NCBI RefSeq assembly: GCF_021049285.1
Contig: NZ_CP088017.1
Coordinates: forward strand, 1,933,380 to 1,997,379
Reading direction: 5' to 3'
Source of the DNA: Ruania halotolerans
Lineage (GTDB): Bacteria; Actinomycetota; Actinomycetes; Actinomycetales; Beutenbergiaceae
DNA length: 64,000 bases
The translations under genes were made by a program, and so were the position numbers. Positions within the stretch are counted from its first letter, which is position 1; each line of letters starts with the position of its first letter. The notes beneath the pieces are model-generated. The model did not search any database. It was not told the origin of the DNA and saw only the letters and a program-made list of their open reading frames with translations. Shown piece after piece: positions 1 to 64,000 of this stretch.

Positions 1-557
1 GGATCAACCTCCTCCGGGAAGGGCTGGACCTGCCCGAGGTGTCCTTGGTGAGCATCCTTGATGCCGACAAGGAAGGGTTCCTGCGTTCGGGCACCTCGCT
101 GATCCAGACCATCGGTCGCGCCGCGCGGAACGTCTCCGGGCAGGTGCACATGTATGCAGACCGGGTGACGGCGTCCATGGCACACGCCATCGACGAGACC
201 AATCGGCGCCGGGAGAAGCAGCTCGCCTACAACGCCGAGATGGGGATCGACCCGACGCCGCTGCGCAAGCGGATCGGTGACATCACCGACATGCTCACCC
301 GAGAGGACCTCGACACTAAGGAGCTCCTCGAGGGCGGCTATCGGCAGGCCAAGGGAGGCAAGAAGGCACCGGTGCCCTCAGGACGGCACAGCCTCGCCGG
401 CGCCGCTGCGAGTGACCTCGCGGACCTGATCCAACAGCTCAACGATCAGATGCATGCGGCAGCCGAGGAGCTCCAGTTCGAACTGGCCGCGCGCTTGCGC
501 GACGAGATCTCCGACCTGAAGAAGGAGCTCCGGCAGATGACCTCGGCCACGGCCTGA
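1..557 (+). CDS. uvrB: UvrABC system protein B, 3' end only
   Basis: This is the C-terminal part of the UvrB damage-recognition helicase of nucleotide excision repair; the gene starts before the window. The frame opens at base 3 with [13 protein letters not shown], the conserved helicase C-lobe segment, followed by [10 protein letters not shown] and the motif VI stretch QTIGRAARN. The last 40 residues ([12 protein letters not shown] to the end) are the UVR domain that pairs with UvrC or UvrA. About 185 residues are visible. It ends 24 bp before a convergent kinase gene. uvrA and uvrC lie 10-14 kb downstream; these uvr genes often cluster in actinobacteria, and here a sugar cassette separates them. 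Identity is certain, the N-terminus is unseen. Confidence 0.97.
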
Positions 558-581
558 CGCGGCCGGTCCGAGTGGCCGTCA

Positions 582-1568
582 TCAGGAGCGTTGGGCCGCG
601 ACCGTCTCGCTCAGGCGCGCGAACGTGGCGGGCGAGACGGCCACGCCGCCACGTCGAAGCGCCAGCGTCGCGGCTCCGACCAGGCCATCGGATGTGAGGA
701 GTGGCTCCTGGCCGGGCAGTGCCTCGGCAACGATTGCCGCGACCGTGGGCTGCTGGGCGAGGACGCTGCCGCCAAAGACCAGCGGCCCCGGGATCTCCGG
801 TACCACCATGGCCGAGAGTGCCGCGTGCAGGTCCTTCGCGGCCGCGCGGATGATGGCGATGGCGCACGGGTCACCGTCGGCAGCGGCCGTGAACGCGAGC
901 GGGGCGAGCCGTGCCAGCTCCACGGGGCGCCAGGTGTAGAGCAGATCGACCGCGTGCTGGACCGCACCGGGTCGGCCCTCCACCTCGGCGGGAGCATCCG
1001 GGTCGAGGTCGAGGGCGGCCAGGAGCGCGGGGGTGAGGGCAGTAGGTTCGGCCCTCCCATCCAGCGCAGCGAGTCCTGCCCGCACCACCTGCTGCCCGAT
1101 CCAGAAACCCGAACCGGCGTCACCGAGTAGCCAACCGAGGCCGTCCGTGACAGCCTCCAGCTCGAACCCGCGCACTCGAACCGCCACCGCGCCCGTACCG
1201 GCCACCACGGCGTAGCCGTCCGGTTCCGCGGTGGCGGAGAGAAATGCGGCAAGCAGGTCCGGTTCCAAGGTGAGGGAGACGGGGATTCCCGCCGCATGCA
1301 GAGGATCGTTGAGCCAATCCGCGCGCCGCGCCACCCGGCTGCCCGCCATCGCCGCGATGCCGCCGACCAGGTTGCTCGGATCCAACCGCGCATGCTCGAG
1401 TGCGCGGCGGGTGGCCAGTAGCACCTGAGCTGCGGCGTGATCGGGGCCCGCGCTGATGGGATTGCCACTGCCTGCACGTCCCACACCCGCACATGTGCCG
1501 TCGGCGAGCACCACGGCTGCGCGCGTGGAGGTGCCTCCCGCGTCGATCCCCAGATAACAGTTGGTCAC
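582..1568 (-). CDS. BadF/BadG-type sugar kinase (N-acetylglucosamine kinase-like)
   Basis: A 328-residue cytoplasmic kinase of the ASKHA fold. The first phosphate loop is DAGGTSTRA (residues 9-17), the second is AGTGAVAV (123-130), and DGLGWLLGDAGSGFWIG (142-158) is the hallmark of bacterial N-acetylglucosamine/N-acetylmuramic acid kinases of the BadF/BadG/BcrA/BcrD family. It probably phosphorylates an imported amino sugar at O6. The GTG start has GGAGGA about 5 nt upstream on the minus strand. It is divergent from the RpiR regulator across 82 bp, next to a SIS-domain protein and an NgcEFG-like importer, which supports an amino-sugar role. The exact substrate (GlcNAc, GlcN or MurNAc) cannot be read from the sequence. 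Confidence 0.85.
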   Translation of the reverse strand: MTNCYLGIDAGGTSTRAAVVLADGTCAGVGRAGSGNPISAGPDHAAAQVLLATRRALEHARLDPSNLVGGIAAMAGSRVARRADWLNDPLHAAGIPVSLTLEPDLLAAFLSATAEPDGYAVVAGTGAVAVRVRGFELEAVTDGLGWLLGDAGSGFWIGQQVVRAGLAALDGRAEPTALTPALLAALDLDPDAPAEVEGRPGAVQHAVDLLYTWRPVELARLAPLAFTAAADGDPCAIAIIRAAAKDLHAALSAMVVPEIPGPLVFGGSVLAQQPTVAAIVAEALPGQEPLLTSDGLVGAATLALRRGGVAVSPATFARLSETVAAQRS

Positions 1569-1584
1569 GATTCCTCCGATTGGC

Positions 1585-1652
1585 TTGACGTGCGCATCGA
1601 CTGAGAATACCTTTCACGTACTTCATCAACGAAGCGAGAGGGATTTTCACGT
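1585..1652 (+). promoter_or_regulatory. Candidate rpiR promoter and direct-repeat operator
   Basis: In the 82-bp divergent region, TTGACG (1585-1590) and TACCTT (1608-1613) are separated by 17 bp and fit a housekeeping promoter facing the regulator. The octamer TTTCACGT occurs twice, at 1612-1619 and 1645-1652, exactly 33 bp apart (about three helical turns); the second copy runs into the GTG start. RpiR-family operators often contain TGAAA/TTTCA half sites, so these are candidate binding sites. This is by-eye evidence only. Confidence 0.4.
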
Positions 1653-2553
1653 GCGGAACGCTCCGACCGAGGTCGAACGGACTCTCCGGGTAGCTGAGCG
1701 TATCCATGCCAACCGGCCGTTGATGTCAGCCGCGATGGACAAGATCGCGACGGTCCTGCTCGACGATCCCACGGCGCCACTCGAACTCTCAATTACGGAG
1801 CTGGCTGAGCGCGCGGGCACCTCACCGGCCACGGTCACCCGGTTCTGCCGGCAGCTCGGCTATCCGGGATATGTGCAGTTCCGGGTGGGTGTGGCCACCG
1901 ACTCGGGCAGGGGAGACTCTTCGGGATCGGAGACCTGGCGAGCAGAGATGGGCCGAGCACTCGATCCGGACGATTCGCCGGACGATGTGCTGCGCGCTCT
2001 GCTCAATGCGCACGTACGGTCATTGCGTGCGACGGCGGACGTGCTCGACCTCAATGTGGCCGCGGGAGTTGCGAAGCGCATCAGCGGCGCGAGGCACCTC
2101 GATATCTACGGCACCGGCGGCAGTTTCTCCATGGCGGACGAGATGCGCACGCGGCTCTACCGCATCGGAGTGAACGCCCACGCGTGGGGAGACGTGCACG
2201 CCGGACTCGCCAGTGCCTCGATCCTGGACGACCAGGCGATTGCGATCGGCATCTCCAACAGTGGCCGCACCCGGGAGACCACCGACATGCTCGAACGGGC
2301 GAAGTCAGCCGGCGCGCACACGGTGGCCATCACGAGCTTCGGGAACTCGCCATTGGCGCAACTGGCCGACGATTGCCTGCTCGCGTCGGTACCGGAGCAG
2401 TACCTCCACCCCGCCGACCTGTCGGCGAAGCACTCACAGCTCTTCGTCCTCGATGTGCTGTACCTGCTCGTTGCACAGCTGGACTACACCGCGACAGTCG
2501 CGCGGATCGCCGCCTCGGCCGATGCCGTAGCCAGCCATCGACGTTCAGACTGA
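1651..2553 (+). CDS. RpiR-family transcriptional regulator (HTH + SIS)
   Basis: A 300-residue regulator with the two-part RpiR layout. The N-terminal HTH_6 domain includes ITELAERAGTSPATVTRFCR, and a C-terminal SIS phosphosugar-binding domain carries GTGGSFSMADEMRTRL and GISNSGRTRETTDML. RpiR proteins sense phosphorylated sugars and control nearby catabolic genes. The frame is open from 1561, but the GTG at 1651 is preferred: it has AGAGGG 9 nt upstream, and the translation before it does not look like the family. It faces the kinase gene and is followed 58 bp later by the SIS protein and importer genes, so it most likely controls this amino-sugar cassette. The effector is unknown, perhaps GlcNAc-6-P or MurNAc-6-P. 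Confidence 0.9.
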   Translation: MRNAPTEVERTLRVAERIHANRPLMSAAMDKIATVLLDDPTAPLELSITELAERAGTSPATVTRFCRQLGYPGYVQFRVGVATDSGRGDSSGSETWRAEMGRALDPDDSPDDVLRALLNAHVRSLRATADVLDLNVAAGVAKRISGARHLDIYGTGGSFSMADEMRTRLYRIGVNAHAWGDVHAGLASASILDDQAIAIGISNSGRTRETTDMLERAKSAGAHTVAITSFGNSPLAQLADDCLLASVPEQYLHPADLSAKHSQLFVLDVLYLLVAQLDYTATVARIAASADAVASHRRSD

Positions 2554-2611
2554 CCACGACCCGCTCTTGCGTTTCTACCGTTCGCACCCCCGCACTCCCG
2601 AAAGGACACCG

Positions 2612-3367
2612 ATGATTTCCGCCGCAGCCGACTTCCACCAGGAGGTCTCCCGCCGGCTCGACACCCTCGCCGAGCGGGCCGCCGACGGCACACTCGACCC
2701 AGCCGTGGACCTCCTGGTGGAGGCGCTCGACGCCGGTGGGGTGATTCAGGCGTTCGGCACCGGGCACTCCGAGGCATTCGCGATGGAGATCGCCGGCCGT
2801 GCCGGCGGTCTGATCCCCACCACGCGGATCGCACTGCGCGATGTGGTGCTTTACGGCGACCGGCCGGTGACCGACCTCGAAGGCGCCACGATGGAGCGCG
2901 ACCCCGACGTGGTCGAGGAACTGCTAAGTGCGGCCCCGCTGCATGAGCACGATGTGTTCGTGATCGCCTCGAACTCCGGCGTGAACGGGTCCATCGTGGG
3001 GCTCGCACTGGCCGCCAAGGAACGCGGGCACAAGATCATCGCGGTCACCAGCATGGAGCACACCATGGCGGTGCAGCCCAAGCACCCCAGCGGCAAGCGC
3101 CTGATCGACGTGGCGGACGTGGTGATCGACAACCTCGCGCCGTTCGGCGACGCCACCCTCACCCTCGGTGAGCAGTACGGCGCCGGTGCAGTCTCCTCCA
3201 TGACGGCAGCGTTCATCGCACAAGCTCTCACCCTCGGCGTCACCGAGCGGATGCTCGCAGCAGGCGCTGTACCTCCCCTGTACATCTCGGCTAACCGCCC
3301 AGGAGGTGATGACCACAACCATGCACTCGAGGATCGCTACCGCGGTCGGATCCGCCGAGGCGGCTGA
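2612..3367 (+). CDS. SIS-domain phosphosugar protein (UPF0309-like)
   Basis: A 251-residue protein made almost entirely of one SIS fold. FGTGHSEAFAMEIAGRAGG gives the phosphosugar-binding loop, and FVIASNSGVNGSIVGLALAAKERGHKIIAVTS is the second conserved strand-loop. This is the SIS_2 type that NCBI and UniProt call 'sugar isomerase domain-containing' or UPF0309. Enzymes of this fold isomerise, deaminate or de-etherify sugar phosphates; none of the longer MurQ or GlmS domains is present. ATG 2612 is chosen over the frame opening at 2567 because GAAAGGA lies about 6 nt upstream. Its position between the RpiR gene and an NgcE-like binding protein suggests it acts on the sugar phosphate made by the divergent kinase. 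The reaction is not established. Confidence 0.75.
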   Translation: MISAAADFHQEVSRRLDTLAERAADGTLDPAVDLLVEALDAGGVIQAFGTGHSEAFAMEIAGRAGGLIPTTRIALRDVVLYGDRPVTDLEGATMERDPDVVEELLSAAPLHEHDVFVIASNSGVNGSIVGLALAAKERGHKIIAVTSMEHTMAVQPKHPSGKRLIDVADVVIDNLAPFGDATLTLGEQYGAGAVSSMTAAFIAQALTLGVTERMLAAGAVPPLYISANRPGGDDHNHALEDRYRGRIRRGG

Positions 3368-3374
3368 CCGTCAG

Positions 3375-3397
3375 GTCCTGGGCTCGTGCCCCAGGAC
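3375..3397 (+). terminator. Intercistronic hairpin before the sugar-binding protein
   Basis: GTCCTGGG (3375-3382) and CCCAGGAC (3390-3397) form a perfect 8-bp stem around a 7-nt loop, starting 8 nt after the SIS gene stop. There is no T-tract. It may partly terminate transcription, or stabilise the 5' end of the importer message after processing so that the binding protein is made in excess. Confidence 0.45.
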
Positions 3398-3454
3398 TCC
3401 CTCATCCATTATCCCAACCCCCGAACCCCATCGAAACGAAAGGTCAAGGACGAC

Positions 3455-4879
3455 ATGAACAACACCCTCACCCAAGCACCGAACCGGAGGTCCGTCCTGC
3501 GCGGCGCCCTCTACACCGCGGCGAGCGTTCCGCTCGGCGTCACCCTCGCTTCCTGCGCCACCGGCGGTGGTGGCGGTGAAGAGACTGATGGCGGCGAAGA
3601 GCCCGGCGGCGAGGTGAACGCCGAGAACCCGTTCGGTATGGCCGAGAACACCACCGTTGACGCCGTGATCTTCGACGGCGGCTACGGCGTCGACTACGTC
3701 GAGTTCGCGGCTGACATCCTCGCCGAGAACCACGAGGGCTCCTCCGTGGAGGTCTCTCCCTCCACGCAGATCGCCACCGAACTGCAGCCGCGGTTCGTGG
3801 GCGGGAACCCGCCCGACCTGGTGGACAACTCCGGCGCAGGGTCGATCGGCTTCAACACGATCCTGGACCAGCTTGAGGACCTCACGGACGTGGTCGATGC
3901 GCCGAACCTGGAAGGCACCACCATCCGGGACACCCTGTTCGAGGGAGTCCTGGCGCCGAGCACCTACGAGGACAAGTTGGCAGCGATCAACTACGTGCTG
4001 ACCGTCTACGGCGTGTGGTACTCCTCCAGCCTGTTCGAGGAGAATGGCTGGACGCCGCCCACGACGTGGGAAGAGGCCAAGGAACTCGGCGCTGCCGCGC
4101 AGGAACAGGGCCTGTACCTGTTCTGCTGGGGCACCGAGGCCGCGACGTACTACCAGACCCTCGCCGTCGAGTCCGCCATCAAGGAAGGTGGAGACGAGGT
4201 GCGCCTCGCCCTGGAGAACCTCGAGCCGGACTGCTGGTCCAACGAGTCCATCCAGGGTGTGTTCGAAGTGATGAAGGAGATCATCGACGCCGGCTACTTC
4301 ATGCCGGGCGGTTCGGGCACCCAGTTCACTCAGGCTCAGGCTCAGTGGTCGAACAACCAGGAAGCGCTGCTGTACCCCTCCGGTTCCTGGATCGAGAACG
4401 AGATGAGGGACCAGACGGCGGAGGGCTTCGAGATGAAGGGCATCTCCTCCATGAGCCTGACCGACAGTCCAGCGTTGGGAGCAGATGCCCTGCACTCCAC
4501 CGCGGGTGAGCCGTTCATGGTGCCCTCGGACGGAAATGTCGCTGCAGGCAAGGAATTGCTTCGGACCATGCTTTCCGCCGAGGCGGCGGCAAACTTTGCT
4601 GAGACGAAGCTGGCTCCGACGATCGTCAAGGACACGGTGCCCGCCGACGGTTTCGGCTCCACGGCGCTCGTCTCCCAGACGGACCTGCTCGCTGCAGCCG
4701 ATGGTGCCATCTTCACGTTCAACTTCGTGAACACGTACGGGATGAACCCCGATCAGTTGCCGATCTGGAACTCGTTCCTTGACGGCGGCAAGTCGGTGGC
4801 CGATCTGACCAGCGAGCTGCAGACGATCACCGATCGCATCCGGGAGGACGACACGATCGACAAGATCGAGGTCTCGTGA
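3455..4879 (+). CDS. Carbohydrate ABC transporter substrate-binding lipoprotein (NgcE-like)
   Basis: A 474-residue extracytoplasmic solute-binding protein. The N-terminus has an RR motif (NRRSVLRGAL) and ends in a lipobox, TLASC, so it is probably a Tat-exported lipoprotein. A Gly/Glu-rich linker follows (about residues 36-52), then the binding fold. Length, RR signal and order of genes match NgcE, the N-acetylglucosamine/N,N'-diacetylchitobiose-binding protein of Streptomyces. ATG 3455 has AAGGA just upstream and is the only start that puts the signal peptide at the N-terminus; the open frame from 3386 adds 23 untypical residues. The stop overlaps the permease GTG by the GTGA arrangement. 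The amino-sugar substrate is inferred from the neighbouring kinase and SIS genes. Confidence 0.8.
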   Translation: MNNTLTQAPNRRSVLRGALYTAASVPLGVTLASCATGGGGGEETDGGEEPGGEVNAENPFGMAENTTVDAVIFDGGYGVDYVEFAADILAENHEGSSVEVSPSTQIATELQPRFVGGNPPDLVDNSGAGSIGFNTILDQLEDLTDVVDAPNLEGTTIRDTLFEGVLAPSTYEDKLAAINYVLTVYGVWYSSSLFEENGWTPPTTWEEAKELGAAAQEQGLYLFCWGTEAATYYQTLAVESAIKEGGDEVRLALENLEPDCWSNESIQGVFEVMKEIIDAGYFMPGGSGTQFTQAQAQWSNNQEALLYPSGSWIENEMRDQTAEGFEMKGISSMSLTDSPALGADALHSTAGEPFMVPSDGNVAAGKELLRTMLSAEAAANFAETKLAPTIVKDTVPADGFGSTALVSQTDLLAAADGAIFTFNFVNTYGMNPDQLPIWNSFLDGGKSVADLTSELQTITDRIREDDTIDKIEVS

Positions 4880-5901
4880 GCGGGGTCGCCTCAGCGCCTG
4901 GACGCGGCGTACCTCCCTCTGAGGGAGCACTGGCGGGGCCCGGCAACGGGCCCCGCCGGGGGCGGCGTACGAAGTGGACCTTCGACCGGATCAGCTTCTT
5001 CGTAGTCTTTCTCTTCCTCCCGCTGGCGCTGTTCCTTGTGTTCGTGATCTCTCCGTTCATCCAGGCGGGGTACTACTCACTGACGAACTGGACCGGATTC
5101 TCACCGGAGCAGGAATTCATCGGGTTCGCGAACTTCGTCAACCTGGCGCAGGATCCACGATTCGTGAACGCCGTAGGCAACAGCGCGGTCCTCGGCATCG
5201 TGGTGCCTTTCGTGACGCTCTCCATCGCTTTGATCTTCGCGATCCTCATCACGATCGGTGGGTCAGGACGCGGGCAGATCCGAGGCGTCAAGAACGCGGG
5301 CTTCTACCGGGTTGTCTCGCTCTTTCCGTACGTCATTCCCGGCATCGCGATCGGCCTGGTCTGGCGGCTCATCCTGGCGCCGAGCGGGGGCCTGGTCAAC
5401 GGTGTGCTCACCGGCCTGGGTCTGGACCAATTCGAATCCTTCGCCTGGTTGGGCAATGTCACCACGGCGATGCCAGCCTCGATCTTCGTGATCGTCTGGG
5501 GCTTCGTCGGCTTCTACATGCTGCTCTTCATCGCCGCGATCAAGGGGATCCCCGCTGAGACATTCGAGGCCGCGCGGATCGACGGGGCCGGTCGCGCCCG
5601 GATGTCCTGGTCCATCACGCTTCCGCTGATCCGGGACAACGTGCAAACGGCGTACATCTATATCGGCATTCTGGCGCTCGACGCCTACGTCTACATGCAG
5701 GCACTGAACCCGCAAGGTGGTCCGAACAGCTCCACCCTGGTGATGTCCCAGCAGTTGTTCCGCACGGCCTTCACCGAGGGCAAGTTCGGGTACGCCAGTG
5801 CGATGGGCGTGGTGATCGCCCTGGTCACGCTCGCATTCGCCGCCATTGTGTTCACCGTGAACCGCCTCACCGGCGGCAAGGACCGGGGAGGAGACTCGTG
5901 A
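4876..5901 (+). CDS. Sugar ABC transporter permease (NgcF-like, MalF type)
   Basis: A 341-residue inner-membrane permease. A basic, Pro/Gly-rich N-terminal tail of about 35 residues precedes the first membrane helix (ISFFVVFLFLPLALFLVFVI); about six helices follow. The cytoplasmic EAA loop, which docks on the ATPase, is ETFEAARIDGAGRARMSWSITLPLI. The GTG start overlaps the stop of the binding protein and its own stop overlaps the next permease (GTGA both times), so translation is coupled. No ATPase gene is adjacent; actinobacterial CUT1 importers commonly share one MsiK ATPase encoded elsewhere. Confidence 0.88.
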   Translation: MSGVASAPGRGVPPSEGALAGPGNGPRRGRRTKWTFDRISFFVVFLFLPLALFLVFVISPFIQAGYYSLTNWTGFSPEQEFIGFANFVNLAQDPRFVNAVGNSAVLGIVVPFVTLSIALIFAILITIGGSGRGQIRGVKNAGFYRVVSLFPYVIPGIAIGLVWRLILAPSGGLVNGVLTGLGLDQFESFAWLGNVTTAMPASIFVIVWGFVGFYMLLFIAAIKGIPAETFEAARIDGAGRARMSWSITLPLIRDNVQTAYIYIGILALDAYVYMQALNPQGGPNSSTLVMSQQLFRTAFTEGKFGYASAMGVVIALVTLAFAAIVFTVNRLTGGKDRGGDS

Positions 5902-6779
5902 GTACTGCCACTACACGTCCCGAGGTACAGATCCATAAGCCTCGTCCCGCCAAGGGCGACCGTTGGGTCGGCGGCGTCTCGCACACCGCACTGATCGTCT
6001 GGTGCGTGCTCGTGATCGCGCCGATGCTCTGGACCTTGCTGAGTTCGTTCAAGACCTCCAGTGAGATCTTCGCCTCGCCGTTTGGCCTGCCAGCCGAGTG
6101 GGGATTCACGAACTACGTGAACGCGTGGGTGGACTCCGGCCTCGGTGACGCCTTCATCAACACCATCATCGTGGTCGGCACCGCGCTGGTACTGGTGATG
6201 ATGCTGGGTTCGATGTGTGCCTACGTACTCGGCCGCTTCGAGTTCCCCGGCCGGCGAGCGATCTACTACCTGATGCTCGCGGGCCTGACCTTCCCGGTCT
6301 TCCTGGCGATCGTGCCGTTGTTCTTCGTCCTGCAGAACCTCGGGTTGCTGGGCACCCTGCCGGGCCTGATCATCACGTATGTCTCGTTCGCTCTGCCGTT
6401 CACGGTGTTCTTCCTCTACTCCTTCTTCCGCGGGCTCCCCGGGGAGATCGCGGAGGCGGCCGCGATTGACGGGGCGGGGGAGTGGCGCACGTTCTTCTCC
6501 GTCATGCTCCCGATGGCCCGGCCCGGCATGGCGTCGGTGGCGATCTTCAACTTCCTCGGCCTGTGGAACCAGTTCCTGCTCCCGGTCGCGTTGAACACCG
6601 ACCGGGACAACTGGGTGCTTGCCCAGGTGCTGGCGAGCTTCATCTCCTCGGCAGGGTACGCGGTCGACTTCGGCGCGATGTTCGCCGCGGCAGTGGTGAC
6701 GATCGTCCCGGTGCTCGTGGCCTACATCCTCTTCCAGCGTCAACTGCAGGGATCGGTCAGCGCGGGCACGATGAAGTAG
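5898..6779 (+). CDS. Sugar ABC transporter permease (NgcG-like, MalG type)
   Basis: The partner permease, 293 residues with about six membrane helices. The EAA loop reads GEIAEAAAIDGAGEWRTFFS, followed by VMLPMARPG. The GTG start sits in a GTGA overlap with the upstream permease stop. With the preceding two genes it forms a binding protein-MalF-MalG importer of the CUT1 class. The transported compound is inferred, from the adjacent BadF-type kinase, SIS protein and RpiR regulator, to be an amino sugar or short chitin fragment. It is the last gene of the cassette; a perfect hairpin lies about 75 bp after its stop. Confidence 0.88.
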   Translation: MSTATTRPEVQIHKPRPAKGDRWVGGVSHTALIVWCVLVIAPMLWTLLSSFKTSSEIFASPFGLPAEWGFTNYVNAWVDSGLGDAFINTIIVVGTALVLVMMLGSMCAYVLGRFEFPGRRAIYYLMLAGLTFPVFLAIVPLFFVLQNLGLLGTLPGLIITYVSFALPFTVFFLYSFFRGLPGEIAEAAAIDGAGEWRTFFSVMLPMARPGMASVAIFNFLGLWNQFLLPVALNTDRDNWVLAQVLASFISSAGYAVDFGAMFAAAVVTIVPVLVAYILFQRQLQGSVSAGTMK

Positions 6780-6855
6780 GTAGCCACGAAGTCACCTCGT
6801 TCAGGAGACAAAGCCGTTCCCACACGGCACGATGGGGCACACGACGACGACGTCC

Positions 6856-6887
6856 GACGGCCGGGTGCGTACGCGCGCCCGGCCGTC
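6856..6887 (+). terminator. Hairpin after the importer operon
   Basis: GACGGCCGGG (6856-6865) pairs perfectly with CCCGGCCGTC (6878-6887). The 12-nt loop contains a second palindrome, GCGTACGC. It lies between the last permease and the symporter, and ends about 6 nt before the symporter Shine-Dalgarno. There is no T-run, as is common in high-GC actinobacteria. It could end the cassette transcript or modulate the symporter. Confidence 0.55.
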
Positions 6888-6906
6888 TCCATGGAGGAGG
6901 AGTTGC

Positions 6907-8412
6907 GTGAACGACGACACGTTCAAGTGGTTGGCAATCGCCCTGTACTTCCTGGGCATGCTGATGATCGGCTACTACGGCTACAAGCGCACCACCACCG
7001 GCGAGGACTATATGCTCGGCGGTCGCGCGCTCAGGCCGGGGGTTGCTGCGCTCAGCGCTGGTGCCTCCGATATGTCAGGGTGGCTGATGCTCGGCCTTCC
7101 CGGTGCGATCTTCGTCGCCGGTCTTGACCAGGCGTGGATCGCCGTCGGGCTCGTCGTCGGGGCATGGCTGAACTGGAAGTTCGTCGCACATCGGCTCCGC
7201 AGCTATACAGAGGTCTCGAACAACTCGATCACCGTGCCGAGCTTCTTCGAGAACCGGCTCCGCGACCGGTCCCGCCTGCTACGTATCGTGGCTGGTCTGA
7301 TCATCCTGGTGTTCTTCACCTTCTACGTCTCCTCCGGAATGGTGGCCGCTGGCACGTTCTTCCAAGGAGCGTTCGGCGCGTCCTACTTCACCGGGATGTT
7401 GCTGGTGGCGGGTATCACCCTCGCATACACCATGTTCGGCGGATTCACCGGCGTCGCGTGGACGGACGTGGTGCAGGGTCTGATGTCGATGGTGGCGCTC
7501 ATCGTGCTGCCGGCGATGGCGATCGCCGCCATGGGCGGCTTCGGTGAGAGCCTCGATGCCATCGCGGCAGTGGACGCCTCGGCGACGTCCTGGATCGCGG
7601 GTGCGTCGTTCGTGGGTGTCGTCTCCGCCGCCGCCTGGGGTCTCGGATACTTCGGCCAGCCGCACATCATCGTGCGATTCATGGCATTGCGCTCGGCCAA
7701 GGACGCCGTGGCCGGGCGACGGATCGGCATCAGCTGGATGGTCCTGTCCACCGGCGGCGCCGTACTGCTGGCGCTGCTGGCGATCGGGTACCTGCCCACC
7801 CAGGGAATCAACCTCGCCGAAGAAGAGGCCGAGACCGTCCTGCTGCGGATGGCGGACGTGCTCTTCCACCCATTCATCGCCGGAATCATCCTCGCCGCGG
7901 TGCTCGCAGCGATCATGAGCACGATCTCCAGCCAACTGCTGGTGTGTTCCTCCGCACTAGTGGAGGACCTGTACAAGGTGGTCTTGAAGCGCACGGCGTC
8001 AGAGAAGGCGATGGTGCTCCTCGGACGGCTCGGTGTGCTCGTGGTGGCGGTGGTCGCTGCGGTGATCGCGCTCGACCCGGGCGGCACCGTACTCGGCCTG
8101 GTCGCCTTCGCCTGGGCCGGCTTCGGAGCGGCCTTCGGGCCGATCATCATCCTCAGTCTGTACTGGCGGCGGCTGAGCGCATGGGGTGCGCTTGCCGGAA
8201 TGGCGACGGGCGCCGTCGTGGTGGTCGTGTGGGCGCAGACCGGACTCGGCGAGTCGCTCATCTACGAAATCGTCCCCGGCTTCGTCGCCTGTGCCCTGGT
8301 GGCGGTTCTCGTGAGCCTCGCCACGGCCAGGCCGAACGAAGAGATCGACAACGAGTTCGAGGCCGCGCTCAAGCAGGCCGACGCGTGGAAGGAGCCGGAG
8401 CCGACCGCCTGA
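6907..8412 (+). CDS. putP: Sodium/proline symporter, PutP type
   Basis: A 501-residue sodium:solute symporter with about 12-13 membrane helices. The segments DYMLGGRALRPGVAALSAGASD and MSGWLMLGLPGAIFVAGL near the N-terminus, and AYTMFGGFTGVAWTDVVQG in the middle, are typical of PutP, which imports proline with Na+. The GTG at 6907 is preferred because GGAGGAG lies 5-6 nt upstream; the frame is open from 6832 but that stretch is low-complexity and covers the hairpin. It is not obviously linked in function to the amino-sugar cassette and may be a separate transcription unit. Other SSS-family substrates cannot be excluded. Confidence 0.85.
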   Translation: MNDDTFKWLAIALYFLGMLMIGYYGYKRTTTGEDYMLGGRALRPGVAALSAGASDMSGWLMLGLPGAIFVAGLDQAWIAVGLVVGAWLNWKFVAHRLRSYTEVSNNSITVPSFFENRLRDRSRLLRIVAGLIILVFFTFYVSSGMVAAGTFFQGAFGASYFTGMLLVAGITLAYTMFGGFTGVAWTDVVQGLMSMVALIVLPAMAIAAMGGFGESLDAIAAVDASATSWIAGASFVGVVSAAAWGLGYFGQPHIIVRFMALRSAKDAVAGRRIGISWMVLSTGGAVLLALLAIGYLPTQGINLAEEEAETVLLRMADVLFHPFIAGIILAAVLAAIMSTISSQLLVCSSALVEDLYKVVLKRTASEKAMVLLGRLGVLVVAVVAAVIALDPGGTVLGLVAFAWAGFGAAFGPIIILSLYWRRLSAWGALAGMATGAVVVVVWAQTGLGESLIYEIVPGFVACALVAVLVSLATARPNEEIDNEFEAALKQADAWKEPEPTA

Positions 8413-8474
8413 TCGACGTCCGCTCGGGTGGCCTTCGCCACGTGCCGTACCCCGCGTCGGTGCGCTCTGCCTGT

Positions 8475-8480
8475 TAGGCT
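8475..8480 (+). promoter_or_regulatory. Candidate -10 box of the riboswitch leader
   Basis: TAGGCT at 8475-8480 fits the actinobacterial TAnnnT -10 pattern. It would start transcription at about 8486-8488, which is exactly where the riboswitch P1 stem begins. No good -35 box is visible. Confidence 0.5.
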
Positions 8481-8485
8481 GGCCG

Positions 8486-8581
8486 CGGAGGGGAGTACCC
8501 CTTAAGCGGTGACGTCGTCATCACAGGCGGACAAGGTCCCCTCGGCGTCATTGGCCCACCACAGGGTGGGGGAGACCTCCG
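8486..8581 (+). ncRNA. yybP-ykoY manganese riboswitch
   Basis: The leader of the TerC gene shows the conserved parts of the yybP-ykoY aptamer: P1 CGGAGG (8486-8491) pairing with CCTCCG (8576-8581), the 5' internal-loop element GGGGAGTA (8490-8497), a GTCGTCATCAC segment (8514-8524), and the 3' element GGGGGAGACC (8568-8577). This family binds Mn2+ between the two loops and controls Mn exporters and TerC proteins. The fit of P1 to the predicted transcription start and to the downstream hairpin is strong support. A covariance-model score was not computed. Confidence 0.85.
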
Positions 8582-8607
8582 GTGTCTTTGTCTACTCTCA
8601 CCGGAGG
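8576..8607 (+). promoter_or_regulatory. Shine-Dalgarno-sequestering hairpin (riboswitch expression platform)
   Basis: CCTCCGGTG (8576-8584) pairs perfectly over 9 bp with CACCGGAGG (8599-8607). The 3' strand contains the Shine-Dalgarno GGAGG (8603-8607) of the TerC gene. The 5' strand is also the 3' strand of riboswitch P1, so the two stems exclude each other: with ligand P1 forms and frees the ribosome site, without it the site is hidden. This predicts a translational ON switch. Confidence 0.75.
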
Positions 8608-8614
8608 TATTTTC

Positions 8615-9658
8615 GTGGATGTTCCTGTCTGGGCATGGGCGATCACGCTCGGTCTGATCGTGGTGATGCTGGCGGTCGACTTCGTCGGTCACGTGCGCAC
8701 ACCACACGCCCCGAGCCTGAAGGAAGCGGGCATGTGGTCGCTCGCCTATGTCCTCATCGCGCTGGTGTTCGGCGTGTTCGTGCTGTGGGGATGGGGCGGG
8801 GAGTACGGCCTTCAGTACTTCTCCGGCTACATCACGGAGAAGTCGCTCTCCGTGGACAACCTGTTCGTCTTCGTGCTGATCATGGCCAGCTTCCGGGTAC
8901 CGCGGGAGTACCAGCAGAAGGTCCTGCTGATCGGCATTGTCATTGCACTCGTTCTGCGGACGGTCTTCATCTTCCTCGGTGCGGCCATCGTCAGCGAGTT
9001 CTCCTGGGTCTTCTACCTCTTCGGCGCCTTCCTCGTCTACACCGCCGTCACCCAGCTCAGGCAGGGATCGGAGGATGAGGAGTTCAAGGAGAACGGCGTG
9101 CTTCGCCTGACCCGGCGGATGTTCCCGACCACCGAGGGTTACGTCGGCGACAAGATGCTGGTTCGCACCGAGGGCCGCTGGCACCTCACCCCGATGCTGA
9201 TCGTCATGATCGCCATCGGGAGTGCCGATGTGCTGTTCGCCGTGGACTCGATCCCGGCGATCTTCGGACTGACCCAGGAGGTCTTCCTGATCTTCGCAGC
9301 GAACGCGTTCTCGCTGCTTGGTCTGCGCCAGCTGTTCTTCCTGATCGACGGGCTGCTCGATCGGCTCGTCTACCTCAACTACGGCCTTGCCGGCATCCTC
9401 GCCTTCATCGGATTCAAGCTGGTCAACCACGCGCTCCACGAGAATGAACTCGCGTTCATCAACGGCGGAGAACACTGGACGGTCATCCCAGAACCGAACA
9501 CCTGGGTGTCGTTGCTCGTGATCGTCGGCATACTCGTCGTCACTACCGTGGCGTCGCTGACCGTCGGTAGCCGGCAGGAGCGCGAGGAAGCCACCGATGA
9601 CGGCACCGGTGGTGGTCAAGCTAAGCGCGACACCTCGATCGGCGACCTGTATCGCTGA
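8615..9658 (+). CDS. TerC-family integral membrane protein (probable manganese exporter)
   Basis: A 347-residue membrane protein with about nine helices. The TerC signature is clear: GYITEKSLSVDNLFVFVLIM near residue 80, then RTVFIFLGAAIVSEFSWVFY and SADVLFAVDSIPAIFGLTQE, whose acidic residues lie in membrane segments and are thought to bind metal. Some bacterial TerC proteins (for example Alx and MeeF/MeeY types) export Mn2+. GTG 8615 is chosen because the GGAGG at 8603-8607 is 7 nt upstream and belongs to the riboswitch platform; the open frame from 8582 lies inside that structure. The riboswitch strongly suggests induction by Mn2+. A tellurite role is only historical naming. Confidence 0.9.
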   Translation: MDVPVWAWAITLGLIVVMLAVDFVGHVRTPHAPSLKEAGMWSLAYVLIALVFGVFVLWGWGGEYGLQYFSGYITEKSLSVDNLFVFVLIMASFRVPREYQQKVLLIGIVIALVLRTVFIFLGAAIVSEFSWVFYLFGAFLVYTAVTQLRQGSEDEEFKENGVLRLTRRMFPTTEGYVGDKMLVRTEGRWHLTPMLIVMIAIGSADVLFAVDSIPAIFGLTQEVFLIFAANAFSLLGLRQLFFLIDGLLDRLVYLNYGLAGILAFIGFKLVNHALHENELAFINGGEHWTVIPEPNTWVSLLVIVGILVVTTVASLTVGSRQEREEATDDGTGGGQAKRDTSIGDLYR

Positions 9659-9702
9659 CACGCGGGTGCCGGGCGAGTCGGTGTGCTGCGGCCGGGGAGA
9701 CC

Positions 9703-10002
9703 TTACTCAGCCCGGTCAGCGAAGGCGCCGATCACCGGGTTCCACGCGCGCACGGTGCGATGGGTGATCAGCTGCGCCCGGTGGAACGGATCCCGGTCGA
9801 GGATTCGCCTGACCTCCGCATCGTCCTGCGCGCTGATCAGCAGCAATGCCCCGGGCGCGGCATTGTCCAGCCACGGACCCGACGCGAGGAGAATTCCCTC
9901 CTCGGCGAGATCGTGGAGGAACTCGCGGTGTTGTGGGCGCAGTTCGTCGATGTCAGCGGTGCGGGTGATGTCGTAGGCATACTCGACGGCGAAGGTGTTC
10001 AT
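9703..10002 (-). CDS. YciI-family protein
   Basis: A 99-residue small protein of the YciI/YCII ferredoxin-like fold: MNTFAVEYAYD, then RPQHREFLHDLAEEGILLASGP and DDAEVRRILDRDPF, with the conserved His and Asp of the putative active pocket. Family members are dimers with mostly unknown roles; one type is a dehalogenase-like enzyme. ATG at 10002 is preferred over the longer frame to 10071. It lies 22 bp downstream of the MBL-fold gene on the same strand, probably as an operon, and converges on the TerC gene across 44 bp. Confidence 0.8.
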   Translation of the reverse strand: MNTFAVEYAYDITRTADIDELRPQHREFLHDLAEEGILLASGPWLDNAAPGALLLISAQDDAEVRRILDRDPFHRAQLITHRTVRAWNPVIGAFADRAE

Positions 10003-10024
10003 GGCGGCACTGTAGCGTCGTCTG

Positions 10025-10702
10025 CTACCAGCCGCGTGAGCGCCACTCGGCCACGAACGGGCGCTCGGCACCGAGCGTGGTGCTGTCCCCGTGGCCGGGA
10101 TGCACGATTGTGTGATCGTCGAACCGGTCGAACACGCGTGCGCTCACGTCTGCCAGTAGGGCGGCAAACTCGGCCGGTGACCGCGTCTTCCCGACGCCAC
10201 CTGGGAAGAGGCTGTCGCCGGTGAACAGCCAGCTTGGGCCCGTGGCAGGGGTGTAAGCGAGTGCGAGGGAGCCGGGTGTATGTCCACGCAGTCCAATGAC
10301 CTCGAGTGCTACGTCGCCCAGAGTGAGCACGTCGCCGTGGTCGATGGTGCGGCCGACGACGACCGGCAGGTGGCTGGCATCGGCGGCACTGGCGAGTGCG
10401 GTGGCGCCCGTGACGCCGATCACCGGTGCCAGCGCACGATGATGGTCCCAGTGGCCGTGTGTGGTCAGGACCGCGCTCAGATGTGCCTGGGGGTGCGCAC
10501 TGGCGAGGATCGCGAGCACAGTTTCCGCGCTGTCGGCGGCATCAATGAGAAGTTGTTCACCGCTGGTGTGCGTGAGCAGGTAGGAGTTGTTGTCCTGCGC
10601 GGAAACGCTCACTTTGTGCACGGTGAGCGCCCCAGCCCGCCAAGACAGTGCGGAACCGCCCGGCTCGACGTGGCCAGGTACCGGCGCAGTCACCTCGGTC
10701 AT
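10025..10702 (-). CDS. MBL-fold metallo-hydrolase (glyoxalase II-like)
   Basis: A 225-residue metallo-beta-lactamase-fold hydrolase. It carries the metal motif TTHGHWDHH (a THxHxDH variant), [14 protein letters not shown] with the next metal histidine, [14 protein letters not shown] with the bridging Asp, and a C-terminal [11 protein letters not shown]. This set is that of glyoxalase II-like thioesterases with two metal ions. An ATG at 10702 sits only 1 nt after GGAGG, too close for normal initiation; the GTG three codons in (10693) has good spacing and may be the true start. It is divergent from uvrA and probably cotranscribed with the YciI gene. The substrate is unknown. Confidence 0.85.
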
Positions 10703-10784
10703 ACCTCCATGCTCGCGCACGGTCGGCGGGGCTGCTCGTCGATTCCGGGGGTGGGGGAGGACGTCACGTTGGACACATCGATGC

Positions 10785-10800
10785 TCGAACGTTTGTGCGA
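10785..10800 (+). promoter_or_regulatory. LexA-binding SOS box upstream of uvrA
   Basis: TCGAACGTTTGTGCGA matches the actinobacterial/Bacillus LexA consensus TCGAAC-N4-GTTCGA at all but one of its 12 defined positions. It lies 20 bp before the uvrA start. TTGGAC at 10769-10774 is a plausible -35 box, so LexA would cover the core promoter. DNA-damage induction of uvrA is expected. Confidence 0.8.
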
Positions 10801-10820
10801 TGTCAGTGGGTCGGCTTACC

Positions 10821-13781
10821 ATGGCGGGCGTGAGTGAGACCCTTCTTGTCCGCGGCGCCCGCGAGCACAATCTCAAGAACGTCAGTATCGACCTCCCGCG
10901 CGATCGACTGATCGTGTTCACCGGCCTGTCCGGATCCGGGAAGTCGTCGCTCGCGTTCGACACCATCTTCGCCGAGGGTCAGCGCCGGTACGTGGAGTCG
11001 CTCTCGGCGTACGCCAGGCAGTTCCTCGGCCAGATGGACAAACCGGACGTCGACTTCATCGAGGGTCTCTCCCCGGCAGTGTCGATCGACCAGAAGTCCA
11101 CCAACCGGAACCCACGTTCCACGGTGGGCACGATCACGGAGGTCTACGACTATCTCCGTCTGTTGTTCGCGCGCGCGGGAACGCCGCATTGCCCCACGTG
11201 CGGGGAGCGGATCGTCGCTCAGACCCCACAGCAGATTGTCGACCGGCTCCGTGAGATGCCGGAGGGAACGCGGTTCCAGGTACTGGCGCCAGTCGTCCGC
11301 GGCCGCAAGGGGGAGTATGCGGATCTTTTCAAGGATCTGCAGTCCCGAGGCTTTGCCCGGGCGCTGGTGGACGGCGAACTCGTCCAGCTCAGCGAGCCGC
11401 CGGCGCTGGAGAAGAAGCTCAAACACACGATCAGCGTGGTGGTGGACCGCCTTGTCGTGCGTGACAACATCCGGCAGCGGCTGACCGACTCGGTCGAGAC
11501 GGCCCTCGGACTCGCCGACGGTCTGGTAATCGCCGATTTCGTCGACGCCGACGCTGACGATCCGGAGCGTACCCGGAGGTTCTCGGAGAAGCGGGCGTGC
11601 CCGAACGATCACCCCTTGGTTCTGGAGGAGATGGAGCCGCGGACCTTCTCCTTCAACGCCCCCTACGGTGCGTGTGCCGAGTGCACGGGTCTGGGCACTC
11701 GTTTGGAGGTAGATGCCGAGCTCGTGGTCCCCGACGATGAGCTGAGCCTGGCCGAAGGAGCCGTGGCGCCGTGGGCAAGCGGCAACGCGCAGTACTTCGA
11801 TCGCGTGCTGGTGGCGCTCGGAGAGGAGCTCGGATTCTCCGTGGACGTGCCGTGGCGGGCGCTTCCAGCACGTGCCAAGAATGCGGTGCTCTTCGGCAAG
11901 GATCACAAGGTTCATGTGCGCTACCGGAACCGGTGGGGGCGGGAACGCTCGTACTCCACCGGATTCGAAGGCGTCATCTCCTTTCTGCAGCGGAGGCACT
12001 CCGAAACTGAATCCGAATGGTCGCGCGATAAGTACGAGGAGTACATGCGCGAGGTTCCATGCCCCGCATGCCGCGGCGCCCGGCTCAAGCCGGAGGTGCT
12101 CGCGGTCACAGTGGGAGGCAAGTCCATCGCCGACGTGTGTTTCCTCTCGATCGAGGAGGCGAAGCGCTTCCTCGATGATCTTGAACTGGGCGAGCGGGAG
12201 GCGGCGATCGCCGGACAGGTACTGAAGGAGATTCACTCCCGCCTGGGCTTCCTGCTCGACGTCGGTCTGGATTACCTCTCCCTCTCGCGTGCGGCCGGCA
12301 CGCTCTCCGGCGGTGAAGCTCAGCGGATCCGGCTCGCCACCCAGATCGGTTCCGGGCTCGTCGGTGTGCTGTACGTGCTGGACGAGCCGAGTATCGGCCT
12401 GCACCAACGCGACAATCGACGCCTGATCGAGACGCTCTCCCGATTGCGAGACCTGGGCAACACCCTGATCGTGGTCGAGCACGACGAAGACACGATCCGG
12501 ACCGCGGATTGGATCGTCGACATCGGACCCGGTGCGGGCGAGCACGGCGGGCACATCGTGCACTCCGGTGACTATGCAGGGCTCTTGGCCGCCGAGGACT
12601 CACTCACTGGGGCGTACCTCTCCGGCCGGCGGAGCATCCCGCTGCCCAGCCACCGGCGCGAGCCCGAGAAGGGCCGGTACGTCACCGTGCAAGGGGCCCG
12701 CGAGAACAATCTTCGCGGAGTCGACGTCTCGTTCCCGCTGGGCACACTCACGGCCATCACCGGGGTGTCGGGATCGGGCAAGTCCACACTCGTGAACGGG
12801 ATCCTGTACAACGTGCTAGCCAACGAGCTGAACGGAGCCAAGCACGTACCCGGCCGGCACAAGCGTGTGACGGGGCTGGACGATCTGGACAAGGTCGTGC
12901 ACGTGGATCAGAGCCCCATCGGGCGGACACCGCGTTCGAATCCGGCGACCTACACCGGCGTGTGGGACCACATGCGCAAGCTGTTCGCGCAGACCACAGA
13001 GGCGAAGGTGCGCGGCTATACCCCGGGCCGGTTCTCGTTCAACGTCAAAGGGGGCCGCTGCGAGGCCTGTTCGGGTGATGGCACGCTGAAGATCGAGATG
13101 AACTTCCTCCCGGACGTCTACGTGCCGTGCGAGGTGTGCCAGGGAGCGCGGTACAACCGGGAGACCTTGGAGGTGCACTACAAGGGCAAGACGGTGGCCG
13201 AGGTACTCGACATGCCGATCTCGGAGGCAGCCGAGTTCTTCGCGGCAGTGCCGGCGATCGCCCGGCACCTGCACACATTGGTGGACGTGGGCCTGGGTTA
13301 TGTGCGGCTCGGACAGCCCGCGCCGACTCTCTCCGGTGGGGAGGCGCAGAGGGTCAAGCTGGCCTCCGAACTGCAGAAGCGCTCCACGGGACGCACCGTC
13401 TACGTACTCGACGAGCCGACAACCGGTCTGCACTTCGAAGACATCCGCCGCCTCATGGGCGTTCTCCAGGGACTTGTGGAGAAGGGCAACACGGTGCTCG
13501 TGATCGAGCACAACCTCGACGTGATCAAGAGTGCCGATTGGGTCATCGACATGGGGCCAGAAGGTGGAAAGGGCGGAGGCGCCGTGGTGGCGCAAGGTCA
13601 CCCGGAGGACGTGGCGAAGGTCTCCGCCTCGCATACGGGACGGTTCCTCGCGGAGATTCTGGGCACCGAGTCCAGGGCGGCGCTCAAGCCGGTCACATCG
13701 GTGGCCCCACTGAACCGGCCCAAGGCGCGCTCAGCACGACGCTCCGCGAAGGTGGCCAAGGCGAAGCGGGAGAGTGCTTAG
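10821..13781 (+). CDS. uvrA: UvrABC system protein A (excision repair ATPase)
   Basis: A 986-residue DNA-damage sensor, full length for the family. It has two ABC ATPase modules: Walker [13 protein letters not shown] with signature [12 protein letters not shown], and [13 protein letters not shown] with [12 protein letters not shown]. Zinc modules are at CPTCG, at CPACRGARL, and at [16 protein letters not shown] ending in CEVCQG. It loads UvrB at lesions, using ATP. ATG 10821 gives [18 protein letters not shown]; the GTG three codons later is an alternative, and the longer open frame from 10587 covers the LexA box and is rejected. A basic, Lys/Arg/Ala-rich tail ends the protein. It converges on the OsmC gene. 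Confidence 0.98.
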
Positions 13782-13877
13782 GGCGCGCGTGCCCACTAGC
13801 GCAGGCTCACTGAGCCGGTGGCGACCCAGCTCCGTGCAGAAATCGGTGTGAATGACGAGCCCAGGAGGACCTGGCGC

Positions 13878-14360
13878 TCACGCCGGCTCGGCCACCTGCG
13901 TAGTGAGGGGCACGTGCCGTACCGGGAAGTTCACTGAGCGTGCGATGAAGCAGTGATCGTGCGCCTGTTGGTGCAGATCCACGATGACATCCTCGCTCAC
14001 ATCCGTGGCGGTGGTGATGCGGGGGTGCAGTGTCACTTCGGTGAACTGCCCGGCGCCGGCCGTCTCCACCCGCATCGTCCCCGTGGCCCGATCGGTGTAC
14101 CCGGTCACCACCACACCAGCCACGGCAGCGCGGTGCAGGAACCAGAGCATGTGGCACTGCGAGAGCGAAGCCACGAAGAGTTCCTCCGGCGAATAGCGAT
14201 CCGCGTCCCCCCGAAAGGCAGGATCGGCCGATCCGGGCAAGGAGGGCTTTCCCTCGATCATCACTACATGGTCGCGGCTGTACGCGGTGTAGGACTCAGT
14301 GCCACGTTCGCCGGCTCCGGTCCAGTCCACGGTGACTGAATAGGTGTGAAGTGGTCCCAT
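13878..14360 (-). CDS. OsmC-family protein
   Basis: A 160-residue protein of the OsmC/Ohr fold, which reduces organic hydroperoxides with two cysteines. The first cysteine lies in [11 protein letters not shown] and the second in [14 protein letters not shown], both in the expected places. The sequence is closer to the general OsmC branch seen in actinobacteria than to classical Ohr. ATG 14360 is the likely start; a GTG two codons upstream is also in frame. It is divergent from uvrC with about 33 bp between the starts, so the promoters overlap. There is no adjacent OhrR-type regulator. Confidence 0.85.
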
Positions 14361-14380
14361 GAGCACACGCTAGCGCGAAC

Positions 14381-14394
14381 TAGGCTGGATGGCA
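14381..14394 (+). promoter_or_regulatory. Leaderless promoter -10 of uvrC
   Basis: TAGGCT (14381-14386) ends 7 nt before the uvrC ATG at 14394, the spacing expected when transcription starts on the first codon. There is no Shine-Dalgarno sequence, which supports a leaderless transcript. Confidence 0.5.
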
Positions 14395-16400
14395 TGGCAG
14401 ACCCGTCGACCTATCGCCCGAAACCGGGAGAGATCCCGACGCAGGCGGGGGTCTACCGATTCCGTGACCCGCGCGGCCGGGTGATCTACGTGGGCAAGGC
14501 GAAGAACCTGCGGGCCCGCCTGAGCAACTACTTCCAGAACGTGGCCGCCTTGCACCCGCGCACGGCGCAGATGGTGACCACCGCCTCGTCGGTCGAGTGG
14601 ACCGTGGTGGCCACGGAGGTGGAGTCGCTGGCACTGGAGTACTCCTGGATCAAGGAGTACGACCCGCGCTTCAACGTCAAGTACCGCGATGACAAGTCCT
14701 ACCCGTACCTGGCCGTAACCATGGGTGAGGAGGTGCCCCGCGTCCAGGTGATGCGCGGTGCGAAACGCAAGGGCACGCGCTACTTCGGGCCGTACTCGCA
14801 CGCGTGGGCGATTAGGGAGACTGTGGACCTGCTGCTGCGGGTGTTCCCGATCAGGTCTTGCTCGAAGGGTGTCTACCGGCGGGCCCAGCAATCCGGCCGC
14901 CCCTGCCTCCTCGGGTACATCGACAAGTGCTCGGCCCCGTGCGTGGGCACGATCGACGTCGACGCCCACCGCGACCTAGCCGAGGACTTCTGCGCCTTTG
15001 TGGCCGGTGAGACCGGTTCGACGGTGAAACGTCTCGAGCGGGAGATGAAGGCGGCCTCGGCCGAACTCGACTTCGAACGCGCGGCGCGCCTGCGCGATGA
15101 TCTCGCGGCTCTGCGCCGCGTGGTGGAGAAGAACGCCGTGGTGCTCCCGGACGGTACGAACGCCGACGTGTTCGCGATGGCCGCGGATGAGCTCGAGGCT
15201 TCGGTGCAGGTGTTCCACGTGCGGGGCGGTCGGATTCGTGGTCAACGCGGCTGGGTCACGGAGCGGGTCGAGGATGTCTCGGACGCCGAACTGGTCGAGC
15301 GCCTCCTCGAGCAGGTCTATGGGGACGCGGCCGAGACCATCGACCAGGAGGATACCGACACAGCAGCTGTCGGGACGGACGCGGCCGTCCCGCAGGAAGT
15401 CATCGTGCCCGTCCTACCGGAGAACCTCACCCAGGTGCAGGCGTGGCTGCGCGGCATCCGCGGGGCCGCCGTCAACGTACACGTGGCGCAACGAGGTGAT
15501 AAGCGGGCGCTGGCCGAGACGGTCCACCAGAACGCCGTGCAGGCGCTGGCTCTGCACAAGACCCGACGCGCCGGTGACCTGACCGCCCGGTCGGCCGCGC
15601 TCGCTGAGCTCGCCGAGCATCTCGACCTGCCCGAATCACCTCTGCGGATCGAGTGTTACGACATCTCGCACACCTCTGGGCGCGAACAGGTCGGTTCCAT
15701 GGTGGTCTTCGAGGACGGGATGCCACGAAAGAGCGAGTACCGGCATTTCGTGGTCCGTGGACCGGACGGCGCCGGGGCGAGGGACGACACCGAGGCGATG
15801 AACGAGGTGCTGACCCGGCGGTTCCGCCGGTACCTCGCCGAGATCGAGGGGGCAGCGGATGAGCAGGCGGACGCGGCCGAGGACGGGGAGGCCATCAGCG
15901 GCACCGCCGGTACCGCCGGCACTGATGTGCCGGTTGCCGTGCAGGAGAAGCGGCGGTTCGCCTACCCGCCCCAGCTCGTGGTGGTCGACGGCGGAGCGCC
16001 CCAAGTGGCCGCCGCGCACCAGGCGTTGATGGACCTGGGTGTCACGGACGTGTCTGTGGTGGGCTTGGCGAAACGACTCGAAGAAGTGTGGTTACCGGGG
16101 GAGGACTACCCCGCGGTGCTCCCACGCACCAGTGATGGCCTGTTCTTGCTGCAACGGTTGCGAGACGAGGCGCACCGCTTCGCGATCACCCACCACCGCA
16201 AGCGCCGGGCGAAGGGCATGACCCGCTCTGCCCTCGACGCCGTCCCGGGGCTGGGCCCCAGTCGCCAAGCGGCTCTGCTGAAGCAGTTCGGGTCCGTGCG
16301 GGCGCTGCGTGAGGCCACGCCGGCCGAGATCGCAGCGGTTCCCGGGATCGGCACCACGCTCGCGACCTCCATCGCCGCTGCACTCGCGAAGTCGCCATGA
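14394..16400 (+). CDS. uvrC: UvrABC system protein C (excinuclease subunit)
   Basis: A 668-residue nuclease that makes both incisions in nucleotide excision repair. The N-terminal GIY-YIG domain reads [20 protein letters not shown]. The UVR domain ([20 protein letters not shown]) binds UvrB. The C-terminal RNase H-like domain contains [19 protein letters not shown] and [13 protein letters not shown], and the last 60 residues are two helix-hairpin-helix motifs ([32 protein letters not shown]). Acidic or Gly/Thr-rich inserts lie between these parts (for example the stretch before VAVQEKRRF), as in other actinobacteria. The start ATG follows a leaderless -10 box. It precedes rapZ-yvcK-whiA, the normal actinobacterial order. 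Confidence 0.98.
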
Positions 16401-16420
16401 TCGCCGGGCGCGTTCCGAGG

Positions 16421-16463
16421 CCGGAGCGCCAAGATCGCCCCCCGACCCCTCACAGCGCTCCGG
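16421..16463 (+). terminator. Inverted repeat between uvrC and rapZ
   Basis: CCGGAGCGC (16421-16429) pairs with GCGCTCCGG (16455-16463) over 9 bp with a long 25-nt loop. It lies in the 108-bp space between uvrC and rapZ, and may terminate uvrC transcription or form in the rapZ leader. Confidence 0.35.
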
Positions 16464-16508
16464 TACGTGCCATCCTTGGAGGATGAGGATCGTGGGAGAG
16501 GACGCTGC

Positions 16509-17477
16509 ATGAACGAGTCGAGTCCCACGCAGAGGTCGCAGGCTCACCCTGGCCAGCCCACCACGGTGCCCTACGGAATCCCGCTGCTCGACGAGTCCAC
16601 CGGGCCCTCCGCCGACGACCGCCCGGAGATCATGATCATCACCGGCATGTCCGGAGCCGGGCGAAGCCATGCGGCCTCCGTGCTGGAGGACCTGGACTGG
16701 TATGTGGTGGACAACTTGCCGCCAAAGATGCTCATGGCGCTCGCCGGGATGATGACCCAAGCCGACGGAGGAGTCCGGCGGCTCGCCGCAGTGGTGGACG
16801 TGCGCTCTCGCGAGTTCTTCTCCGATCTGGTGCAGGTTCTCGATGACCTGCGCGGGGCCCGGATCGACTACCGGATTGTCTTCCTCGACGCCTCCGACGA
16901 AGCGCTGGTGCGCCGGTTCGAGAAAGTGCGGCGACCGCATCCGCTGCAGGGCGACGGGCGGATGCTGGACGGCATCTCCGAGGAACGGCGCCTCCTGGCG
17001 CACCTGCGCTCGCGCGCCGATGTCACCCTCGACACGAGTGACCTTTCCGTGCATGACCTCGCACGAGCTGTCCGGGATCTGGTGGCCAACGAGACCGAGA
17101 CGACGCTGCGCCTGACCACCGTGTCGTTCGGGTTCAAATACGGGCTGCCGCTGGACGCCGATCACGTGGTGGACGTGCGATTTCTCAAGAATCCGTATTG
17201 GGTGAGCGAACTGAGGAACCTCACCGGTAAGGACGAGCCGGTACGCGACTATGTGCTCGGTCTACCGGGGGCCGAGGAGTTCGTGCAGCGGTGGGTGGCC
17301 GCGATCGAGCCAGTCCTCGATGGGTATACCCAGGAGCAGAAGCCGTACGTGACCATCGCCGTCGGTTGCACCGGCGGCAAGCACCGATCAGTCGCGATCT
17401 CCGAGGCCATCGCGACCACCTTGCGCGGGCAGGGCCGGACCGTGCGCACCGTCCACCGTGACCTGGGGCGCGAGTGA
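16509..17477 (+). CDS. rapZ: RapZ/YvcJ-family nucleotide-binding protein
   Basis: A 322-residue P-loop protein. The Walker A motif is GMSGAGRS (46-53), with Arg in place of the usual Lys as in other actinobacterial members. DVRSREFF, SFGFKYGLP and VGCTGGKHRSVAI are family signatures; the last holds the C-terminal small-molecule site. In E. coli RapZ feeds GlmZ RNA to RNase E; in actinobacteria the role is less clear, though the gene always sits with yvcK and whiA. ATG 16509 has GGGAGAGGA upstream; the longer frame from 16467 is rejected. The first 40 residues are an unstructured Pro/Ser-rich tail. The stop overlaps the yvcK ATG by one base (TGATG). Confidence 0.93.
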   Translation: MNESSPTQRSQAHPGQPTTVPYGIPLLDESTGPSADDRPEIMIITGMSGAGRSHAASVLEDLDWYVVDNLPPKMLMALAGMMTQADGGVRRLAAVVDVRSREFFSDLVQVLDDLRGARIDYRIVFLDASDEALVRRFEKVRRPHPLQGDGRMLDGISEERRLLAHLRSRADVTLDTSDLSVHDLARAVRDLVANETETTLRLTTVSFGFKYGLPLDADHVVDVRFLKNPYWVSELRNLTGKDEPVRDYVLGLPGAEEFVQRWVAAIEPVLDGYTQEQKPYVTIAVGCTGGKHRSVAISEAIATTLRGQGRTVRTVHRDLGRE

Positions 17478-18499
17478 TGGCCCGCACGCCCGCACTCGGC
17501 CGGATACCGCAACGTGGGCAAGCCAGTCGCGATCGTCGTCCGCGAGTGGCTGCTCTGGGAGGCGGCCATGGTCTGGCGGCCACATTGGGGGCGCTACGGC
17601 ACGTGACCACAGCCTTGACCGCGGTGGTCACGGTGGCCGACGACGGCGGCTCATCCGGTCGCCTGCGTCAGGAGCTCGGCGTGCTTCCGCCAGGCGACCT
17701 TCGCATGGCACTGTCGGCCCTGTGCGACGAGTCCGAATGGGGGCATACGTGGCGGGACGTCCTGCAGCATCGGTTCAGCTCCACTGGGCCGTTGCATGGG
17801 CACGCGGTCGGCAATCTCCTGATCTCCACGGTGTGGGAACTCCTCGGCGATCAGGTGGCCGGCCTGGATCTGATCGGGCAGCTCCTCGGCGCGCACGGGA
17901 GGGTCCTACCGATGGCGGCTGTGCCATTGGACATCGAGGCCGACGTCCTCCACCGCCAGGGCGAGACCGAACATCGCAGTCTCGTCCGCGGCCAGAGCAG
18001 GGTCGCGGTGACGGCCGGACGCGTGGAGCGCGTGCGCGTTCTCCCGGCAGATCCACCCGCATGCCCGGAGGCGGTCGAGGCGATCCACGACGCCGACTGG
18101 GTGATTCTCGGACCAGGTTCCTGGTACACGTCGGTGATGCCACACTTGCTCGTACCCGAGATCTCCCGTGCACTGCACACCACGACGGCTCGCATCGGGC
18201 TCACCTTGAACTTGTCCGCACAAGCGGGTGAGACCTCCGGATTCAGTGCCGCAGACCACATCCGCTCCCTGGCCGACTTCGCTCCGGACCTGCGCCTGGA
18301 CGTCGTGATCGCCGACCCGACTGCCGTGGAGGACATCGACGACCTGTCCGCCTGCGCCAGTGCGCTCGGAGCGGACCTTCTGCTGCGCCAGGTCAGCGAA
18401 GGAGACGGGACGCCGCGTCACGACACCTTGCGATTGGCTGCGGCCTATCGAGATACATTCGAACGTTTCCTCGGCGACGTGGGGGAGAGGTCCCGATGA
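17477..18499 (+). CDS. yvcK: YvcK/CuvA-family protein (gluconeogenesis factor)
   Basis: A 340-residue protein related to CofD, which binds UDP-sugars. [16 protein letters not shown] near the N-terminus is the glycine-rich nucleotide-sugar loop; [30 protein letters not shown] and HAVGNLLI follow in conserved order. In Bacillus and mycobacteria it affects cell-wall precursor synthesis and growth on gluconeogenic carbon sources, and is phosphorylated by Ser/Thr kinases. ATG 17477 shares its A with the rapZ stop, and its own stop overlaps the upstream whiA start candidate by ATGA, so the three genes are a coupled operon. Confidence 0.92.
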
Positions 18500-18516
18500 A
18501 TGGCAGGATGGCGCTC

Positions 18517-19497
18517 ATGTCTCTGACGGCCGACGTGAAGGACGAGCTCGCCCGGCTCAAGGTGGACAAACTCTCCGCCCGCAAGGCCGAAGTGGCCGCA
18601 ACGCTGCGGTTTGCGGGTGGATTGCACATCATTTCCGGTCGCATCGTGGTGGAAGCGGAGGTGGACACCGGGGTGACCGCCCGTCGCCTCCGCCAGGCCG
18701 TCCACGAGGTGTACGGGCACAACAGCGAAGTGATCGTGGTCTCGGGTGGAGGCTTGCGGCGGGGGAACCGGTACGTCATCCGAGTGGTGGCCGGTGGTGA
18801 ACAACTCGCGCGCCAGACCGGGCTGCTCGACAATCGCGGACGTCCGGTGCGCGGCCTGCCCCCGCACGTGGTCAACTCCAGCATCGGGGACGCGGTGGCT
18901 GCGTGGCGTGGGGCGTTCCTCGCCCACGGCTCGCTCACCGAACCCGGCCGTTCCTCAGCGCTGGAGGTGACCTGCCCGGGCCCGGAAGCTGCCTTGGCAC
19001 TCGTTGGTGCTGCGCGGCGGCTGGGGATCCAAGCCAAGGCGCGTGAGGTGCGTGGCGTGGACCGGGTGGTGATCCGAGACGGCGATGCGATCAGCGCGAT
19101 CCTCACCCGGATGGGGGCACACGACGCCGTACTGGCCTGGGAGGAACGGCGGATGCGCCGGGAGGTCCGCGGCACCGCCAACAGGCTCGCGAACTTCGAT
19201 GACGCGAACCTGCGCAGGTCCGCCCAGGCGGCCGTGGCTGCCGGTGCCCGCGTGGAGCGCGCCTTCGAGATACTCGGCGAAGAGATGCCCGATCACCTCC
19301 GCCAGGCCGGACGACTGCGGTTGGATCACAAACAGGCCAGCCTCGAAGAGCTTGGCCAACTCTCCGATCCGCAACTGACCAAGGACGCGGTGGCCGGCCG
19401 GATCCGGCGCCTCCTGGCGATGGCGGATAAGCGCGCACAGGAGCTCGGCATACCCGACACGGAGAGCAACCTGACCCAGGACATGCTCGATATGTGA
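18517..19497 (+). CDS. whiA: DNA-binding developmental regulator WhiA
   Basis: A 326-residue regulator with an N-terminal LAGLIDADG homing-endonuclease-like fold and a C-terminal HTH ([18 protein letters not shown]..., then [20 protein letters not shown]). It controls cell division and sporulation genes, with WhiB in Streptomyces. Two starts compete: ATG 18517 ([14 protein letters not shown]), which matches the family N-terminus and has AGGA 8 nt upstream, and ATG 18496, which overlaps the yvcK stop. The first is used here. It lies in the standard rapZ-yvcK-whiA order and is followed by the glycolytic operon after 193 bp. Confidence 0.95.
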
Positions 19498-19603
19498 ACG
19501 GTTCGTCCATTGCCGGCCGCAGTGGGCAGACCTTTGCCCCCGGCGGGTGTACCGTTGACTCCTGGTGAGTCTCCGTGCCCGGCATCGGAATGCGGCCTCC
19601 CCC

Positions 19604-19620
19604 GGCCGCTTGCGGCGGCC
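19604..19620 (+). other. Small hairpin in the gap upstream region
   Basis: The 193-bp whiA-gap spacer contains GGCCGC (19604-19609) and GCGGCC (19615-19620), a 6-bp stem with a 5-nt loop, about 70 bp before the gap start. It could be the whiA terminator or part of the gap leader. TTGACT lies near 19554, but no convincing -10 box follows at the right distance. Confidence 0.3.
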
Positions 19621-19636
19621 GCTCTCGCGTGAGTAA

Positions 19637-20698
<1,062 letters not shown>

Positions 20699-20712
20699 CG
20701 AACCGACCATGA

Positions 20713-20750
20713 ACCGCGCCCGCGTCCTCTGATGAGCGCGCGGGCGCGGT
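20713..20750 (+). terminator. Strong hairpin between gap and pgk
   Basis: ACCGCGCCCGCG (20713-20724) and CGCGGGCGCGGT (20739-20750) form a perfect 12-bp GC stem around a 14-nt loop, 15 nt after the gap stop and 43 nt before pgk. There is no T-tract. It could attenuate read-through so that gap mRNA exceeds pgk-tpiA mRNA. Confidence 0.6.
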
Positions 20751-20792
20751 CATGCGATCGGCCCCAGGTTCGACGTACCCGTGGGAGGACTC

Positions 20793-21992
20793 ATGAAGAC
20801 CATCGATGACCTCGGCGAGCTACGCGGAAAGCGCGTCCTCGTCCGTTCCGATTTCAATGTGCCACTGAGCGGCACCACGATCGCCGACGACGGCCGCATC
20901 CGGGCCGCGTTGCCGACCATCCGCCGCCTCACCGAGGCCGGCGCACGCGTGGTCGTGGCAGCGCACCTGGGCCGCCCCAAGGGCGCCGTCGACCCCGCGT
21001 TCTCACTCGCGCCCGTCTCACTCCGCCTCGGCGAATTGCTGGGCACCTCCGTCACCCTGGCCACCGACACGGTCGGGGAGGGTGCACGGCACGCCGTCGC
21101 TGCCATGCACCCCGGCGAGGTAGTGCTCCTGGAGAACATCCGCTTCGACCCGCGAGAGACGTCCAAGGACGACGCCGAGCGCGCGTCCCTGGCCGACGAT
21201 CTCGCTGCGCTGGCCGACATCTACGTCTCCGACGGATTCGGTGTGGTGCACCGCAAGCAGGCCAGCGTCTACGACGTCGCACTGGAACTCCCGCACGCCG
21301 TCGGCGGCCTCGTGCAGTCCGAACTCGAAGCACTGGGACGCGCCACCGAGAACCCGGAGCGTCCCTATGCGGTGGTGCTCGGTGGGTCGAAGGTCTCCGA
21401 CAAGCTCGGGGTCATCGCGAACCTGCTGACCAAGGCCGACCGTCTGCTCATCGGCGGCGGGATGGTGTTCACCTTCCTGGCCGCACGTGGCCACTCGGTG
21501 GGATCCTCGCTGCTCGAGGAGGACCAGATCGAGACGGTCAAGGGCTACCTGGACACTGCCGCCGAACGAGGCGTGCAGATTGTGCTCCCCACCGATGTGG
21601 TGGTGGCGCCGGCGTTCGCCGCGGATGCCCCGGCCACCGTCGTGCCCGTGGACTCGATCCCGGACGACCAGATGGGCCTGGACATCGGCCCCGACTCTGC
21701 GAAGGCGTTCGCCGCCTCGATCGCGGAGGCGAAGACGGTGGTGTGGAACGGGCCGATGGGCGTCTTCGAGTTTGCGGCCTTCGCCGACGGTACGAAGGCC
21801 GTCGCCCAGGCGATGGTCGAGGCGACCAGCGCAGGTGCGTTCAGCATCGTCGGCGGCGGGGATTCCGCTGCCGCAGTGCGTCAGCTGGGCTTCGATGAGT
21901 CCGGCTTCAGCCACATCTCCACCGGCGGCGGTGCATCCCTGGAGTTCCTCGAGGGCAAGACCCTGCCCGGTATTGACGTGCTGACCGACTGA
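20793..21992 (+). CDS. pgk: Phosphoglycerate kinase
   Basis: A 399-residue two-domain kinase that makes ATP from 1,3-bisphosphoglycerate. [11 protein letters not shown] and [11 protein letters not shown] are N-domain substrate motifs; AHLGRPKGA follows, and [14 protein letters not shown] and [11 protein letters not shown] are C-domain nucleotide motifs, ending near [14 protein letters not shown] 20793 has GGGAGGA 4-5 nt upstream; the GTG at 20781 overlaps that site and is rejected. It lies between gap and tpiA, with 32 bp to the next gene. Confidence 0.97.
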
Positions 21993-22024
21993 TCCCGGCA
22001 GACCCAGCGACTGAAAGGCCACAC

Positions 22025-22822
22025 ATGCCCACCACCCGTACCCCGCTCATGGCGGGTAACTGGAAGATGAACCTCGACCACCACGAGGCCACACACCTGG
22101 TGCAGAAGCTGGCGTGGACGCTCAAAGACGCCAAGCATGAGTACTCGGCCGTGGAGGTCGTGGTGTGCCCCCCGTTCACCGACCTGCGTTCGGTGCAGAC
22201 CCTGGTGGACGCGGACAAGCTGGAGATCGGCTACGGCTCGCAGGACATCTCCGCACACGCCAAGGGCGCCTACACCGGTGAGATCTCCGCGACCATGCTC
22301 ACCAAACTTGGAGTGAGCTACGCCGTCGTGGGGCACTCGGAGCGCCGGGAACACCACTCCGAGAGCGACGCGCTGGTGGGCGACAAGGCCAAGGCTGCAC
22401 TGGGTGCCGGAATAGTTCCGATCATCTGCGTGGGTGAAGGGCTCGATGTTCGCCAAGCCGGTGAGCAGGTGTCCCACACCGTGGCCCAGGTGGACGGCGC
22501 CTTCGCGGGCATCTCCGGTGAGGATGCGGCCAAGACCGTGGTCGCGTACGAGCCCGTCTGGGCGATCGGCACCGGTGAGGTGGCCACCCCGGAGGACGCG
22601 CAGGAGGTGTGCGCAGCGATTCGCAGCCGCCTCGCCGAGCTGTACTCGGCGGAGGTGGCCGAGGCCGTGCGCGTGCTCTACGGCGGCTCGGTGAAGTCCG
22701 GCAACGTGGCATCGATCATGGCCCAGTCCGATGTGGACGGAGCCCTCGTGGGAGGTGCGAGCCTGGACCCCGAGGAGTTCGCGGCCATCGTGCGCTACCA
22801 ATCCCACGCCGTCGGCCTCTGA
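22025..22822 (+). CDS. tpiA: Triosephosphate isomerase
   Basis: A 265-residue TIM-barrel isomerase of glycolysis. [10 protein letters not shown] holds the catalytic Lys, GHSERR the electrophilic His, and [11 protein letters not shown] the catalytic Glu and loop 6; YGGSVKSGN binds phosphate. ATG 22025 follows GAAAGG by 7 nt. It is the last gene of the glycolytic operon, and a perfect 11-bp hairpin lies 43 bp after the stop. Confidence 0.97.
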
Positions 22823-22864
22823 CCCACAGTTCGGTGGGCTGATCCGGGACCAGCTCATTGCCGG

Positions 22865-22898
22865 TCGGTGCGGGGTACGCGTCTGTGCCCCGCACCGA
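22865..22898 (+). terminator. Terminator hairpin after tpiA
   Basis: TCGGTGCGGGG (22865-22875) pairs perfectly with CCCCGCACCGA (22888-22898) over 11 bp with a 12-nt loop. It probably ends the gap-pgk-tpiA transcript. A TAGACT -10-like box for secG follows directly at 22904-22909. Confidence 0.65.
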
Positions 22899-22903
22899 TC
22901 GCG

Positions 22904-22909
22904 TAGACT
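22904..22909 (+). promoter_or_regulatory. Candidate secG -10 box
   Basis: TAGACT fits TAnnnT and lies 61 bp before the secG GTG, directly after the tpiA terminator stem. No clear -35 is seen because the hairpin occupies that place. Confidence 0.35.
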
Positions 22910-22969
22910 CGTGCACGCGCCGGTCCCGGACCGGCAACCATCCGTCCGACGAGGAAAGATCACCGACAC

Positions 22970-23215
22970 GTGAGCGCATTGACCATCATCCTGCAGGTAC
23001 TGCTGGTGCTGACCAGTTTCATGCTGGTGCTCTCGATCCTCATGCACAAGGGCAAGGGTGGGGGACTGTCCGACATGTTCGGCGGCGGCATCTCCTCCAG
23101 CCTCGGATCCTCCGGAGTTGCTGAGCGCAACCTCAACCGGATCACGATCGGATCCGCGGTCGTCTGGGGTGTGGTGATCGTGCTGCTCGGCCTGATCCAA
23201 CGTTTCACATTCTGA
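22970..23215 (+). CDS. secG: Preprotein translocase subunit SecG
   Basis: An 81-residue membrane protein with two helices (IILQVLLVLTSFMLVLSILMH and ITIGSAVVWGVVIVLLGLI) around the conserved loop KGKGGGLSDMFGGGISSSLGSSG. It is the small subunit of the SecYEG channel. The GTG start has GAGGAAAG upstream with rather long spacing (about 14 nt). It lies between tpiA and rbpA, as in many actinobacteria. Confidence 0.95.
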   Translation: MSALTIILQVLLVLTSFMLVLSILMHKGKGGGLSDMFGGGISSSLGSSGVAERNLNRITIGSAVVWGVVIVLLGLIQRFTF

Positions 23216-23230
23216 GCAGGGAGTTCCTCC

Positions 23231-23578
23231 ATGGCAGGCGGTAGTGCGATCCGAGGCTCACGCGTAGGTGCGGGCCCGATGGGTGAGGCCGAGCGCGGCG
23301 ATTCGGCGCCACGGGTATGGGTTTCGTACTGGTGTGCCAGTGGCCATGAGACCCGGCCTAGCTTTGCGCAGGAGCAAGGCGTGGCCGTGCCAGAGACGTG
23401 GGACTGCCCACGCTGTGGCCTGCCTGCCGGTCAGGACCAGAAGAACCCGCCCACCGCCCCCCGCAATGAGCCGTACAAGACGCACCTGGCGTACGTGAAG
23501 GAACGTCGCAGCGACGCGGACGGCGCCGCGCTCCTGGATGAGGCACTCTCCGCCCTGCGTGCTCGACGCGGCGGCTGA
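23231..23578 (+). CDS. rbpA: RNA polymerase-binding protein RbpA
   Basis: A 115-residue actinobacterial transcription factor that binds the sigma factor and the RNA polymerase core and stabilises the open complex. The N-terminal tail (AGGSAIRGSRVGAGP) and the zinc module YWCASGHETRPSF...WDCPRCG are diagnostic, and the C-terminal sigma-interaction helix follows (ALLDEALSALRARR). ATG 23231 has GGGAG 7 nt upstream. It is transcribed after secG and converges on the pgl fusion gene across 44 bp. Confidence 0.95.
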   Translation: MAGGSAIRGSRVGAGPMGEAERGDSAPRVWVSYWCASGHETRPSFAQEQGVAVPETWDCPRCGLPAGQDQKNPPTAPRNEPYKTHLAYVKERRSDADGAALLDEALSALRARRGG

Positions 23579-23585
23579 GGAGACA

Positions 23586-23621
23586 CCTCCGCGAGGAGGC
23601 CGCACGGGCGAGGATCCCTCG
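23586..23621. terminator. Paired hairpins between convergent rbpA and pgl
   Basis: CCTCC-gcga-GGAGG (23586-23599) and CGAGG-atc-CCTCG (23609-23621) are two short perfect stems in the 44-bp convergent gap. Either may act as a bidirectional terminator. Confidence 0.4.
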
Positions 23622-23622
23622 A

Positions 23623-24822
23623 TCAGCGTTCGACGATTCGAGCCAGCCGTTCGATGGAGGCGGCCAGCCAGTCGCTCGTAGTGGCGCGTGCTCGTGTGAA
23701 CCGGCCGGCGTCAGTGAGCCGAGACCAGTCGTAGGTGTGCGTGACCACCGTGCGGTCATCTGCGGCTGGGGTGAGTTCCCAGCGCCACAGGTGTCCGGGG
23801 CGAGGCGCGCCCGGCTCCGCAGGTTGCCAGGCGATCACACGTCCTTCAGTGAACTCCACCACGTGGTTCTCCCGAACGGCACCGTTGGTGAGCTCGGTAC
23901 GGAACACCTCACCGACGGCGCGCACTCGCTGCCCGGCCTCGGCCCGCGCAAGATTGTCGTTCCCGTCCCATTCTGGTTGGCGTGCAGGGTCGGCGATCAG
24001 CTCGAAGAGCGTGGCCGCATCGGCGGCGACCTCCCGGCTGGCGGAGACGACTTTCTGTCCATCGACGCCGTGACTGGCGGCCTCGGCATCCACGAGCCAG
24101 AGGGTGAGATCACGACCGGCGGCAGCGGCGGCCGGAATCTCCTCGGGGTCGGCTCCGGCGAGCGCGCGCGCGACCGGTTCGGCCTTCGCGGCCCCGGCCG
24201 CCACCACCCATACCTGACGGGCGTGGGTGAGCACCGGCACGGTCAGTGAGAGGCGGCGAGGCGGGGGCTTGGGAGAGTCCACGACCCCGATCACGGTGCG
24301 GTCGGTCACAGCGACGGTGCCGTGCCCGGGGAACAGTGAAGCGATGTGTCCGTCCGGGCCCATACCGAGCAGCACCACGTCGAACTCCGGTGCGCGCACT
24401 GCGCCGGCGCCGGTGTCCTCGGCGGCGAAAGCAGCGAGCTCAGCGGCATAATCGGCGGCGGCCGCGTCCGGGTCGGCGGCGTGGTCAGAGGAGGGCATCC
24501 GGTGCACGTTCTGGGCGGGGATATCGAGGCCACTGAGCAGTGCCGCGGTGGCCTGGCCCTCGTTCCGGTCCGGGTCGCCCGAGGGCACGAAGCGTTCGTC
24601 GACCCACCACACGTGCAGCCCGGTGAGATCCACGTTCTCCACAAGAGGCGAGGTGGCCATGTCGGAGAGCACCTGAGTGCCGATCGTGCCTCCGGTGATG
24701 GCCACGTGGACGGGCCGCCGGAGCGCTTGGGCATCCGCCACGGCCAGCAGCAGGCGCGCAGCCGTCGCGCGCGCAAGGGCGTCCGGGGTGGGATGAACGA
24801 GAACAGCGCGCTGCGCATTCAT
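23623..24822 (-). CDS. pgl: 6-phosphogluconolactonase fused to an SRPBCC domain
   Basis: A 399-residue protein. Residues 1 to about 250 are a complete 6-phosphogluconolactonase: VWWVDERFVPSGDPDRNEGQA and LLGMGPDGHIASLFPGH are the NagB/Pgl-fold active-site motifs. From about residue 258 (24051 to 23626) the frame continues into a 142-residue SRPBCC domain (SASREVAADAATLFELIADP, EWDGNDNLARA, WRWELTPAADDRTVVTHTYD) that normally is a separate gene. No in-frame ATG, GTG or TTG lies at the junction, so the second domain is likely made only as a fusion. The ATG start overlaps the opcA stop. Usual Pgl length is about 250. The Pgl role is clear; the role of the SRPBCC part is unknown. Confidence 0.88.
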   Translation of the reverse strand: MNAQRAVLVHPTPDALARATAARLLLAVADAQALRRPVHVAITGGTIGTQVLSDMATSPLVENVDLTGLHVWWVDERFVPSGDPDRNEGQATAALLSGLDIPAQNVHRMPSSDHAADPDAAAADYAAELAAFAAEDTGAGAVRAPEFDVVLLGMGPDGHIASLFPGHGTVAVTDRTVIGVVDSPKPPPRRLSLTVPVLTHARQVWVVAAGAAKAEPVARALAGADPEEIPAAAAAGRDLTLWLVDAEAASHGVDGQKVVSASREVAADAATLFELIADPARQPEWDGNDNLARAEAGQRVRAVGEVFRTELTNGAVRENHVVEFTEGRVIAWQPAEPGAPRPGHLWRWELTPAADDRTVVTHTYDWSRLTDAGRFTRARATTSDWLAASIERLARIVER

Positions 24823-25766
24823 GCCGGTGAACCTTCCCTCACTCGCACGCGCGGCAGGCCCTTCAGAAGCGTGCGCTGGTAGACCGCATCCGGATCCATC
24901 CGCCGCAGGTCCTCCATCAGGCAGTCCTGCAGTGCCCGCTTGGGCATGGCGAGTTCGTGATCGGGTTGATTGGGCTGGGTGATACTGACGATCACCTCGC
25001 CCTCGGGACGTCGCATACTGATGGTGCCATCGGCCCGCTCCAAGTCGAGGCCGGTGATCGCGGTGGAGCCTGCTTCGTGCTCCAGGGTCACGTCGAGGTC
25101 GAGTGATGCGGCCAACCACGCCGCGAACAGATGAGTCGACGGCCGGTCTTTCGAACCGAGCACACGGACCGCACGCACCGGTTCATGTGCATCGTCCAAT
25201 GCAGCAGCCGTGATTCCACGCCACAGGGTGGTACGGGCCCAGGAGAGGTCCGTGTCGCCCGGGGTGTAGGCCGCACCGAGTTGGGTGAGCTGGGTGATCG
25301 AGTCGGCGCACTCACCGACATCGCTGATCCGACGCTGAGCCATCCGGCCCAGCGGATCCTCGCCGGGGTGCTCGGGCGGGTGCTTGGGCCACCACACCAC
25401 GATGGGAGCATCCGGCAACAGCAAGGGGATCACCAGGGTGTCTACCTCGGTGCGAGCCCCGCCGAGTGGTCGCAGAACCACCACATCCGAGGCTCCGGCA
25501 TCGCCGCCGATACGAATCTCGGCATCCAGCCCTGCTTCGCCGGGATCGGCCTGCTCACTCGGGTCCACCACGATCACCCGGCAGGGATGCTCCTTGCTGG
25601 CCTGATTGGCTGCCTCGATGAGTGCATCGGTGCCGGCGGGCGATTGCTCGGCAACGATCACCAGGGTCAGCACGCGCCCGAGGGCCACCGCTCCGCCCTC
25701 TTCCCGCAGCCGCACCAACTTGGCGCCGATCTCCGCGGTGGTGGTGTCCTTCAAGGTAATGATCAC
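24819..25766 (-). CDS. opcA: Glucose-6-phosphate dehydrogenase assembly protein OpcA
   Basis: A 315-residue protein found with zwf in actinobacteria and cyanobacteria, where it promotes assembly and redox control of glucose-6-phosphate dehydrogenase. Family features seen include MIITLKDTTTAEIGAKLVRL at the start, PDAPIVVWWPKHPPEHPGEDPLG in the middle, and an ending near LRRMDPDAVYQRTLLKGLPRV. The start overlaps the zwf stop and the stop overlaps the pgl ATG, so zwf-opcA-pgl are translationally coupled. It has no catalytic motif. Confidence 0.95.
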   Translation of the reverse strand: MIITLKDTTTAEIGAKLVRLREEGGAVALGRVLTLVIVAEQSPAGTDALIEAANQASKEHPCRVIVVDPSEQADPGEAGLDAEIRIGGDAGASDVVVLRPLGGARTEVDTLVIPLLLPDAPIVVWWPKHPPEHPGEDPLGRMAQRRISDVGECADSITQLTQLGAAYTPGDTDLSWARTTLWRGITAAALDDAHEPVRAVRVLGSKDRPSTHLFAAWLAASLDLDVTLEHEAGSTAITGLDLERADGTISMRRPEGEVIVSITQPNQPDHELAMPKRALQDCLMEDLRRMDPDAVYQRTLLKGLPRVRVREGSPA

Positions 25767-27304
25767 GGCCGCCTCCAGGTCCGTCCGTCACGTGAGAGCA
25801 TGGCGTCTGCCGAGGGCGGTCCCCACGTCCCGGCACGGTACTGGTCCGGCTGGCCCGCGCCCGCCCAGGCGTCGATGATCGGGTCGAGGATCTCCCAGGA
25901 GAGCTCCACCTCCCGCTGGTGCGGGAACAGCGGTGGATCGCCCAGCAGCACGTCGAGCAGGAGGCGTTCGTAGGCCTCGGGAGAGGATTCGGTGAACGCG
26001 TGTCCGTAGCCGAAGTCCATGGTGACGTCCCGGACCTCCATCGCCGTCCCTGGCACCTTGGATCCGAACCGGATCGTCACGCCTTCGTCCGGCTGCACCC
26101 GGATCACCAGGGCGTTGTGGCCGAGCTCCTGGGTCTCATTGAGGTCGAAGGGCAGGTGTGGTGCGCGCTTGAACACCACGGCGATCTCGGTGACCCGGCG
26201 GCCCAGGCGCTTGCCTGCGCGTAGATAGAACGGCACCCCTGCCCACCGGCGAGTGTCCACGTCGAGTCGGATCGCCGCGTAGGTCTCGGTGCCCGAATCT
26301 GCCGGGACGCCATCTTCGTCCAAGTAGCCACGTACCTGTTCACCTCCCTGCCATCCGGCCGCGTATTGGCCCCGGGCGGTGTGCTGGTCCAGGTCCTTCG
26401 GGAGGCGGACGGCGGAGAGGACTTTCTCCTTCTCCGTGCGCAGCGAGTCTGCCTCGAATGAGACCGGCTCCTCCATCGCGGTCAGCGCGAACAGCTGGAG
26501 CAGGTGGTTCTGAATCACATCCCGGGCTGTACCGATCCCGTCGAAGTACCCGGCGCGCGAGCCGATCCCGATGTCCTCGGCCATGGTGATCTGTACGTGG
26601 TCCACATAGTTGGCGTTCCAGATGGGCTCGAACAACTGGTTGGCGAACCGCATCGCCAATAGGTTCTGGACCGTCTCCTTGCCGAGGTAGTGGTCGATCC
26701 TGAAGACCGCATCAGCAGGGAAGACCTCTTCGACCACGTCGTTGAGCTCTCGCGCCGACGCCAGGTCCGAACCAAACGGTTTCTCGATCACCACCCGGCG
26801 CCAGGTGCCGGGCTTCGGGGTCGATAGACCTGATTCGGAGAGTTGCTGGCAGACCACTGGGAACTGCGCCGGAGGGACGGACAGGTAGAAGGCGTGGTTG
26901 CCTCCGGTGCCACGCTCGGCGTCGAGCTCCTCGACCGTGCGGGCGAGGCGCTTGAAGGCGTCCGGATCATCGAAGTTGCCCTGAACGAACCGGAATCCCT
27001 TGGCCAGCTGATCCCAGACGTGATCGTTGAACGGTGTCCGGCAATGTGCCTGTGCAGCTTCGAGCGCCACCGCCCGGAAGTCGTCGTGGCTCCAGTCCCG
27101 GCGGCCGAACCCGGTGAGCCCGAATCCGGGGGGGAGCAGACCTCTATTGGCCAGGTCGTAGATGGCGGGAAGCAACTTCTTGCGGGCCAGATCTCCGGTG
27201 ACTCCGAAGAGCACCAGACCGCCGGGGCCCGCGATTCGAGGAAGGCGCCGGTCCGCGGGATCCCGCAGCGGGTTGGGAGCTGGGTGGACAGATGCGTTCG
27301 GCAT
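25763..27304 (-). CDS. zwf: Glucose-6-phosphate 1-dehydrogenase
   Basis: A 513-residue NADP-dependent enzyme, the entry to the oxidative pentose phosphate pathway. FGVTGDLARKKLLPAIYDLA is the coenzyme-binding motif, and RIDHYLGKETVQNLL holds the catalytic His/Lys pair. ATG 27304 begins MPNASVHPAPNPLRD, with AAAGGG about 12 nt upstream; the frame is open to 27535 but that part overlaps tal and is rejected. It follows tal by 16 bp and overlaps opcA, forming one operon. Confidence 0.97.
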   Translation of the reverse strand: MPNASVHPAPNPLRDPADRRLPRIAGPGGLVLFGVTGDLARKKLLPAIYDLANRGLLPPGFGLTGFGRRDWSHDDFRAVALEAAQAHCRTPFNDHVWDQLAKGFRFVQGNFDDPDAFKRLARTVEELDAERGTGGNHAFYLSVPPAQFPVVCQQLSESGLSTPKPGTWRRVVIEKPFGSDLASARELNDVVEEVFPADAVFRIDHYLGKETVQNLLAMRFANQLFEPIWNANYVDHVQITMAEDIGIGSRAGYFDGIGTARDVIQNHLLQLFALTAMEEPVSFEADSLRTEKEKVLSAVRLPKDLDQHTARGQYAAGWQGGEQVRGYLDEDGVPADSGTETYAAIRLDVDTRRWAGVPFYLRAGKRLGRRVTEIAVVFKRAPHLPFDLNETQELGHNALVIRVQPDEGVTIRFGSKVPGTAMEVRDVTMDFGYGHAFTESSPEAYERLLLDVLLGDPPLFPHQREVELSWEILDPIIDAWAGAGQPDQYRAGTWGPPSADAMLSRDGRTWRRP

Positions 27305-27320
27305 CGACGTGGGCGCCCTT

Positions 27321-28463
27321 TCAGCCGGCGGCACGGAGACCGTTGGTGACGGTCTCGAGCAGCTCAGCCCAGCTCTTCTCGAAGGAGTCGACACCAGCGA
27401 TCTCCAGGTCGGACAGGATGGTCTCGTAGGGAACGCCGTGCCGCACGATTGCGTCCAGTACCTGCCGAGACTCGTCGTAGGTGCCGTGCACTGTGTCCTC
27501 GCCGGTCGCGCGGGAGTGGTCCGCCACGGCAGCAAGCGTCTTGCGGGGCATCGTGTTCACCACGTCGGCCACGACGAGCTCGTCCACGTACATCGTGTCG
27601 GGATACTCCGGATCCTTGGTGCTCGTGGAAGCCCAGAGCGGACGTTGCCGGTGGGCGCCGTCCGCGGCCAGAGCGGCGAACCTCGGGGTGGAGAAGATCT
27701 CTTCGAACACCTCATAGCACAGCCGTGCTCCGGCGATCGCTGCACGTCCGCGGAGCTCGCTCGCCTCGGGGGTGCCGATCTGTTCCAGCGCGGCGTCCAC
27801 CTTGGCGTCGATTCGGGAGAGGAACACCGAGGCGACCGAGTGGATCGTGGTCAGGTCGACGCCTGCCTGCTGGGCACGCTCAAGACCGTCCACATAGGCC
27901 TGCGCCACGGCTCGGTAGCGATCGAGGCTGAAGATGAGCGTGACGTTCACGCTGATCCCCGCTGCCGTGGCCGCAGTGATTGCCGGGAGCCCTTCCTTGG
28001 TGGCAGGGATCTTCACACACAGGTTGGGGCGATCCACCGTGTTCCACAGGTGGTGCGCCTCCTTGATGGTGGCGTCGGTGTCGTGGGCGAGGCGCGGGTC
28101 CACCTCGATCGAGACGCGCCCGTCCTTGCCCCCCGTGGCCTCGAACGTGGGACGGAAGATGTCACAAGCCCGCCGGACGTCGTCAGTGGTGAGGGTGAGG
28201 ACTGCCTCCTCAGTTGATGCTCCGGCTGCGGCGAGTTCGCGCAGCTGGGCCTCATAGGCCGTCCCTTCGGCGAGCGCGCCGGCGAAGATCGTCGGGTTGG
28301 TCGTCACGCCCACCACGTGCTGGTCGGCGATGAGTCCCGCGAGATCCCCGGACTCGAGCGAGTCACGGGAGAGGTCGTCGAGCCAGATGGACACACCGGC
28401 GGCGCTGATCTCGGCCAACGGTGACGACGGGGTGGTGGGCGCTGTGCCAGCGATGTCGGTCAT
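27321..28463 (-). CDS. tal: Transaldolase
   Basis: A 380-residue class I aldolase of the pentose phosphate pathway. The Schiff-base lysine lies in LCVKIPATKEGLPAI; GVTTNPTIF near the N-terminus and SVASVFLSRID mark the TalB/Tal actinobacterial type, which is longer than E. coli TalB. ATG 28463 (or the GTG one codon earlier) has GAGGAG 7-8 nt upstream. It lies between tkt and zwf, and a perfect 19-bp inverted repeat separates it from tkt. Confidence 0.96.
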   Translation of the reverse strand: MTDIAGTAPTTPSSPLAEISAAGVSIWLDDLSRDSLESGDLAGLIADQHVVGVTTNPTIFAGALAEGTAYEAQLRELAAAGASTEEAVLTLTTDDVRRACDIFRPTFEATGGKDGRVSIEVDPRLAHDTDATIKEAHHLWNTVDRPNLCVKIPATKEGLPAITAATAAGISVNVTLIFSLDRYRAVAQAYVDGLERAQQAGVDLTTIHSVASVFLSRIDAKVDAALEQIGTPEASELRGRAAIAGARLCYEVFEEIFSTPRFAALAADGAHRQRPLWASTSTKDPEYPDTMYVDELVVADVVNTMPRKTLAAVADHSRATGEDTVHGTYDESRQVLDAIVRHGVPYETILSDLEIAGVDSFEKSWAELLETVTNGLRAAG

Positions 28464-28490
28464 CACGAACTCCTCGGTTGAGTGGGAGGG

Positions 28491-28539
28491 CCGGGTGAGT
28501 GCTGGTCGATTCTCGGCCGCTCGACCAGCACTCACCCGG
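28491..28539 (-). terminator. Perfect 19-bp inverted repeat between tkt and tal
   Basis: CCGGGTGAGTGCTGGTCGA (28491-28509) and TCGACCAGCACTCACCCGG (28521-28539) are perfect complements around an 11-nt loop. On the minus strand it begins 5 nt after the tkt stop and ends 27 nt before the tal start. It should strongly terminate or process the message and lets tal-zwf-opcA-pgl be set apart from tkt. There is no T-tract. Confidence 0.75.
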
Positions 28540-28544
28540 TGGTG

Positions 28545-30650
28545 TCACGAGGTGGCTGCTGCCAGGGAATCCTTGGCTGCTGCCACGGTGGCCTCGGCGG
28601 TAATACCGAACTCCCGGTAGAGCGTCTTGTAATCCGCCGATGCACCGAAATGTTCCAACGAGACTGCGCGGCCGGCATCGCCGAGGTAGCGATACCACGG
28701 CATGGCGATCCCGGCCTCAACGCTCACCCGGGCGCGCACCGCGGCCGGAAGCACCGATTCGCGGTACTCGCTGTCCTGGGCGTCGAACCATTCCAGGCAG
28801 GGCGCCGACACCACCCGGGTGCCAATGCCTTCGGCCTCGAGCTGTTCGCGTGCCTCGACGGCCAACTGGACCTCGGACCCGGTCCCGATCAGGATGACCT
28901 GCGGTACCGGCGTCGATGACTCCAGCAACACGTACGCGCCCCGTGCGACGCCGTCGGCCGACGCGTAGCCGTCCTCGCCACGCGGGAAGGTGGGCACACC
29001 CTGCCGGGTGAGCGCCAATCCCACCGGCCCATCGCGGCGCTCCAGCACCGCCTGCCAGGCTGCGGTGGTCTCGTTGGCGTCTGCCGGGCGCACGACGGCG
29101 AGGCCGGGGATGGCGCGGCAGGCGGCCAGGTGTTCCACAGGCTGGTGCGTGGGACCGTCCTCGCCGAGCCCGATCGAGTCGTGCGTCCAGACGTAGATGG
29201 ACGGCGCGCCCATCACTGCGGCGATCCGCACGGAGCCGCGCATGTAGTCGCTGAACGTCAGGAACGTCCCGCCGTATGGTCGCGTCAGACCATCCATCGC
29301 GATGCCGTTCACGATCGCGCCCATGGCATGCTCGCGAATCCCGAAGTGCAAGGTGCGCCCGTAGGGGTGCCCTTGGAACTTGTCGGTGGAACGGTCGGTG
29401 GGGATGAAGGAGGGCTCGCCCTTCATCGTGGTGTTGTTCGAGCCGGCCAGGTCGGCGGAGCCACCCCAGAGCTCGGGCAGAACCGGAGCCAGAGCGCCGA
29501 GCACGCTCCCCGACGCGGCGCGGGTTGCCAGAGACTTTCCTGATTCGAACGTGGGGAGCGACTTCGTCCAGTCCGCGGGCAACTCGTGGCTGCGCATCCG
29601 CTCCAGGAGGGTGGCACGCTCGGGGTTCGCGGCGGCCCAGGCGGCCAGCTGCTGGTCCCATTCGGCGTGCAGCGCTGCGCCACGTTCGCCGACCTTGCGG
29701 GTGTGGGCGAGGACTGCCGGATCCACCTCGAAGTTCTGCTCCGGGTCGAAGCCGATAGCTTCCTTGAGGCCCTTGACCTCCTCCGCGCCGAGTGCGGCCC
29801 CGTGCGCCTCACCGGTGCCTTGCTTGCCGGGTGTGGGCCAACCGATGATCGTGCGCAGGGCGATGAACGAGGGGCGATCCGTGACCGACTTCGCTTCTTC
29901 GATGGCGGCGGCGAGGGCGTCGACGTCCTCGGTGTACCCATCCGGCTGCGTCCAGTCGACTCGCTGGGTGTGCCAGCCGTAGGCCTCGTAGCGCGCCACC
30001 ACGTCCTCGGTGAAGGCCACGTCCGTGTCGCCCTCGATGGAGATGTGGTTGTCGTCCCAGATGAGGATGAGGTTGCCGAGCTCCTGGGTGCCGGCGAGCG
30101 AGGAAGCTTCGCTGCTGATGCCCTCCTGCAGATCACCATCGGAGGCGATCACGTAGACATGGTGATCGAACGGGGAGTCACCGGCGGCTGCGTCCGGGTC
30201 GAGCAGACCGCGGACACGGCGCTGCGCCATCGCCATCCCGACCGAGATGCCCACTCCCTGGCCGAGCGGACCGGTGGTGGTCTCCACGCCGGTGGTGTGC
30301 CCGGCCTCGGGGTGACCGGGAGTGGCTGAGCCCCAGGTGCGCAATGCGGCGATGTCCTCCACCTCGAGTCCGTATCCGGCGAGGAAGAGCTGGATGTACT
30401 GGGTGAGCGAGGAGTGCCCGGCGGAGAGGACGAACCGGTCGCGGCCGAGCCAGTGCTGGTCCGCGGGGTCCAGTCGCATCACGTTCTGGTAGAGCAAGTA
30501 GGCGGCCGGGGCAAGCGAGATCGCCGTCCCAGGGTGGCCGCTGCCACACTTCTCGACGGCGTCTGCGGCCAGGGCGCGGACGGTGTTCACGGCCTTGACA
30601 TCGAGTTCGTTCCAGCCGACGGTCGTGGCCTTGGGTGACGGGGCGTTCAC
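28545..30650 (-). CDS. tkt: Transketolase
   Basis: A 701-residue thiamine-diphosphate enzyme that moves two-carbon units between sugar phosphates. [20 protein letters not shown] is the N-terminal substrate loop; [18 protein letters not shown] through [14 protein letters not shown] is the TPP/metal motif; [18 protein letters not shown] is the pyrimidine-domain motif. The GTG start has GAGGT 3-4 nt upstream. It is divergent from ctaB across 233 bp, the usual actinobacterial arrangement. A 5'-UTR hairpin lies just before the ribosome site. Confidence 0.97.
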
Positions 30651-30666
30651 GGGACCTCATCTCTCT

Positions 30667-30684
30667 CGTTCGCGCGGGCGAACG
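30667..30684 (-). promoter_or_regulatory. Hairpin in the tkt 5' leader
   Basis: CGTTCGC (30667-30673) and GCGAACG (30678-30684) form a perfect 7-bp stem with a 4-nt loop, about 10 nt upstream of the tkt Shine-Dalgarno on the minus strand. It may affect mRNA stability or initiation. Confidence 0.35.
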
Positions 30685-30739
30685 CGTGCTTGGGTGTGTG
30701 GCCTTCTCCTCGGCCCGGACGGGGCCGGTACTGCCTCCG

Positions 30740-30745
30740 ACCCTA
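30740..30745 (-). promoter_or_regulatory. Candidate tkt -10 box
   Basis: On the minus strand this reads TAGGGT, a TAnnnT -10 box preceded by TTGAG. It would give a leader of about 80-90 nt that includes the hairpin at 30667-30684. No clear -35 is visible. Confidence 0.35.
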
Positions 30746-30809
30746 CTCAATCGAGGCCAGGGAGGCGCGACCGATTCCGTACCGTGGACCACGGCGCAAA
30801 AGGACGGCC

Positions 30810-30815
30810 TACACT
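30810..30815 (+). promoter_or_regulatory. Candidate ctaB -10 box
   Basis: TACACT (30810-30815) matches TAnnnT and lies about 70 bp before the ctaB start, in the divergent tkt-ctaB region. A weak TGGACC at 30785-30790 is 19 bp upstream. Confidence 0.4.
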
Positions 30816-30883
30816 GGATTCAGCGGCGTACCCACCGCCGCACCTGTGTGCTGTGCAGCCGCCCCGAGACGAAAGCCCACCCC

Positions 30884-31837
30884 GTGCCCGACGCCCCGCT
30901 CTCCGCCGATCCGCGTGACGCCGTCGGCTCCGTCGACGAGGCGACCCGCCGCGGTGTGGGGGCACGCGTGCGAGCCTATGTGGCACTCACCAAACCCCGC
31001 GTGATCGAGCTCCTGCTCATCACCACTGTTCCCACGATGATCCTGGCGCAGGGCGGATTCCCCTCGTGGTGGCTGATCATCGCCACGCTCGTGGGCGGGT
31101 CGGCCGCCGCCGGTTCGGCGAACACGCTGAACATGGTGTACGACCGCGATATCGACGCCGTGATGAACCGCACCAAGAACCGCCCCTTGGTCACCGGCGA
31201 GATCACCCCGCGGGCCGGGCTGGTGTTTGGCCTGATGCTTGGCGCATTCTCCGTGGTGTGGTTATGGCTGACGGTGAACTGGGTGGCCGCGGCGCTCGCG
31301 CTCGCTGCCAACCTGATGTACACGATCGGCTACACGATGCTGCTCAAGCGGCACACGTCGCAGAACATCGTCTGGGGCGGCGCTGCCGGCTGTATGCCGG
31401 TGCTGATCGGGTGGGCGGCCGTCACGGGGAGACTGGACTGGGCGCCGCTGCTGCTGTTCGGGATCATCTTCTTCTGGACCCCACCGCACTACTGGCCGCT
31501 GTCGATGAAATTCCGCAAGGACTATGCCGAGGCCGGCGTGCCCATGCTGCCTGTGGTGGTGGCCGATGCCCGGGTGGCCCAGCAGATGATCGGTTACTGC
31601 GCGGCCATGGTGGTCTGCTCCCTCGCTCTCATTCCGGTGGCGGACATGGGCTGGTTCTACTCGGTGGCAGCGGTGGCCTCGGGTGCATGGTTCGGCGGCT
31701 CCTGTGTGGCGCTGTACCGGCGTGCGATCACCGGGACCACGCGAAAGCTCGGCGCCATGAAGGTGTTCCATGCGTCGATCACCTACCTGACACTCGTGTT
31801 CGTGGCGATCTCGATCGACCCGTTCCTGCCGTTCTGA
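30884..31837 (+). CDS. ctaB: Protoheme IX farnesyltransferase (heme O synthase)
   Basis: A 317-residue UbiA-type prenyltransferase with about nine membrane helices. [20 protein letters not shown] is the Asp-rich prenyl-diphosphate site and [29 protein letters not shown] the second conserved loop. It makes heme O for cytochrome oxidase. GTG 30884 is chosen from its distance to the first core segment ([20 protein letters not shown]); the Shine-Dalgarno is weak, and earlier in-frame GTG codons such as 30848 are possible. xerD follows after 4 bp. Confidence 0.93.
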
Positions 31838-31841
31838 GCCG

Positions 31842-32798
31842 ATGACCGCACCCGAACCGGCCCGGCAGGTCTCACCGTTCCAGGCTGAGCTGCGGGAGTA
31901 TCTGGCGCACCTGGGAGTGGAAAGAGGGTTGTCCGAGCACACCCTCGCGGCCTACCGGCGGGACTTGAACCGCTATGCCGCGTTCCTGACGGTGCGGGGC
32001 CGGGAGCGTTTCGATGAGGTCACCGAGACCGACGTCACGGACTTCGTTGAGGCGCTGCGCAGCGGGTCCGATGGCGGGCACCCGCTGGTGGCCTCCTCCA
32101 CCTCACGTGCGGTGGTCGCGGTGCGGGGGTGGCACCGGTTCGCCACGCTGGAGGGACGCACCGAGCACGATCCCGCCGCGACGGTGCGCCCGCCGGCTGG
32201 CGTGAAGCGGCTACCCAAGGCGATATCGACTGATGAAGTGGACAAGCTCCTCGCCGGCGCGTCGATGGCCGAGGGCGTCCTGGGTCTGCGGGACCGCGCC
32301 CTCGTGGAGGTGCTCTATGGGACCGGCGCCCGGATCTCGGAGGCGGTGGGTCTCCACGTCGACGATCTCGATCTCGATCGAGAGGCGCCGTCGCTGCGGT
32401 TGTTCGGCAAAGGCCGCAAAGAGCGCGTGGTACCGATGGGCCGGTTCGCAGTGGAAGCGCTGGAGGCGTACCTGGTGCGGGCACGCCCGGTGCTGGCGCA
32501 AAGCGGTCGCGGCTCCTCGATGGCCTTCCTGAACCAGCGCGGGAACCCGCTCAGCAGGCAGAGCGCGTGGGCGGTGCTGCAGACGGCGGCAGAGCGGGGC
32601 GGCGTGCAGGCACACATCTCCCCGCATACGTTGCGCCACTCCTACGCCACGCACCTGCTCGCCGGCGGGGCGGATGTGCGGGTGGTGCAGGAGTTGCTCG
32701 GGCATGCCTCGGTGACCACCACGCAGATCTATACCCTGGTGACCCCGGACACGCTTCGCGAGGTGTACGCCGCCAGCCATCCCCGAGCGCGGGCCTGA
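31842..32798 (+). CDS. xerD: Site-specific tyrosine recombinase XerD
   Basis: A 318-residue recombinase that resolves chromosome dimers at dif. The catalytic set is present: Arg in [13 protein letters not shown], Lys in [22 protein letters not shown], the His in [14 protein letters not shown], and the Tyr of that same segment. The N-terminal SAM-like domain ([29 protein letters not shown]) is complete. It is the housekeeping xerD next to parA-scpA-scpB, not a mobile-element integrase: no att sites or cargo are seen. It starts 4 bp after ctaB and converges on the flotillin gene. Confidence 0.92.
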
Positions 32799-32818
32799 GT
32801 TCGCCCTGGTGCTGGGTG

Positions 32819-34294
32819 CTACCCCTGTGTGGAGCCAGGGGCCGACGGGGGATCACCCGCACCAGCGGAGTCCTGGGTAGCCGCCGCGGAATCGGGAGCG
32901 GGCGGCCGGGTGGATCCGGTGGGAGTGCTCTCACTCTGGTCGCTGGCGCCGTCAGCGAAAGCTCGCCCCACAGCACGCCCCTGGATCACTTCGCCGAGGT
33001 CGATCCCGGTGGCGGCACGCACGGAGTCGAACACACCGCGCATGGCTACCGAACTTTCGTTGGCCAGCATCCCACTGGCGCCCGATTCTGATCCGCCGTT
33101 GCTCACCACCGTGACCTCACCGATCGTCGAGTAGCCCTTGGCGAATTCCGCCATCAGTGTGGGCAGCGCGTCGACGATGCGCTGCATGAGCAAGGCCTCC
33201 TGGTGCGTGGCCAGGGCGTCTGCCTCAGCACGTATCGACTGCCCGCGGGCTTCGCCCTCGAGGCGCGTTGCTTCGGCGTCCGCTTCGGCGCGTACGCGCG
33301 TCGCTTCGGCTTCCCGAGCGGCGATTGCGGCCTGTGCCTCGGCCTGCTTCGTCATCCGATAGGCATCGGCGTCCGCATCCTTGGATGCACGGTACAAGTC
33401 GGCATCGGCGACTCGCTTCACTTCAGAGTCAAGGCGGGCCTGAGTGTTCTCAGCCTCCTGCTTCAGCACCTGCTGTTCGGCCTCGGCCTTGGCCAGCGCC
33501 TCGGCCTGGAGCGCCTGGGCGTTGGCCCGGCCGACCTCGGATTTGGATGCCGCAAGATTCTTGTCGTACTCGGTCTGCTCAACGAGGTTGGCTTCCTCGT
33601 TGGTGATCTGCTGCTGGCGGACGGCGCGTTCGGCGTTCGTCTCCGAGATCTCCGCGGCCTGGCGTTTCGACTGGATCTCCGGCGCACCGAGCGACTGGAT
33701 GTACCCCACGTCATCGGTGATTCCCTTGATCTGAAAGGAGTCAAGGATGAGGCCCTGCTCGTCCAGCTCGACGGAAACGTCCGTGGCGATCTGTTCGGAG
33801 AACCGTTTGCGGTCTCGCATCAGGTCGATCACGGGGAGTTTCGCGACCACGCCGCGCAGGGCGCCTTCGAGTTGTTCGGTGGTGAACACCTCAATGGCCG
33901 AATCCTGGGAGGCGAAACGTTCGGCGGCTCGCTTCACGGAGGCGGGATGTGAGCCGATCTTCACGATCGCAACTGCCTCGACGTCGAGGGTCACGCCGTC
34001 TTCGGATTGTGCCTCCGCGTTCATCGTTACCTGCCGGGACCGCAACGAGATGACCTCGTGGCGTTGCGTCATCGGGTTGACCACGGCTCGGCCGTTCACG
34101 ACGACGCGTACCGAACTCTCCGGTTCACCTTCGGCGCCTCGCTGTTTCACACCGGAGACGACCAGCGCCTCATCGGCGCGAGCCACCTTGACCCAGGACC
34201 GGAAGACCAGCAATCCGATCACGACGGCCACGATCGCGACAACCGCGATGATGCCCACGAGCGCCAGCGCCCCTACTCCAGCAACAACTTCCAT
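32819..34294 (-). CDS. Flotillin/SPFH-domain membrane scaffold protein
   Basis: A 491-residue protein with one N-terminal membrane helix (residues 7-31, rich in Val/Ala/Ile), an SPFH domain (RSRQVTMNAEAQSEDGVTLDVEAVAIVKIG, then FTTEQLEGALRGVVAKL), and a long Ala/Glu-rich coiled coil (about residues 210-370, with many EAEA repeats). The C-terminal 80 residues are Ser/Gly/Pro-rich and disordered. Flotillins organise membrane microdomains. ATG 34294 has GGGGAAG about 7 nt upstream. It is minus-strand, 72 bp after the RIO kinase gene, within the xerD-parA interval. No NfeD partner is visible. Confidence 0.9.
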   Translation of the reverse strand: MEVVAGVGALALVGIIAVVAIVAVVIGLLVFRSWVKVARADEALVVSGVKQRGAEGEPESSVRVVVNGRAVVNPMTQRHEVISLRSRQVTMNAEAQSEDGVTLDVEAVAIVKIGSHPASVKRAAERFASQDSAIEVFTTEQLEGALRGVVAKLPVIDLMRDRKRFSEQIATDVSVELDEQGLILDSFQIKGITDDVGYIQSLGAPEIQSKRQAAEISETNAERAVRQQQITNEEANLVEQTEYDKNLAASKSEVGRANAQALQAEALAKAEAEQQVLKQEAENTQARLDSEVKRVADADLYRASKDADADAYRMTKQAEAQAAIAAREAEATRVRAEADAEATRLEGEARGQSIRAEADALATHQEALLMQRIVDALPTLMAEFAKGYSTIGEVTVVSNGGSESGASGMLANESSVAMRGVFDSVRAATGIDLGEVIQGRAVGRAFADGASDQSESTPTGSTRPPAPDSAAATQDSAGAGDPPSAPGSTQG

Positions 34295-34366
34295 CGAACT
34301 TCCCCCGTAACCTCAGTGATTCTCGTGAACGCTATCAGCCGTGACGACACCGATGTCAGGTGCGGA

Positions 34367-35182
34367 TCACCAGGCGAAGGAGATCATCTCGGCGAGCAGG
34401 ACATCCGGGTCCTGGCCGAGTCCCCGTGCGGTGAACCAGCTGCACATCGTGCGGCAGTCGCGGCTGAGCATCTCGATCCCGTGCGGGTTCGCCACCAGGT
34501 CCACCACCTGTGGCACGTCGATCACCACGAGTCGTTCCCCGGTGGCGAGCACGTTGTACGGCGAGAGGTCGCCATGGGCCAACTGCCGAGAGGCCAGGAT
34601 CCGCATGGCACGGCGCAGCTCGTCCCAGTAGTGCGCCAGCAGCTCGGGATCCGGTCTCGTCGCGGCCAGTCGCGGCGCCGGGTCACCGGTCACGTCGGTG
34701 ACCAGTTCCATCAGGATCTCGGTGCCATCCAGCTGGACGGGGTAGGGCACGGGCGCGCCCGCGGCGGCCAGGTCGCAGAGCACGCTGAACTCGGTGCCGG
34801 CCCACTGCCCGGCCTGCACGGCGCGTCCGTACCGAGTGCCACGGGTTACGGCGCGCTGGTCACGGGAACGACGCTCCCGCCGCCCATCGGTGTAGACCGA
34901 GTCGCGGTGGAAATCACGATGCTCCCGGGACCGGTACCGCTTGGCCGCGAGCAGGTGCGTGCGCGCGCCGGCCGTGCGTTCCAGCAGGTCGACGTCGGCC
35001 TCTTTCCCTGACTTCAGGGTGCCGAGCTCGGTCTCGATCGCACCGTCGTCGGTGATCAGCCACTGGGGTGCCGGCTCTGGGCCGGTGAGGATGCCGGGCT
35101 CGCCGTAGCGGCTCCAGCGTTGGTCCTCAGCAAGGGTGAATGGCTCGTTGGGGGTGTCGAAGGGAAAGGTGGACGTGGTCAC
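34367..35182 (-). CDS. RIO1-family atypical serine kinase
   Basis: A 271-residue protein of the RIO kinase fold. LKSGKEADVDLLERT is the nucleotide loop, HLLAAKRYR the Lys strand, LAHGDLSPYNVL the catalytic loop with Asp and Asn, and VIDVPQVVD replaces the DFG motif as in RIO kinases. Bacterial RIO1-like proteins are little studied; archaeal and eukaryotic homologues act in ribosome maturation. GTG 35182 has GGAG 6 nt upstream; the TTG four codons earlier is weaker. It lies upstream of the flotillin gene on the same strand and may be cotranscribed with it. Confidence 0.85.
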   Translation of the reverse strand: MTTSTFPFDTPNEPFTLAEDQRWSRYGEPGILTGPEPAPQWLITDDGAIETELGTLKSGKEADVDLLERTAGARTHLLAAKRYRSREHRDFHRDSVYTDGRRERRSRDQRAVTRGTRYGRAVQAGQWAGTEFSVLCDLAAAGAPVPYPVQLDGTEILMELVTDVTGDPAPRLAATRPDPELLAHYWDELRRAMRILASRQLAHGDLSPYNVLATGERLVVIDVPQVVDLVANPHGIEMLSRDCRTMCSWFTARGLGQDPDVLLAEMISFAW

Positions 35183-35467
35183 GCGGTGCTCCAAGGACGA
35201 AGGGGGTGGGGGCGGTCGAGCGCATGGCGACAGTCATCTCGCCACCTCCTTCGTTCTCGGCCGCGCCCGCCCGAACGGGCAGACGCGGAATCCGGCTGAG
35301 GAAAGCCTGCCAGCAGGAGTGCCGGACTGGCCACAGGTTTATTGCCACGGTCACCGATCGGCTGACGAGGGTGGCCCTGATGTCGTGAGCTTCTCAATTC
35401 GTGACACTCAGGCCACCCACCGTGGCGCGAGGTGCCCGACAGCCCACCGATGCTGGAGGATGGGCTC
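35183..35467. other. Intergenic region between RIO kinase and SelW-like genes
   Basis: This 285-bp stretch carries the divergent 5' regions of the two genes. Only short reading frames with atypical composition are present, and no convincing promoter, terminator or RNA gene was seen. A minus-strand frame at 35127-35354 overlaps the kinase start and lacks family features. Confidence 0.4.
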
Positions 35468-35752
35468 ATGGCTGAACCACGGATCGTCATCACCTATTGC
35501 ACGCAGTGCCAATGGTTGCTCCGGGCTCAGTGGTACGCCGGCGAACTGCTCACCACGTTCGCCGCAGAAGTGGGGGAGGTCGCGCTGGTGCCCGCCACTG
35601 GCGGCATGTTCCGGATCGACGTGGGCTCCGAGTGCGTATGGAACCGCAAGCGCGACGGCGGATTCCCCGAGATCGGCCCACTGAAGCGACTCGTGCGGGA
35701 CCGGATCGCCCCCGGGAAGGACCTCGGGCACTCCGACCGGGTGGGTTCGTGA
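35468..35752 (+). CDS. SelT/SelW/SelH (Rdx)-family thioredoxin-like protein
   Basis: A 94-residue protein of the Rdx group. VITYCTQCQWLLRAQWYAGELL is the family signature, with CxxC (codons TGC...TGC) where vertebrate SelW has Sec; GGMFRIDVGSECVWNRKRDGGFPE is the second conserved segment. These small proteins have a thioredoxin-like fold and a presumed redox role. ATG 35468 has GGAGGA 8 nt upstream; the open frame from 35432 is longer but lacks support. It sits 48 bp before parA and reads in the same direction. The specific substrate is unknown. Confidence 0.88.
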   Translation: MAEPRIVITYCTQCQWLLRAQWYAGELLTTFAAEVGEVALVPATGGMFRIDVGSECVWNRKRDGGFPEIGPLKRLVRDRIAPGKDLGHSDRVGS

Positions 35753-35764
35753 CGGCGTGCGCGG

Positions 35765-35801
35765 TTGGTAAAGGCCGGGGTGGCCAGTAGGTTTGGCGAG
35801 G
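35765..35801 (+). promoter_or_regulatory. Leaderless promoter of parA
   Basis: TTGGTA (35765-35770) and TAGGTT (35788-35793) are spaced by 17 bp, and the GTG start of parA lies 7 nt after the -10 box. Transcription should begin on or next to the start codon; no Shine-Dalgarno is seen. Confidence 0.6.
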
Positions 35802-36646
35802 TGAGTACTGATGCACCCGAACTCCGCACCGAACGCGACTTCGACGTACCGGAGCCGCTGAACGGACACGGCCCGGCCCGCATCATCGCTATGTGCAACC
35901 AGAAGGGCGGGGTGGGCAAGACCACCACGACCATCAATCTCGGTGCCGCGTTGGCCGAGTACGGCCGCAAGGTACTGATTGTCGACTTCGATCCGCAGGG
36001 CGCCGCCTCGGCCGGACTCGGTTTCAATGCGCACGAGCTGGATCAGACGATCTACACCGAATTGATGGCCGCCAAGCCAGAGATCCATCAGGTGATCCAG
36101 CACACCGCGGTGCCGGGTCTTGACCTCATCCCGGCGAACATCGATCTGTCCGCAGCCGAGGTGCAACTGGTCAACGAGGTCGCTCGCGAGCAGGCGCTGA
36201 GCCGCGTCCTGCGGCCGGCCACCGATGACTACGACGTCATCCTCATCGACTGCCAGCCCTCCCTGGGGTTGCTCACCGTGAACGCCTTGACCGCGGCGCA
36301 CGGCGTGATCATCCCGCTGGAGACCGAGTTCTTCGCGCTACGTGGTGTGGCGCTGCTGGTGGAGACGATCGACAAAGTGCGTGACCGGCTGAACCCGCGT
36401 CTGCACACCGACGGAATCCTGGCCACGATGGTGGACGCTCGCACCTTGCACTCGCGAGAGGTGCTGGCCCGGGTTCGGGAGGCGTTCGGGGACACGGTTT
36501 TCGATACGGTCATCGCCCGGACGGTGAAGTTTCCGGACGCCTCTGTGGCCACTGAGCCGATCACCACCTATGCGCCCAACCACGCTGGCGCCTACAACTA
36601 CCGCAAGCTCGCGCGCGAGCTCATCGCTCGTGGCGACGTGGCCTGA
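35801..36646 (+). CDS. ParA-family chromosome-partitioning ATPase
   Basis: A 281-residue deviant Walker ATPase. MCNQKGGVGKTTTTINLG holds the deviant P-loop with the signature lysine; VLIVDFDPQGAASAGLG and VILIDCQPSLGLLT are motifs A' and B. ParB is not adjacent: the gene heads a parA-scpA-scpB unit, as in many actinobacteria, and so may serve condensin loading or segregation rather than be the oriC-linked ParA. GTG 35801 is chosen because of the leaderless promoter. The stop lies close to or within the scpA start region. Confidence 0.9.
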   Translation: MSTDAPELRTERDFDVPEPLNGHGPARIIAMCNQKGGVGKTTTTINLGAALAEYGRKVLIVDFDPQGAASAGLGFNAHELDQTIYTELMAAKPEIHQVIQHTAVPGLDLIPANIDLSAAEVQLVNEVAREQALSRVLRPATDDYDVILIDCQPSLGLLTVNALTAAHGVIIPLETEFFALRGVALLVETIDKVRDRLNPRLHTDGILATMVDARTLHSREVLARVREAFGDTVFDTVIARTVKFPDASVATEPITTYAPNHAGAYNYRKLARELIARGDVA

Positions 36647-36668
36647 GCACGATGGGGCCGATACACCC

Positions 36669-37625
36669 GTGGTGACGGCCGAACCGGAGGCACCGGACGC
36701 CGTCGGGCTCACTCGTGACGCGCCGGCTGACGGTGCGGACGTGGGCGTCGCGAACGCTCGGCACCGGGCGACCTTCGAAGTGCGCCTGGAGAACTTCTCC
36801 GGACCGTTCGATCTGCTGCTCTCGCTGATCGCCAAGCACAAGATGGACGTCACCGAGGTGGCCCTGGCGGTGGTGACCGATGACTTCATCGCCCACATCC
36901 GGGGACAGGAGGAATGGGACCTCTCCCAGGCGAGTGAATTCCTCGTGATCGCCTCGACCCTGCTGGATCTCAAGGCTGCCCGGCTGCTTCCGCGTGGCGC
37001 CGTGGAGGACGCCGAGGATCTGGAGCTGCTGGAGGCCCGCGATCTGCTGTTCGCCCGGTTGCTGCAGTACCGAGCGTTCAAGGAGGTGGCGGCCCACATC
37101 GCGAAAGCCTGGGAGCTCTCTGGCCGTTCCTATCCACGTGAGGTGGCCCTCGAGCCCCGGTTCGCGGCGCTGCTGCCTGAGCTCATCATGCAGGTCGGGC
37201 CACAGGATCTCGCGGCGCTCGCCGCGGCGGCACTCGCGCCGAAACCGGCCCCCGACAGTGTCGACATCTCCCACCTGCACAATCCTGCCGTCAGCGTGCG
37301 CGAACAGGCGGCGTTGATCGTGGACCGGCTCCGGCGTTCGCGGACTCTCTCCTTTCGCACTCTCACTGACGATGCCGACGGGGTACCGGTGGTGGTCGCG
37401 CGATTTCTGGCGCTGCTCGAGTTGTACCGTGAGGGAGCGATTGGCTTCGACCAGGCTGGTCCGCTCAGCGAGCTGAACGTGCGGTGGATGGGTGCCGAAG
37501 CAGGGGACGTCGATGTGACCGATGACTACGACGACAGTATCGCCACCCCTGAAGGGACCGACGGCGGTGACGGCAGTGACGGCGGTCGACCCGCGATCCA
37601 CGAAGGGGAGGTGGACTCCGAATGA
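36669..37625 (+). CDS. scpA: Segregation and condensation protein A
   Basis: A 318-residue kleisin subunit of the SMC-ScpAB condensin complex. The N-terminal domain FEVRLENFSGPFDLLLSLIAKHKMDVTEVAL is diagnostic, and SEFLVIASTLLDLKAARLLP follows; the C-terminal winged helix includes VVARFLALLELYREGAIGFDQ. The start is uncertain: GTG 36669 is used, but GTG 36672 or GTG 36630 (overlapping parA) are possible, and about 35 variable residues precede the core. The C-terminal tail is acidic and Gly/Asp-rich. The stop overlaps scpB by ATGA. Confidence 0.92.
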   Translation: MVTAEPEAPDAVGLTRDAPADGADVGVANARHRATFEVRLENFSGPFDLLLSLIAKHKMDVTEVALAVVTDDFIAHIRGQEEWDLSQASEFLVIASTLLDLKAARLLPRGAVEDAEDLELLEARDLLFARLLQYRAFKEVAAHIAKAWELSGRSYPREVALEPRFAALLPELIMQVGPQDLAALAAAALAPKPAPDSVDISHLHNPAVSVREQAALIVDRLRRSRTLSFRTLTDDADGVPVVVARFLALLELYREGAIGFDQAGPLSELNVRWMGAEAGDVDVTDDYDDSIATPEGTDGGDGSDGGRPAIHEGEVDSE

Positions 37626-38287
37626 GTACAGCCGAAGGAGTGACCGAGGCTCGCGATACGTCAGTGGCCCCTGGCGATGACGGGCCTGCGACCGAGTCGC
37701 ACAGTAGCCCCGCGGCGCCGAGTGTGCTCGATCGCCCCGGTGGTCTTGCCTCCGCCCTGGAGGCCATCCTCATGGTGGCCGAATCGCCGGTGCCCGCCGA
37801 ACGGATCGCCTCCGTCCTGCAGATCCCGACGGCGGAGGTCACCGCGGCACTGGAAGCCCTGGTTGCGGAGTACTCCGGTGGGCCTCGACCGCGCGGGTTC
37901 GAGTTGCGCGAAGTGGCCGGCGGATGGCGGTTCTACTCTGCGCCTGCGTTCAGCGCCGCCGTCGACGCGTTCGTGGTCGACGGTCAGACCGCCAGGCTGA
38001 CGCAGGCGGCGTTGGAGACCCTCGCCGTGATCGCGTATCGTCAACCCGTCTCGCGGGGCCGGATCTCGGCCATCCGCGGGGTGAACGTGGATTCGGTGGT
38101 GCGCACGCTCCTGGCCCGCGGACTCGTGGAGGAGGCGGGCCATGACGCTGAGGGCGGTGCCACGCTCTACCGGACCACCAGCTATTTCCTGGAGCGCCTC
38201 GGCCTGCGCAGTCTCGACGACCTGCCGCCGCTCGCTCCGTACCTGCCTGACATGGACACATTCGACGATATCGACGGGACCGCCTGA
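37622..38287 (+). CDS. scpB: Segregation and condensation protein B
   Basis: A 221-residue protein with two winged-helix domains that binds ScpA as a dimer. LASALEAILMVAESPVPAERIASVL opens the first domain and TLAVIAYRQPVSRGRISAIRGVNVDSVVRTLL is the conserved second-domain segment. ATG 37622 overlaps the scpA stop, and the stop overlaps the rluB ATG (TGATG), so scpA-scpB-rluB are coupled. The first 35 residues are Ser/Pro-rich and disordered. Confidence 0.95.
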   Translation: MSTAEGVTEARDTSVAPGDDGPATESHSSPAAPSVLDRPGGLASALEAILMVAESPVPAERIASVLQIPTAEVTAALEALVAEYSGGPRPRGFELREVAGGWRFYSAPAFSAAVDAFVVDGQTARLTQAALETLAVIAYRQPVSRGRISAIRGVNVDSVVRTLLARGLVEEAGHDAEGGATLYRTTSYFLERLGLRSLDDLPPLAPYLPDMDTFDDIDGTA

Positions 38288-39093
38288 TGAGCCCCTCCAC
38301 CCCGCGCGGCGGCCGCCGCAGCAACCGCCCCCAGCGCCCGGACCAGGCGACCCGGGACGTGCACACACCCGACGGCGTCCGGTTGCAGAAGGTGCTCGCC
38401 GGTGCCGGATTCGGCTCCCGCCGGGTCTGTGAAGATCTGATCGCCGCGGGCCGGGTGAGCGTGGACGGAGCGCAGGTGCGGGAACTGGGCGTACGCGTGG
38501 ATCCCCAACGCGCGGTGATCCACGTGAACGGCCTCCGCGTTCAGCTCGACGACTCGGTGGTCACACTCGCCCTGCACAAGCCCGCCGGCGTGTACTCCAC
38601 CATGTCCGACGAGGCGGGCCGCCCCGACTTGTCCCAGTTCGTGGCCGACCGTGCCGAGCGGCTCTTCCATGTAGGCCGGTTGGACGCGGAGACGACCGGG
38701 TTGATCCTGCTCACCAACGACGGTGATCTCGCACACCGCCTCACCCATCCCTCCTACGAGATCGGCAAGACCTACGTCGCGAAGGTGGAGGGCCGGGTGC
38801 CACGTGGCCTCGGCGGCCGGCTGAAGGACGGGATCACGCTGGAGGACGGCACCGTCAAAGTGGACAAGTTCACCCTGCTGGAGAGCACGCCTCAGGCCAG
38901 CGTGGTGGAGGTGGTCCTGCACGAAGGGCGCAACCACATCGTGCGGCGCCTCCTCGAGGAGGTCGGCCATCCGGTGACCCAGCTTTCGCGCACCACGATC
39001 GGACCGATCCGACTCGGACACCTCAAGCCCGGCCGTACCCGGGCGATCGAAGGTCGCGAACTCGGCAGCCTGATGGCGGCTGTGAAGCTGTAG
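38287..39093 (+). CDS. rluB: 23S rRNA pseudouridine synthase, RluB type
   Basis: A 268-residue RsuA/RluB-family enzyme. The N-terminal S4 domain (RLQKVLAGAGFGSRRVCEDLIAAGRVSVDGAQV) binds RNA; the catalytic Asp is in HVGRLDAETTGLILLTNDGDLAHRLTHP; HEGRNHIVRRLLEEVGHPVTQLSRT is the third motif. It likely modifies the 23S rRNA helix 90 region. The first 30 residues are a basic Arg/Pro tail. It is coupled to scpB and followed 7 bp later by the DUF2332 gene. Confidence 0.95.
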   Translation: MSPSTPRGGRRSNRPQRPDQATRDVHTPDGVRLQKVLAGAGFGSRRVCEDLIAAGRVSVDGAQVRELGVRVDPQRAVIHVNGLRVQLDDSVVTLALHKPAGVYSTMSDEAGRPDLSQFVADRAERLFHVGRLDAETTGLILLTNDGDLAHRLTHPSYEIGKTYVAKVEGRVPRGLGGRLKDGITLEDGTVKVDKFTLLESTPQASVVEVVLHEGRNHIVRRLLEEVGHPVTQLSRTTIGPIRLGHLKPGRTRAIEGRELGSLMAAVKL

Positions 39094-39100
39094 CGATCGG

Positions 39101-40177
39101 ATGCAGACGCAATCGCGCGACACTGCCGAGTTCTACCGGTCCTGGGCGCAGGTCGAAGCCCAGGGGTCCTCACCGCAGTATCAGGCCCTGGCCGAGGCCG
39201 TCGCGGCAAGCCCCGAGGCCATCGCCTTCCTCGACGCGTTGCCCGTGCAGAAGCGGCAGCCCAACCTGTTGTTCGGTGCACTGCGGTGGTTCGACGCCCC
39301 CGTCGATGAACCAGCTGCGGCCCTCGCGGTGTTGCAGGAACGCTCCACGGAGATCGCGGCGGTGATGCGCGCCCGGGCCACGCAAACCAACGAGGCCGCG
39401 CGGTGCGCCGTCATGCTTCCGGCACTGGGGCTACTGGGCGGTCCGCTCGCGCTGCTGGAACTCGGTGCCAGCGCGGGCCTGTGCCTTCTGCCGGATGTCT
39501 GGACCTATGCCTGGACCGATGAGCACGGCCGTACCACGCGCCTCGGTGAACCGAACCTGGCCGCTCCGGCGCTGGCGGGGGAGACGGCGTCGTCGGAGGA
39601 GGCGGCATTGGGGGGAGCGACGGTGCTGCTGGAAGCGACCGTGCGCGGCGGTCCTCCGCTACCGGAGCGGCGGCCGACGATCGTCGCCCGACTGGGCCTG
39701 GACGCCCACCCGGTGGACGCGACCGATCCACGCGAACGTCGCTGGTTGCGGGCGCTGGTGTGGCCCGAGCATGCCGATCGTGCGCAACGCCTCGCAGCAG
39801 CGTTGGACGTCGCCGCCCGGCATCGCCTGCCGATCCGCTCGGGCGTTTTCCCCGACGACGTCCCCGACGCCGTGGGTGCCGTCCGCGCCCTGGCGGGCGA
39901 GGCGCCCATCGTGGTGACGCACAGTGCCGCAGCGGCCTACCTCGACCGCGCGGGACGCCATCGACTCGCGGCGGTCCTCGATGATCTCGGCGTGCACCGG
40001 ATCGGTCTCGAGGGCGCCGAGGTGAGCCGTGACCTCGGTGTGCGCGGGTTGGACAACGTGGCTGCGCCGGGGTTGGCGCACCGTTTCGTGCTCAGTCTGG
40101 ACGGGCGTGCCCTCGGCACTGCGCATCCGCACGGACGAGATCTGGACTGGTGGGACGCAGAGCGTGCTCCTGCTTGA
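39101..40177 (+). CDS. DUF2332-family protein
   Basis: A 358-residue protein of a domain family common in actinobacteria but without known function. It opens with DTAEFYRSWAQVEAQGSSPQYQALAEAVAASPEAIAFL and QPNLLFGALRW, the family signature. ALLELGASAGLCLLPDVW resembles a Rossmann glycine-rich motif, so a methyltransferase-like fold is possible; this is inference. ATG 39101 lies 7 bp after rluB. It is followed 33 bp later by the arsR start and may form the end of the scp operon. Confidence 0.85.
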   Translation: MQTQSRDTAEFYRSWAQVEAQGSSPQYQALAEAVAASPEAIAFLDALPVQKRQPNLLFGALRWFDAPVDEPAAALAVLQERSTEIAAVMRARATQTNEAARCAVMLPALGLLGGPLALLELGASAGLCLLPDVWTYAWTDEHGRTTRLGEPNLAAPALAGETASSEEAALGGATVLLEATVRGGPPLPERRPTIVARLGLDAHPVDATDPRERRWLRALVWPEHADRAQRLAAALDVAARHRLPIRSGVFPDDVPDAVGAVRALAGEAPIVVTHSAAAAYLDRAGRHRLAAVLDDLGVHRIGLEGAEVSRDLGVRGLDNVAAPGLAHRFVLSLDGRALGTAHPHGRDLDWWDAERAPA

Positions 40178-40220
40178 CACGCTCCAGACCCGCCTTGCAT
40201 CGTTGTGCAAATGAGCAACT
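40174..40220 (+). promoter_or_regulatory. arsR promoter with autoregulatory operator
   Basis: TTGACA (40174-40179) with CATCGT (40198-40203) at 18 bp form a candidate promoter just before the ATG at 40211. The 19-bp site GTTGTGCAAATGAGCAACT (40202-40220) spans the start codon and is an imperfect palindrome. It matches the site before the oxidoreductase gene at 15 of 19 positions. Confidence 0.65.
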
Positions 40221-40576
40221 CAGTGAGTAGCTCGGAGGATCTGGCGGTTCTGCTGTCCCATCAACTCTTCCGCGCCCTGGGGGACCCCACGAGAGTCCGG
40301 CTGGTGGAACTCCTTGCCGAGCGCTGCCGTGCGTGTTCGGTCTCCGAGCTCGCCGACTGTCTCGATGTCGACATCTCGGTTGTCTCCCGCCACCTCGCGC
40401 TGTTGCGTGCCGCGGGCGTGGTGCGGGCGAACAAGGTGGGGCGCAGCGTCTTCTATGAGATCCAATACCAGGCCGTGACCGAGGCGCTGCGCGGGATCGC
40501 CGATCTGCTTGAACGTGCCTCCGAGGACTTTAATGTCGCGGGTGCCTGCGTGGCATCGGAGGATTGTCGTCCCTGA
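40211..40576 (+). CDS. ArsR/SmtB-family metalloregulator
   Basis: A 121-residue winged-helix repressor. ALGDPTRVRLVELLAE and SVSELADCLDVDISVVSRHLALLRAAGVV give the DNA-binding core. Cysteines at 39 and 42 (CRAC), 50, 113 and 119 could bind a thiophilic ligand such as As(III); the classical ELCVCDL site is replaced. ATG 40211 is preferred over GTG 40205 because the promoter places the transcript start there. The operator covers the start, so it should repress itself and, by the second operator, the downstream oxidoreductase. No arsenic pump or reductase gene is adjacent. The ligand is inferred. Confidence 0.85.
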   Translation: MSNSVSSSEDLAVLLSHQLFRALGDPTRVRLVELLAERCRACSVSELADCLDVDISVVSRHLALLRAAGVVRANKVGRSVFYEIQYQAVTEALRGIADLLERASEDFNVAGACVASEDCRP

Positions 40577-40668
40577 AGTCGACGCGCGCCGGATCATCGC
40601 GGATCGCAGGTGGGGGTCGTCTCATGGGCAAAGCCATACAGGCTCCTGGCCCAAGCCAAGGGGTGTGC

Positions 40669-40713
40669 TTGACCCGCCGGCTGATATTTGTATAGTTGCA
40701 CAAACAAGCAACT
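40669..40713 (+). promoter_or_regulatory. Promoter and ArsR-type operator of the oxidoreductase gene
   Basis: TTGACC (40669-40674) and TATAGT (40691-40696), 16 bp apart, form a near-consensus promoter. The site GTTGCACAAACAAGCAACT (40695-40713), with perfect arms AGTTGC and GCAACT (40694-40699 and 40708-40713), overlaps the -10 box and the expected start. It repeats the arsR operator. Confidence 0.75.
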
Positions 40714-40827
40714 AACGTGCTCGGGTGGCCCGTCCCGCTGCGTGGGGGCACCCTCTGCGGACACCGCGGTTGGTGGCGGCCGTGCCGAATGCAGCCCGAG
40801 GACGTCCTCAGAGATATCGGAGACGTG

Positions 40828-41940
40828 ATGGACAAGACAGTCAACAGCGTGGTCATCATCGGTGCCGGACAGTCCGGGCTGGCCGCCGCCCGAGCGGCAC
40901 TCGACGCCGAGTTACGCCCGGTGGTCCTTGAGGCAGGCGACCGCCCGCAGGGTTCGTGGCCGCGCTATTACGACAGTCTGCGCACCTTCTCGCCGAGGCG
41001 TTTCAACAGTTTTCCTGGTGCTGTTTTCCCAGGCGACCCGGACGGGTATCCGAGTCGGGACGAGGTGGCCGCACATCTGGAGCGCTACGCGTCCAGCCTC
41101 GATATCGAGATCCGCACCCACACCCGTGCGGAGACGGTCGACCGGGTGGGCGAGGGCTTCGTTGTGCGCACTGCTGGTGGTGAGACGATCCCAGCCGCCG
41201 GCGTCGTCGCGGCGAGTGGATCTTTCGGTCACCCGTTCACACCGGACCTGCCGGGTCGTGAGACCTTCGTGGGGGATGTGCTGCACGTGGCTGACTACCG
41301 CAACCCCACCTCGTTCGCGGGCCGGAGGGTGGTGGTCGTCGGAGGCGGGAACTCAGCAGTCCAGGTCGGATTCGAGCTGGGGCAGGTTGCCAGGACCACG
41401 CTGGCCACCCGTGATCCATTGCTCTTCGTCGACCAACGCCCGGACGGCCGCGATCTGCACCATGTGCTGCGCGAATCCGGCTTCGACGATCTGCCCCCCG
41501 CGTGGCTCGCCCATGTCATCAGCGGAGTGCCGGTGCTCGACACCGGGATCTACCGGGAGGGCCTGGCGGCCGGCGTGTTCGACCGCCGGCCCATGTTCAC
41601 TGAGATCGATGGGGACGCCATCGTGTGGGCCGATGGTCGTCGCGAGCAGGTTGACGTCATCGTGTTCGCCACCGGCTACCGGCCGAACCTTGGCTACCTG
41701 CAGGCGAGTGGTGCTCTCGACAGCACTGGTGCGCCGATCCATTCCGGGGGTGTGTCGGCCACGCATCCAGGTCTGGTGTATCTCGGTCTCGAGTTCCAGC
41801 GCTCTTTCTCCTCCAACACCCTTCGAGGTGTGCACCGCGACGCCCGGTATGTGATGAGTGTGCTGGCGGCCCATGTGCGCGGCGCAGCGTCGGCGCTGGT
41901 AGGAGCGGGGACAGGGACAGGAGAGCGTCCGGTGAGCTGA
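40828..41940 (+). CDS. Flavin-dependent monooxygenase-like oxidoreductase (ArsO-like)
   Basis: A 370-residue FAD/NAD(P)H enzyme of the group B flavin monooxygenase type. VVIIGAGQSGLAAARAAL is the FAD motif and RRVVVVGGGNSAVQVGFEL the NADPH motif; DVIVFATGYRPNLGYL is the ATG-type motif. FSPRRFNSFPG and the length fit ArsO proteins of actinobacterial ars operons, whose reaction is not firmly known. ATG 40828 has GGAGA 4 nt upstream; the open frame from 40696 begins inside the operator and is rejected. The leader is about 125 nt. Sharing an operator with the ArsR gene indicates a common regulon. Other small-molecule oxidations remain possible. Confidence 0.75.
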   Translation: MDKTVNSVVIIGAGQSGLAAARAALDAELRPVVLEAGDRPQGSWPRYYDSLRTFSPRRFNSFPGAVFPGDPDGYPSRDEVAAHLERYASSLDIEIRTHTRAETVDRVGEGFVVRTAGGETIPAAGVVAASGSFGHPFTPDLPGRETFVGDVLHVADYRNPTSFAGRRVVVVGGGNSAVQVGFELGQVARTTLATRDPLLFVDQRPDGRDLHHVLRESGFDDLPPAWLAHVISGVPVLDTGIYREGLAAGVFDRRPMFTEIDGDAIVWADGRREQVDVIVFATGYRPNLGYLQASGALDSTGAPIHSGGVSATHPGLVYLGLEFQRSFSSNTLRGVHRDARYVMSVLAAHVRGAASALVGAGTGTGERPVS

Positions 41941-42021
41941 GTCGCTGACGTTCGCAAGGCCGTGCGCTCCGCGCTCCGACGGGCCGGTCGCAGGTAAGCG
42001 AATCTGAGCGGTCAGCGCCGG

Positions 42022-42036
42022 TAGGGTGTGACCTCG
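42022..42036 (+). promoter_or_regulatory. Leaderless promoter -10 of tyrA
   Basis: TAGGGT (42022-42027) lies 8 nt before the GTG start at 42036, typical for a leaderless actinobacterial gene. No -35 consensus or Shine-Dalgarno is seen. Confidence 0.5.
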
Positions 42037-43208
42037 TGACGGCCGACGATCCCACCGCGACCCGTGGCCCGGTGCACATCGTTGGCACGGGGCTGCTTGG
42101 CACCAGTATTGCCCTGGCGCTCACCGCGCGTGGCGTATCGGTGACACTCGCCGATACGTCGCCGTCGATGCTGGCCCTGGCACGTGACCTGGGAGCGGGG
42201 ACGATCGCCAGAGCGGACGCCAACACCGCCTCGGATACCGGACCGACGCCCAGCGCGGCCGGTGACGCTCCCGCACTCGTAGTGGTGGCCGTGCCGCCTG
42301 ACGTGACCGCTGACGAAGTGGCGCACGCCTTGCGACGGTTCCCGGACGCCGTCGTGACGGATGTGGCGAGCGTGAAGTCGGTGCTCCTCGCTGAACTGCA
42401 CGAGCTGGCCGCAGGCGATCCACGGGTGGAGCTGAGCCGCTATGTCGGCTCGCATCCGATGGCAGGCCGGGAGAAGTCCGGCGCCGCGGCCGCCTCAGCT
42501 GACCTGTTCATCGGGCGGCCGTGGGTGCTCGCCGCACACGAGGACGCATCCGAACGCGCGATCCTGACGGTGCGTGCGCTCGCTGCGGACGCGGGAGCGT
42601 CACTGGTCTCCATGGACGCCGACGAGCACGATGATGCGGTGGCCCTGATCTCGCACGTGCCGCAACTGATGGCATCGCTGATGGCCGCGCAGCTGGTGGA
42701 CGCCCCCGAACGTGCCCTCGCCCTGGCCGGGCAGGGCGTCCGTGACGTCACTCGGATCGCGGCATCGGAGCCGCGGCTCTGGTCGGCCATCCTCACCGGC
42801 AACGCCGCCGCCGTCAGCCCGCTGCTGCGCACCATCCGAGACGATCTGGACGCGCTCGTGAGGGCAATCGACCGGGCCGCTGCCGAGGGACCGCTCGCGC
42901 CGGGCGCAGTGGCCGGGATATCCCGGCTGATCGCCGCCGGGAACGACGGCGTGGCCCGGGTACCGGGCAAGCACGGGGGAGCCCGGCGCCGCTACGCGGA
43001 GGTGACCGTGCTGGTACCGGACGAACCGGGTGAACTCGGCCGGCTGTTCTCCGAGGTGGGCGAGATCGGCGTGAACATCGAGGACTTCCAGATGGAGCAC
43101 TCCCCGAAGCAGAAGGTGGGCATGGCAATCGTGTCGGTGACGCAAGAGGCGGCGCAGCCGCTCGAGCAGGCACTGGAACAGCGGGGCTGGCGGGTGGTGG
43201 CACCATGA
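42036..43208 (+). CDS. tyrA: Prephenate dehydrogenase
   Basis: A 390-residue enzyme of tyrosine synthesis that oxidatively decarboxylates prephenate with NAD. VHIVGTGLLGTSIALALTARG is the Rossmann motif, SHPMAGREKSGAAAA the substrate loop with the conserved His, and a C-terminal ACT domain (YAEVTVLVPDEPGELGRLFSEVGEIGVNIEDF) probably senses an amino acid. An insert near residues 60-75 is Ala/Asp-rich. It opens the tyrA-cmk-acyltransferase-der run, with an ATGA overlap to cmk. Confidence 0.94.
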   Translation: MTADDPTATRGPVHIVGTGLLGTSIALALTARGVSVTLADTSPSMLALARDLGAGTIARADANTASDTGPTPSAAGDAPALVVVAVPPDVTADEVAHALRRFPDAVVTDVASVKSVLLAELHELAAGDPRVELSRYVGSHPMAGREKSGAAAASADLFIGRPWVLAAHEDASERAILTVRALAADAGASLVSMDADEHDDAVALISHVPQLMASLMAAQLVDAPERALALAGQGVRDVTRIAASEPRLWSAILTGNAAAVSPLLRTIRDDLDALVRAIDRAAAEGPLAPGAVAGISRLIAAGNDGVARVPGKHGGARRRYAEVTVLVPDEPGELGRLFSEVGEIGVNIEDFQMEHSPKQKVGMAIVSVTQEAAQPLEQALEQRGWRVVAP

Positions 43209-43972
43209 GCGACCAGGGCATCGTGGTGGCCATCGACGGGCCCAGCGGATCGGGAAAGTCCACGATCAGCAGGCGAGTTGCTGCGACGTTCGGACTGGGC
43301 TACCTGGACACCGGTGCCATGTACCGGGCGGCCGCATGGTGGTGCATCCGCCAGGGCGCCGATCTGACCGACCGGGCCCGCGTGGCCGAGCTCGTGCGAG
43401 AGATGCCCCTCGAGATCGGCACTGACCCGGCCACACCCGCCTTCCTCGTCGGCGGAGAGGATGTCGGCACGGTCATTCGGAGCACGGAGATCTCCACCAG
43501 GGTGAGCGCCGTGGCCACGAACCTGGACGTCCGCGCCGAACTGCAGCGCCGTCAGCGGGCGGTGATCGCTGCCGAGAGCGGGGGTTCGGACGAGTTGAAC
43601 GCTGCGCCGCCGCACCACCGATCACACAGCGAGGGGCGTGGCGTGATCGCCGAAGGGCGGGACATCACCACCGTGGTGGCCCCGGACGCCGACGTCCGGA
43701 TTCTGCTCCTTGCTGACGAAAGCGCGCGGCTCGCCCGCCGCACCCGGGAGATGCACGGTGTGGTGGACGAGAGGACGCTCGCCGCGACCAGAGATCAGGT
43801 GATCCGCCGCGACGCCGATGACTCCACGGTCTCCAACTTCACCACCGCGGCCGACGGAGTGATCAGCGTGGACACCTCTGCACTCACGCTGGATGAGGCG
43901 GTGGACGCGGTGTCCCGCATCGTTGCCGCCGCATCACCGGTGAAACCCGCATCCGCCCAGGAGCACCCATGA
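43205..43972 (+). CDS. cmk: Cytidylate kinase
   Basis: A 255-residue kinase that phosphorylates CMP and d[20 protein letters not shown] is the P-loop, [12 protein letters not shown] the CMP-binding segment, and [23 protein letters not shown] the lid region. A short Ser/His-rich insert precedes that segment (about residues 128-140). ATG 43205 overlaps the tyrA stop; its stop overlaps the acyltransferase ATG. It is not fused to der as in some relatives. Confidence 0.95.
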
Positions 43973-44673
43973 GCACCGACCGCCCGGCCTCCGCTGGCCA
44001 GGCCATCACAGCCGACCAGATCAAACGCTGGGGGCCGACCTGGTCGCGCCGTGTGGGATGGTGCCTTGCGCACGGCGTGTGGAACACACGCGTGGTGGGA
44101 GCCGAGCGGATGCCCCGGACCGGCCGACTTCTCGTGGCCGCCAACCACACCGGCATTATCGATGGCCCGCTGCTGCACGGGGTCATACCGCGCGAGTCCC
44201 ACATCATCATCAAAGAGGAGATGTTCTCCGGGATCATCGGCTTCCTGATGCGCAATGCCGGGCAGATCCCGGTCGATCGCCGCAACGGCCGCGCCGCGCT
44301 GCAGACGGCGCTGACCCTGCTGAACGAGGACCGACTCGTCGGAGTGTTCCCAGAGGGCACGCGCGGCAGTGGGGACGTCACACAGACCAAAGCGGGGATT
44401 GCCTGGTTGGCGGTCCGCTCGGGTGCACCCGTGCTTCCCGTGGCGATTCTCGGCACCAGGCCGGCCGGGAAGAAGCCAGGCCACATTCCGGGCTTCCGGG
44501 GGCGGCTCACCGTGGAGTTCGGCACGCCGTTCCAGGCAGTGGACCCCGGCGTCGGCGTGGGGCGTGCCGCCGTGACCGAGGCGATGGGCACCATCCAAGA
44601 ACAACTGAGCACGCATGTGTACGGAGCCTCCGAGCGGCACGGGATACCCCTACCGAGAAGTACCGAGATCTGA
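43969..44673 (+). CDS. 1-acyl-sn-glycerol-3-phosphate acyltransferase (PlsC family)
   Basis: A 234-residue membrane-associated acyltransferase. [16 protein letters not shown] is the NHxxxxD catalytic motif, [18 protein letters not shown] a substrate motif, and [13 protein letters not shown] the FPEGTR motif. It probably makes phosphatidic acid from lysophosphatidic acid. The ATG overlaps the cmk stop by ATGA, and der follows after 53 bp. Its place between cmk and der suggests one operon for growth-linked functions. Confidence 0.9.
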
Positions 44674-44726
44674 CGCCGTCCGGCCCAGGGTTAGGTGCAG
44701 CGGCGCTGAGCGGGGAGAATGGCCCC

Positions 44727-46301
44727 GTGACCGATCAGCCAAACCCCGCAGAGCACATCGATGACGACGGCGACGACAGTGCCGTGAACCGCCCGCCCTC
44801 TGTCGCGGACCTCGATGAGGACGCGCCTGCGGATCGGGTACGTCCCGATCTCACCGAGACGGACGAGGAAGGCCAGCGAGCGAGCGCGCTGCGTGCCGGG
44901 CTGAGTGAGTATGAACTCGAAGAGGACGATCTCGCACTCCTGGGCGCCGCGGGCGATGCTGCTGAGCGGGCCGAGGCCAGTGCTCCTCCGCCAGTGCTCG
45001 CCGTCGTGGGGAGGCCGAACGTCGGCAAATCGACACTGGTGAACAGAATCCTGGGGCGCCGCGAAGCGGTGGTGCAGGACACCCCGGGGGTGACCCGGGA
45101 CCGGGTCAGCTACCCCGCGGACTGGGCGGGGCGCCGGTTCACCCTGGTCGACACCGGAGGGTGGGAGCGGGACGCGAAGGGGCTGGGCAGCAGGGTGGCC
45201 GATCAGGCCGAGATCGCGATCACTCTTGCCGATGCCGTGCTCTTCGTGGTGGACGCCGTGGTGGGCCCCACCGATGAGGATGAGTACGTGGTCCGGATGC
45301 TCCGCCGCGCCGGGAAGCCAACGCTCCTGGTGGCCAACAAGGTGGACGATCAGCGCGGTGAAGCCGACGCGGCCCTGCTGTGGTCCCTCGGGCTGGGGGA
45401 GCCGTTCGCCATCTCGGCTCTGCACGGCCGAGGATCGGGCGATCTGCTGGACGCCGTACTCGAGGTTCTTCCGGAGACCTCCGCCGTCGGCGGCGAGATC
45501 CCTGAAGGCGGGCCGCGCCGGGTGGCCCTCGTGGGCCGCCCGAACGTTGGCAAGTCGTCCTTGTTGAACTCGATTTCCCGGTCCGACCGTGTGGTTGTCG
45601 ACGACGTTGCCGGCACGACGCGCGATCCGGTGGACGAACTCGTGGTGGTGGGCGGGCGCCCCTGGTGGTTCGTGGACACCGCAGGAATCCGCCGTCGCGT
45701 GCACCAGACCTCCGGTGCCGATTTCTACGCCTCGCTGCGCACGCAGTCGGCGCTGGAGAAGGCCGAGGTGGGTGTGGTGCTCATCGACGCCAGCACGGCG
45801 ATGACCGAGCAGGACGTACGCGTGGTGCAGCAGGTGATCGATGCCGGGCGATCCCTGGTGATCGCCTACAACAAGTGGGACATGGTGGATGAGGATCGCC
45901 GCTCGTTCCTCGAGCGAGAGATCGAGAAGCAGCTCGTGCAGGTGCAGTGGGCGCCGCGGGTGAACCTCTCGGCGAAGACCGGCTGGCACACGAACCGCCT
46001 GGTGCGCGCACTCGATACGGCACTGGAGTCCTGGGACACGCGTATTCCGACCGGAAAGCTGAACGCCTTCCTCGGAGAGGTCACCGCCGCCAAGCCTCAC
46101 CCGGTACGCAGCGGAAAGCAGCCGCGCATCCTGTTCGCCACGCAGGCGAGCACACGTCCGCCCCGGTTCGTGCTGTTCACCACTGGCTTCCTCGATCCAG
46201 GCTACCGGCGGTTCATCGAGCGGAGGCTGCGCGAGACGTTCGGCTTCGAGGGCACGCCGATCTCGATCGGGGTACGGGTACGGGAGAAGCGCCGGCGCTG
46301 A
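44727..46301 (+). CDS. der: Ribosome biogenesis GTPase Der (EngA)
   Basis: A 524-residue protein with two tandem GTPase domains. G1 motifs GRPNVGKST and [10 protein letters not shown]2/G3 [14 protein letters not shown] and DTAGIRR, and G4 NKVDD and NKWDM are all present, followed by the KH-like domain ([22 protein letters not shown]). It acts in 50S subunit assembly. An acidic, disordered N-terminal extension of about 90 residues precedes the first GTPase, as in other actinobacteria. GTG 44727 has GGGGAG 9 nt upstream; the frame is open far upstream through the acyltransferase gene and is rejected. A strong terminator follows. Confidence 0.95.
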
Positions 46302-46343
46302 GCCGCTCTGCTCAGCGCGATCAGTACCGGATCGTTCGGGCCC

Positions 46344-46391
46344 ACAACGACGGCGCCGGGCCTGCTTCCGCAAACCCGGCGCCGTCGTTGT
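46344..46391. terminator. Perfect 17-bp bidirectional terminator hairpin
   Basis: ACAACGACGGCGCCGGG (46344-46360) and CCCGGCGCCGTCGTTGT (46375-46391) are perfect complements over 17 bp with a 14-nt loop. It lies in the 125-bp gap between convergent der and the sugar-binding protein gene, and can serve both directions. The ends are A/T-bordered (ACAAC...GTTGT). Confidence 0.8.
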
Positions 46392-46426
46392 CACTGCGTC
46401 TTGTGATGCAGTCGACGTGAGGCCGA

Positions 46427-47809
46427 TCAGCCGCCTGCGGTGATGTTGTCGTACGCGCGCATCGCCGCGGCCTGTGCATCGGCAAGAGCGTCCTCGGCAC
46501 TGGCCTCTCCGAGCAGCGTGGTGGTGATCGCGTTGTTCAGTTCGTTCTGGATGTCCTGGCCGGCTGGTGAGGCACCGTACGTCTGGCCATAGCCGAGAAC
46601 CTCGTAGTACGTGGAGATGACCTGATCGAGGCCCTCGTTGCCGGTCGGAACGACCCACTCCTCGCGAATGTTCGTATCCGCCTGCGGGGAGCCGGTGAAC
46701 AGTCCGGTGTTGATCCCGCCATCGGCCTCGCGCGTCTCACCGCGCGCCTGGCCAGCGGCCTCCCACCCTTCAAGAGACGTCAGGTTGAGCATCCACGCAC
46801 AGGCGGCGGTTGGGTTCTCAGCGCCGGCAGGCACCACGAAGGCGGTACCGGACGCGACGGAGAACGGCTCGCCATCCGGACCGCGGAACGGCACGGCCTG
46901 TAGCTCCAGGTCGTCGATGTAGGGCACCAGGACGTTCGGGTACCACTGGGCATTGACCTGCGCGCCGACCTGATTGGCGACGTACTGGTTGTTCTCGCCG
47001 AAAGTGTCGAAGGAGTCGGTGAAGCTCTTCACCTCGGCGAAACCGCCCTGAGCGTCGGTGATCTGCTGGAGCAACTCGAGTCCGGCAAGGTTCGAGGGGT
47101 CGTCGAGGGTCGGGACCCCGTCGGCGTCCGTGAGTTGACCGCCCATGCCGAGGATCCACAACTCGCCCTGCCCTGTCGCGACCGGGTCGAGGCCGAGTCG
47201 GCTTGGCACGCCACCATCCTCCTGGTACATGGCCTCGATGGCGTCGAGAAGCACGTCCGGCTGGGACGTGTCAATGTCCTCCGGGCTCACCCCGGCCTCA
47301 TTCAGCACCTCCATGTTCAGCAGGATCGCCGGTGGCTGGAAGAACTGCCCGACGCCCCAGATCTGCCCGTCCAGGCGCATATCGTCAATGACGAACGGGT
47401 AGTAGTCCTCTTCGGGGGCAACGTCGTGAGCCGCGTAGCACTCATCGAGTGGCATCAGCAGATCCTGTGCGGCATAGGTGGCCACGTACCGGCGATCCAT
47501 CTGCACCACATCGGGGACGTCGCCGCTCGCGAGGCGGGTGGTGAACTTCTGTGCGTCGAACCCGGTGGCGTCGAGCTCGATCTCCACGTCAGCAAGTTGC
47601 TCCTCGGCATAGTCGAGGCGCGATTGGCCGACGTCGTCGGCGTTGTTGAAACCCCAGGCGGACAGCGTGCCGGTGGGCTCGGCGCTCCAGTCCACCCCTT
47701 CGGCTCCACCGCCGCCACCGTCGCCATCGCCACCATCCCCGCCACCACAGGCGGAGAGGATCAGCGCGGCGGGGAGCGCGGCGAAGATCAGGCGCGTTCT
47801 CGTCGTCAT
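46427..47809 (-). CDS. Carbohydrate ABC transporter substrate-binding lipoprotein
   Basis: A 460-residue secreted binding protein. The signal peptide RTRLIFAALPAALILSAC ends in a lipobox (LSAC), followed by a Gly/Asp-rich linker (residues 25-40) and a CUT1-type solute-binding fold. ATG 47809 has AAGGGA 8 nt upstream; the longer frame to 47983 is rejected. It lies apart from its likely permeases (51960-53851), divergent from the first GH38 gene. A LacI-like site lies in the shared upstream region. The substrate is unknown, presumably an oligosaccharide that the GH38 enzymes open. Confidence 0.88.
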   Translation of the reverse strand: MTTRTRLIFAALPAALILSACGGGDGGDGDGGGGGAEGVDWSAEPTGTLSAWGFNNADDVGQSRLDYAEEQLADVEIELDATGFDAQKFTTRLASGDVPDVVQMDRRYVATYAAQDLLMPLDECYAAHDVAPEEDYYPFVIDDMRLDGQIWGVGQFFQPPAILLNMEVLNEAGVSPEDIDTSQPDVLLDAIEAMYQEDGGVPSRLGLDPVATGQGELWILGMGGQLTDADGVPTLDDPSNLAGLELLQQITDAQGGFAEVKSFTDSFDTFGENNQYVANQVGAQVNAQWYPNVLVPYIDDLELQAVPFRGPDGEPFSVASGTAFVVPAGAENPTAACAWMLNLTSLEGWEAAGQARGETREADGGINTGLFTGSPQADTNIREEWVVPTGNEGLDQVISTYYEVLGYGQTYGASPAGQDIQNELNNAITTTLLGEASAEDALADAQAAAMRAYDNITAGG

Positions 47810-48085
47810 CTCACAAGTCCCTTCATGTGACTGCCCGGCGACCGTGCCGGGAGGTTGGTACCCGCCACACCCTCGTCGGTGCAACGTATGGAATCCTTCC
47901 CACACGAACGGTAGAGGAAGGCGGTTCGCACCACAAGAGCAGTGATCAAGCCGTGACCTACTCCCGGGATGCTTCTGGGGCAAACGCGGGAAGAACGCGC
48001 CCGATCTGTCTTGCTCGACCGCCTACCGCAAGGCTAAGGTCTGTGTGGCAACGATGCCAGAAAATGAAAGGTCCCGGTCCTGCCG
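47810..48085. promoter_or_regulatory. Divergent regulatory region, binding protein and GH38 genes
   Basis: This 276-bp region holds a candidate GH38 promoter, TTGCTC (48011-48016), 18 bp, TAAGGT (48035-48040). A weaker LacI-like site lies at 47889-47904; read on the minus strand it matches the strong site at 13 of 16 positions but has CC rather than CG at its centre. TTGCAC on the minus strand (47880-47885) is a possible -35 for the binding-protein gene. Confidence 0.5.
48044..48059 (+). promoter_or_regulatory. LacI-family operator before the GH38 gene
   Basis: TGTGGCAACGATGCCA contains the palindrome TGGCA-ACGA-TGCCA with the central CG typical of LacI/GalR operators. It starts 3 bp after the TAAGGT -10 box, on the expected transcription start. 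The reverse strand of the site at 53921-53942 matches it at 15 of 16 positions. Confidence 0.75.
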
Positions 48086-50656
48086 ATGTCACATATTCGC
48101 CGTCTCTACCTGGTGGGACATACCCATCACGACGTGGGCTACACGCTCAGTCCTCGACTCGTGGATGGTCTTCACCGCGAGATCGTCTCGCGCGTACTTG
48201 ATCTGTGTGATGTCTACGACGGCAACGGTCCCGATGCGTTCCGATGGACCTTCGAAGTCGCTCGCCCGGTGCTCGGATTCCTCGCTGAGGCTCCGCAGGC
48301 AGACGTTGCTCGGCTCGCGGCACGCGTTCGCGAAGGCCGGATCAGCCTGACCGGTGGCTACCTGAACATGACCCAGTTGCCGAGCGAGACAGAGCTCGAT
48401 GGCGCCTACGACGCGCTGCAGCGGTTGCGCGCCGAGGGTTTGACGCTGCGGACCGAGCAGCACGGTGACATCAACGGGATCGCGTGGGGCACCGTGGAGC
48501 AGATGCGTCGTGCCGGCCTCGATCGCCTGGTGATGGCACTGAACCCGGACCACGGGCGCGCGCCGCTGACCCAGCCTTCGGGCTTCTGGTGGGAGGGTGT
48601 GAGCGGTCAGCGGATCTTTGTGTGGCTCTCCACCCACTACGGAATCGGCGAGGAGTGGGGCATCATCGACGGTGACGTGGAGCTGGCCCTGCACCGCATC
48701 GCCGAGTTCGTTGCAGAGCTCGAGGCGCGCGATGACTACCCCTACGATGCTGCCCTCGTGCACGCCGCCAATGACAACCGATGGCCGACGCCGCTGTTCC
48801 TGGAGGTCGTGCGCCGATGGAACGCCGCGCATCCGGACCGGCCGATGCGCACGTCCACCACGGATCAGGCCCTCGATGCGCTGCTCGCCTCAGTCGATGA
48901 TGACCGACTTCCGGTACTGCGCGGAGAATGGTCGGACTGGTGGGCTCACGGTCACGGATCCACCGCTCGTGAGGTGGCAACCTACCGGGAGGCGCGTTCG
49001 TTCGCCCGTGCCGCCGGGTCCCACCTTGCGCTGACGATGCTCCGGGGTGAGGGACCCGTGGCGCACGCCGATGTGATCGGCTACCGGCGTGCACCTGTGC
49101 GATCCCGCCCGGCGGACCGGATTGTGGTGGATCTCGACGCCGTGGACGAGCAGCTCCTGCTGTTCGGTGAACACACCTGGGGCTCCTGGGAGACCTACAG
49201 TAAGCCGTTCTCCACCTTCTCCTTCTCGCACTGGAACGCGAAGGCAGGGTTCGCCTACACCGCGTGGGACCATGGGCGCGACCTGGCCGTGGAAGGTCTT
49301 CATCGTTTCATCGCGAGCGGCACCGGCCCGGCTGTGCCGCGGGAGGTGACGGACGAGCCGCAGGTGGTCGTCGCCAACCCGACCGAGGTCGAGCGCACGG
49401 AGCCGGTGGAGGTGGAGGTCGACGGCGTCCGTCGGGTTCGCCTGGTCGCATCCGTTCCTGCGTTTGGGATCGCCGCTGTGCCGCTGCCGGAGGCCGGTGA
49501 GGTGCGCACCGAGCCGGAGCAGGTCGAGCTCTCGTTCGGGGCCTACCGGGTCACGGTCAGCCGGTCGGGTGGAGGTCTCATATCCCTGGTCGACGAGCGC
49601 ACCGGTCGCCAGCTCGTTGATGCCACCGTTCCTCATGCGCTGGGCGCTGTGGTGGTGGAATCGGTACGGCCGGGCAGCACCCACCCGATGCTCACCCGCA
49701 ACCCCAAGGACTTCCATCCCGACAACCCGGGTCCCGACTTCGACCGCCTGGCGGCGACCGGGAGCTCGGCGATCACCATCACCACCCGACCGGACGCCGT
49801 CACGCTGGAATGGGAGACCACACCGCCGGGACTGCCGCCGGCCCGCACCACGCTCATCCTCTATCGCGACACCCCAGCGATCGACTTCGCCGTCCATCTG
49901 GTCAAGCCGGAATCGTTCGGCCCGGAGAGCATCTTCGTGGCGTTCCCCTTCGCATTCGCCGATCCGCAGTACCTGCTCGAGACGGCGGGTGCGGTCTTCC
50001 GGCCCGACGTGGACCAACTGCCGGACACCTCGAAGGACTGGTACTCGATCCAGCAGGCGATCGGCGTGGGCGATGCCCAGTCGGGAGTGCTGTGGTCCAG
50101 CACGGATGCGCCGCTGGTCCAGCTCGGTGGCTTCCACACCGGCGCCTGGGCGCACACCCTGGAGGCGCGCACTGGCCACATCAACAGCTGGCTGATGAAC
50201 AATCTGCACTTCACCAACTTCCAGGCCCGGCAAGAGGGTACGCGCACGTACCGATACCGGTTCGTCCCCACGGCCGGGCCGCCCACGGCGGCTCAGGTAG
50301 CCCGCTACGGGCGCGATGGTGCCCTCCCGTTGCAGGCGCGGGCCACCCGCGTTGCGCTGCCGTGGCGCGGCGGGAGCGGACTGACCGTCACAGGAGAGGA
50401 GGTGCTCACCGAATTGCGGCCGGTCGCCGCTGATCAGGTGCGCCTGCGCTTGCGCGAGATCACTGGCCGCACCGCTCACGTTGAGGTGCGAGTGTCCGCG
50501 GGCGAGCACTGCCTCACTCGCCACGTGCAGGTGGCCGCGTACGGGCGGGCGGACGTCCTTCTGCCCGTCTCGGGTGTTCCTGGCGGCGAGCACCGATCAG
50601 AGATCGATACCATGCCAAGCGGCGGTGCACGCCATGAGGGGAGCGCAGTGAGATGA
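48086..50656 (+). CDS. Glycoside hydrolase family 38 N-terminal-type protein
   Basis: An 856-residue enzyme with the GH38 fold. GHTHHDVGYT (residues 11-20) corresponds to the zinc-binding HxHxD of alpha-mannosidases (His14, Asp16); GRISLTGGYLNMTQLPSETEL matches the next conserved block; Asp128 in GDINGIAW is the likely nucleophile position. The C-terminal half is the beta-sandwich seen in GH38. It has no signal peptide, so it acts on imported sugars. The branch differs from classical alpha-mannosidase, so the glycosidic bond cut is unknown. The Shine-Dalgarno is weak (GAAAGG, 14 nt). A LacI operator sits at its promoter and the LacI gene follows after 34 bp. Confidence 0.8.
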   Translation: MSHIRRLYLVGHTHHDVGYTLSPRLVDGLHREIVSRVLDLCDVYDGNGPDAFRWTFEVARPVLGFLAEAPQADVARLAARVREGRISLTGGYLNMTQLPSETELDGAYDALQRLRAEGLTLRTEQHGDINGIAWGTVEQMRRAGLDRLVMALNPDHGRAPLTQPSGFWWEGVSGQRIFVWLSTHYGIGEEWGIIDGDVELALHRIAEFVAELEARDDYPYDAALVHAANDNRWPTPLFLEVVRRWNAAHPDRPMRTSTTDQALDALLASVDDDRLPVLRGEWSDWWAHGHGSTAREVATYREARSFARAAGSHLALTMLRGEGPVAHADVIGYRRAPVRSRPADRIVVDLDAVDEQLLLFGEHTWGSWETYSKPFSTFSFSHWNAKAGFAYTAWDHGRDLAVEGLHRFIASGTGPAVPREVTDEPQVVVANPTEVERTEPVEVEVDGVRRVRLVASVPAFGIAAVPLPEAGEVRTEPEQVELSFGAYRVTVSRSGGGLISLVDERTGRQLVDATVPHALGAVVVESVRPGSTHPMLTRNPKDFHPDNPGPDFDRLAATGSSAITITTRPDAVTLEWETTPPGLPPARTTLILYRDTPAIDFAVHLVKPESFGPESIFVAFPFAFADPQYLLETAGAVFRPDVDQLPDTSKDWYSIQQAIGVGDAQSGVLWSSTDAPLVQLGGFHTGAWAHTLEARTGHINSWLMNNLHFTNFQARQEGTRTYRYRFVPTAGPPTAAQVARYGRDGALPLQARATRVALPWRGGSGLTVTGEEVLTELRPVAADQVRLRLREITGRTAHVEVRVSAGEHCLTRHVQVAAYGRADVLLPVSGVPGGEHRSEIDTMPSGGARHEGSAVR

Positions 50657-50690
50657 CACGTCCCAGCCAGAGCGTAGTCCGAGGCCCGCG

Positions 50691-51710
50691 ATGAGCGCCC
50701 CGGCACGCCGGCCGACCATCCGCGATGTGGCCGAGACCGCGGGGGTCTCCCGTTCGACGGCGTCCCGCGCCCTGACCGGACATGGCTACGTTGCTCCGGC
50801 CGTGCGCGATCGCGTGCAGGCGGTCGCGCACGAGATCGGCTACGTCCCCGATATCACCGCACGGTTCCTGAAACAGCAGACGAGCCGGTCGATCGGCGTT
50901 CTGGTATGGGATATGCGCAACTCCTTCTACGGCGAACTCGCCTCCGGGATCAGCCAGGAGTCTCGCCAGCATGGCTACAGCATCATCCTCGCCGACGATC
51001 TGACCGGACCTGAGGCGAAGGTGGAGGTGGCCGAACGCTTCCTCGCCATGCGGGTGGCTGGTGTGATCATCACGCCCACCAGTCCCGAGGTGACCACCTA
51101 CCTCGCCGAGCGGAACGTTCCCGTGGTGGAGGTGGACCGGCAGTTCGCCGCAGGACGGGTCGATGCCGTGGTGGTGGATAACATGACCGCCTCGCGACGA
51201 GCCACGGAGAGCCTGCTGACACTCGGGCACGAGCGGATCGCCCTGGTGATCGACGAGATGGATTGGACCACCGGCCGGGATCGTCTAGCCGGATACCAGG
51301 CTGCCCTCCAGGCGGCGGGCCACGATCCAGACGCCGCCCTGGTGGTGAGTGCGGGGTGGGATGTGCCGAACGTCTATCGCGCCGCCCGCGAACTCCTCAG
51401 CCGAGACGATGCCCCGACGGCGGTCTTCGCTGCGAACAACGTGCTCGCCGAAGGCGTCTGGCGGGCAGCGACCGACCTCGGGATCTCCATCCCGGAGGAT
51501 CTCAGCCTCGTGGCATTCGACGACGCTCCGTGGATGACGCTGGTCTCGCCTCGGGTGACCGCCGTGGCCCAGGACTCGGTGGCGCTGGGCGAGATCGCGG
51601 TCCGGCAACTGCTCGAGCGAATTGAACGGCCCGACGTGCCGGCCCGCACGATCATGCTGGCCGCATTGCTCCGCGAGCGGGAGTCCACCGCGCCCCCGCG
51701 CCGGCGGTAG
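50691..51710 (+). CDS. LacI-family transcriptional regulator
   Basis: A 339-residue repressor. TIRDVAETAGVSRSTASRALTG is the LacI HTH with hinge ARFLKQQTSRSIGVLVWDM; the periplasmic-binding-like core contains VVVDNMTASRRATESLLTLGHERIALV and LVAFDDAPWMTLVSPRVTAV. It probably binds a sugar and controls the operators at 48044-48059 and 53921-53942. It lies 34 bp after the GH38 gene, perhaps on the same transcript, and converges on the permease operon. The effector is unknown. Confidence 0.93.
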   Translation: MSAPARRPTIRDVAETAGVSRSTASRALTGHGYVAPAVRDRVQAVAHEIGYVPDITARFLKQQTSRSIGVLVWDMRNSFYGELASGISQESRQHGYSIILADDLTGPEAKVEVAERFLAMRVAGVIITPTSPEVTTYLAERNVPVVEVDRQFAAGRVDAVVVDNMTASRRATESLLTLGHERIALVIDEMDWTTGRDRLAGYQAALQAAGHDPDAALVVSAGWDVPNVYRAARELLSRDDAPTAVFAANNVLAEGVWRAATDLGISIPEDLSLVAFDDAPWMTLVSPRVTAVAQDSVALGEIAVRQLLERIERPDVPARTIMLAALLRERESTAPPRRR

Positions 51711-51892
51711 GCCGCTGGCCTGGTGAGGCGACGCTGGCTCCGGGTGTCCCGCCGCCGTCGACCGTTCTGACCTGGGGTGGCCCGTGACGGGCGCCCGACG
51801 ACCCCGGTGACTCGTTCCTGCTCGACCCCACCGCCGCCATGATGACGCGACGGTGGGGGAGAGCACCCGCCCTTCAGGATCCGCAGACACGG

Positions 51893-51924
51893 GGACGCCT
51901 GGCGCCACTCGGCGCCAGACGTCC
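51893..51924. terminator. Bidirectional terminator between lacI and permease operon
   Basis: GGACG-c-CTGGCGCC (51893-51906) and GGCGCCAG-a-CGTCC (51911-51924) form a 14-bp stem with one mismatch and a 4-nt loop. It lies 36 bp beyond the permease stop and 180 bp beyond the lacI stop. The rest of the 249-bp gap (51711-51959) shows no gene. Confidence 0.75.
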
Positions 51925-51959
51925 TCGTCGACCTCTGCCCAGGAGAGGTGAGGTCCTGA

Positions 51960-52889
51960 TCAGCCCTTGCGGCCCGTGGTGGCCACTCCCTCGATGAAGT
52001 AGCGCTGCCCGAAGGCGAACAGGACCAACATCGGCAAGGTGACCATGAGGGAGGCCACCATCACGTACTGATAATCCCCTTGTCCGCCGGCCGTGGGGGA
52101 GTACTTCGTCATCGCGTAGGCGATGCCGAGCGGTGCGGTGAAGTCCTCGACGCCACCGGCGTTGAGATAGATCAGTGCCTGCTGGAGGTTGTTCCAGGAC
52201 GCCTGGAATTCGAACAGCAGCACGATGACCACCGAGGGAATGGACAGCGGCATCGCGATCTTGGTGAACAGTCCCCAGTAGCTGGCGCCATCGATGCGGG
52301 CGGCCTCGAACAGTTCCCGGGGCAGTCCCAGGAAGAACTGGCGCTGCAAGAAGATGTAGAACGCCGATCCGAAGAGGTTGTACGCCCACAATGGCGCCCA
52401 GGTACCGAGGAGGCCGATCTCTTTCCAGATCAGGTAGATCGGGATCATCGTGACCGCACCGGGGAGCATCATGGTCGCGAGCACGAGTCCGAAGAGAATC
52501 CTGCGTGCAGGGAACCGGAAATTGGCGAAGCCGAACGCCACGAGTGAGCTGGACAGCGCCACAGCCACCGACGCCAGGACGGCGATGCTGACGCTGTTGA
52601 ACAGCCAGCTGAAGAGCGGGAGCTCGTCCCAGACCGTGATGTAGTTGCGCCAGTTGAACGTCTCCGGTATCAGCGTGTTGTCGAAAACCTGTCCGCGGCC
52701 CTTGAGGCTGGCGGAGATCAGCCAGATGAGCGGGTACATGAACGCCGCAGTGAAGATCAGTAGCAACACCCAGGAGGTGCCTTTGCCGATCCTCGTGCTC
52801 AGGCGCGGCTTCTCCCGGATGATCTGGCGCTCGGGCTGAGGATCCTCGGGAGCGGCGGCGGTCTGCATCGCCGTGGTGTTCACGCTCAT
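51960..52889 (-). CDS. Sugar ABC transporter permease (MalG type)
   Basis: A 309-residue permease with about six membrane helices and the EAA loop RELFEAARIDGASYWGLFTK followed by IAMPLSIPS. An N-terminal tail of about 35 residues is Pro/Gln-rich. ATG 52889 overlaps the upstream permease stop by one base. It pairs with the MalF-type gene and probably with the distant binding protein at 46427-47809. No ATPase gene is present in the locus. Confidence 0.9.
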   Translation of the reverse strand: MSVNTTAMQTAAAPEDPQPERQIIREKPRLSTRIGKGTSWVLLLIFTAAFMYPLIWLISASLKGRGQVFDNTLIPETFNWRNYITVWDELPLFSWLFNSVSIAVLASVAVALSSSLVAFGFANFRFPARRILFGLVLATMMLPGAVTMIPIYLIWKEIGLLGTWAPLWAYNLFGSAFYIFLQRQFFLGLPRELFEAARIDGASYWGLFTKIAMPLSIPSVVIVLLFEFQASWNNLQQALIYLNAGGVEDFTAPLGIAYAMTKYSPTAGGQGDYQYVMVASLMVTLPMLVLFAFGQRYFIEGVATTGRKG

Positions 52890-53851
52890 CACTTGTCTCC
52901 CTCGTAATACACGAACCGATTGCCGAACTTCATCTGGATGAACGTGACGCACATGATGATCACGAACATGAGCCATGCCATCGCCGCCGCGAACCCGAAG
53001 TTGAATTGCCGGAACGCCTGCTGGAACAGGTACACGGCGTAGAACAAGGAGGATTCGGGTGAGGCGTTGGACTGGTCGCGCCAGAAGAGCAGATACGCCT
53101 GGTCGAATGTCTGGAAGGCGGCGATGGAGAGCACGATGACGTTGAAGAACATCGCACTGGAGATCATCGGCAGTGTGATCGTGGTGAACTTGCGCACGGC
53201 GCCGGCGCCGTCCAGCGAAGCCACCTCGTAGAGCTCTCTGGGAACGTTCTTCAGTGCCGCAAGGAAGATCACCATCGTGCCGCTGACGGCCCACAGCGAC
53301 ATCAGGACGATCGAGGGCTTGATCCAGTCCGGATCGACAAGCCATTGCGGACCGGAGATGCCGAAGAACCGGAGGAACTCGTTGATCGCGCCCGTATTGC
53401 CGTTCAGGAGGAGGAAGAAGATGGCGGCAGTGGCCACCATCGGCGTCATCTTCGGCAGGTAGTAGACCGTCCGGAAGAAACCCGCACCGCGCCCCAGCCG
53501 GTTCAACAGCGTGGCCAGGAACAGGGCAAAGGCGATCTCGAGCGGCACCGACAGCAGCGCGAAGAAGAGCGTGTTGCCCAGCGATGTGGCCACCCGAGGG
53601 TCGGAGAACAACGATTCGAAGTTGGCAAGCCCCACCGGTGATTGCACATTGGTGGCGAGGTTGTACCGGCTGAACGAGAGCACCAGGCTCCAGATCATGG
53701 CGCCCGCAGTGAAGATGCAGAAGCCGATGATCCAGGGCGAGATGAACAGGTACCCAGCGATCGCCTCACGTCGGTTGTACTTGCGAGGTTTGAGCGGTTT
53801 CGTCGGTGGCCCCTTCGCTGCGCGTGCGGCGTCCGCCGTGGTCTGAGTCAT
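52889..53851 (-). CDS. Sugar ABC transporter permease (MalF type)
   Basis: A 320-residue permease. A basic N-terminal tail is followed by the first helix (AIAGYLFISPWIIGFCIFTAG) and about five more; the EAA loop is RELYEVASLDGAGAVRKFTT then ITLPMISS. ATG 53851 has AGGAGG 5 nt upstream. It is the first gene of a two-gene operon driven by a strong promoter with a LacI operator. The partners are the MalG-type gene downstream and probably the binding protein 4 kb away. Confidence 0.9.
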   Translation of the reverse strand: MTQTTADAARAAKGPPTKPLKPRKYNRREAIAGYLFISPWIIGFCIFTAGAMIWSLVLSFSRYNLATNVQSPVGLANFESLFSDPRVATSLGNTLFFALLSVPLEIAFALFLATLLNRLGRGAGFFRTVYYLPKMTPMVATAAIFFLLLNGNTGAINEFLRFFGISGPQWLVDPDWIKPSIVLMSLWAVSGTMVIFLAALKNVPRELYEVASLDGAGAVRKFTTITLPMISSAMFFNVIVLSIAAFQTFDQAYLLFWRDQSNASPESSLFYAVYLFQQAFRQFNFGFAAAMAWLMFVIIMCVTFIQMKFGNRFVYYEGDK

Positions 53852-53920
53852 CGCGGCCTCCTGGGCATCGACGTGTCCGGTGCCCGTGACACAACCACGA
53901 TGTCGAGGGCCTGAACCGGC

Positions 53921-53977
53921 GATGTGGCATCGTTACCACATCGCGGCGACTATATCCCCGTTCCCTATCCCGTGCAA
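53921..53977 (-). promoter_or_regulatory. Promoter and LacI operator of the permease operon
   Basis: On the minus strand TTGCAC (53972-53977) and TATAGT (53949-53954) are spaced by exactly 17 bp. Immediately after the -10 box, the palindrome with arms GATGTGG and CCACATC (53921-53942) and core CATCGTTA covers the transcription start. Its minus-strand form contains TGTGGTAACGATGCCA, nearly identical to the GH38 operator. Confidence 0.8.
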
Positions 53978-54027
53978 CGCTGTCCGGAGGCCTGTGGTGG
54001 GCGGCTCGCGGATCCGCTCCCGGTCGT

Positions 54028-54789
54028 TCACCGTGCCACGATCACGTGACCGGCTGCCTCGCGCCAACGGCGGACCGTCAGGTCGTCGATGCCTCGATCG
54101 GTCACCAGTGTGTCCACCTGATCCCACTGCAAGAAGCGCAGCGGTGCCCGCGCACCGGCCTTCGTGTGATCCACCAGCACCATGGTGCGTTCGGCCCGCA
54201 AGGTGAAGACCTGCTTCATCTCCGCGTCCCATGAGGCCGTGCAATAGAGACCGTCTGCCGCCACCGCAACGGCGGAGATCAGCGCCACATCCGCGGCGAG
54301 CTCCTCGGCCGCCGCCCGGGCGGCCGGGCCGCCGAACGAGCGGGTGAGTGGGTGGTACACACCACCGAGGCCGATCACCTCGAGATCCGTGCGATGCTCG
54401 CATGCGCTCAGCACTGGCATCGAGTGGGAGATAACGCGTGTCCCGGCGGGCAGCAGCGGCGCCACGGCGGCCACGGTCGTCCCCCCGTCCAGGGCGACGG
54501 TCTCAGCGCCGTCGAGGGCTGCGACGGCGGCCCGTGCGATGGCCTGTTTCGGCGCCTGGCCGCGGCGCTCGCGTCGATCAAAGGTCTCCAGGCCGGTAGC
54601 ACCCGGCGCGGTGGCTCCGCCGGGTACGCGGTGAGCCAGGCCCTCGGCGTCCATTCGGGTCAGGTCACGCCGGATCGTCATCTCCGAGACGCCGATCTCG
54701 GCCGCCACCTCCCTGGAGGAGAGGTAGCCGTTCTCACGCAGGCGGCGGAGCAACTCGTCGCGGCGTGTGGGCGCATCGGTGTATCGCAC
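54028..54789 (-). CDS. DeoR-family transcriptional regulator
   Basis: A 253-residue regulator: RRDELLRRLRENGYLSSREVAAEIGVSEMTIRRDLTRMDAEG is the DeoR HTH, and the C-terminal sugar-phosphate-binding domain contains TVALDGGTTVAAVAPLL and VALISAVAVAADGLYC. It probably senses a sugar phosphate. GTG 54789 is preferred because a leaderless promoter ends 6 nt before it; the open frame reaches 54855. It is divergent from the aldolase gene, and a TGTTC-N6-GAACA palindrome sits in that promoter. Control of the aldolase operon is inferred. Confidence 0.9.
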   Translation of the reverse strand: MRYTDAPTRRDELLRRLRENGYLSSREVAAEIGVSEMTIRRDLTRMDAEGLAHRVPGGATAPGATGLETFDRRERRGQAPKQAIARAAVAALDGAETVALDGGTTVAAVAPLLPAGTRVISHSMPVLSACEHRTDLEVIGLGGVYHPLTRSFGGPAARAAAEELAADVALISAVAVAADGLYCTASWDAEMKQVFTLRAERTMVLVDHTKAGARAPLRFLQWDQVDTLVTDRGIDDLTVRRWREAAGHVIVAR

Positions 54790-54825
54790 CGCCTCATTCG
54801 ACCCGGTCGCACATGATGTTGTCAA
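54790..54825 (-). promoter_or_regulatory. Leaderless promoter of the deoR gene
   Basis: On the minus strand TTGACA (54820-54825) and TCGAAT (54796-54801) are 18 bp apart, and the GTG start follows after 6 nt. No Shine-Dalgarno of normal spacing is present. Confidence 0.5.
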
Positions 54826-54838
54826 TAAATGCACAGTC

Positions 54839-54875
54839 TTGACCGATCTGTTCACACGCGAACACTATGGGGCGG
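54839..54875 (+). promoter_or_regulatory. Aldolase promoter with embedded DeoR-type operator
   Basis: TTGACC (54839-54844) and CACTAT (54863-54868) at 18 bp fit a promoter whose start falls on the GTG at 54875. TGTTC (54849-54853) and GAACA (54860-54864) form a perfect inverted repeat with a 6-bp centre, between the two promoter boxes. A repressor there would block RNA polymerase. Confidence 0.6.
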
Positions 54876-55756
54876 TGACTACACCGACGTTGACCGCCAT
54901 CGCCCGGCCCAGCGGTGCTCTCGCCATGGTTGCCATGGATCAGCGGGAGAGCCTGCGCACGATGTTCGCTGATGCCGGTTCCGGGCGTGTGGGCGATCAG
55001 GTGCTCGTGGACTTCAAGCTGGCCGTCGCCGATGCGCTCGGTACCCGGGGCTCCGGATTCCTCATTGATCGCCAGTTCGGCCACGATCACGCACGGGACC
55101 TGCTTGATGGACGTACTGGTTTCATCCTCGCTGCCGACGCGCTCACCCAGGAACCGGGCGGCCCGGTCGAAGAGACTGAACTCGACGATGTGGTCCTCGC
55201 GCCGGACTTCGACCTCACCGGCGTGGATGCCCTTAAGCTGCTGATCATCTGGCGCCGGGACGGAAAGCGCGAGGCGCGCGTGCGCCTCGCCGAACGATTC
55301 ATTGCGGCCGCTGCCGAACGCGGCGTCCTGTCGGTCCTGGAACCGGTCGTCCGCCAGGCGCCGGGCGAGCTGGATGCGGACTGGGACCAGACCGCCGCGA
55401 TTCGGGAGGCCGCCCGCGAATTGTCACCCCTGCGGCCCAGCCTCTACAAGGTGCAGGTGCCGCTGGCCGGAGCGGGGGAGCCAGCGGCGTTGCGCACTGC
55501 CTGTGACGACCTCGCTCGGGACATCACCGGGCCTTGGGTGGTGCTCTCTCAGGGTGTGGCGCTGCACGATTTCCACGACGCCGTCGCCACCGCCTGCGCG
55601 GCTGGTGCGAGCGGCTTCCTCGCCGGCCGGGCATTGTGGAGCGACGTGGTCGGCACCGACGACGTGGCCACCCGGCTACGCGAGGTCTCGGTGCCACGCC
55701 TCGAACGCCTCATCGAGACCGTGGACACCACGGCCCGCCCGTGGACAGAGGCGTGA
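54875..55756 (+). CDS. Class I aldolase, LacD/YihT-like
   Basis: A 293-residue TIM-barrel aldolase. RPSGALAMVAMDQRESLRTMF, ALKLLIIWRRDG, VLSVLEPVVR, LYKVQVPL and ASGFLAGRALW align by eye with E. coli YihT (6-deoxy-6-sulfofructose-1-phosphate aldolase) and, less closely, with LacD tagatose-bisphosphate aldolase. Lys192 in LYKVQVPL is the expected Schiff-base lysine. The substrate should be a ketose 1-phosphate or related acid, but no sulfoquinovose partner genes are nearby, so the true substrate is open. The GTG start is leaderless. It heads a run of six closely spaced genes; the stop overlaps the next start (GTGA). Confidence 0.78.
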   Translation: MTTPTLTAIARPSGALAMVAMDQRESLRTMFADAGSGRVGDQVLVDFKLAVADALGTRGSGFLIDRQFGHDHARDLLDGRTGFILAADALTQEPGGPVEETELDDVVLAPDFDLTGVDALKLLIIWRRDGKREARVRLAERFIAAAAERGVLSVLEPVVRQAPGELDADWDQTAAIREAARELSPLRPSLYKVQVPLAGAGEPAALRTACDDLARDITGPWVVLSQGVALHDFHDAVATACAAGASGFLAGRALWSDVVGTDDVATRLREVSVPRLERLIETVDTTARPWTEA

Positions 55757-56589
55757 GCGACGCGGCTGCCGGGACGATGCGTATCGGGTTCGTGCACACC
55801 GCACCCGCGCTCACGCCCACCTTCGAGGACCTGCTCGCCGAGTACTCCTGGTCCCACGCTTCTGACGGTGCTGCCCGTGCTGATGGAGTTGAGGCTGCCG
55901 ACCGTGCCGACCGTGCCGACAGTGCCGACAGTGCCGACCGTGCCGACGCTGGTGACACCGCCGAGACCGCAGGCTCCGTATCGCACGGGCCGGCCGAGGC
56001 TCTGCATGTGGTGGACGCTTGGTTGCTGCGCACCGCCTTGGCCACCGGCGTAGACGCCCGCGTGCACGAACGAGTTCGCGCGCACGTGCGGCATCTGGCC
56101 GCGCTCGGCGCCGATGCCGTGCTGATCACCTGCTCCTCGATCGGGGAGACGGTTTCCTCGGCCGCAGATGAGGTCTCCATTCCGGTGCTGCGGGTAGACG
56201 CGGCGATGGCCGAGCAGGCACGCGACCTGGCCTCCGCCGGGGTGTACCACCGCATCGCGGCGCTGGCCACATTCACGTCAACTCTTGGCCCGACTCAGCG
56301 TCTCCTTGAGGCCGTGGCCGGTGCGGGTATCGAGGTCACCGCCGACGTGGTCGCCGGAGCCGCAGACGCCAAGGCCGCCGGTGACGCCGCCGGGCATGAC
56401 GCTGCCATCCTCGCTGCCGCTCAGCGAGTGGCTACGCGAGCGGACGTGATCGTGATCGCCCAGGCGTCGATGGCTGCCGCCGTGGCGGGGGCCGACCTGA
56501 CGGTGCCCGCGCTCACCTCTCCACGTGGTGGTGTGCAGGCCGTGCTCGCTGCAGCACGCCGAGTGCACCCCACGCTGATTCACTCCTAG
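55753..56589 (+). CDS. Asp/Glu racemase-superfamily protein
   Basis: A 278-residue protein of the aspartate/glutamate/hydantoin racemase fold. MRIGFVHTAPALTPTFEDLLAEYS opens the first domain, and one conserved cysteine is present in VLITCSSIGETV. In the second half, where racemases have their other cysteine, the sequence is VIVIAQASMAAAV with no Cys, so a two-base racemase is unlikely; a one-base isomerase or decarboxylase is possible. Residues about 49-66 are an in-frame ADR/ADS repeat. GTG 55753 overlaps the aldolase stop; ATG 55777 is an alternative. It probably acts in the same pathway, function unknown. Confidence 0.75.
   Translation: MSDAAAGTMRIGFVHTAPALTPTFEDLLAEYSWSHASDGAARADGVEAADRADRADSADSADRADAGDTAETAGSVSHGPAEALHVVDAWLLRTALATGVDARVHERVRAHVRHLAALGADAVLITCSSIGETVSSAADEVSIPVLRVDAAMAEQARDLASAGVYHRIAALATFTSTLGPTQRLLEAVAGAGIEVTADVVAGAADAKAAGDAAGHDAAILAAAQRVATRADVIVIAQASMAAAVAGADLTVPALTSPRGGVQAVLAAARRVHPTLIHS
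55897..55950 (+). repeat. In-frame 9-bp coding minisatellite
   Basis: Six tandem copies of a 9-bp unit (GCCGACCGT with AGT and GCT variants) encode ADR-ADR-ADS-ADS-ADR-ADA inside the racemase-fold gene, between the first strand and the rest of the domain. Copy-number change would keep the frame. Confidence 0.9.
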
Positions 56590-56603
56590 TTCCGGAAGGG
56601 CTC

Positions 56604-59600
56604 ATGCACCGCACCATCACTGACATCGGAGCACGCCTCGATCGTGCCCTGGCTGAGCGAATCGCTCCCGCTGTGCACTCCCACCGCGCTCCGGTCACCG
56701 TTGAAGCGAATGTGCTGCCTGGCGAACCGGTCTCCTTCGCCGAGGCTGTCGCCGGCCCGTTCGCCCCGTTCGAGGTGGGCACACCCTGGGGGCGGCCGTG
56801 GGGGACCACGTGGTTCCGGATCACGGGGGTGGTGAACGCGATAGTGAGCGCCCATGCGCACGAGCAGCGGATCGAGTTGCTCGTGGATCTAGGCTTCGGG
56901 TCCGGCGGGCCAGGGTTTCGCTCCGAGGCGCTGGCCTACACCGCAGATGGCACCATCCTCAAAGCTGTCGAACCCCGCACGGCGTACGTGCCGGTGGGTG
57001 GTCAGCACGGCGCACCGATCACGGCAGACGGTGCCTTCGAGATCTATCTCGAGGCCGCGTCCAATCCCCGGTTCGACGGCACGATCTCCGCATGGGGTGA
57101 CCTCACCACGGCGGGGGAGGAATTGCTCTACCGGCTCGAGCGTGCCGAGCTCGCGCTGCGCGAACCCGAGGTGCACCAGTTGCTCGTGGAGGCGCGCCTG
57201 CTGCACGAGATCGCTGCGACCACCCCGGAGACCGACCCGCGCCACCACGAGCTGCGCGGGGCCCTGGATCGGATGGTCGATGAACTGGACGCCAGCGGAT
57301 TCGACCGTGTGGTCGAGTCCGCGCCGGCCGCACGCGCCCAACTGTCCGGTGTGCTCGCCGATCGCGCGCGCACGAGCGCCCATACGATCAGCGCTGTCGG
57401 ACATGCCCACATCGACTCCGCGTGGCTGTGGCCCGTGCGTGAGACGATCCGGAAGTGCTCACGCACGTTCTCCAATGTGGTCGCCCTGGCGCGGGAATAC
57501 CCCGAGTTCATCTTCGCCTGCTCGTCGGCCCAGCAGTATGCCTGGATGCGCGATCATCACCCCCAGGTGTGGGAACAGATCCGTGCGGCCGTGGACGCCG
57601 GTCAGTTCGTCCCGGTCGGCGGTATGTGGGTGGAGTCGGACACGAACCTGCCCGGCGGAGAGTCCTTGGTCCGGCAGTTCACTGCCGGGAAGCGATTCTT
57701 CGCCGAGCACTTCGGCACTGAGGCGCGGGAGGTATGGCTGCCGGACTCCTTCGGATACTCCGGCGCCCTGCCGCAGCTGGCCCGGCTGGCCGGCTTCGAC
57801 TGGTTCCTCTCCCAGAAGATGTCCTGGAACTCCACAAATGCGTTCCCGCACCACACGTTCTGGTGGGAGGGAATCGACGGCACCCGCGTGTTCACCCATT
57901 TCCCGCCGTCGGAGACCTACTCCTCGGAGTTCAACGGCAAGGAACTCGCGCGATCGACCACCAGCTTCCGGGAGAACGGGCTCGCCACCCGCTCCCTGAT
58001 GCCCTTCGGGTACGGCGACGGCGGAGGGGGTCCCACCAGGGAGATGCTGGAGACCGCGCGCCTGCTCGCTGACCTGGACGGTGCGCCACGGGTGCAGATC
58101 GAGACCCCGGAGGCGTTCTTCACCGCCGCCCACGCCGAGTACGGCGAGCGTGCACCCGTGTGGTCGGGGGAGATGTACCTGGAGTTCCACCGCGGCACCT
58201 ACACCAGCCAGCGGGCCATGAAGGAAGGTAACCGCCGCACCGAGCACCTGCTGCACGAGGCCGAGCTGTGGTCGGCCACCGCGGCGGTGCGCCGTGGCGC
58301 CCCCTACCCGGCGGAGGAGCTGCAGCGGATCTGGGAGGAGGTGCTACTGCTGCAGTTCCACGACATCCTTCCCGGCTCCTCGATCGCCTGGGTGCACCGG
58401 GAGGCCCGCGAACGGTACACCGCGCTCACCGCCCGCCTCGAGTCCCTCATCGAGACGGCGCTCGACGTGCTCGGCGGCCCCGGTGAGGTCCCGCTCGCGT
58501 TCAATGCCACCCCGCATCCCTGCGACGGCGTGCCGGCCCACGGCGCAGCCCCTCGCCGGCGGGACACCACCGCCGTCGAGATAGTGGAAGCCGACGGCGA
58601 GGTGTACCTGGACAACGCCCTGCTGCGGGTCCGGATCGGCACGGACGGCACGCTGGCCTCGGTGTGGGACCACCGGGCCGGCCGCGAGGTGCTCGCCGGC
58701 CCCGGCAACGCCCTCTGGGTGCACCCCGACACCCCCAACCGGTTCGACGCCTGGGACCTGGACGAGTTCTACCGGCACTCCGGCCACCCGCTCACCACGG
58801 TGGATCACCTCGAGCTGGACACCTCCGATCCGGCGCGCCCCGTGGTACGCATCACCCGCTCCGACGGCGAATCGACCTACGTGCAACACCTCGCCCTGGC
58901 TGCCGGGTCGATGGCGATCGAATGTGCCGCCGAGGTGGACTGGCACGAGCGTGAGCGCATCCTCAAGGTCGCCTTCCCGCTGGCCGTCCATGCACGGGAG
59001 TCCACCGCCGAGACGCAGTTCGGGTACGTGCAGCGGCCGACACACACGAACACCTCCTGGGATGCCGCCAAGTTCGAGATTCCGGCGCACAAGTGGCTGC
59101 ATGTGGGCGAGCCCGGTTACGGCATTGCGGTGACGAACGAGACCACCTACGGCCATGAGGCCACCCGCCCGGGTCCCGGCGACGCCCACGGTGCCGGCGC
59201 CACCACGGTGCGCCTCTCACTGCTCCGAGCACCGCGCTACCCCGACCCGCAGACCGATCAGGGTCACCACATCCTGCGCTACCAGCTCGTCTGCGGAGCC
59301 GATGTCCCCGAGGCAATCGAGGCCGGCTACCGCACCGCGCGGCCACTGCGGGAACGCTGCGGTGGTGCCCCGGTTGAACCGGTGGTGAGGATGAGTGAGG
59401 GCACCGACAACAGCCCGTCCCACGGCGTGCTGCTCGAGACGGTCAAACTGGCCGACGACGGCTCGGGCGACCTGGTGCTGCGGTTGTACGAATCCCGCGG
59501 CGGCCGCGGCCGGGCCGAGTTGCACGTGTGCGAAGGTGTGCAGATGCGCGGGGCGGCGGTGACCGACCTGCTCGAACGATCGGACGAGGCCATTGCCGCT

Positions 59601-59723
59601 CTCGCGCCGCTGCACCGCGACGGCAACCGCCTCACCGTGGACATGGCGCCGTTCCAGGTGGTCACCGTCCGCATCACTCGAGCGGCACCGATGACCTCAG
59701 CACAGAAGGACGAGTGGTCATGA
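56604..59723 (+). CDS. Alpha-mannosidase, glycoside hydrolase family 38
   Basis: A 1039-residue enzyme of the full GH38 plan. An N-terminal beta domain (residues 1-255) precedes the catalytic domain: AVGHAHIDSAWLWPVRET gives zinc ligands His269 and Asp271, SSAQQYAWM and VGGMWVESDTNLPGGESLVRQ follow, and VWLPDSFGYSGALPQL contains the nucleophile Asp381. The helical bundle and C-terminal beta domains complete it (RAELHVCEG, then VVTVRITRA near the end). It has no signal peptide and removes alpha-mannosyl units from imported material. ATG 56604 has GGAAGGG about 4 nt upstream. It is much closer to classical alpha-mannosidase than the GH38-type protein at 48086. The stop overlaps the next gene. 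Confidence 0.93.
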   Translation: MHRTITDIGARLDRALAERIAPAVHSHRAPVTVEANVLPGEPVSFAEAVAGPFAPFEVGTPWGRPWGTTWFRITGVVNAIVSAHAHEQRIELLVDLGFGSGGPGFRSEALAYTADGTILKAVEPRTAYVPVGGQHGAPITADGAFEIYLEAASNPRFDGTISAWGDLTTAGEELLYRLERAELALREPEVHQLLVEARLLHEIAATTPETDPRHHELRGALDRMVDELDASGFDRVVESAPAARAQLSGVLADRARTSAHTISAVGHAHIDSAWLWPVRETIRKCSRTFSNVVALAREYPEFIFACSSAQQYAWMRDHHPQVWEQIRAAVDAGQFVPVGGMWVESDTNLPGGESLVRQFTAGKRFFAEHFGTEAREVWLPDSFGYSGALPQLARLAGFDWFLSQKMSWNSTNAFPHHTFWWEGIDGTRVFTHFPPSETYSSEFNGKELARSTTSFRENGLATRSLMPFGYGDGGGGPTREMLETARLLADLDGAPRVQIETPEAFFTAAHAEYGERAPVWSGEMYLEFHRGTYTSQRAMKEGNRRTEHLLHEAELWSATAAVRRGAPYPAEELQRIWEEVLLLQFHDILPGSSIAWVHREARERYTALTARLESLIETALDVLGGPGEVPLAFNATPHPCDGVPAHGAAPRRRDTTAVEIVEADGEVYLDNALLRVRIGTDGTLASVWDHRAGREVLAGPGNALWVHPDTPNRFDAWDLDEFYRHSGHPLTTVDHLELDTSDPARPVVRITRSDGESTYVQHLALAAGSMAIECAAEVDWHERERILKVAFPLAVHARESTAETQFGYVQRPTHTNTSWDAAKFEIPAHKWLHVGEPGYGIAVTNETTYGHEATRPGPGDAHGAGATTVRLSLLRAPRYPDPQTDQGHHILRYQLVCGADVPEAIEAGYRTARPLRERCGGAPVEPVVRMSEGTDNSPSHGVLLETVKLADDGSGDLVLRLYESRGGRGRAELHVCEGVQMRGAAVTDLLERSDEAIAALAPLHRDGNRLTVDMAPFQVVTVRITRAAPMTSAQKDEWS

Positions 59724-61687
59724 GGGTCGAGACCCGCGACGGTGTGATCACCGTCCACGCGGATGCCTACCGCCTTGAGGTGCACCCGGTGGGTGTGACA
59801 CCGCCGCGAGCGCTGGTGTTCGCTCCGGACGGCGCGGAGGTGGCGCAGCTCTCGCTGTTCGCCTCCTTGGACCGCGTGGGCGCGGCGGACGAGAGCTACC
59901 AGGTGCACCCGCCCCGGGTCCGCAGTGCTGACCGGGCCTGCGCAGACACGAGGAGGACAGACGCCGCTGCGACTGACACGGTTGTGACTGACACGGTTGC
60001 GACTGACACGATCGCGACTGACACGATCGCGACTGACACCGTGGAGACTCACGCAGGTGAGACCGATACCGTGGAGATCGAGGTACGCCGGTCCTCAACC
60101 GCCTGGGAGGCCGCCGCGGTGGTGCTCAGGGCCGGTCCTGATGGCGTCCGCGTGCATGCGGAGGTGACCGGCACCGGCACGCTCACGACCGTTCGGGTGC
60201 TCGGCGGGTCGGCGGTACTGCCCAGCGGTGCGTGTGGCGACTTCTTCTCGCGCGCCACGGGGGCGACGATGTTCACCCCGAACCCGACCGAACCGGTGCA
60301 GTGGGAACGCCCTGCCTCGTCGGCATCGGTGCTGGGAATCCTGGGCGATGCCCACCCTGGCCGGTTGCACGCAGTGTTCTCCCCGCCGCCGTTGGCCGTC
60401 GCGATCGGGCAAGGCAGCCGTTGGCTCACGGCCTGGGTACGCGCCGGGATCGAGGAGTGCACGTTCACCGAATGGCGCTACGAACCGCTCGACTCCGGCT
60501 TCCGATTCGCCTTCGACTACGACGCGCACACCGATGTGAATAGCACCTTCCGCACTCCCGAGATCGCGCTGCGGCTCGCTGCCGATCCGTGGGAGTGTGT
60601 GAGCGGCTCACAGCGCGATCTCGTGCAGTCCGGGCTCGTTCCGCAGGTACCGCATGGAGCCTCGCGAGGGGGAGCGCCGCGATGGTGGAGTGAGCCGCTG
60701 TTCTGTGGCTGGGGCGCGCAGTGTGCCCGAGCGCGCTGGGGCCGCGCCGGCGATGAGCCCGAGAACGGGCGCGCCGGCAGTAGCGCCACCGGCCGTGCGG
60801 CCGATCACGCCCGTCAGGACGTCTACGACGAGTTCCTTGCCACCCTCGCCGCTCAGGGCATCGACCCGGGCACCGTGGTGATCGACGACAAATGGCAGGC
60901 CGAGTACGGAACGGCCGTGGTGGATACCGAGAAGTGGCCAGACCTGCGAGGCTGGATTGCGCAGCGGCATGCCGCCGGGCAGCGGGTGCTGCTCTGGTGG
61001 AAGGCCTGGGACCCCGAAGGGCTACCGGCCAGTGAGTGCATTCTCGATCCGGCCGGGCGTCCGGTGGCCGCCGACCCGGGGAACCCGGAGTATCGCGAAC
61101 GGCTGCGCCGCGTGGTCGCCCACCTGCTCAAGCCGGCCGAGGCCGGTGGACTCGGCGCGGACGGATTCAAGGTGGACTTCACCCAGCGAGCCCCGGCCGG
61201 GCACCACCTGCGGGGCACCCCCGGAGTCCCGTGGGGTATCGCCGGGCTGCACGCGCTGCTGACTGAGCTGTACGCGGCCACCAAGGCCGTCCGGCCCGAT
61301 GCTCTCGTGGTCACACACACCCCGAACCCGCTCTTCGCGGACGTCACTGACATGGTGCGGCTCAACGATGTGCTGGAGCACGACCCTGCCGGGAGGTTCG
61401 TGCCGGTGGCTGATCAGGTGCGCACCCGCGCCCGGATCGCCGCCGCAGCTGTGCCGGGCATCCCGCTGGACACCGACCAGTGGCCGATGCCGGACCGGGA
61501 CCAATGGCGCGGCTACACCCAGGCCCAGTCGGCACTCGGGGTGCCGGCCCTCTACTACGCCGAACGCATTGATGGCAGCGGCGAGCTACTCACCGATGAC
61601 GACTATGCACTGGTGCGGCGCACCTGGGCGGAGTACCGACGCCGTCGGGAGAGCGCCGCCACAGCATCCGCGCAGGAGCGACGATGA
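59720..61687 (+). CDS. TIM-barrel glycoside hydrolase (GH31/GH36-like)
   Basis: A 655-residue protein with an N-terminal beta domain and a C-terminal (beta/alpha)8 barrel. VVIDDKWQAEYG, RVLLWWKAWDPEG, GADGFKVDFTQ and VTHTPNPLFADVTDMVRLNDV match the barrel strands of the GH31/clan GH-D alpha-glycosidases; Asp of KVDF is the likely nucleophile. It has no signal peptide. The exact family is uncertain. A 15-bp repeat encodes a Thr/Asp-rich linker in the N-terminal domain (about residues 85-119). ATG 59720 overlaps the GH38 stop (ATGA), and its stop overlaps the oxidoreductase ATG. Confidence 0.75.
   Translation: MRVETRDGVITVHADAYRLEVHPVGVTPPRALVFAPDGAEVAQLSLFASLDRVGAADESYQVHPPRVRSADRACADTRRTDAAATDTVVTDTVATDTIATDTIATDTVETHAGETDTVEIEVRRSSTAWEAAAVVLRAGPDGVRVHAEVTGTGTLTTVRVLGGSAVLPSGACGDFFSRATGATMFTPNPTEPVQWERPASSASVLGILGDAHPGRLHAVFSPPPLAVAIGQGSRWLTAWVRAGIEECTFTEWRYEPLDSGFRFAFDYDAHTDVNSTFRTPEIALRLAADPWECVSGSQRDLVQSGLVPQVPHGASRGGAPRWWSEPLFCGWGAQCARARWGRAGDEPENGRAGSSATGRAADHARQDVYDEFLATLAAQGIDPGTVVIDDKWQAEYGTAVVDTEKWPDLRGWIAQRHAAGQRVLLWWKAWDPEGLPASECILDPAGRPVAADPGNPEYRERLRRVVAHLLKPAEAGGLGADGFKVDFTQRAPAGHHLRGTPGVPWGIAGLHALLTELYAATKAVRPDALVVTHTPNPLFADVTDMVRLNDVLEHDPAGRFVPVADQVRTRARIAAAAVPGIPLDTDQWPMPDRDQWRGYTQAQSALGVPALYYAERIDGSGELLTDDDYALVRRTWAEYRRRRESAATASAQERR
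59971..60075 (+). repeat. In-frame 15-bp coding minisatellite
   Basis: Seven units of 15 bp, five nearly identical (GACTGACACGGTTGT and variants) and two degenerate, encode TDTVV/TDTVA/TDTIA pentapeptides in the glycosidase. The unit length is a multiple of three, so expansion or loss keeps the frame. Confidence 0.88.
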
Positions 61688-63261
61688 CTGATGTGCTCGT
61701 CTTCGGCGCCACCTCGGCCGGCGTGTGCGCCGCTGTGGCGGCCGCCCGCGCAGGCGCCCGGGTGGTGCTCGCCGAACCCGGCCAGCACGTGGGTGGAATG
61801 ACCACGGGTGGTCTCGGCTACACCGACGTCGGGGACGTTCGCGCTCTGGGCGGCCCGGCCGCTCGGTTCCGCCAGGCGATCGCCGACCATTACGACGTAC
61901 CCGTGGGCCACTTCGCCGGCCCGGAACCCCACGTGGCCGAGCAGATCTTCACCCAGTGGCTCGAGCAGGTGGGAGTGGAGGTGCGGTTCGGGCGCCGCCT
62001 CGCCGCAGTCACCACGACCGGTGGCGCCATCACCGAGGTCACCTTCGACCTCGCGAGCACCCACCTGGTCACCCACCTGGGCACCCGCGCGGCGCAGGGG
62101 AGTGAACAGGTGCGCCCCGCCGTCGTGATCGATGCCTCCTACGAAGGGGACCTGCTCGCCGCCGCTGGGGTGAGTTACGCCGTCGGGCGGGATGCGGTGA
62201 GTACCTACGGGGAGGCCCACGCCGGCCGGCAGGAGCTGCTTCCGGGCAGGCACACGATGCCGGCGTGGATCTCACCGTTCGCCGAGGACCTCACGGGCCG
62301 CATCGAGGGTGCGCTGCTGCCGCAGATCAAGGCCGAGCCGATGGTCGGGGTGGGCGAGTCTGACGGCGGCGTGATGGCGTACGGGTACCGGGTGTGCCTG
62401 TCCACCGCGGCCGATCGGGTCCCGTTCACGCCGAGTCCGGGTTATGACGAGGCGCATTGGGAGTTGTACCGCCGGGTGCTGGCGCACTGGGAAGCACACG
62501 GCGGCACGCCCCCGGCCGGGAAACTGCTCGGCCTGGAACCGAACCTGCCCGGCGGGATGGCCGACGGCAACTCACTCGGGCCCATCTCCCTGAACGTCCT
62601 CGACGGCTCTGCCTGGGAATACCCGGATGCCACTGCGCAGCGCCGCGAGGAGATCCGCACGCACCATCTGCAGCACACCAGCGACTTCCTGTACTTCCTG
62701 AGCAACGCCGCGAGCGTTCCCGCGCAGGTGCGCACCGAGTTGCAGCGCTGGGGCCTGCCCGCAGGGGAGTTCACCGACACCGACCACCTGCCGCACCAGC
62801 TGTATGTGCGCGAGGCGCGGCGGATGCTCGGCGAGTACGTGCTCACCGCTCATGATCTGCTGCAGGCGAGGCCGGTCGAGGACGTGATCGCACTGGGCTC
62901 CTACCACCTGGACGTCCGCGAGGTGCAGCGCACCTGGCGCTGGGCCTACGAGCATCCCGACCCGGTGGCGATGACGGTCACCGAGGGGTACCTCTCGGTC
63001 GGCGTTCCCGTCTACCCGATCCCGTACCGGAGCCTGGTACCGCGGCGGAGTGAGTGCACGAACCTGATCGCCGCGGTGTGCCTCTCGGCCTCGCATCTGG
63101 CATTCAGTTCGGTGCGGATGGAGCCGCAATACCAGATGCTGGGGGAGGCCGCCGGGCTCGCCGCCGCGGCCGCGGCGCGGGATGCTGTGGCGGTGCAGGA
63201 TGTGGCCGTGCCCGCACTGCAGGAGCAGTTGCGCGCGGCCGGGGCCGTGCTCGCCCGCTGA
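61684..63261 (+). CDS. FAD-dependent oxidoreductase (PF12831-type)
   Basis: A 525-residue flavoprotein. VLVFGATSAGVCAAVAAARAGARVVL is the FAD Rossmann motif, and EPGQHVGGMTTGGLGYTDVG the second FAD contact typical of the FAD_oxidored family often found in polysaccharide loci and misnamed xanthan lyase. ASYEGDLLAAAGVSYAVGRD and SHLAFSSVRMEPQYQMLGEAAGLAAA are further family blocks. It has no signal peptide. ATG 61684 overlaps the glycosidase stop. It probably oxidises a sugar or glycoside hydroxyl; the substrate is unknown. Confidence 0.85.
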   Translation: MTDVLVFGATSAGVCAAVAAARAGARVVLAEPGQHVGGMTTGGLGYTDVGDVRALGGPAARFRQAIADHYDVPVGHFAGPEPHVAEQIFTQWLEQVGVEVRFGRRLAAVTTTGGAITEVTFDLASTHLVTHLGTRAAQGSEQVRPAVVIDASYEGDLLAAAGVSYAVGRDAVSTYGEAHAGRQELLPGRHTMPAWISPFAEDLTGRIEGALLPQIKAEPMVGVGESDGGVMAYGYRVCLSTAADRVPFTPSPGYDEAHWELYRRVLAHWEAHGGTPPAGKLLGLEPNLPGGMADGNSLGPISLNVLDGSAWEYPDATAQRREEIRTHHLQHTSDFLYFLSNAASVPAQVRTELQRWGLPAGEFTDTDHLPHQLYVREARRMLGEYVLTAHDLLQARPVEDVIALGSYHLDVREVQRTWRWAYEHPDPVAMTVTEGYLSVGVPVYPIPYRSLVPRRSECTNLIAAVCLSASHLAFSSVRMEPQYQMLGEAAGLAAAAAARDAVAVQDVAVPALQEQLRAAGAVLAR

Positions 63262-63286
63262 GATCCGTTGGAGTAAGGAGCCACTG

Positions 63287-64000
63287 ATGGCCGACGACGT
63301 CCCTTCCGTTGATGCACGCGAGGTCACCGAGGTCCTTCCCGGCGTGTTCCGGGTGCGCGACACCTGCCACGTCTACGTGATCTGTGCCCCGAGTAGCGGC
63401 GGGCGGCGGACTGGCATTGCGATCGACTTCGGCTCCGGCCGGGTGCTGGATCTGCTGGAGGAGATGGGTCTGGATGCGATCACCGATGTGCTGATGACTC
63501 ACCACCACCGGGACCAGGCGCAGGGACTGCCCCGGGCCGCCGCTGCAGGGATCGCGGTGCACGTGCCGCCGGTGGAGGCCGAGTTGTTCTCCGCCGTGGA
63601 TCAGATGTGGGCCGCGCGCGAGGTGGGCAACAACTACAACCTGCGCACCGACAGGTTCTCCCTGCTGGAGCCTGTGCCGATTTCCTCGACGGTGCCGGAA
63701 TACCGCGCCGCCACCTACGGCGGAGTGCAGGTGCGAGTCCTGCCCACCCCCGGGCACACCCCCGGATCGGTGACGTATCTGATTCAGAAGGGCCGCCGTC
63801 TGGCGTTCACCGGTGACCTGATCTATGCCCCGGGCAAGGTGTGGTCCTTGGCGGCCACGCAGTGGTCCTACACCGAGAATGAGGGCCCGACGATGGCGGT
63901 GCTCTCCTGCGACCTCCTCGCGGCCGAGGAGCCGGATGTGCTGCTGCCCTCACACGGTGAGGTGATGGATCCGGGTGTCGCGGCGCTGAAGCTGACTGGG
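63287..64000 (+). CDS. MBL-fold metallo-hydrolase, 3' end outside the window
   Basis: The first 238 residues of a metallo-beta-lactamase-fold protein; no stop occurs before base 64000. LMTHHHRDQAQG is the metal motif with Gln in place of the last His of HxHxDH; PTPGHTPGSVTYL, FTGDLIYAPGKVW and LLPSHGEVM carry the remaining metal ligands. ATG 63287 has AAGGAG 7 nt upstream. It follows the FAD oxidoreductase by 25 bp and is likely the next gene of the operon. A lactonase or thioesterase role is possible; not established. Confidence 0.85.
   Translation, partial: MADDVPSVDAREVTEVLPGVFRVRDTCHVYVICAPSSGGRRTGIAIDFGSGRVLDLLEEMGLDAITDVLMTHHHRDQAQGLPRAAAAGIAVHVPPVEAELFSAVDQMWAAREVGNNYNLRTDRFSLLEPVPISSTVPEYRAATYGGVQVRVLPTPGHTPGSVTYLIQKGRRLAFTGDLIYAPGKVWSLAATQWSYTENEGPTMAVLSCDLLAAEEPDVLLPSHGEVMDPGVAALKLTG

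Follow-up and report, generated by a model that had tools for sequence, protein, structure and literature searches.

A conserved gene island of Ruania halotolerans with LacI- and DeoR-type operators, predicted to serve the intracellular catabolism of an imported, probably mannose-containing glycoside

Loci for the utilisation of alpha-mannosides in which GH38 enzymes are combined with a CUT1 importer exist as a kind. In sulfo-EMP pathways (E. coli yih; Arthrobacter AK01/AK04), a YihT-family class I aldolase with a conserved lysine is accompanied by a PfkB kinase, a YihS isomerase, an SLA dehydrogenase and an exporter; ABC transporter genes belong to the Arthrobacter type according to the accessible part of PMC8873060, with the pathway steps also being given in that of PMC9594981. 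The L-threonate pathway comprises the four steps LtnD, OtnI, OtnK and OtnC and ends in DHAP, as stated in the accessible part of PMC12540250.

The island described here lies at the right end of a window of 64,000 nucleotides, i.e., the whole stretch of R. halotolerans DNA analysed. With GH38 alpha-mannoside loci it has in common GH38, a CUT1 importer and LacI as well as, in its relatives, ROK and SIS genes, but it adds a clan GH-D-like enzyme, a tandem-MBL protein, a PF12831 protein and an aldolase module. With sulfo-EMP it shares the YihT-family aldolase with the conserved lysine and, with the Arthrobacter type, an ABC transporter (PMC8873060, accessible part), whereas the accessible parts of PMC8873060 and PMC9594981 do not name GH38, TIMb, MBL2 or FAD as sulfo-EMP genes. 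As in the L-threonate pathway, the genome has OtnK and an Aldolase_II-type, OtnC-like neighbour, with DHAP as the expected product (PMC12540250, accessible part); it differs in that OtnK is accompanied by an aldolase (Ald), a racemase-fold protein (Race), glycan import and glycosidases. Inspection by eye of the island genes, and of neighbours shared by two or more loci, recognised neither LtnD nor OtnI. The last steps of the island pathway match no known pathway found, and no published description of the island was found in the open-access literature, the search reaching into subscription journals only in small part.

All genes listed in the initial annotation were recovered by profile searches and ORF coordinates. 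The CUT1 importer is represented by a solute-binding lipoprotein (SBP; 46427..47809, minus strand; PF01547, 50.2 bits) and two PF00528 permeases, one of the MalG/UgpE type (51960..52889, minus strand) and one of the MalF/UgpA type (52889..53851, minus strand), for which the respective UgpE and MalG or UgpA and MalF models scored best, all below cut-off. No CUT1 ATPase subunit was found among the island genes. From Ald via Race, GH38a, TIMb and FAD to MBL2, the genes overlap or are separated by gaps of 25 bp at most, which is compatible with one operon. Reading the genome beyond the window revealed the island to be 5.8 kb longer at its right end, where the remainder of the tandem-MBL protein, a third GH38 (GH38b, 883 aa) and a 627-aa (alpha/alpha)6-fold protein (GH127L) are encoded.

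Two GH38 proteins of different branches had been noted before, and this holds within the window, the third one being located outside. The divergent GH38d (48086..50656, plus strand, 856 aa; PF01074, 36.6 bits vs a cut-off of 25) matches the GH38 N domain only and contains the motifs HTHHD and HGDING, which we take to be catalytic; relatives are present in 6 of the 80 loci compared below. GH38a (56604..59723, plus strand, 1039 aa) is of the full-length alpha-mannosidase type (PF01074, 324.6 bits; PF09261, 109 bits; PF07748, 177.2 bits; PF17677, 38.7 bits), and in both GH38a and GH38b the N-terminal catalytic, middle and C-terminal domains are all present. For TIMb (59720..61687, plus strand), searches against Pfam and NCBIfam gave nothing over threshold, the best Pfam model being GH31 (E 0.012, 15.4 bits vs a cut-off of 23.5). 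Its AF2 model (pLDDT 86.7) was matched by Foldseek to FpGalNase (9ayu, E 1.3e-16), followed by GH36 and GH31, with which it shares the fold and conserved aspartates, at an identity of 8-16% among the 50 matches listed. Judged by this model, TIMb has a clan GH-D fold and is a predicted glycosidase; the invariant Asp residues in ADGFKVDF and in RLND are presumably catalytic by analogy with clan GH-D. For the GH127L model (pLDDT 77.9), Foldseek narrowed things down no further than a fold class, with matches to PL33, GH88/105, GH76, epimerases and others. The specificities of the island's glycoside hydrolases can be predicted at family level only.

Ald (54875..55756, plus strand; PF01791, 74.6 bits) is a class I aldolase of the YihT/LacD family, whose nearest solved structures by sequence are SF-1-P aldolases (phmmer, 3e-56 to 7ag7). 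It is 39% identical to E. coli YihT and shares with it Lys193, Lys124, Arg28 and Arg253 (E. coli YihT numbering), which we assume to be the catalytic residues. Race (55753..56589, plus strand) belongs to PF01177 (38.1 bits vs a cut-off of 31; 69.7 for its homologue in L091, a Thermoflexus MAG) and found no match in the PDB by sequence at the threshold used. The earlier remark that it lacks one cysteine was borne out by an alignment of 11 orthologues, in which Cys127 is the sole invariant Cys and the LAQASM stretch, by the family's motifs presumably the place of the second catalytic Cys, contains none; Race thus matches the family without the two catalytic cysteines of Asp/Glu racemases. The FAD-dependent oxidoreductase (FAD; 61684..63261, plus strand; PF12831, 315.9 bits) retrieved no sequence relative from the PDB at E 0.001 and was seen in at least 39 of the 80 loci, flanks being limited. 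What had been described as an MBL-fold hydrolase does have this fold, but as a tandem protein of 619 aa (MBL2; PF00753 in two stretches) that begins at 63287..64000 on the plus strand and continues outside the window to 65146 (L008:166-2025). In 40 sequences of 600-680 aa, its HHHRD (72-76), H338, H340, D341, D342 and H343 are invariant and Q77 is kept in 39; no solved relative was found in a PDB sequence search at E 1e-5. The island thus contains at least three enzyme groups without assigned chemistry, namely TIMb, the tandem-MBL protein and the one-cysteine Race.

The comparison of gene neighbourhoods that had been proposed revealed the genes to co-occur well above chance, contrary to a rare co-occurrence, in 159 genomes of the order (Fisher p values uncorrected for kinship). 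TIMb and MBL2 are each present in 7 genomes and together in 6 (2.4e-9). An island-type aldolase (at least 59% identity) occurs in all 7 TIMb genomes, in one of which (G126) the match is incomplete at the end of a contig, and in 8 genomes in total (1.8e-11), and is confined to genomes with TIMb or MBL2; FAD was found in 4 genomes, all with TIMb (1.4e-6). Parts of the set are repeated in 80 named loci, i.e., the best 80 of 114 confirmed ones, selected by TIMb. Counts in these are lower bounds, with loci ending at contig ends, and omit tblastn matches above E 1e-8 or below 55 bits (45 bits for the Ald/Race adjacency). TIMb is followed by MBL2 in 35 and by FAD in 30 loci, MBL2 by LacI in 54, and Ald and Race are adjacent in all 29 loci containing both; relatives of LacI and SBP are present in 62 and 33 loci, respectively. 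The set, of more than 12 gene families that are syntenic and apparently co-regulated, is found in genera ranging from Microbacterium and Cellulomonas to Nonomuraea and partly in Chloroflexota. A PIG-L deacetylase, present in the sister genome G031 (79%), was dropped as an island part with 0 of 80 loci at E 1e-8; next to the island it would presumably resemble the deacetylase/galactosaminidase pair of F. plautii.

The island encodes a LacI-family regulator (50691..51710, plus strand; PF00356/PF13377) and a DeoR-family regulator (54028..54789, minus strand; PF00455, 119.1 bits; PF08220, 52 bits), and for each a fitting palindrome was located, as had been reported. LacI-type operators lie at 48044..48061 in the SBP/GH38d divergent promoter region (one mismatch; recovered in a genome-wide scan) and at 53923..53940 upstream of the permease genes (perfect match), giving 4 matches in the window (2 sites, both strands) vs a shuffle mean of 0.27. 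With up to 2 mismatches, 100 sites were counted in 61 of the 80 loci (60 permuted palindromes: mean 0.2, maximum 3), the motif having been broadened after inspection of the very loci used for this count. One LacI-type motif is common to importer, GH38, TIMb, kinase, FAD and sometimes aldolase genes, with a site before Ald in locus L023 and at the Ald start in L050. These common operators speak against a separate induction of the island genes. A scan of the 4.27-Mb genome itself revealed only four operator sites with up to 1 mismatch: three belong to the island, and the fourth (G000:C1:3743108) lies 47 bp before an OtnK/OtnC gene pair; the reversed control pattern gave 1 match at up to 2 mismatches.

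The palindrome TGTTCACACGCGAACA at 54849..54864, exact in the window and situated in the DeoR/Ald divergent promoter, is the probable DeoR site. Of 23 corresponding regions, 18 have it with no more than one mismatch, vs a mean of 0.16 and a maximum of 1 for permuted half-sites. Exact copies occur at 7 places in the genome: 5 are within predicted reading frames, one is the island copy, and one precedes a binding-protein-like gene elsewhere; as a pointer to another kinase the palindrome failed, with none of the other exact places leading to one. From synteny, we infer that the island LacI and DeoR proteins bind these sites.

No sugar kinase had been visible, but one is encoded in trans behind the same operator, and in relatives the locus itself includes kinases of the FGGY and ROK types. 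OtnK (3-oxo-tetronate kinase; NF043035, 413.9 vs a curated cut-off of 350) and the adjacent, Aldolase_II-type OtnC (best family NF043034, 3-oxo-tetronate-4-P decarboxylase; 186.4, below the cut-off of 250) are located about 1.75 Mb from the island on the chromosome. OtnK is the likely partner kinase, present in 6 of 8 island genomes vs 11 of 151 others. It adjoins DeoR in 11 loci, and is followed by OtnC in 7 (one without DeoR). In Cellulosimicrobium, Cellulomonas denverensis and C. pakistanensis, a distance of about 12-15 kb separates it from TIMb, on contigs of matching length. The operator predicts one regulon including the distant pair and makes OtnK/OtnC a candidate route out to DHAP. An operator was also expected at OtnK in other island genomes, but this was not borne out: none was found upstream in 12 OtnK loci (11 of 14 genomes searched), 9 having no site at up to 4 mismatches and 3 having one 0.7-1.4 kb past the OtnK 3' end. 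In the sister genome G031, which has the same island, OtnK is only 42% identical and the 4.2 kb read there contain no operator.

Linkage and common operators point to a conserved, LacI/DeoR-controlled system for intracellular catabolism, in line with the earlier proposal of one intracellular pathway for an imported mannoside; the mannose content is only probable. With slightly better than even confidence, we favour a single pathway ending in Ald, Race and OtnK/OtnC. Against it speak the lack of an operator upstream of OtnK in the other island genomes searched, the OtnC score below cut-off, and the limited recurrence of FAD (39 loci) and GH38d (6 loci). A small alpha-mannosidic glycan would enter via the CUT1 importer and be trimmed inside the cell by the GH38 enzymes and TIMb, and freed mannose would pass to glycolysis, in relatives via the ROK kinase and a GmhA-like isomerase. 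The FAD enzyme and the MBL protein may turn the remaining part into a sugar acid or keto-sugar, whose carbon chain would be cleaved by the aldolase. Race, with its single Cys as base, may convert the released fragment to a 3-oxo-tetronate form, which OtnK would phosphorylate and OtnC decarboxylate to DHAP; in FGGY-bearing relatives, the ketose kinase would probably provide a C1 phosphate ahead of cleavage. The substrate and the Ald and Race steps are what we infer, and the exact chemistry proposed for the FAD, MBL, aldolase and Race steps is doubtful.

Other readings were weighed against this one. It is possible, if rather unlikely, that the substrate is a eukaryotic-type N-glycan or fungal mannoprotein glycan, with GH38 removing alpha-mannose, the GH2 and GH84 enzymes of relatives removing core mannose and GlcNAc, ROK and the GmhA-like isomerase (SIS) passing mannose to glycolysis, and the aldolase part being a side branch. 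Being a statement about the substrate, it is compatible with the one-pathway explanation. It draws on the relatives, in whose 80 loci GH84 (38), GH2 (20), GH1 (28), ROK (53) and SIS (44) are frequent and the adjacencies ROK>SIS (43) and SIS>GH38b (37) recur; against it, the window island (L007/L008) has no match to GH84, GH2, ROK or SIS representatives, glycosidase specificity is known at family level only, and Ald, Race, OtnK/OtnC, FAD and the GH-D-like enzyme are left unexplained. Less probable still are two separate neighbours, a LacI alpha-mannoside module (importer, GH38s, TIMb, MBL2) and a DeoR ketose or sugar-acid module with a different substrate (Ald and Race, in relatives with FGGY and OtnK/OtnC). 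Two regulators with differing palindromes would agree with this, as would the divergent block of DeoR-OtnK and FGGY-Ald-Race in relatives and the genome G049 (L118), which has FGGY and a YihT-like aldolase without the island. The confinement of the island-type aldolase to TIMb or MBL2 genomes (8/159), the tight run of Ald, Race, GH38a, TIMb, FAD and MBL2, and the LacI-type sites at Ald (L023, L050) and before OtnK argue for one unit instead.

A sulfo-EMP variant acting on a sulfosugar glycoside, in which Ald would be the SF-1-P aldolase, is highly improbable. The nearest structures and the four retained YihT residues favour it, but YihS isomerase, PfkB kinase, SLA dehydrogenase/reductase and TauE exporter are all missing among the island genes, and in an 18-row tree the island aldolases form a separate group (93/96, below the tool's mark for strong support), a placement that puts Ald apparently outside the YihT clade of SF-1-P aldolases. 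A sulfo-EMP-like locus of the same order (G024; PfkB, YihT-like aldolase, TauE, GlcNAc_2-epim) encodes an aldolase 42% identical to Ald that clusters with E. coli YihT (99/98) and not with the island group. Sulfoquinovose was hence rejected as the likeliest substrate. It is improbable that the carbon chain is cut before phosphorylation, the aldolase acting without a sugar phosphate and Race and OtnK/OtnC following. FAD would then oxidise C3 of the sugar, the MBL protein would open a lactone, and Ald would split the 3-keto-hexonate at C4-C5 into glycolaldehyde and 3-oxo-tetronate, which would be a near electronic analogue of DHAP (anionic arm, ketone, CH2OH). By epimerising or isomerising the C4 keto-acid, Race would resolve the manno C2 configuration, after which OtnK/OtnC would yield DHAP and CO2. 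This order fits loci without FGGY, those with FGGY being harder to explain; if true, it would constitute a new sugar-degrading pathway plus a new glycosidase family.

An FGGY kinase is encoded in 12 of the 15 relative loci having enough upstream DNA. For the window genome, the best FGGY match elsewhere (34%; no operator, gene setting unrelated by eye) was rejected, and the absence of FGGY, with no source of a C1 phosphate seen there, counts against the one-pathway reading. In L091, the genes TIMb, Race and FGGY stand in this order ahead of a class II FBP-type aldolase, and this swap fits a kinase-aldolase unit; the aldolase could by analogy be a decarboxylase instead, because 2-OtnC enzymes share its class II aldolase domain according to the accessible part of PMC12540250.

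The linkage of the island genes is conserved. A scan of the genome_contigs collection with the TIM-barrel protein (TIMb) yielded 114 confirmed relatives; the analysis used the best 80 loci and up to 10 kb of flank. Counting matches over 55 bits, which gives minimum figures because many loci are truncated, and naming neighbour families from one representative each, we found the tandem metallo-β-lactamase-fold protein MBL2 in at least 70 of the 80 loci, LacI in at least 62, ROK kinase in at least 53, a GmhA-like SIS protein in at least 44 and the GH38 protein GH38b in at least 43. The PF12831 oxidoreductase (FAD) followed with at least 39, the permeases with at least 39 and 38, GH84 with at least 38, the binding protein (SBP) with at least 33, the 627-aa protein GH127L, the YihT/LacD-type aldolase (Ald) and the racemase-fold protein (Race) with at least 30 each, GH1 with at least 28, and GH2 and DeoR with at least 20 each. 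Lower counts were obtained for FGGY kinase and a sucrose-phosphorylase-like GH13 protein (at least 18 each), the 3-oxo-tetronate kinase OtnK (at least 13) and the GH38 proteins GH38a (at least 7) and GH38d (at least 6). Ald and Race are adjacent in all 29 loci holding both; Ald occurs without Race in one, cut locus and Race without Ald in two.

Because these loci were picked by one gene, 159 genomes of the order were also searched with four genes. TIMb and MBL2 were each found in seven genomes and FAD in four; of the 17 YihT-like aldolases, the eight of island type (≥59% identical to Ald) were restricted to genomes that carry TIMb or MBL2. Co-occurrence was significant in Fisher tests, which, uncorrected for kinship, gave 2.4e-9 for TIMb-MBL2, 1.8e-11 for both TIMb-Ald and MBL2-Ald, and 1.4e-6 for TIMb-FAD. 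The initial annotation had treated the island as one set; far from co-occurring rarely, these four genes were found to occur together. Full-text searches of open-access papers, with hits assessed by title and abstract opening, gave no description of the set.

Profile searches of the window and of the stretch directly after it (L008) recovered every previously listed gene, with correct names at family level; gene starts were picked by inspection and then located on the sequence. The window end falls within the island, and the remainder lies in L008, the inclusion of which revealed MBL2 to comprise two MBL domains in 619 aa. MBL2 is followed by GH38b, the third GH38 protein (L008:2136-4787), and by GH127L (L008:4784-6667; window 67905-69788), for which Pfam gives nothing beyond a weak match to GH127. 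Next to the island, on the opposite strand and beyond the window, a PIG-L deacetylase is encoded (L008:7314-8045; window 70435-71166), which the sister genome G031 retains (79%) but which was found in none of the 80 other loci. The Ruania genome, one contig of 4,270,413 bases, has six GH38 places, three within the island. A second GH38 cluster (L134, G000:C1:1842001-1861000) lies some 80 kb ahead of the window; besides GH38 it shows, by eye, a ROK-type regulator, a binding protein, a pair of permeases and a frame resembling a sulfatase. Just before the island (window 42036-46301) the housekeeping genes end, with GTPase Der/EngA domains in the 44058-46301 frame and, upstream of it, cytidylate kinase, acyltransferase and prephenate-dehydrogenase-like frames named by eye.

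TIMb remained under the cut-off of every Pfam and NCBIfam model. Its AlphaFold2 model (mean pLDDT 86.7) resembled clan GH-D enzymes in Foldseek, with FpGalNase as best match (E 1.3e-16) and GH36 and GH31 next; identities were 8-16% among the 50 matches listed. The motifs DDxW, ADGFKVDF and RLND are invariant or nearly so in an alignment of 32 sequences. TIMb is probably a retaining α-glycosidase belonging to a group that none of the models tried covers. Both Race (window 55895-55964, Ala/Asp-rich) and TIMb (window 59938-60049, Thr/Asp-rich, residues about 68-111, pLDDT under 50) are enlarged by tandem repeats with 9-bp and 15-bp units and longer multiples; insertions of that length at these positions are absent from every other sequence in the two alignments.

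Race had been described as lacking one cysteine, and the alignment of eleven orthologues bears this out: Cys127, in TC-S-x-x-G, is common to all, no second cysteine is shared, and the invariant LAQASM occupies what we take to be the place of the second catalytic site. A two-cysteine racemase mechanism is therefore unlikely. PF01177 enzymes act at a carbon adjoining a carboxylate, which would fit a sugar-acid fragment and hence OtnK.

Ald retains Lys193, Lys124, Arg28 and Arg253 of YihT, which have catalytic roles there, and the 11 island aldolases show fixed differences from five YihT-like ones in just two alignment columns. Kinases are present in the related loci: FGGY kinase was found in 12 of the 15 loci that hold both Ald and Race with over 2 kb of sequence upstream; 14 FGGY>Ald adjacencies were counted, and DeoR lies directly beside Ald, with no FGGY, in seven loci. 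In L091, a Thermoflexus MAG (Chloroflexota), TIMb, Race and FGGY come in that order, and a class II FBP-type aldolase is encoded after them; L094 is apparently of the same lineage. The exchange of aldolase class with retention of the kinase argues for a kinase-aldolase unit, with caution, since 2-OtnC decarboxylases have the same domain (PMC12540250). Known FGGY products include ketose 1-phosphates, such as those of rhamnulose and fuculose (PMC3245297). Outside the island, a LacI-FGGY-aldolase trio (L118:8656-12211) with a distantly YihT-like aldolase (33%) makes FGGY plus YihT-like aldolase a recurring pair.

Two likely sulfo-EMP loci occur in the same taxonomic order: L114:8005-16571 (G024) encodes PfkB, a YihT-like aldolase, TauE and a YihS-like epimerase, and L113:7896-9771 (G017) a PfkB kinase and a YihT-like aldolase. 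The L114 set matches the published Arthrobacter sulfo-EMP type (PMC8873060); the island is devoid of PfkB, YihS-like epimerase and TauE.

Operator sequences are shared among island genes. The LacI-type palindrome at 53923, before the permeases, recurs before SBP/GH38d (48044) and GH38b (L008:2064), the latter two sites departing from the search pattern at one or two positions. A pattern widened after a first look at the sites gave, at ≤2 mismatches, 100 sites across 61 of the 80 loci, whereas 60 permuted palindromes averaged 0.2 and never exceeded 3; this control does not cover general likeness among LacI operators. Such sites lie ≤350 bp upstream of ROK in 41 of the 80 loci, SBP in 23, the MalF/UgpA-type permease in 9, TIMb in 7, GH2 in 4, FAD in 3, Ald, GH38b and GH38a in 2 each, and GH1 and SIS in 1 each. 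The 85-bp DeoR/Ald gap holds a second palindrome, TGTTC-N6-GAACA; of the 23 corresponding regions, 18 carry it with ≤1 mismatch, 9 of them exactly. The island LacI and DeoR proteins would bind the two palindrome types, and a single regulon is predicted from these sites.

Across the own genome, the operator matched ten places at ≤2 mismatches, versus one for the reversed pattern. At ≤1 mismatch four places remained: the three island sites and a fourth at 3743108-3743125, which ends 47 bp upstream of the start codon of OtnK. This gene had already emerged as the best OtnK homologue in an independent search, and it scores 413.9 against the curated cut-off of 350 for 3-oxo-tetronate kinase. The next gene, which overlaps it, encodes an OtnC-like decarboxylase that scores 186.4, short of its cut-off of 250. 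No sugar kinase was visible in the initial annotation, and the genome has no close relatives of the FGGY and ROK kinases of related loci (best 34% and 37%); the tetronate kinase lies elsewhere in it, behind the island-type operator. Among relatives, OtnK stands beside DeoR in 11 loci, and OtnC comes after OtnK in seven; 6 of 8 island genomes carry OtnK, versus 11 of 151 others. The OtnK of G031 differs (42%) and has no such operator, and in other island genomes none of 12 OtnK loci has one upstream, so that the link rests on one operator in the own genome and on gene neighbourhood in others.

The proposed route would start from a mannosidic substrate; FAD and MBL2 would form a sugar acid, Ald would perform the aldol cleavage, Race would act as tautomerase or epimerase and OtnK/OtnC would provide the exit. 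In 15 loci (L029, L041, L046, L064, L072 and others) the GH13 protein directly follows Race, which suggests that relatives have a glucosyl-ketose as one of their substrates; the L077 copy, placed after OtnK/OtnC, scores 354.1 over 334.4 for NCBIfam sucrose_gtfA. Occasional extras of the clusters are a ceramidase-like protein just below the Pfam cut-off (3 loci, e.g. L085:6668-7984), a sulfatase (3 loci, two at <30% identity, e.g. L064:14403-15956) and an APH-type kinase (4 loci, e.g. L039:7289-8167).
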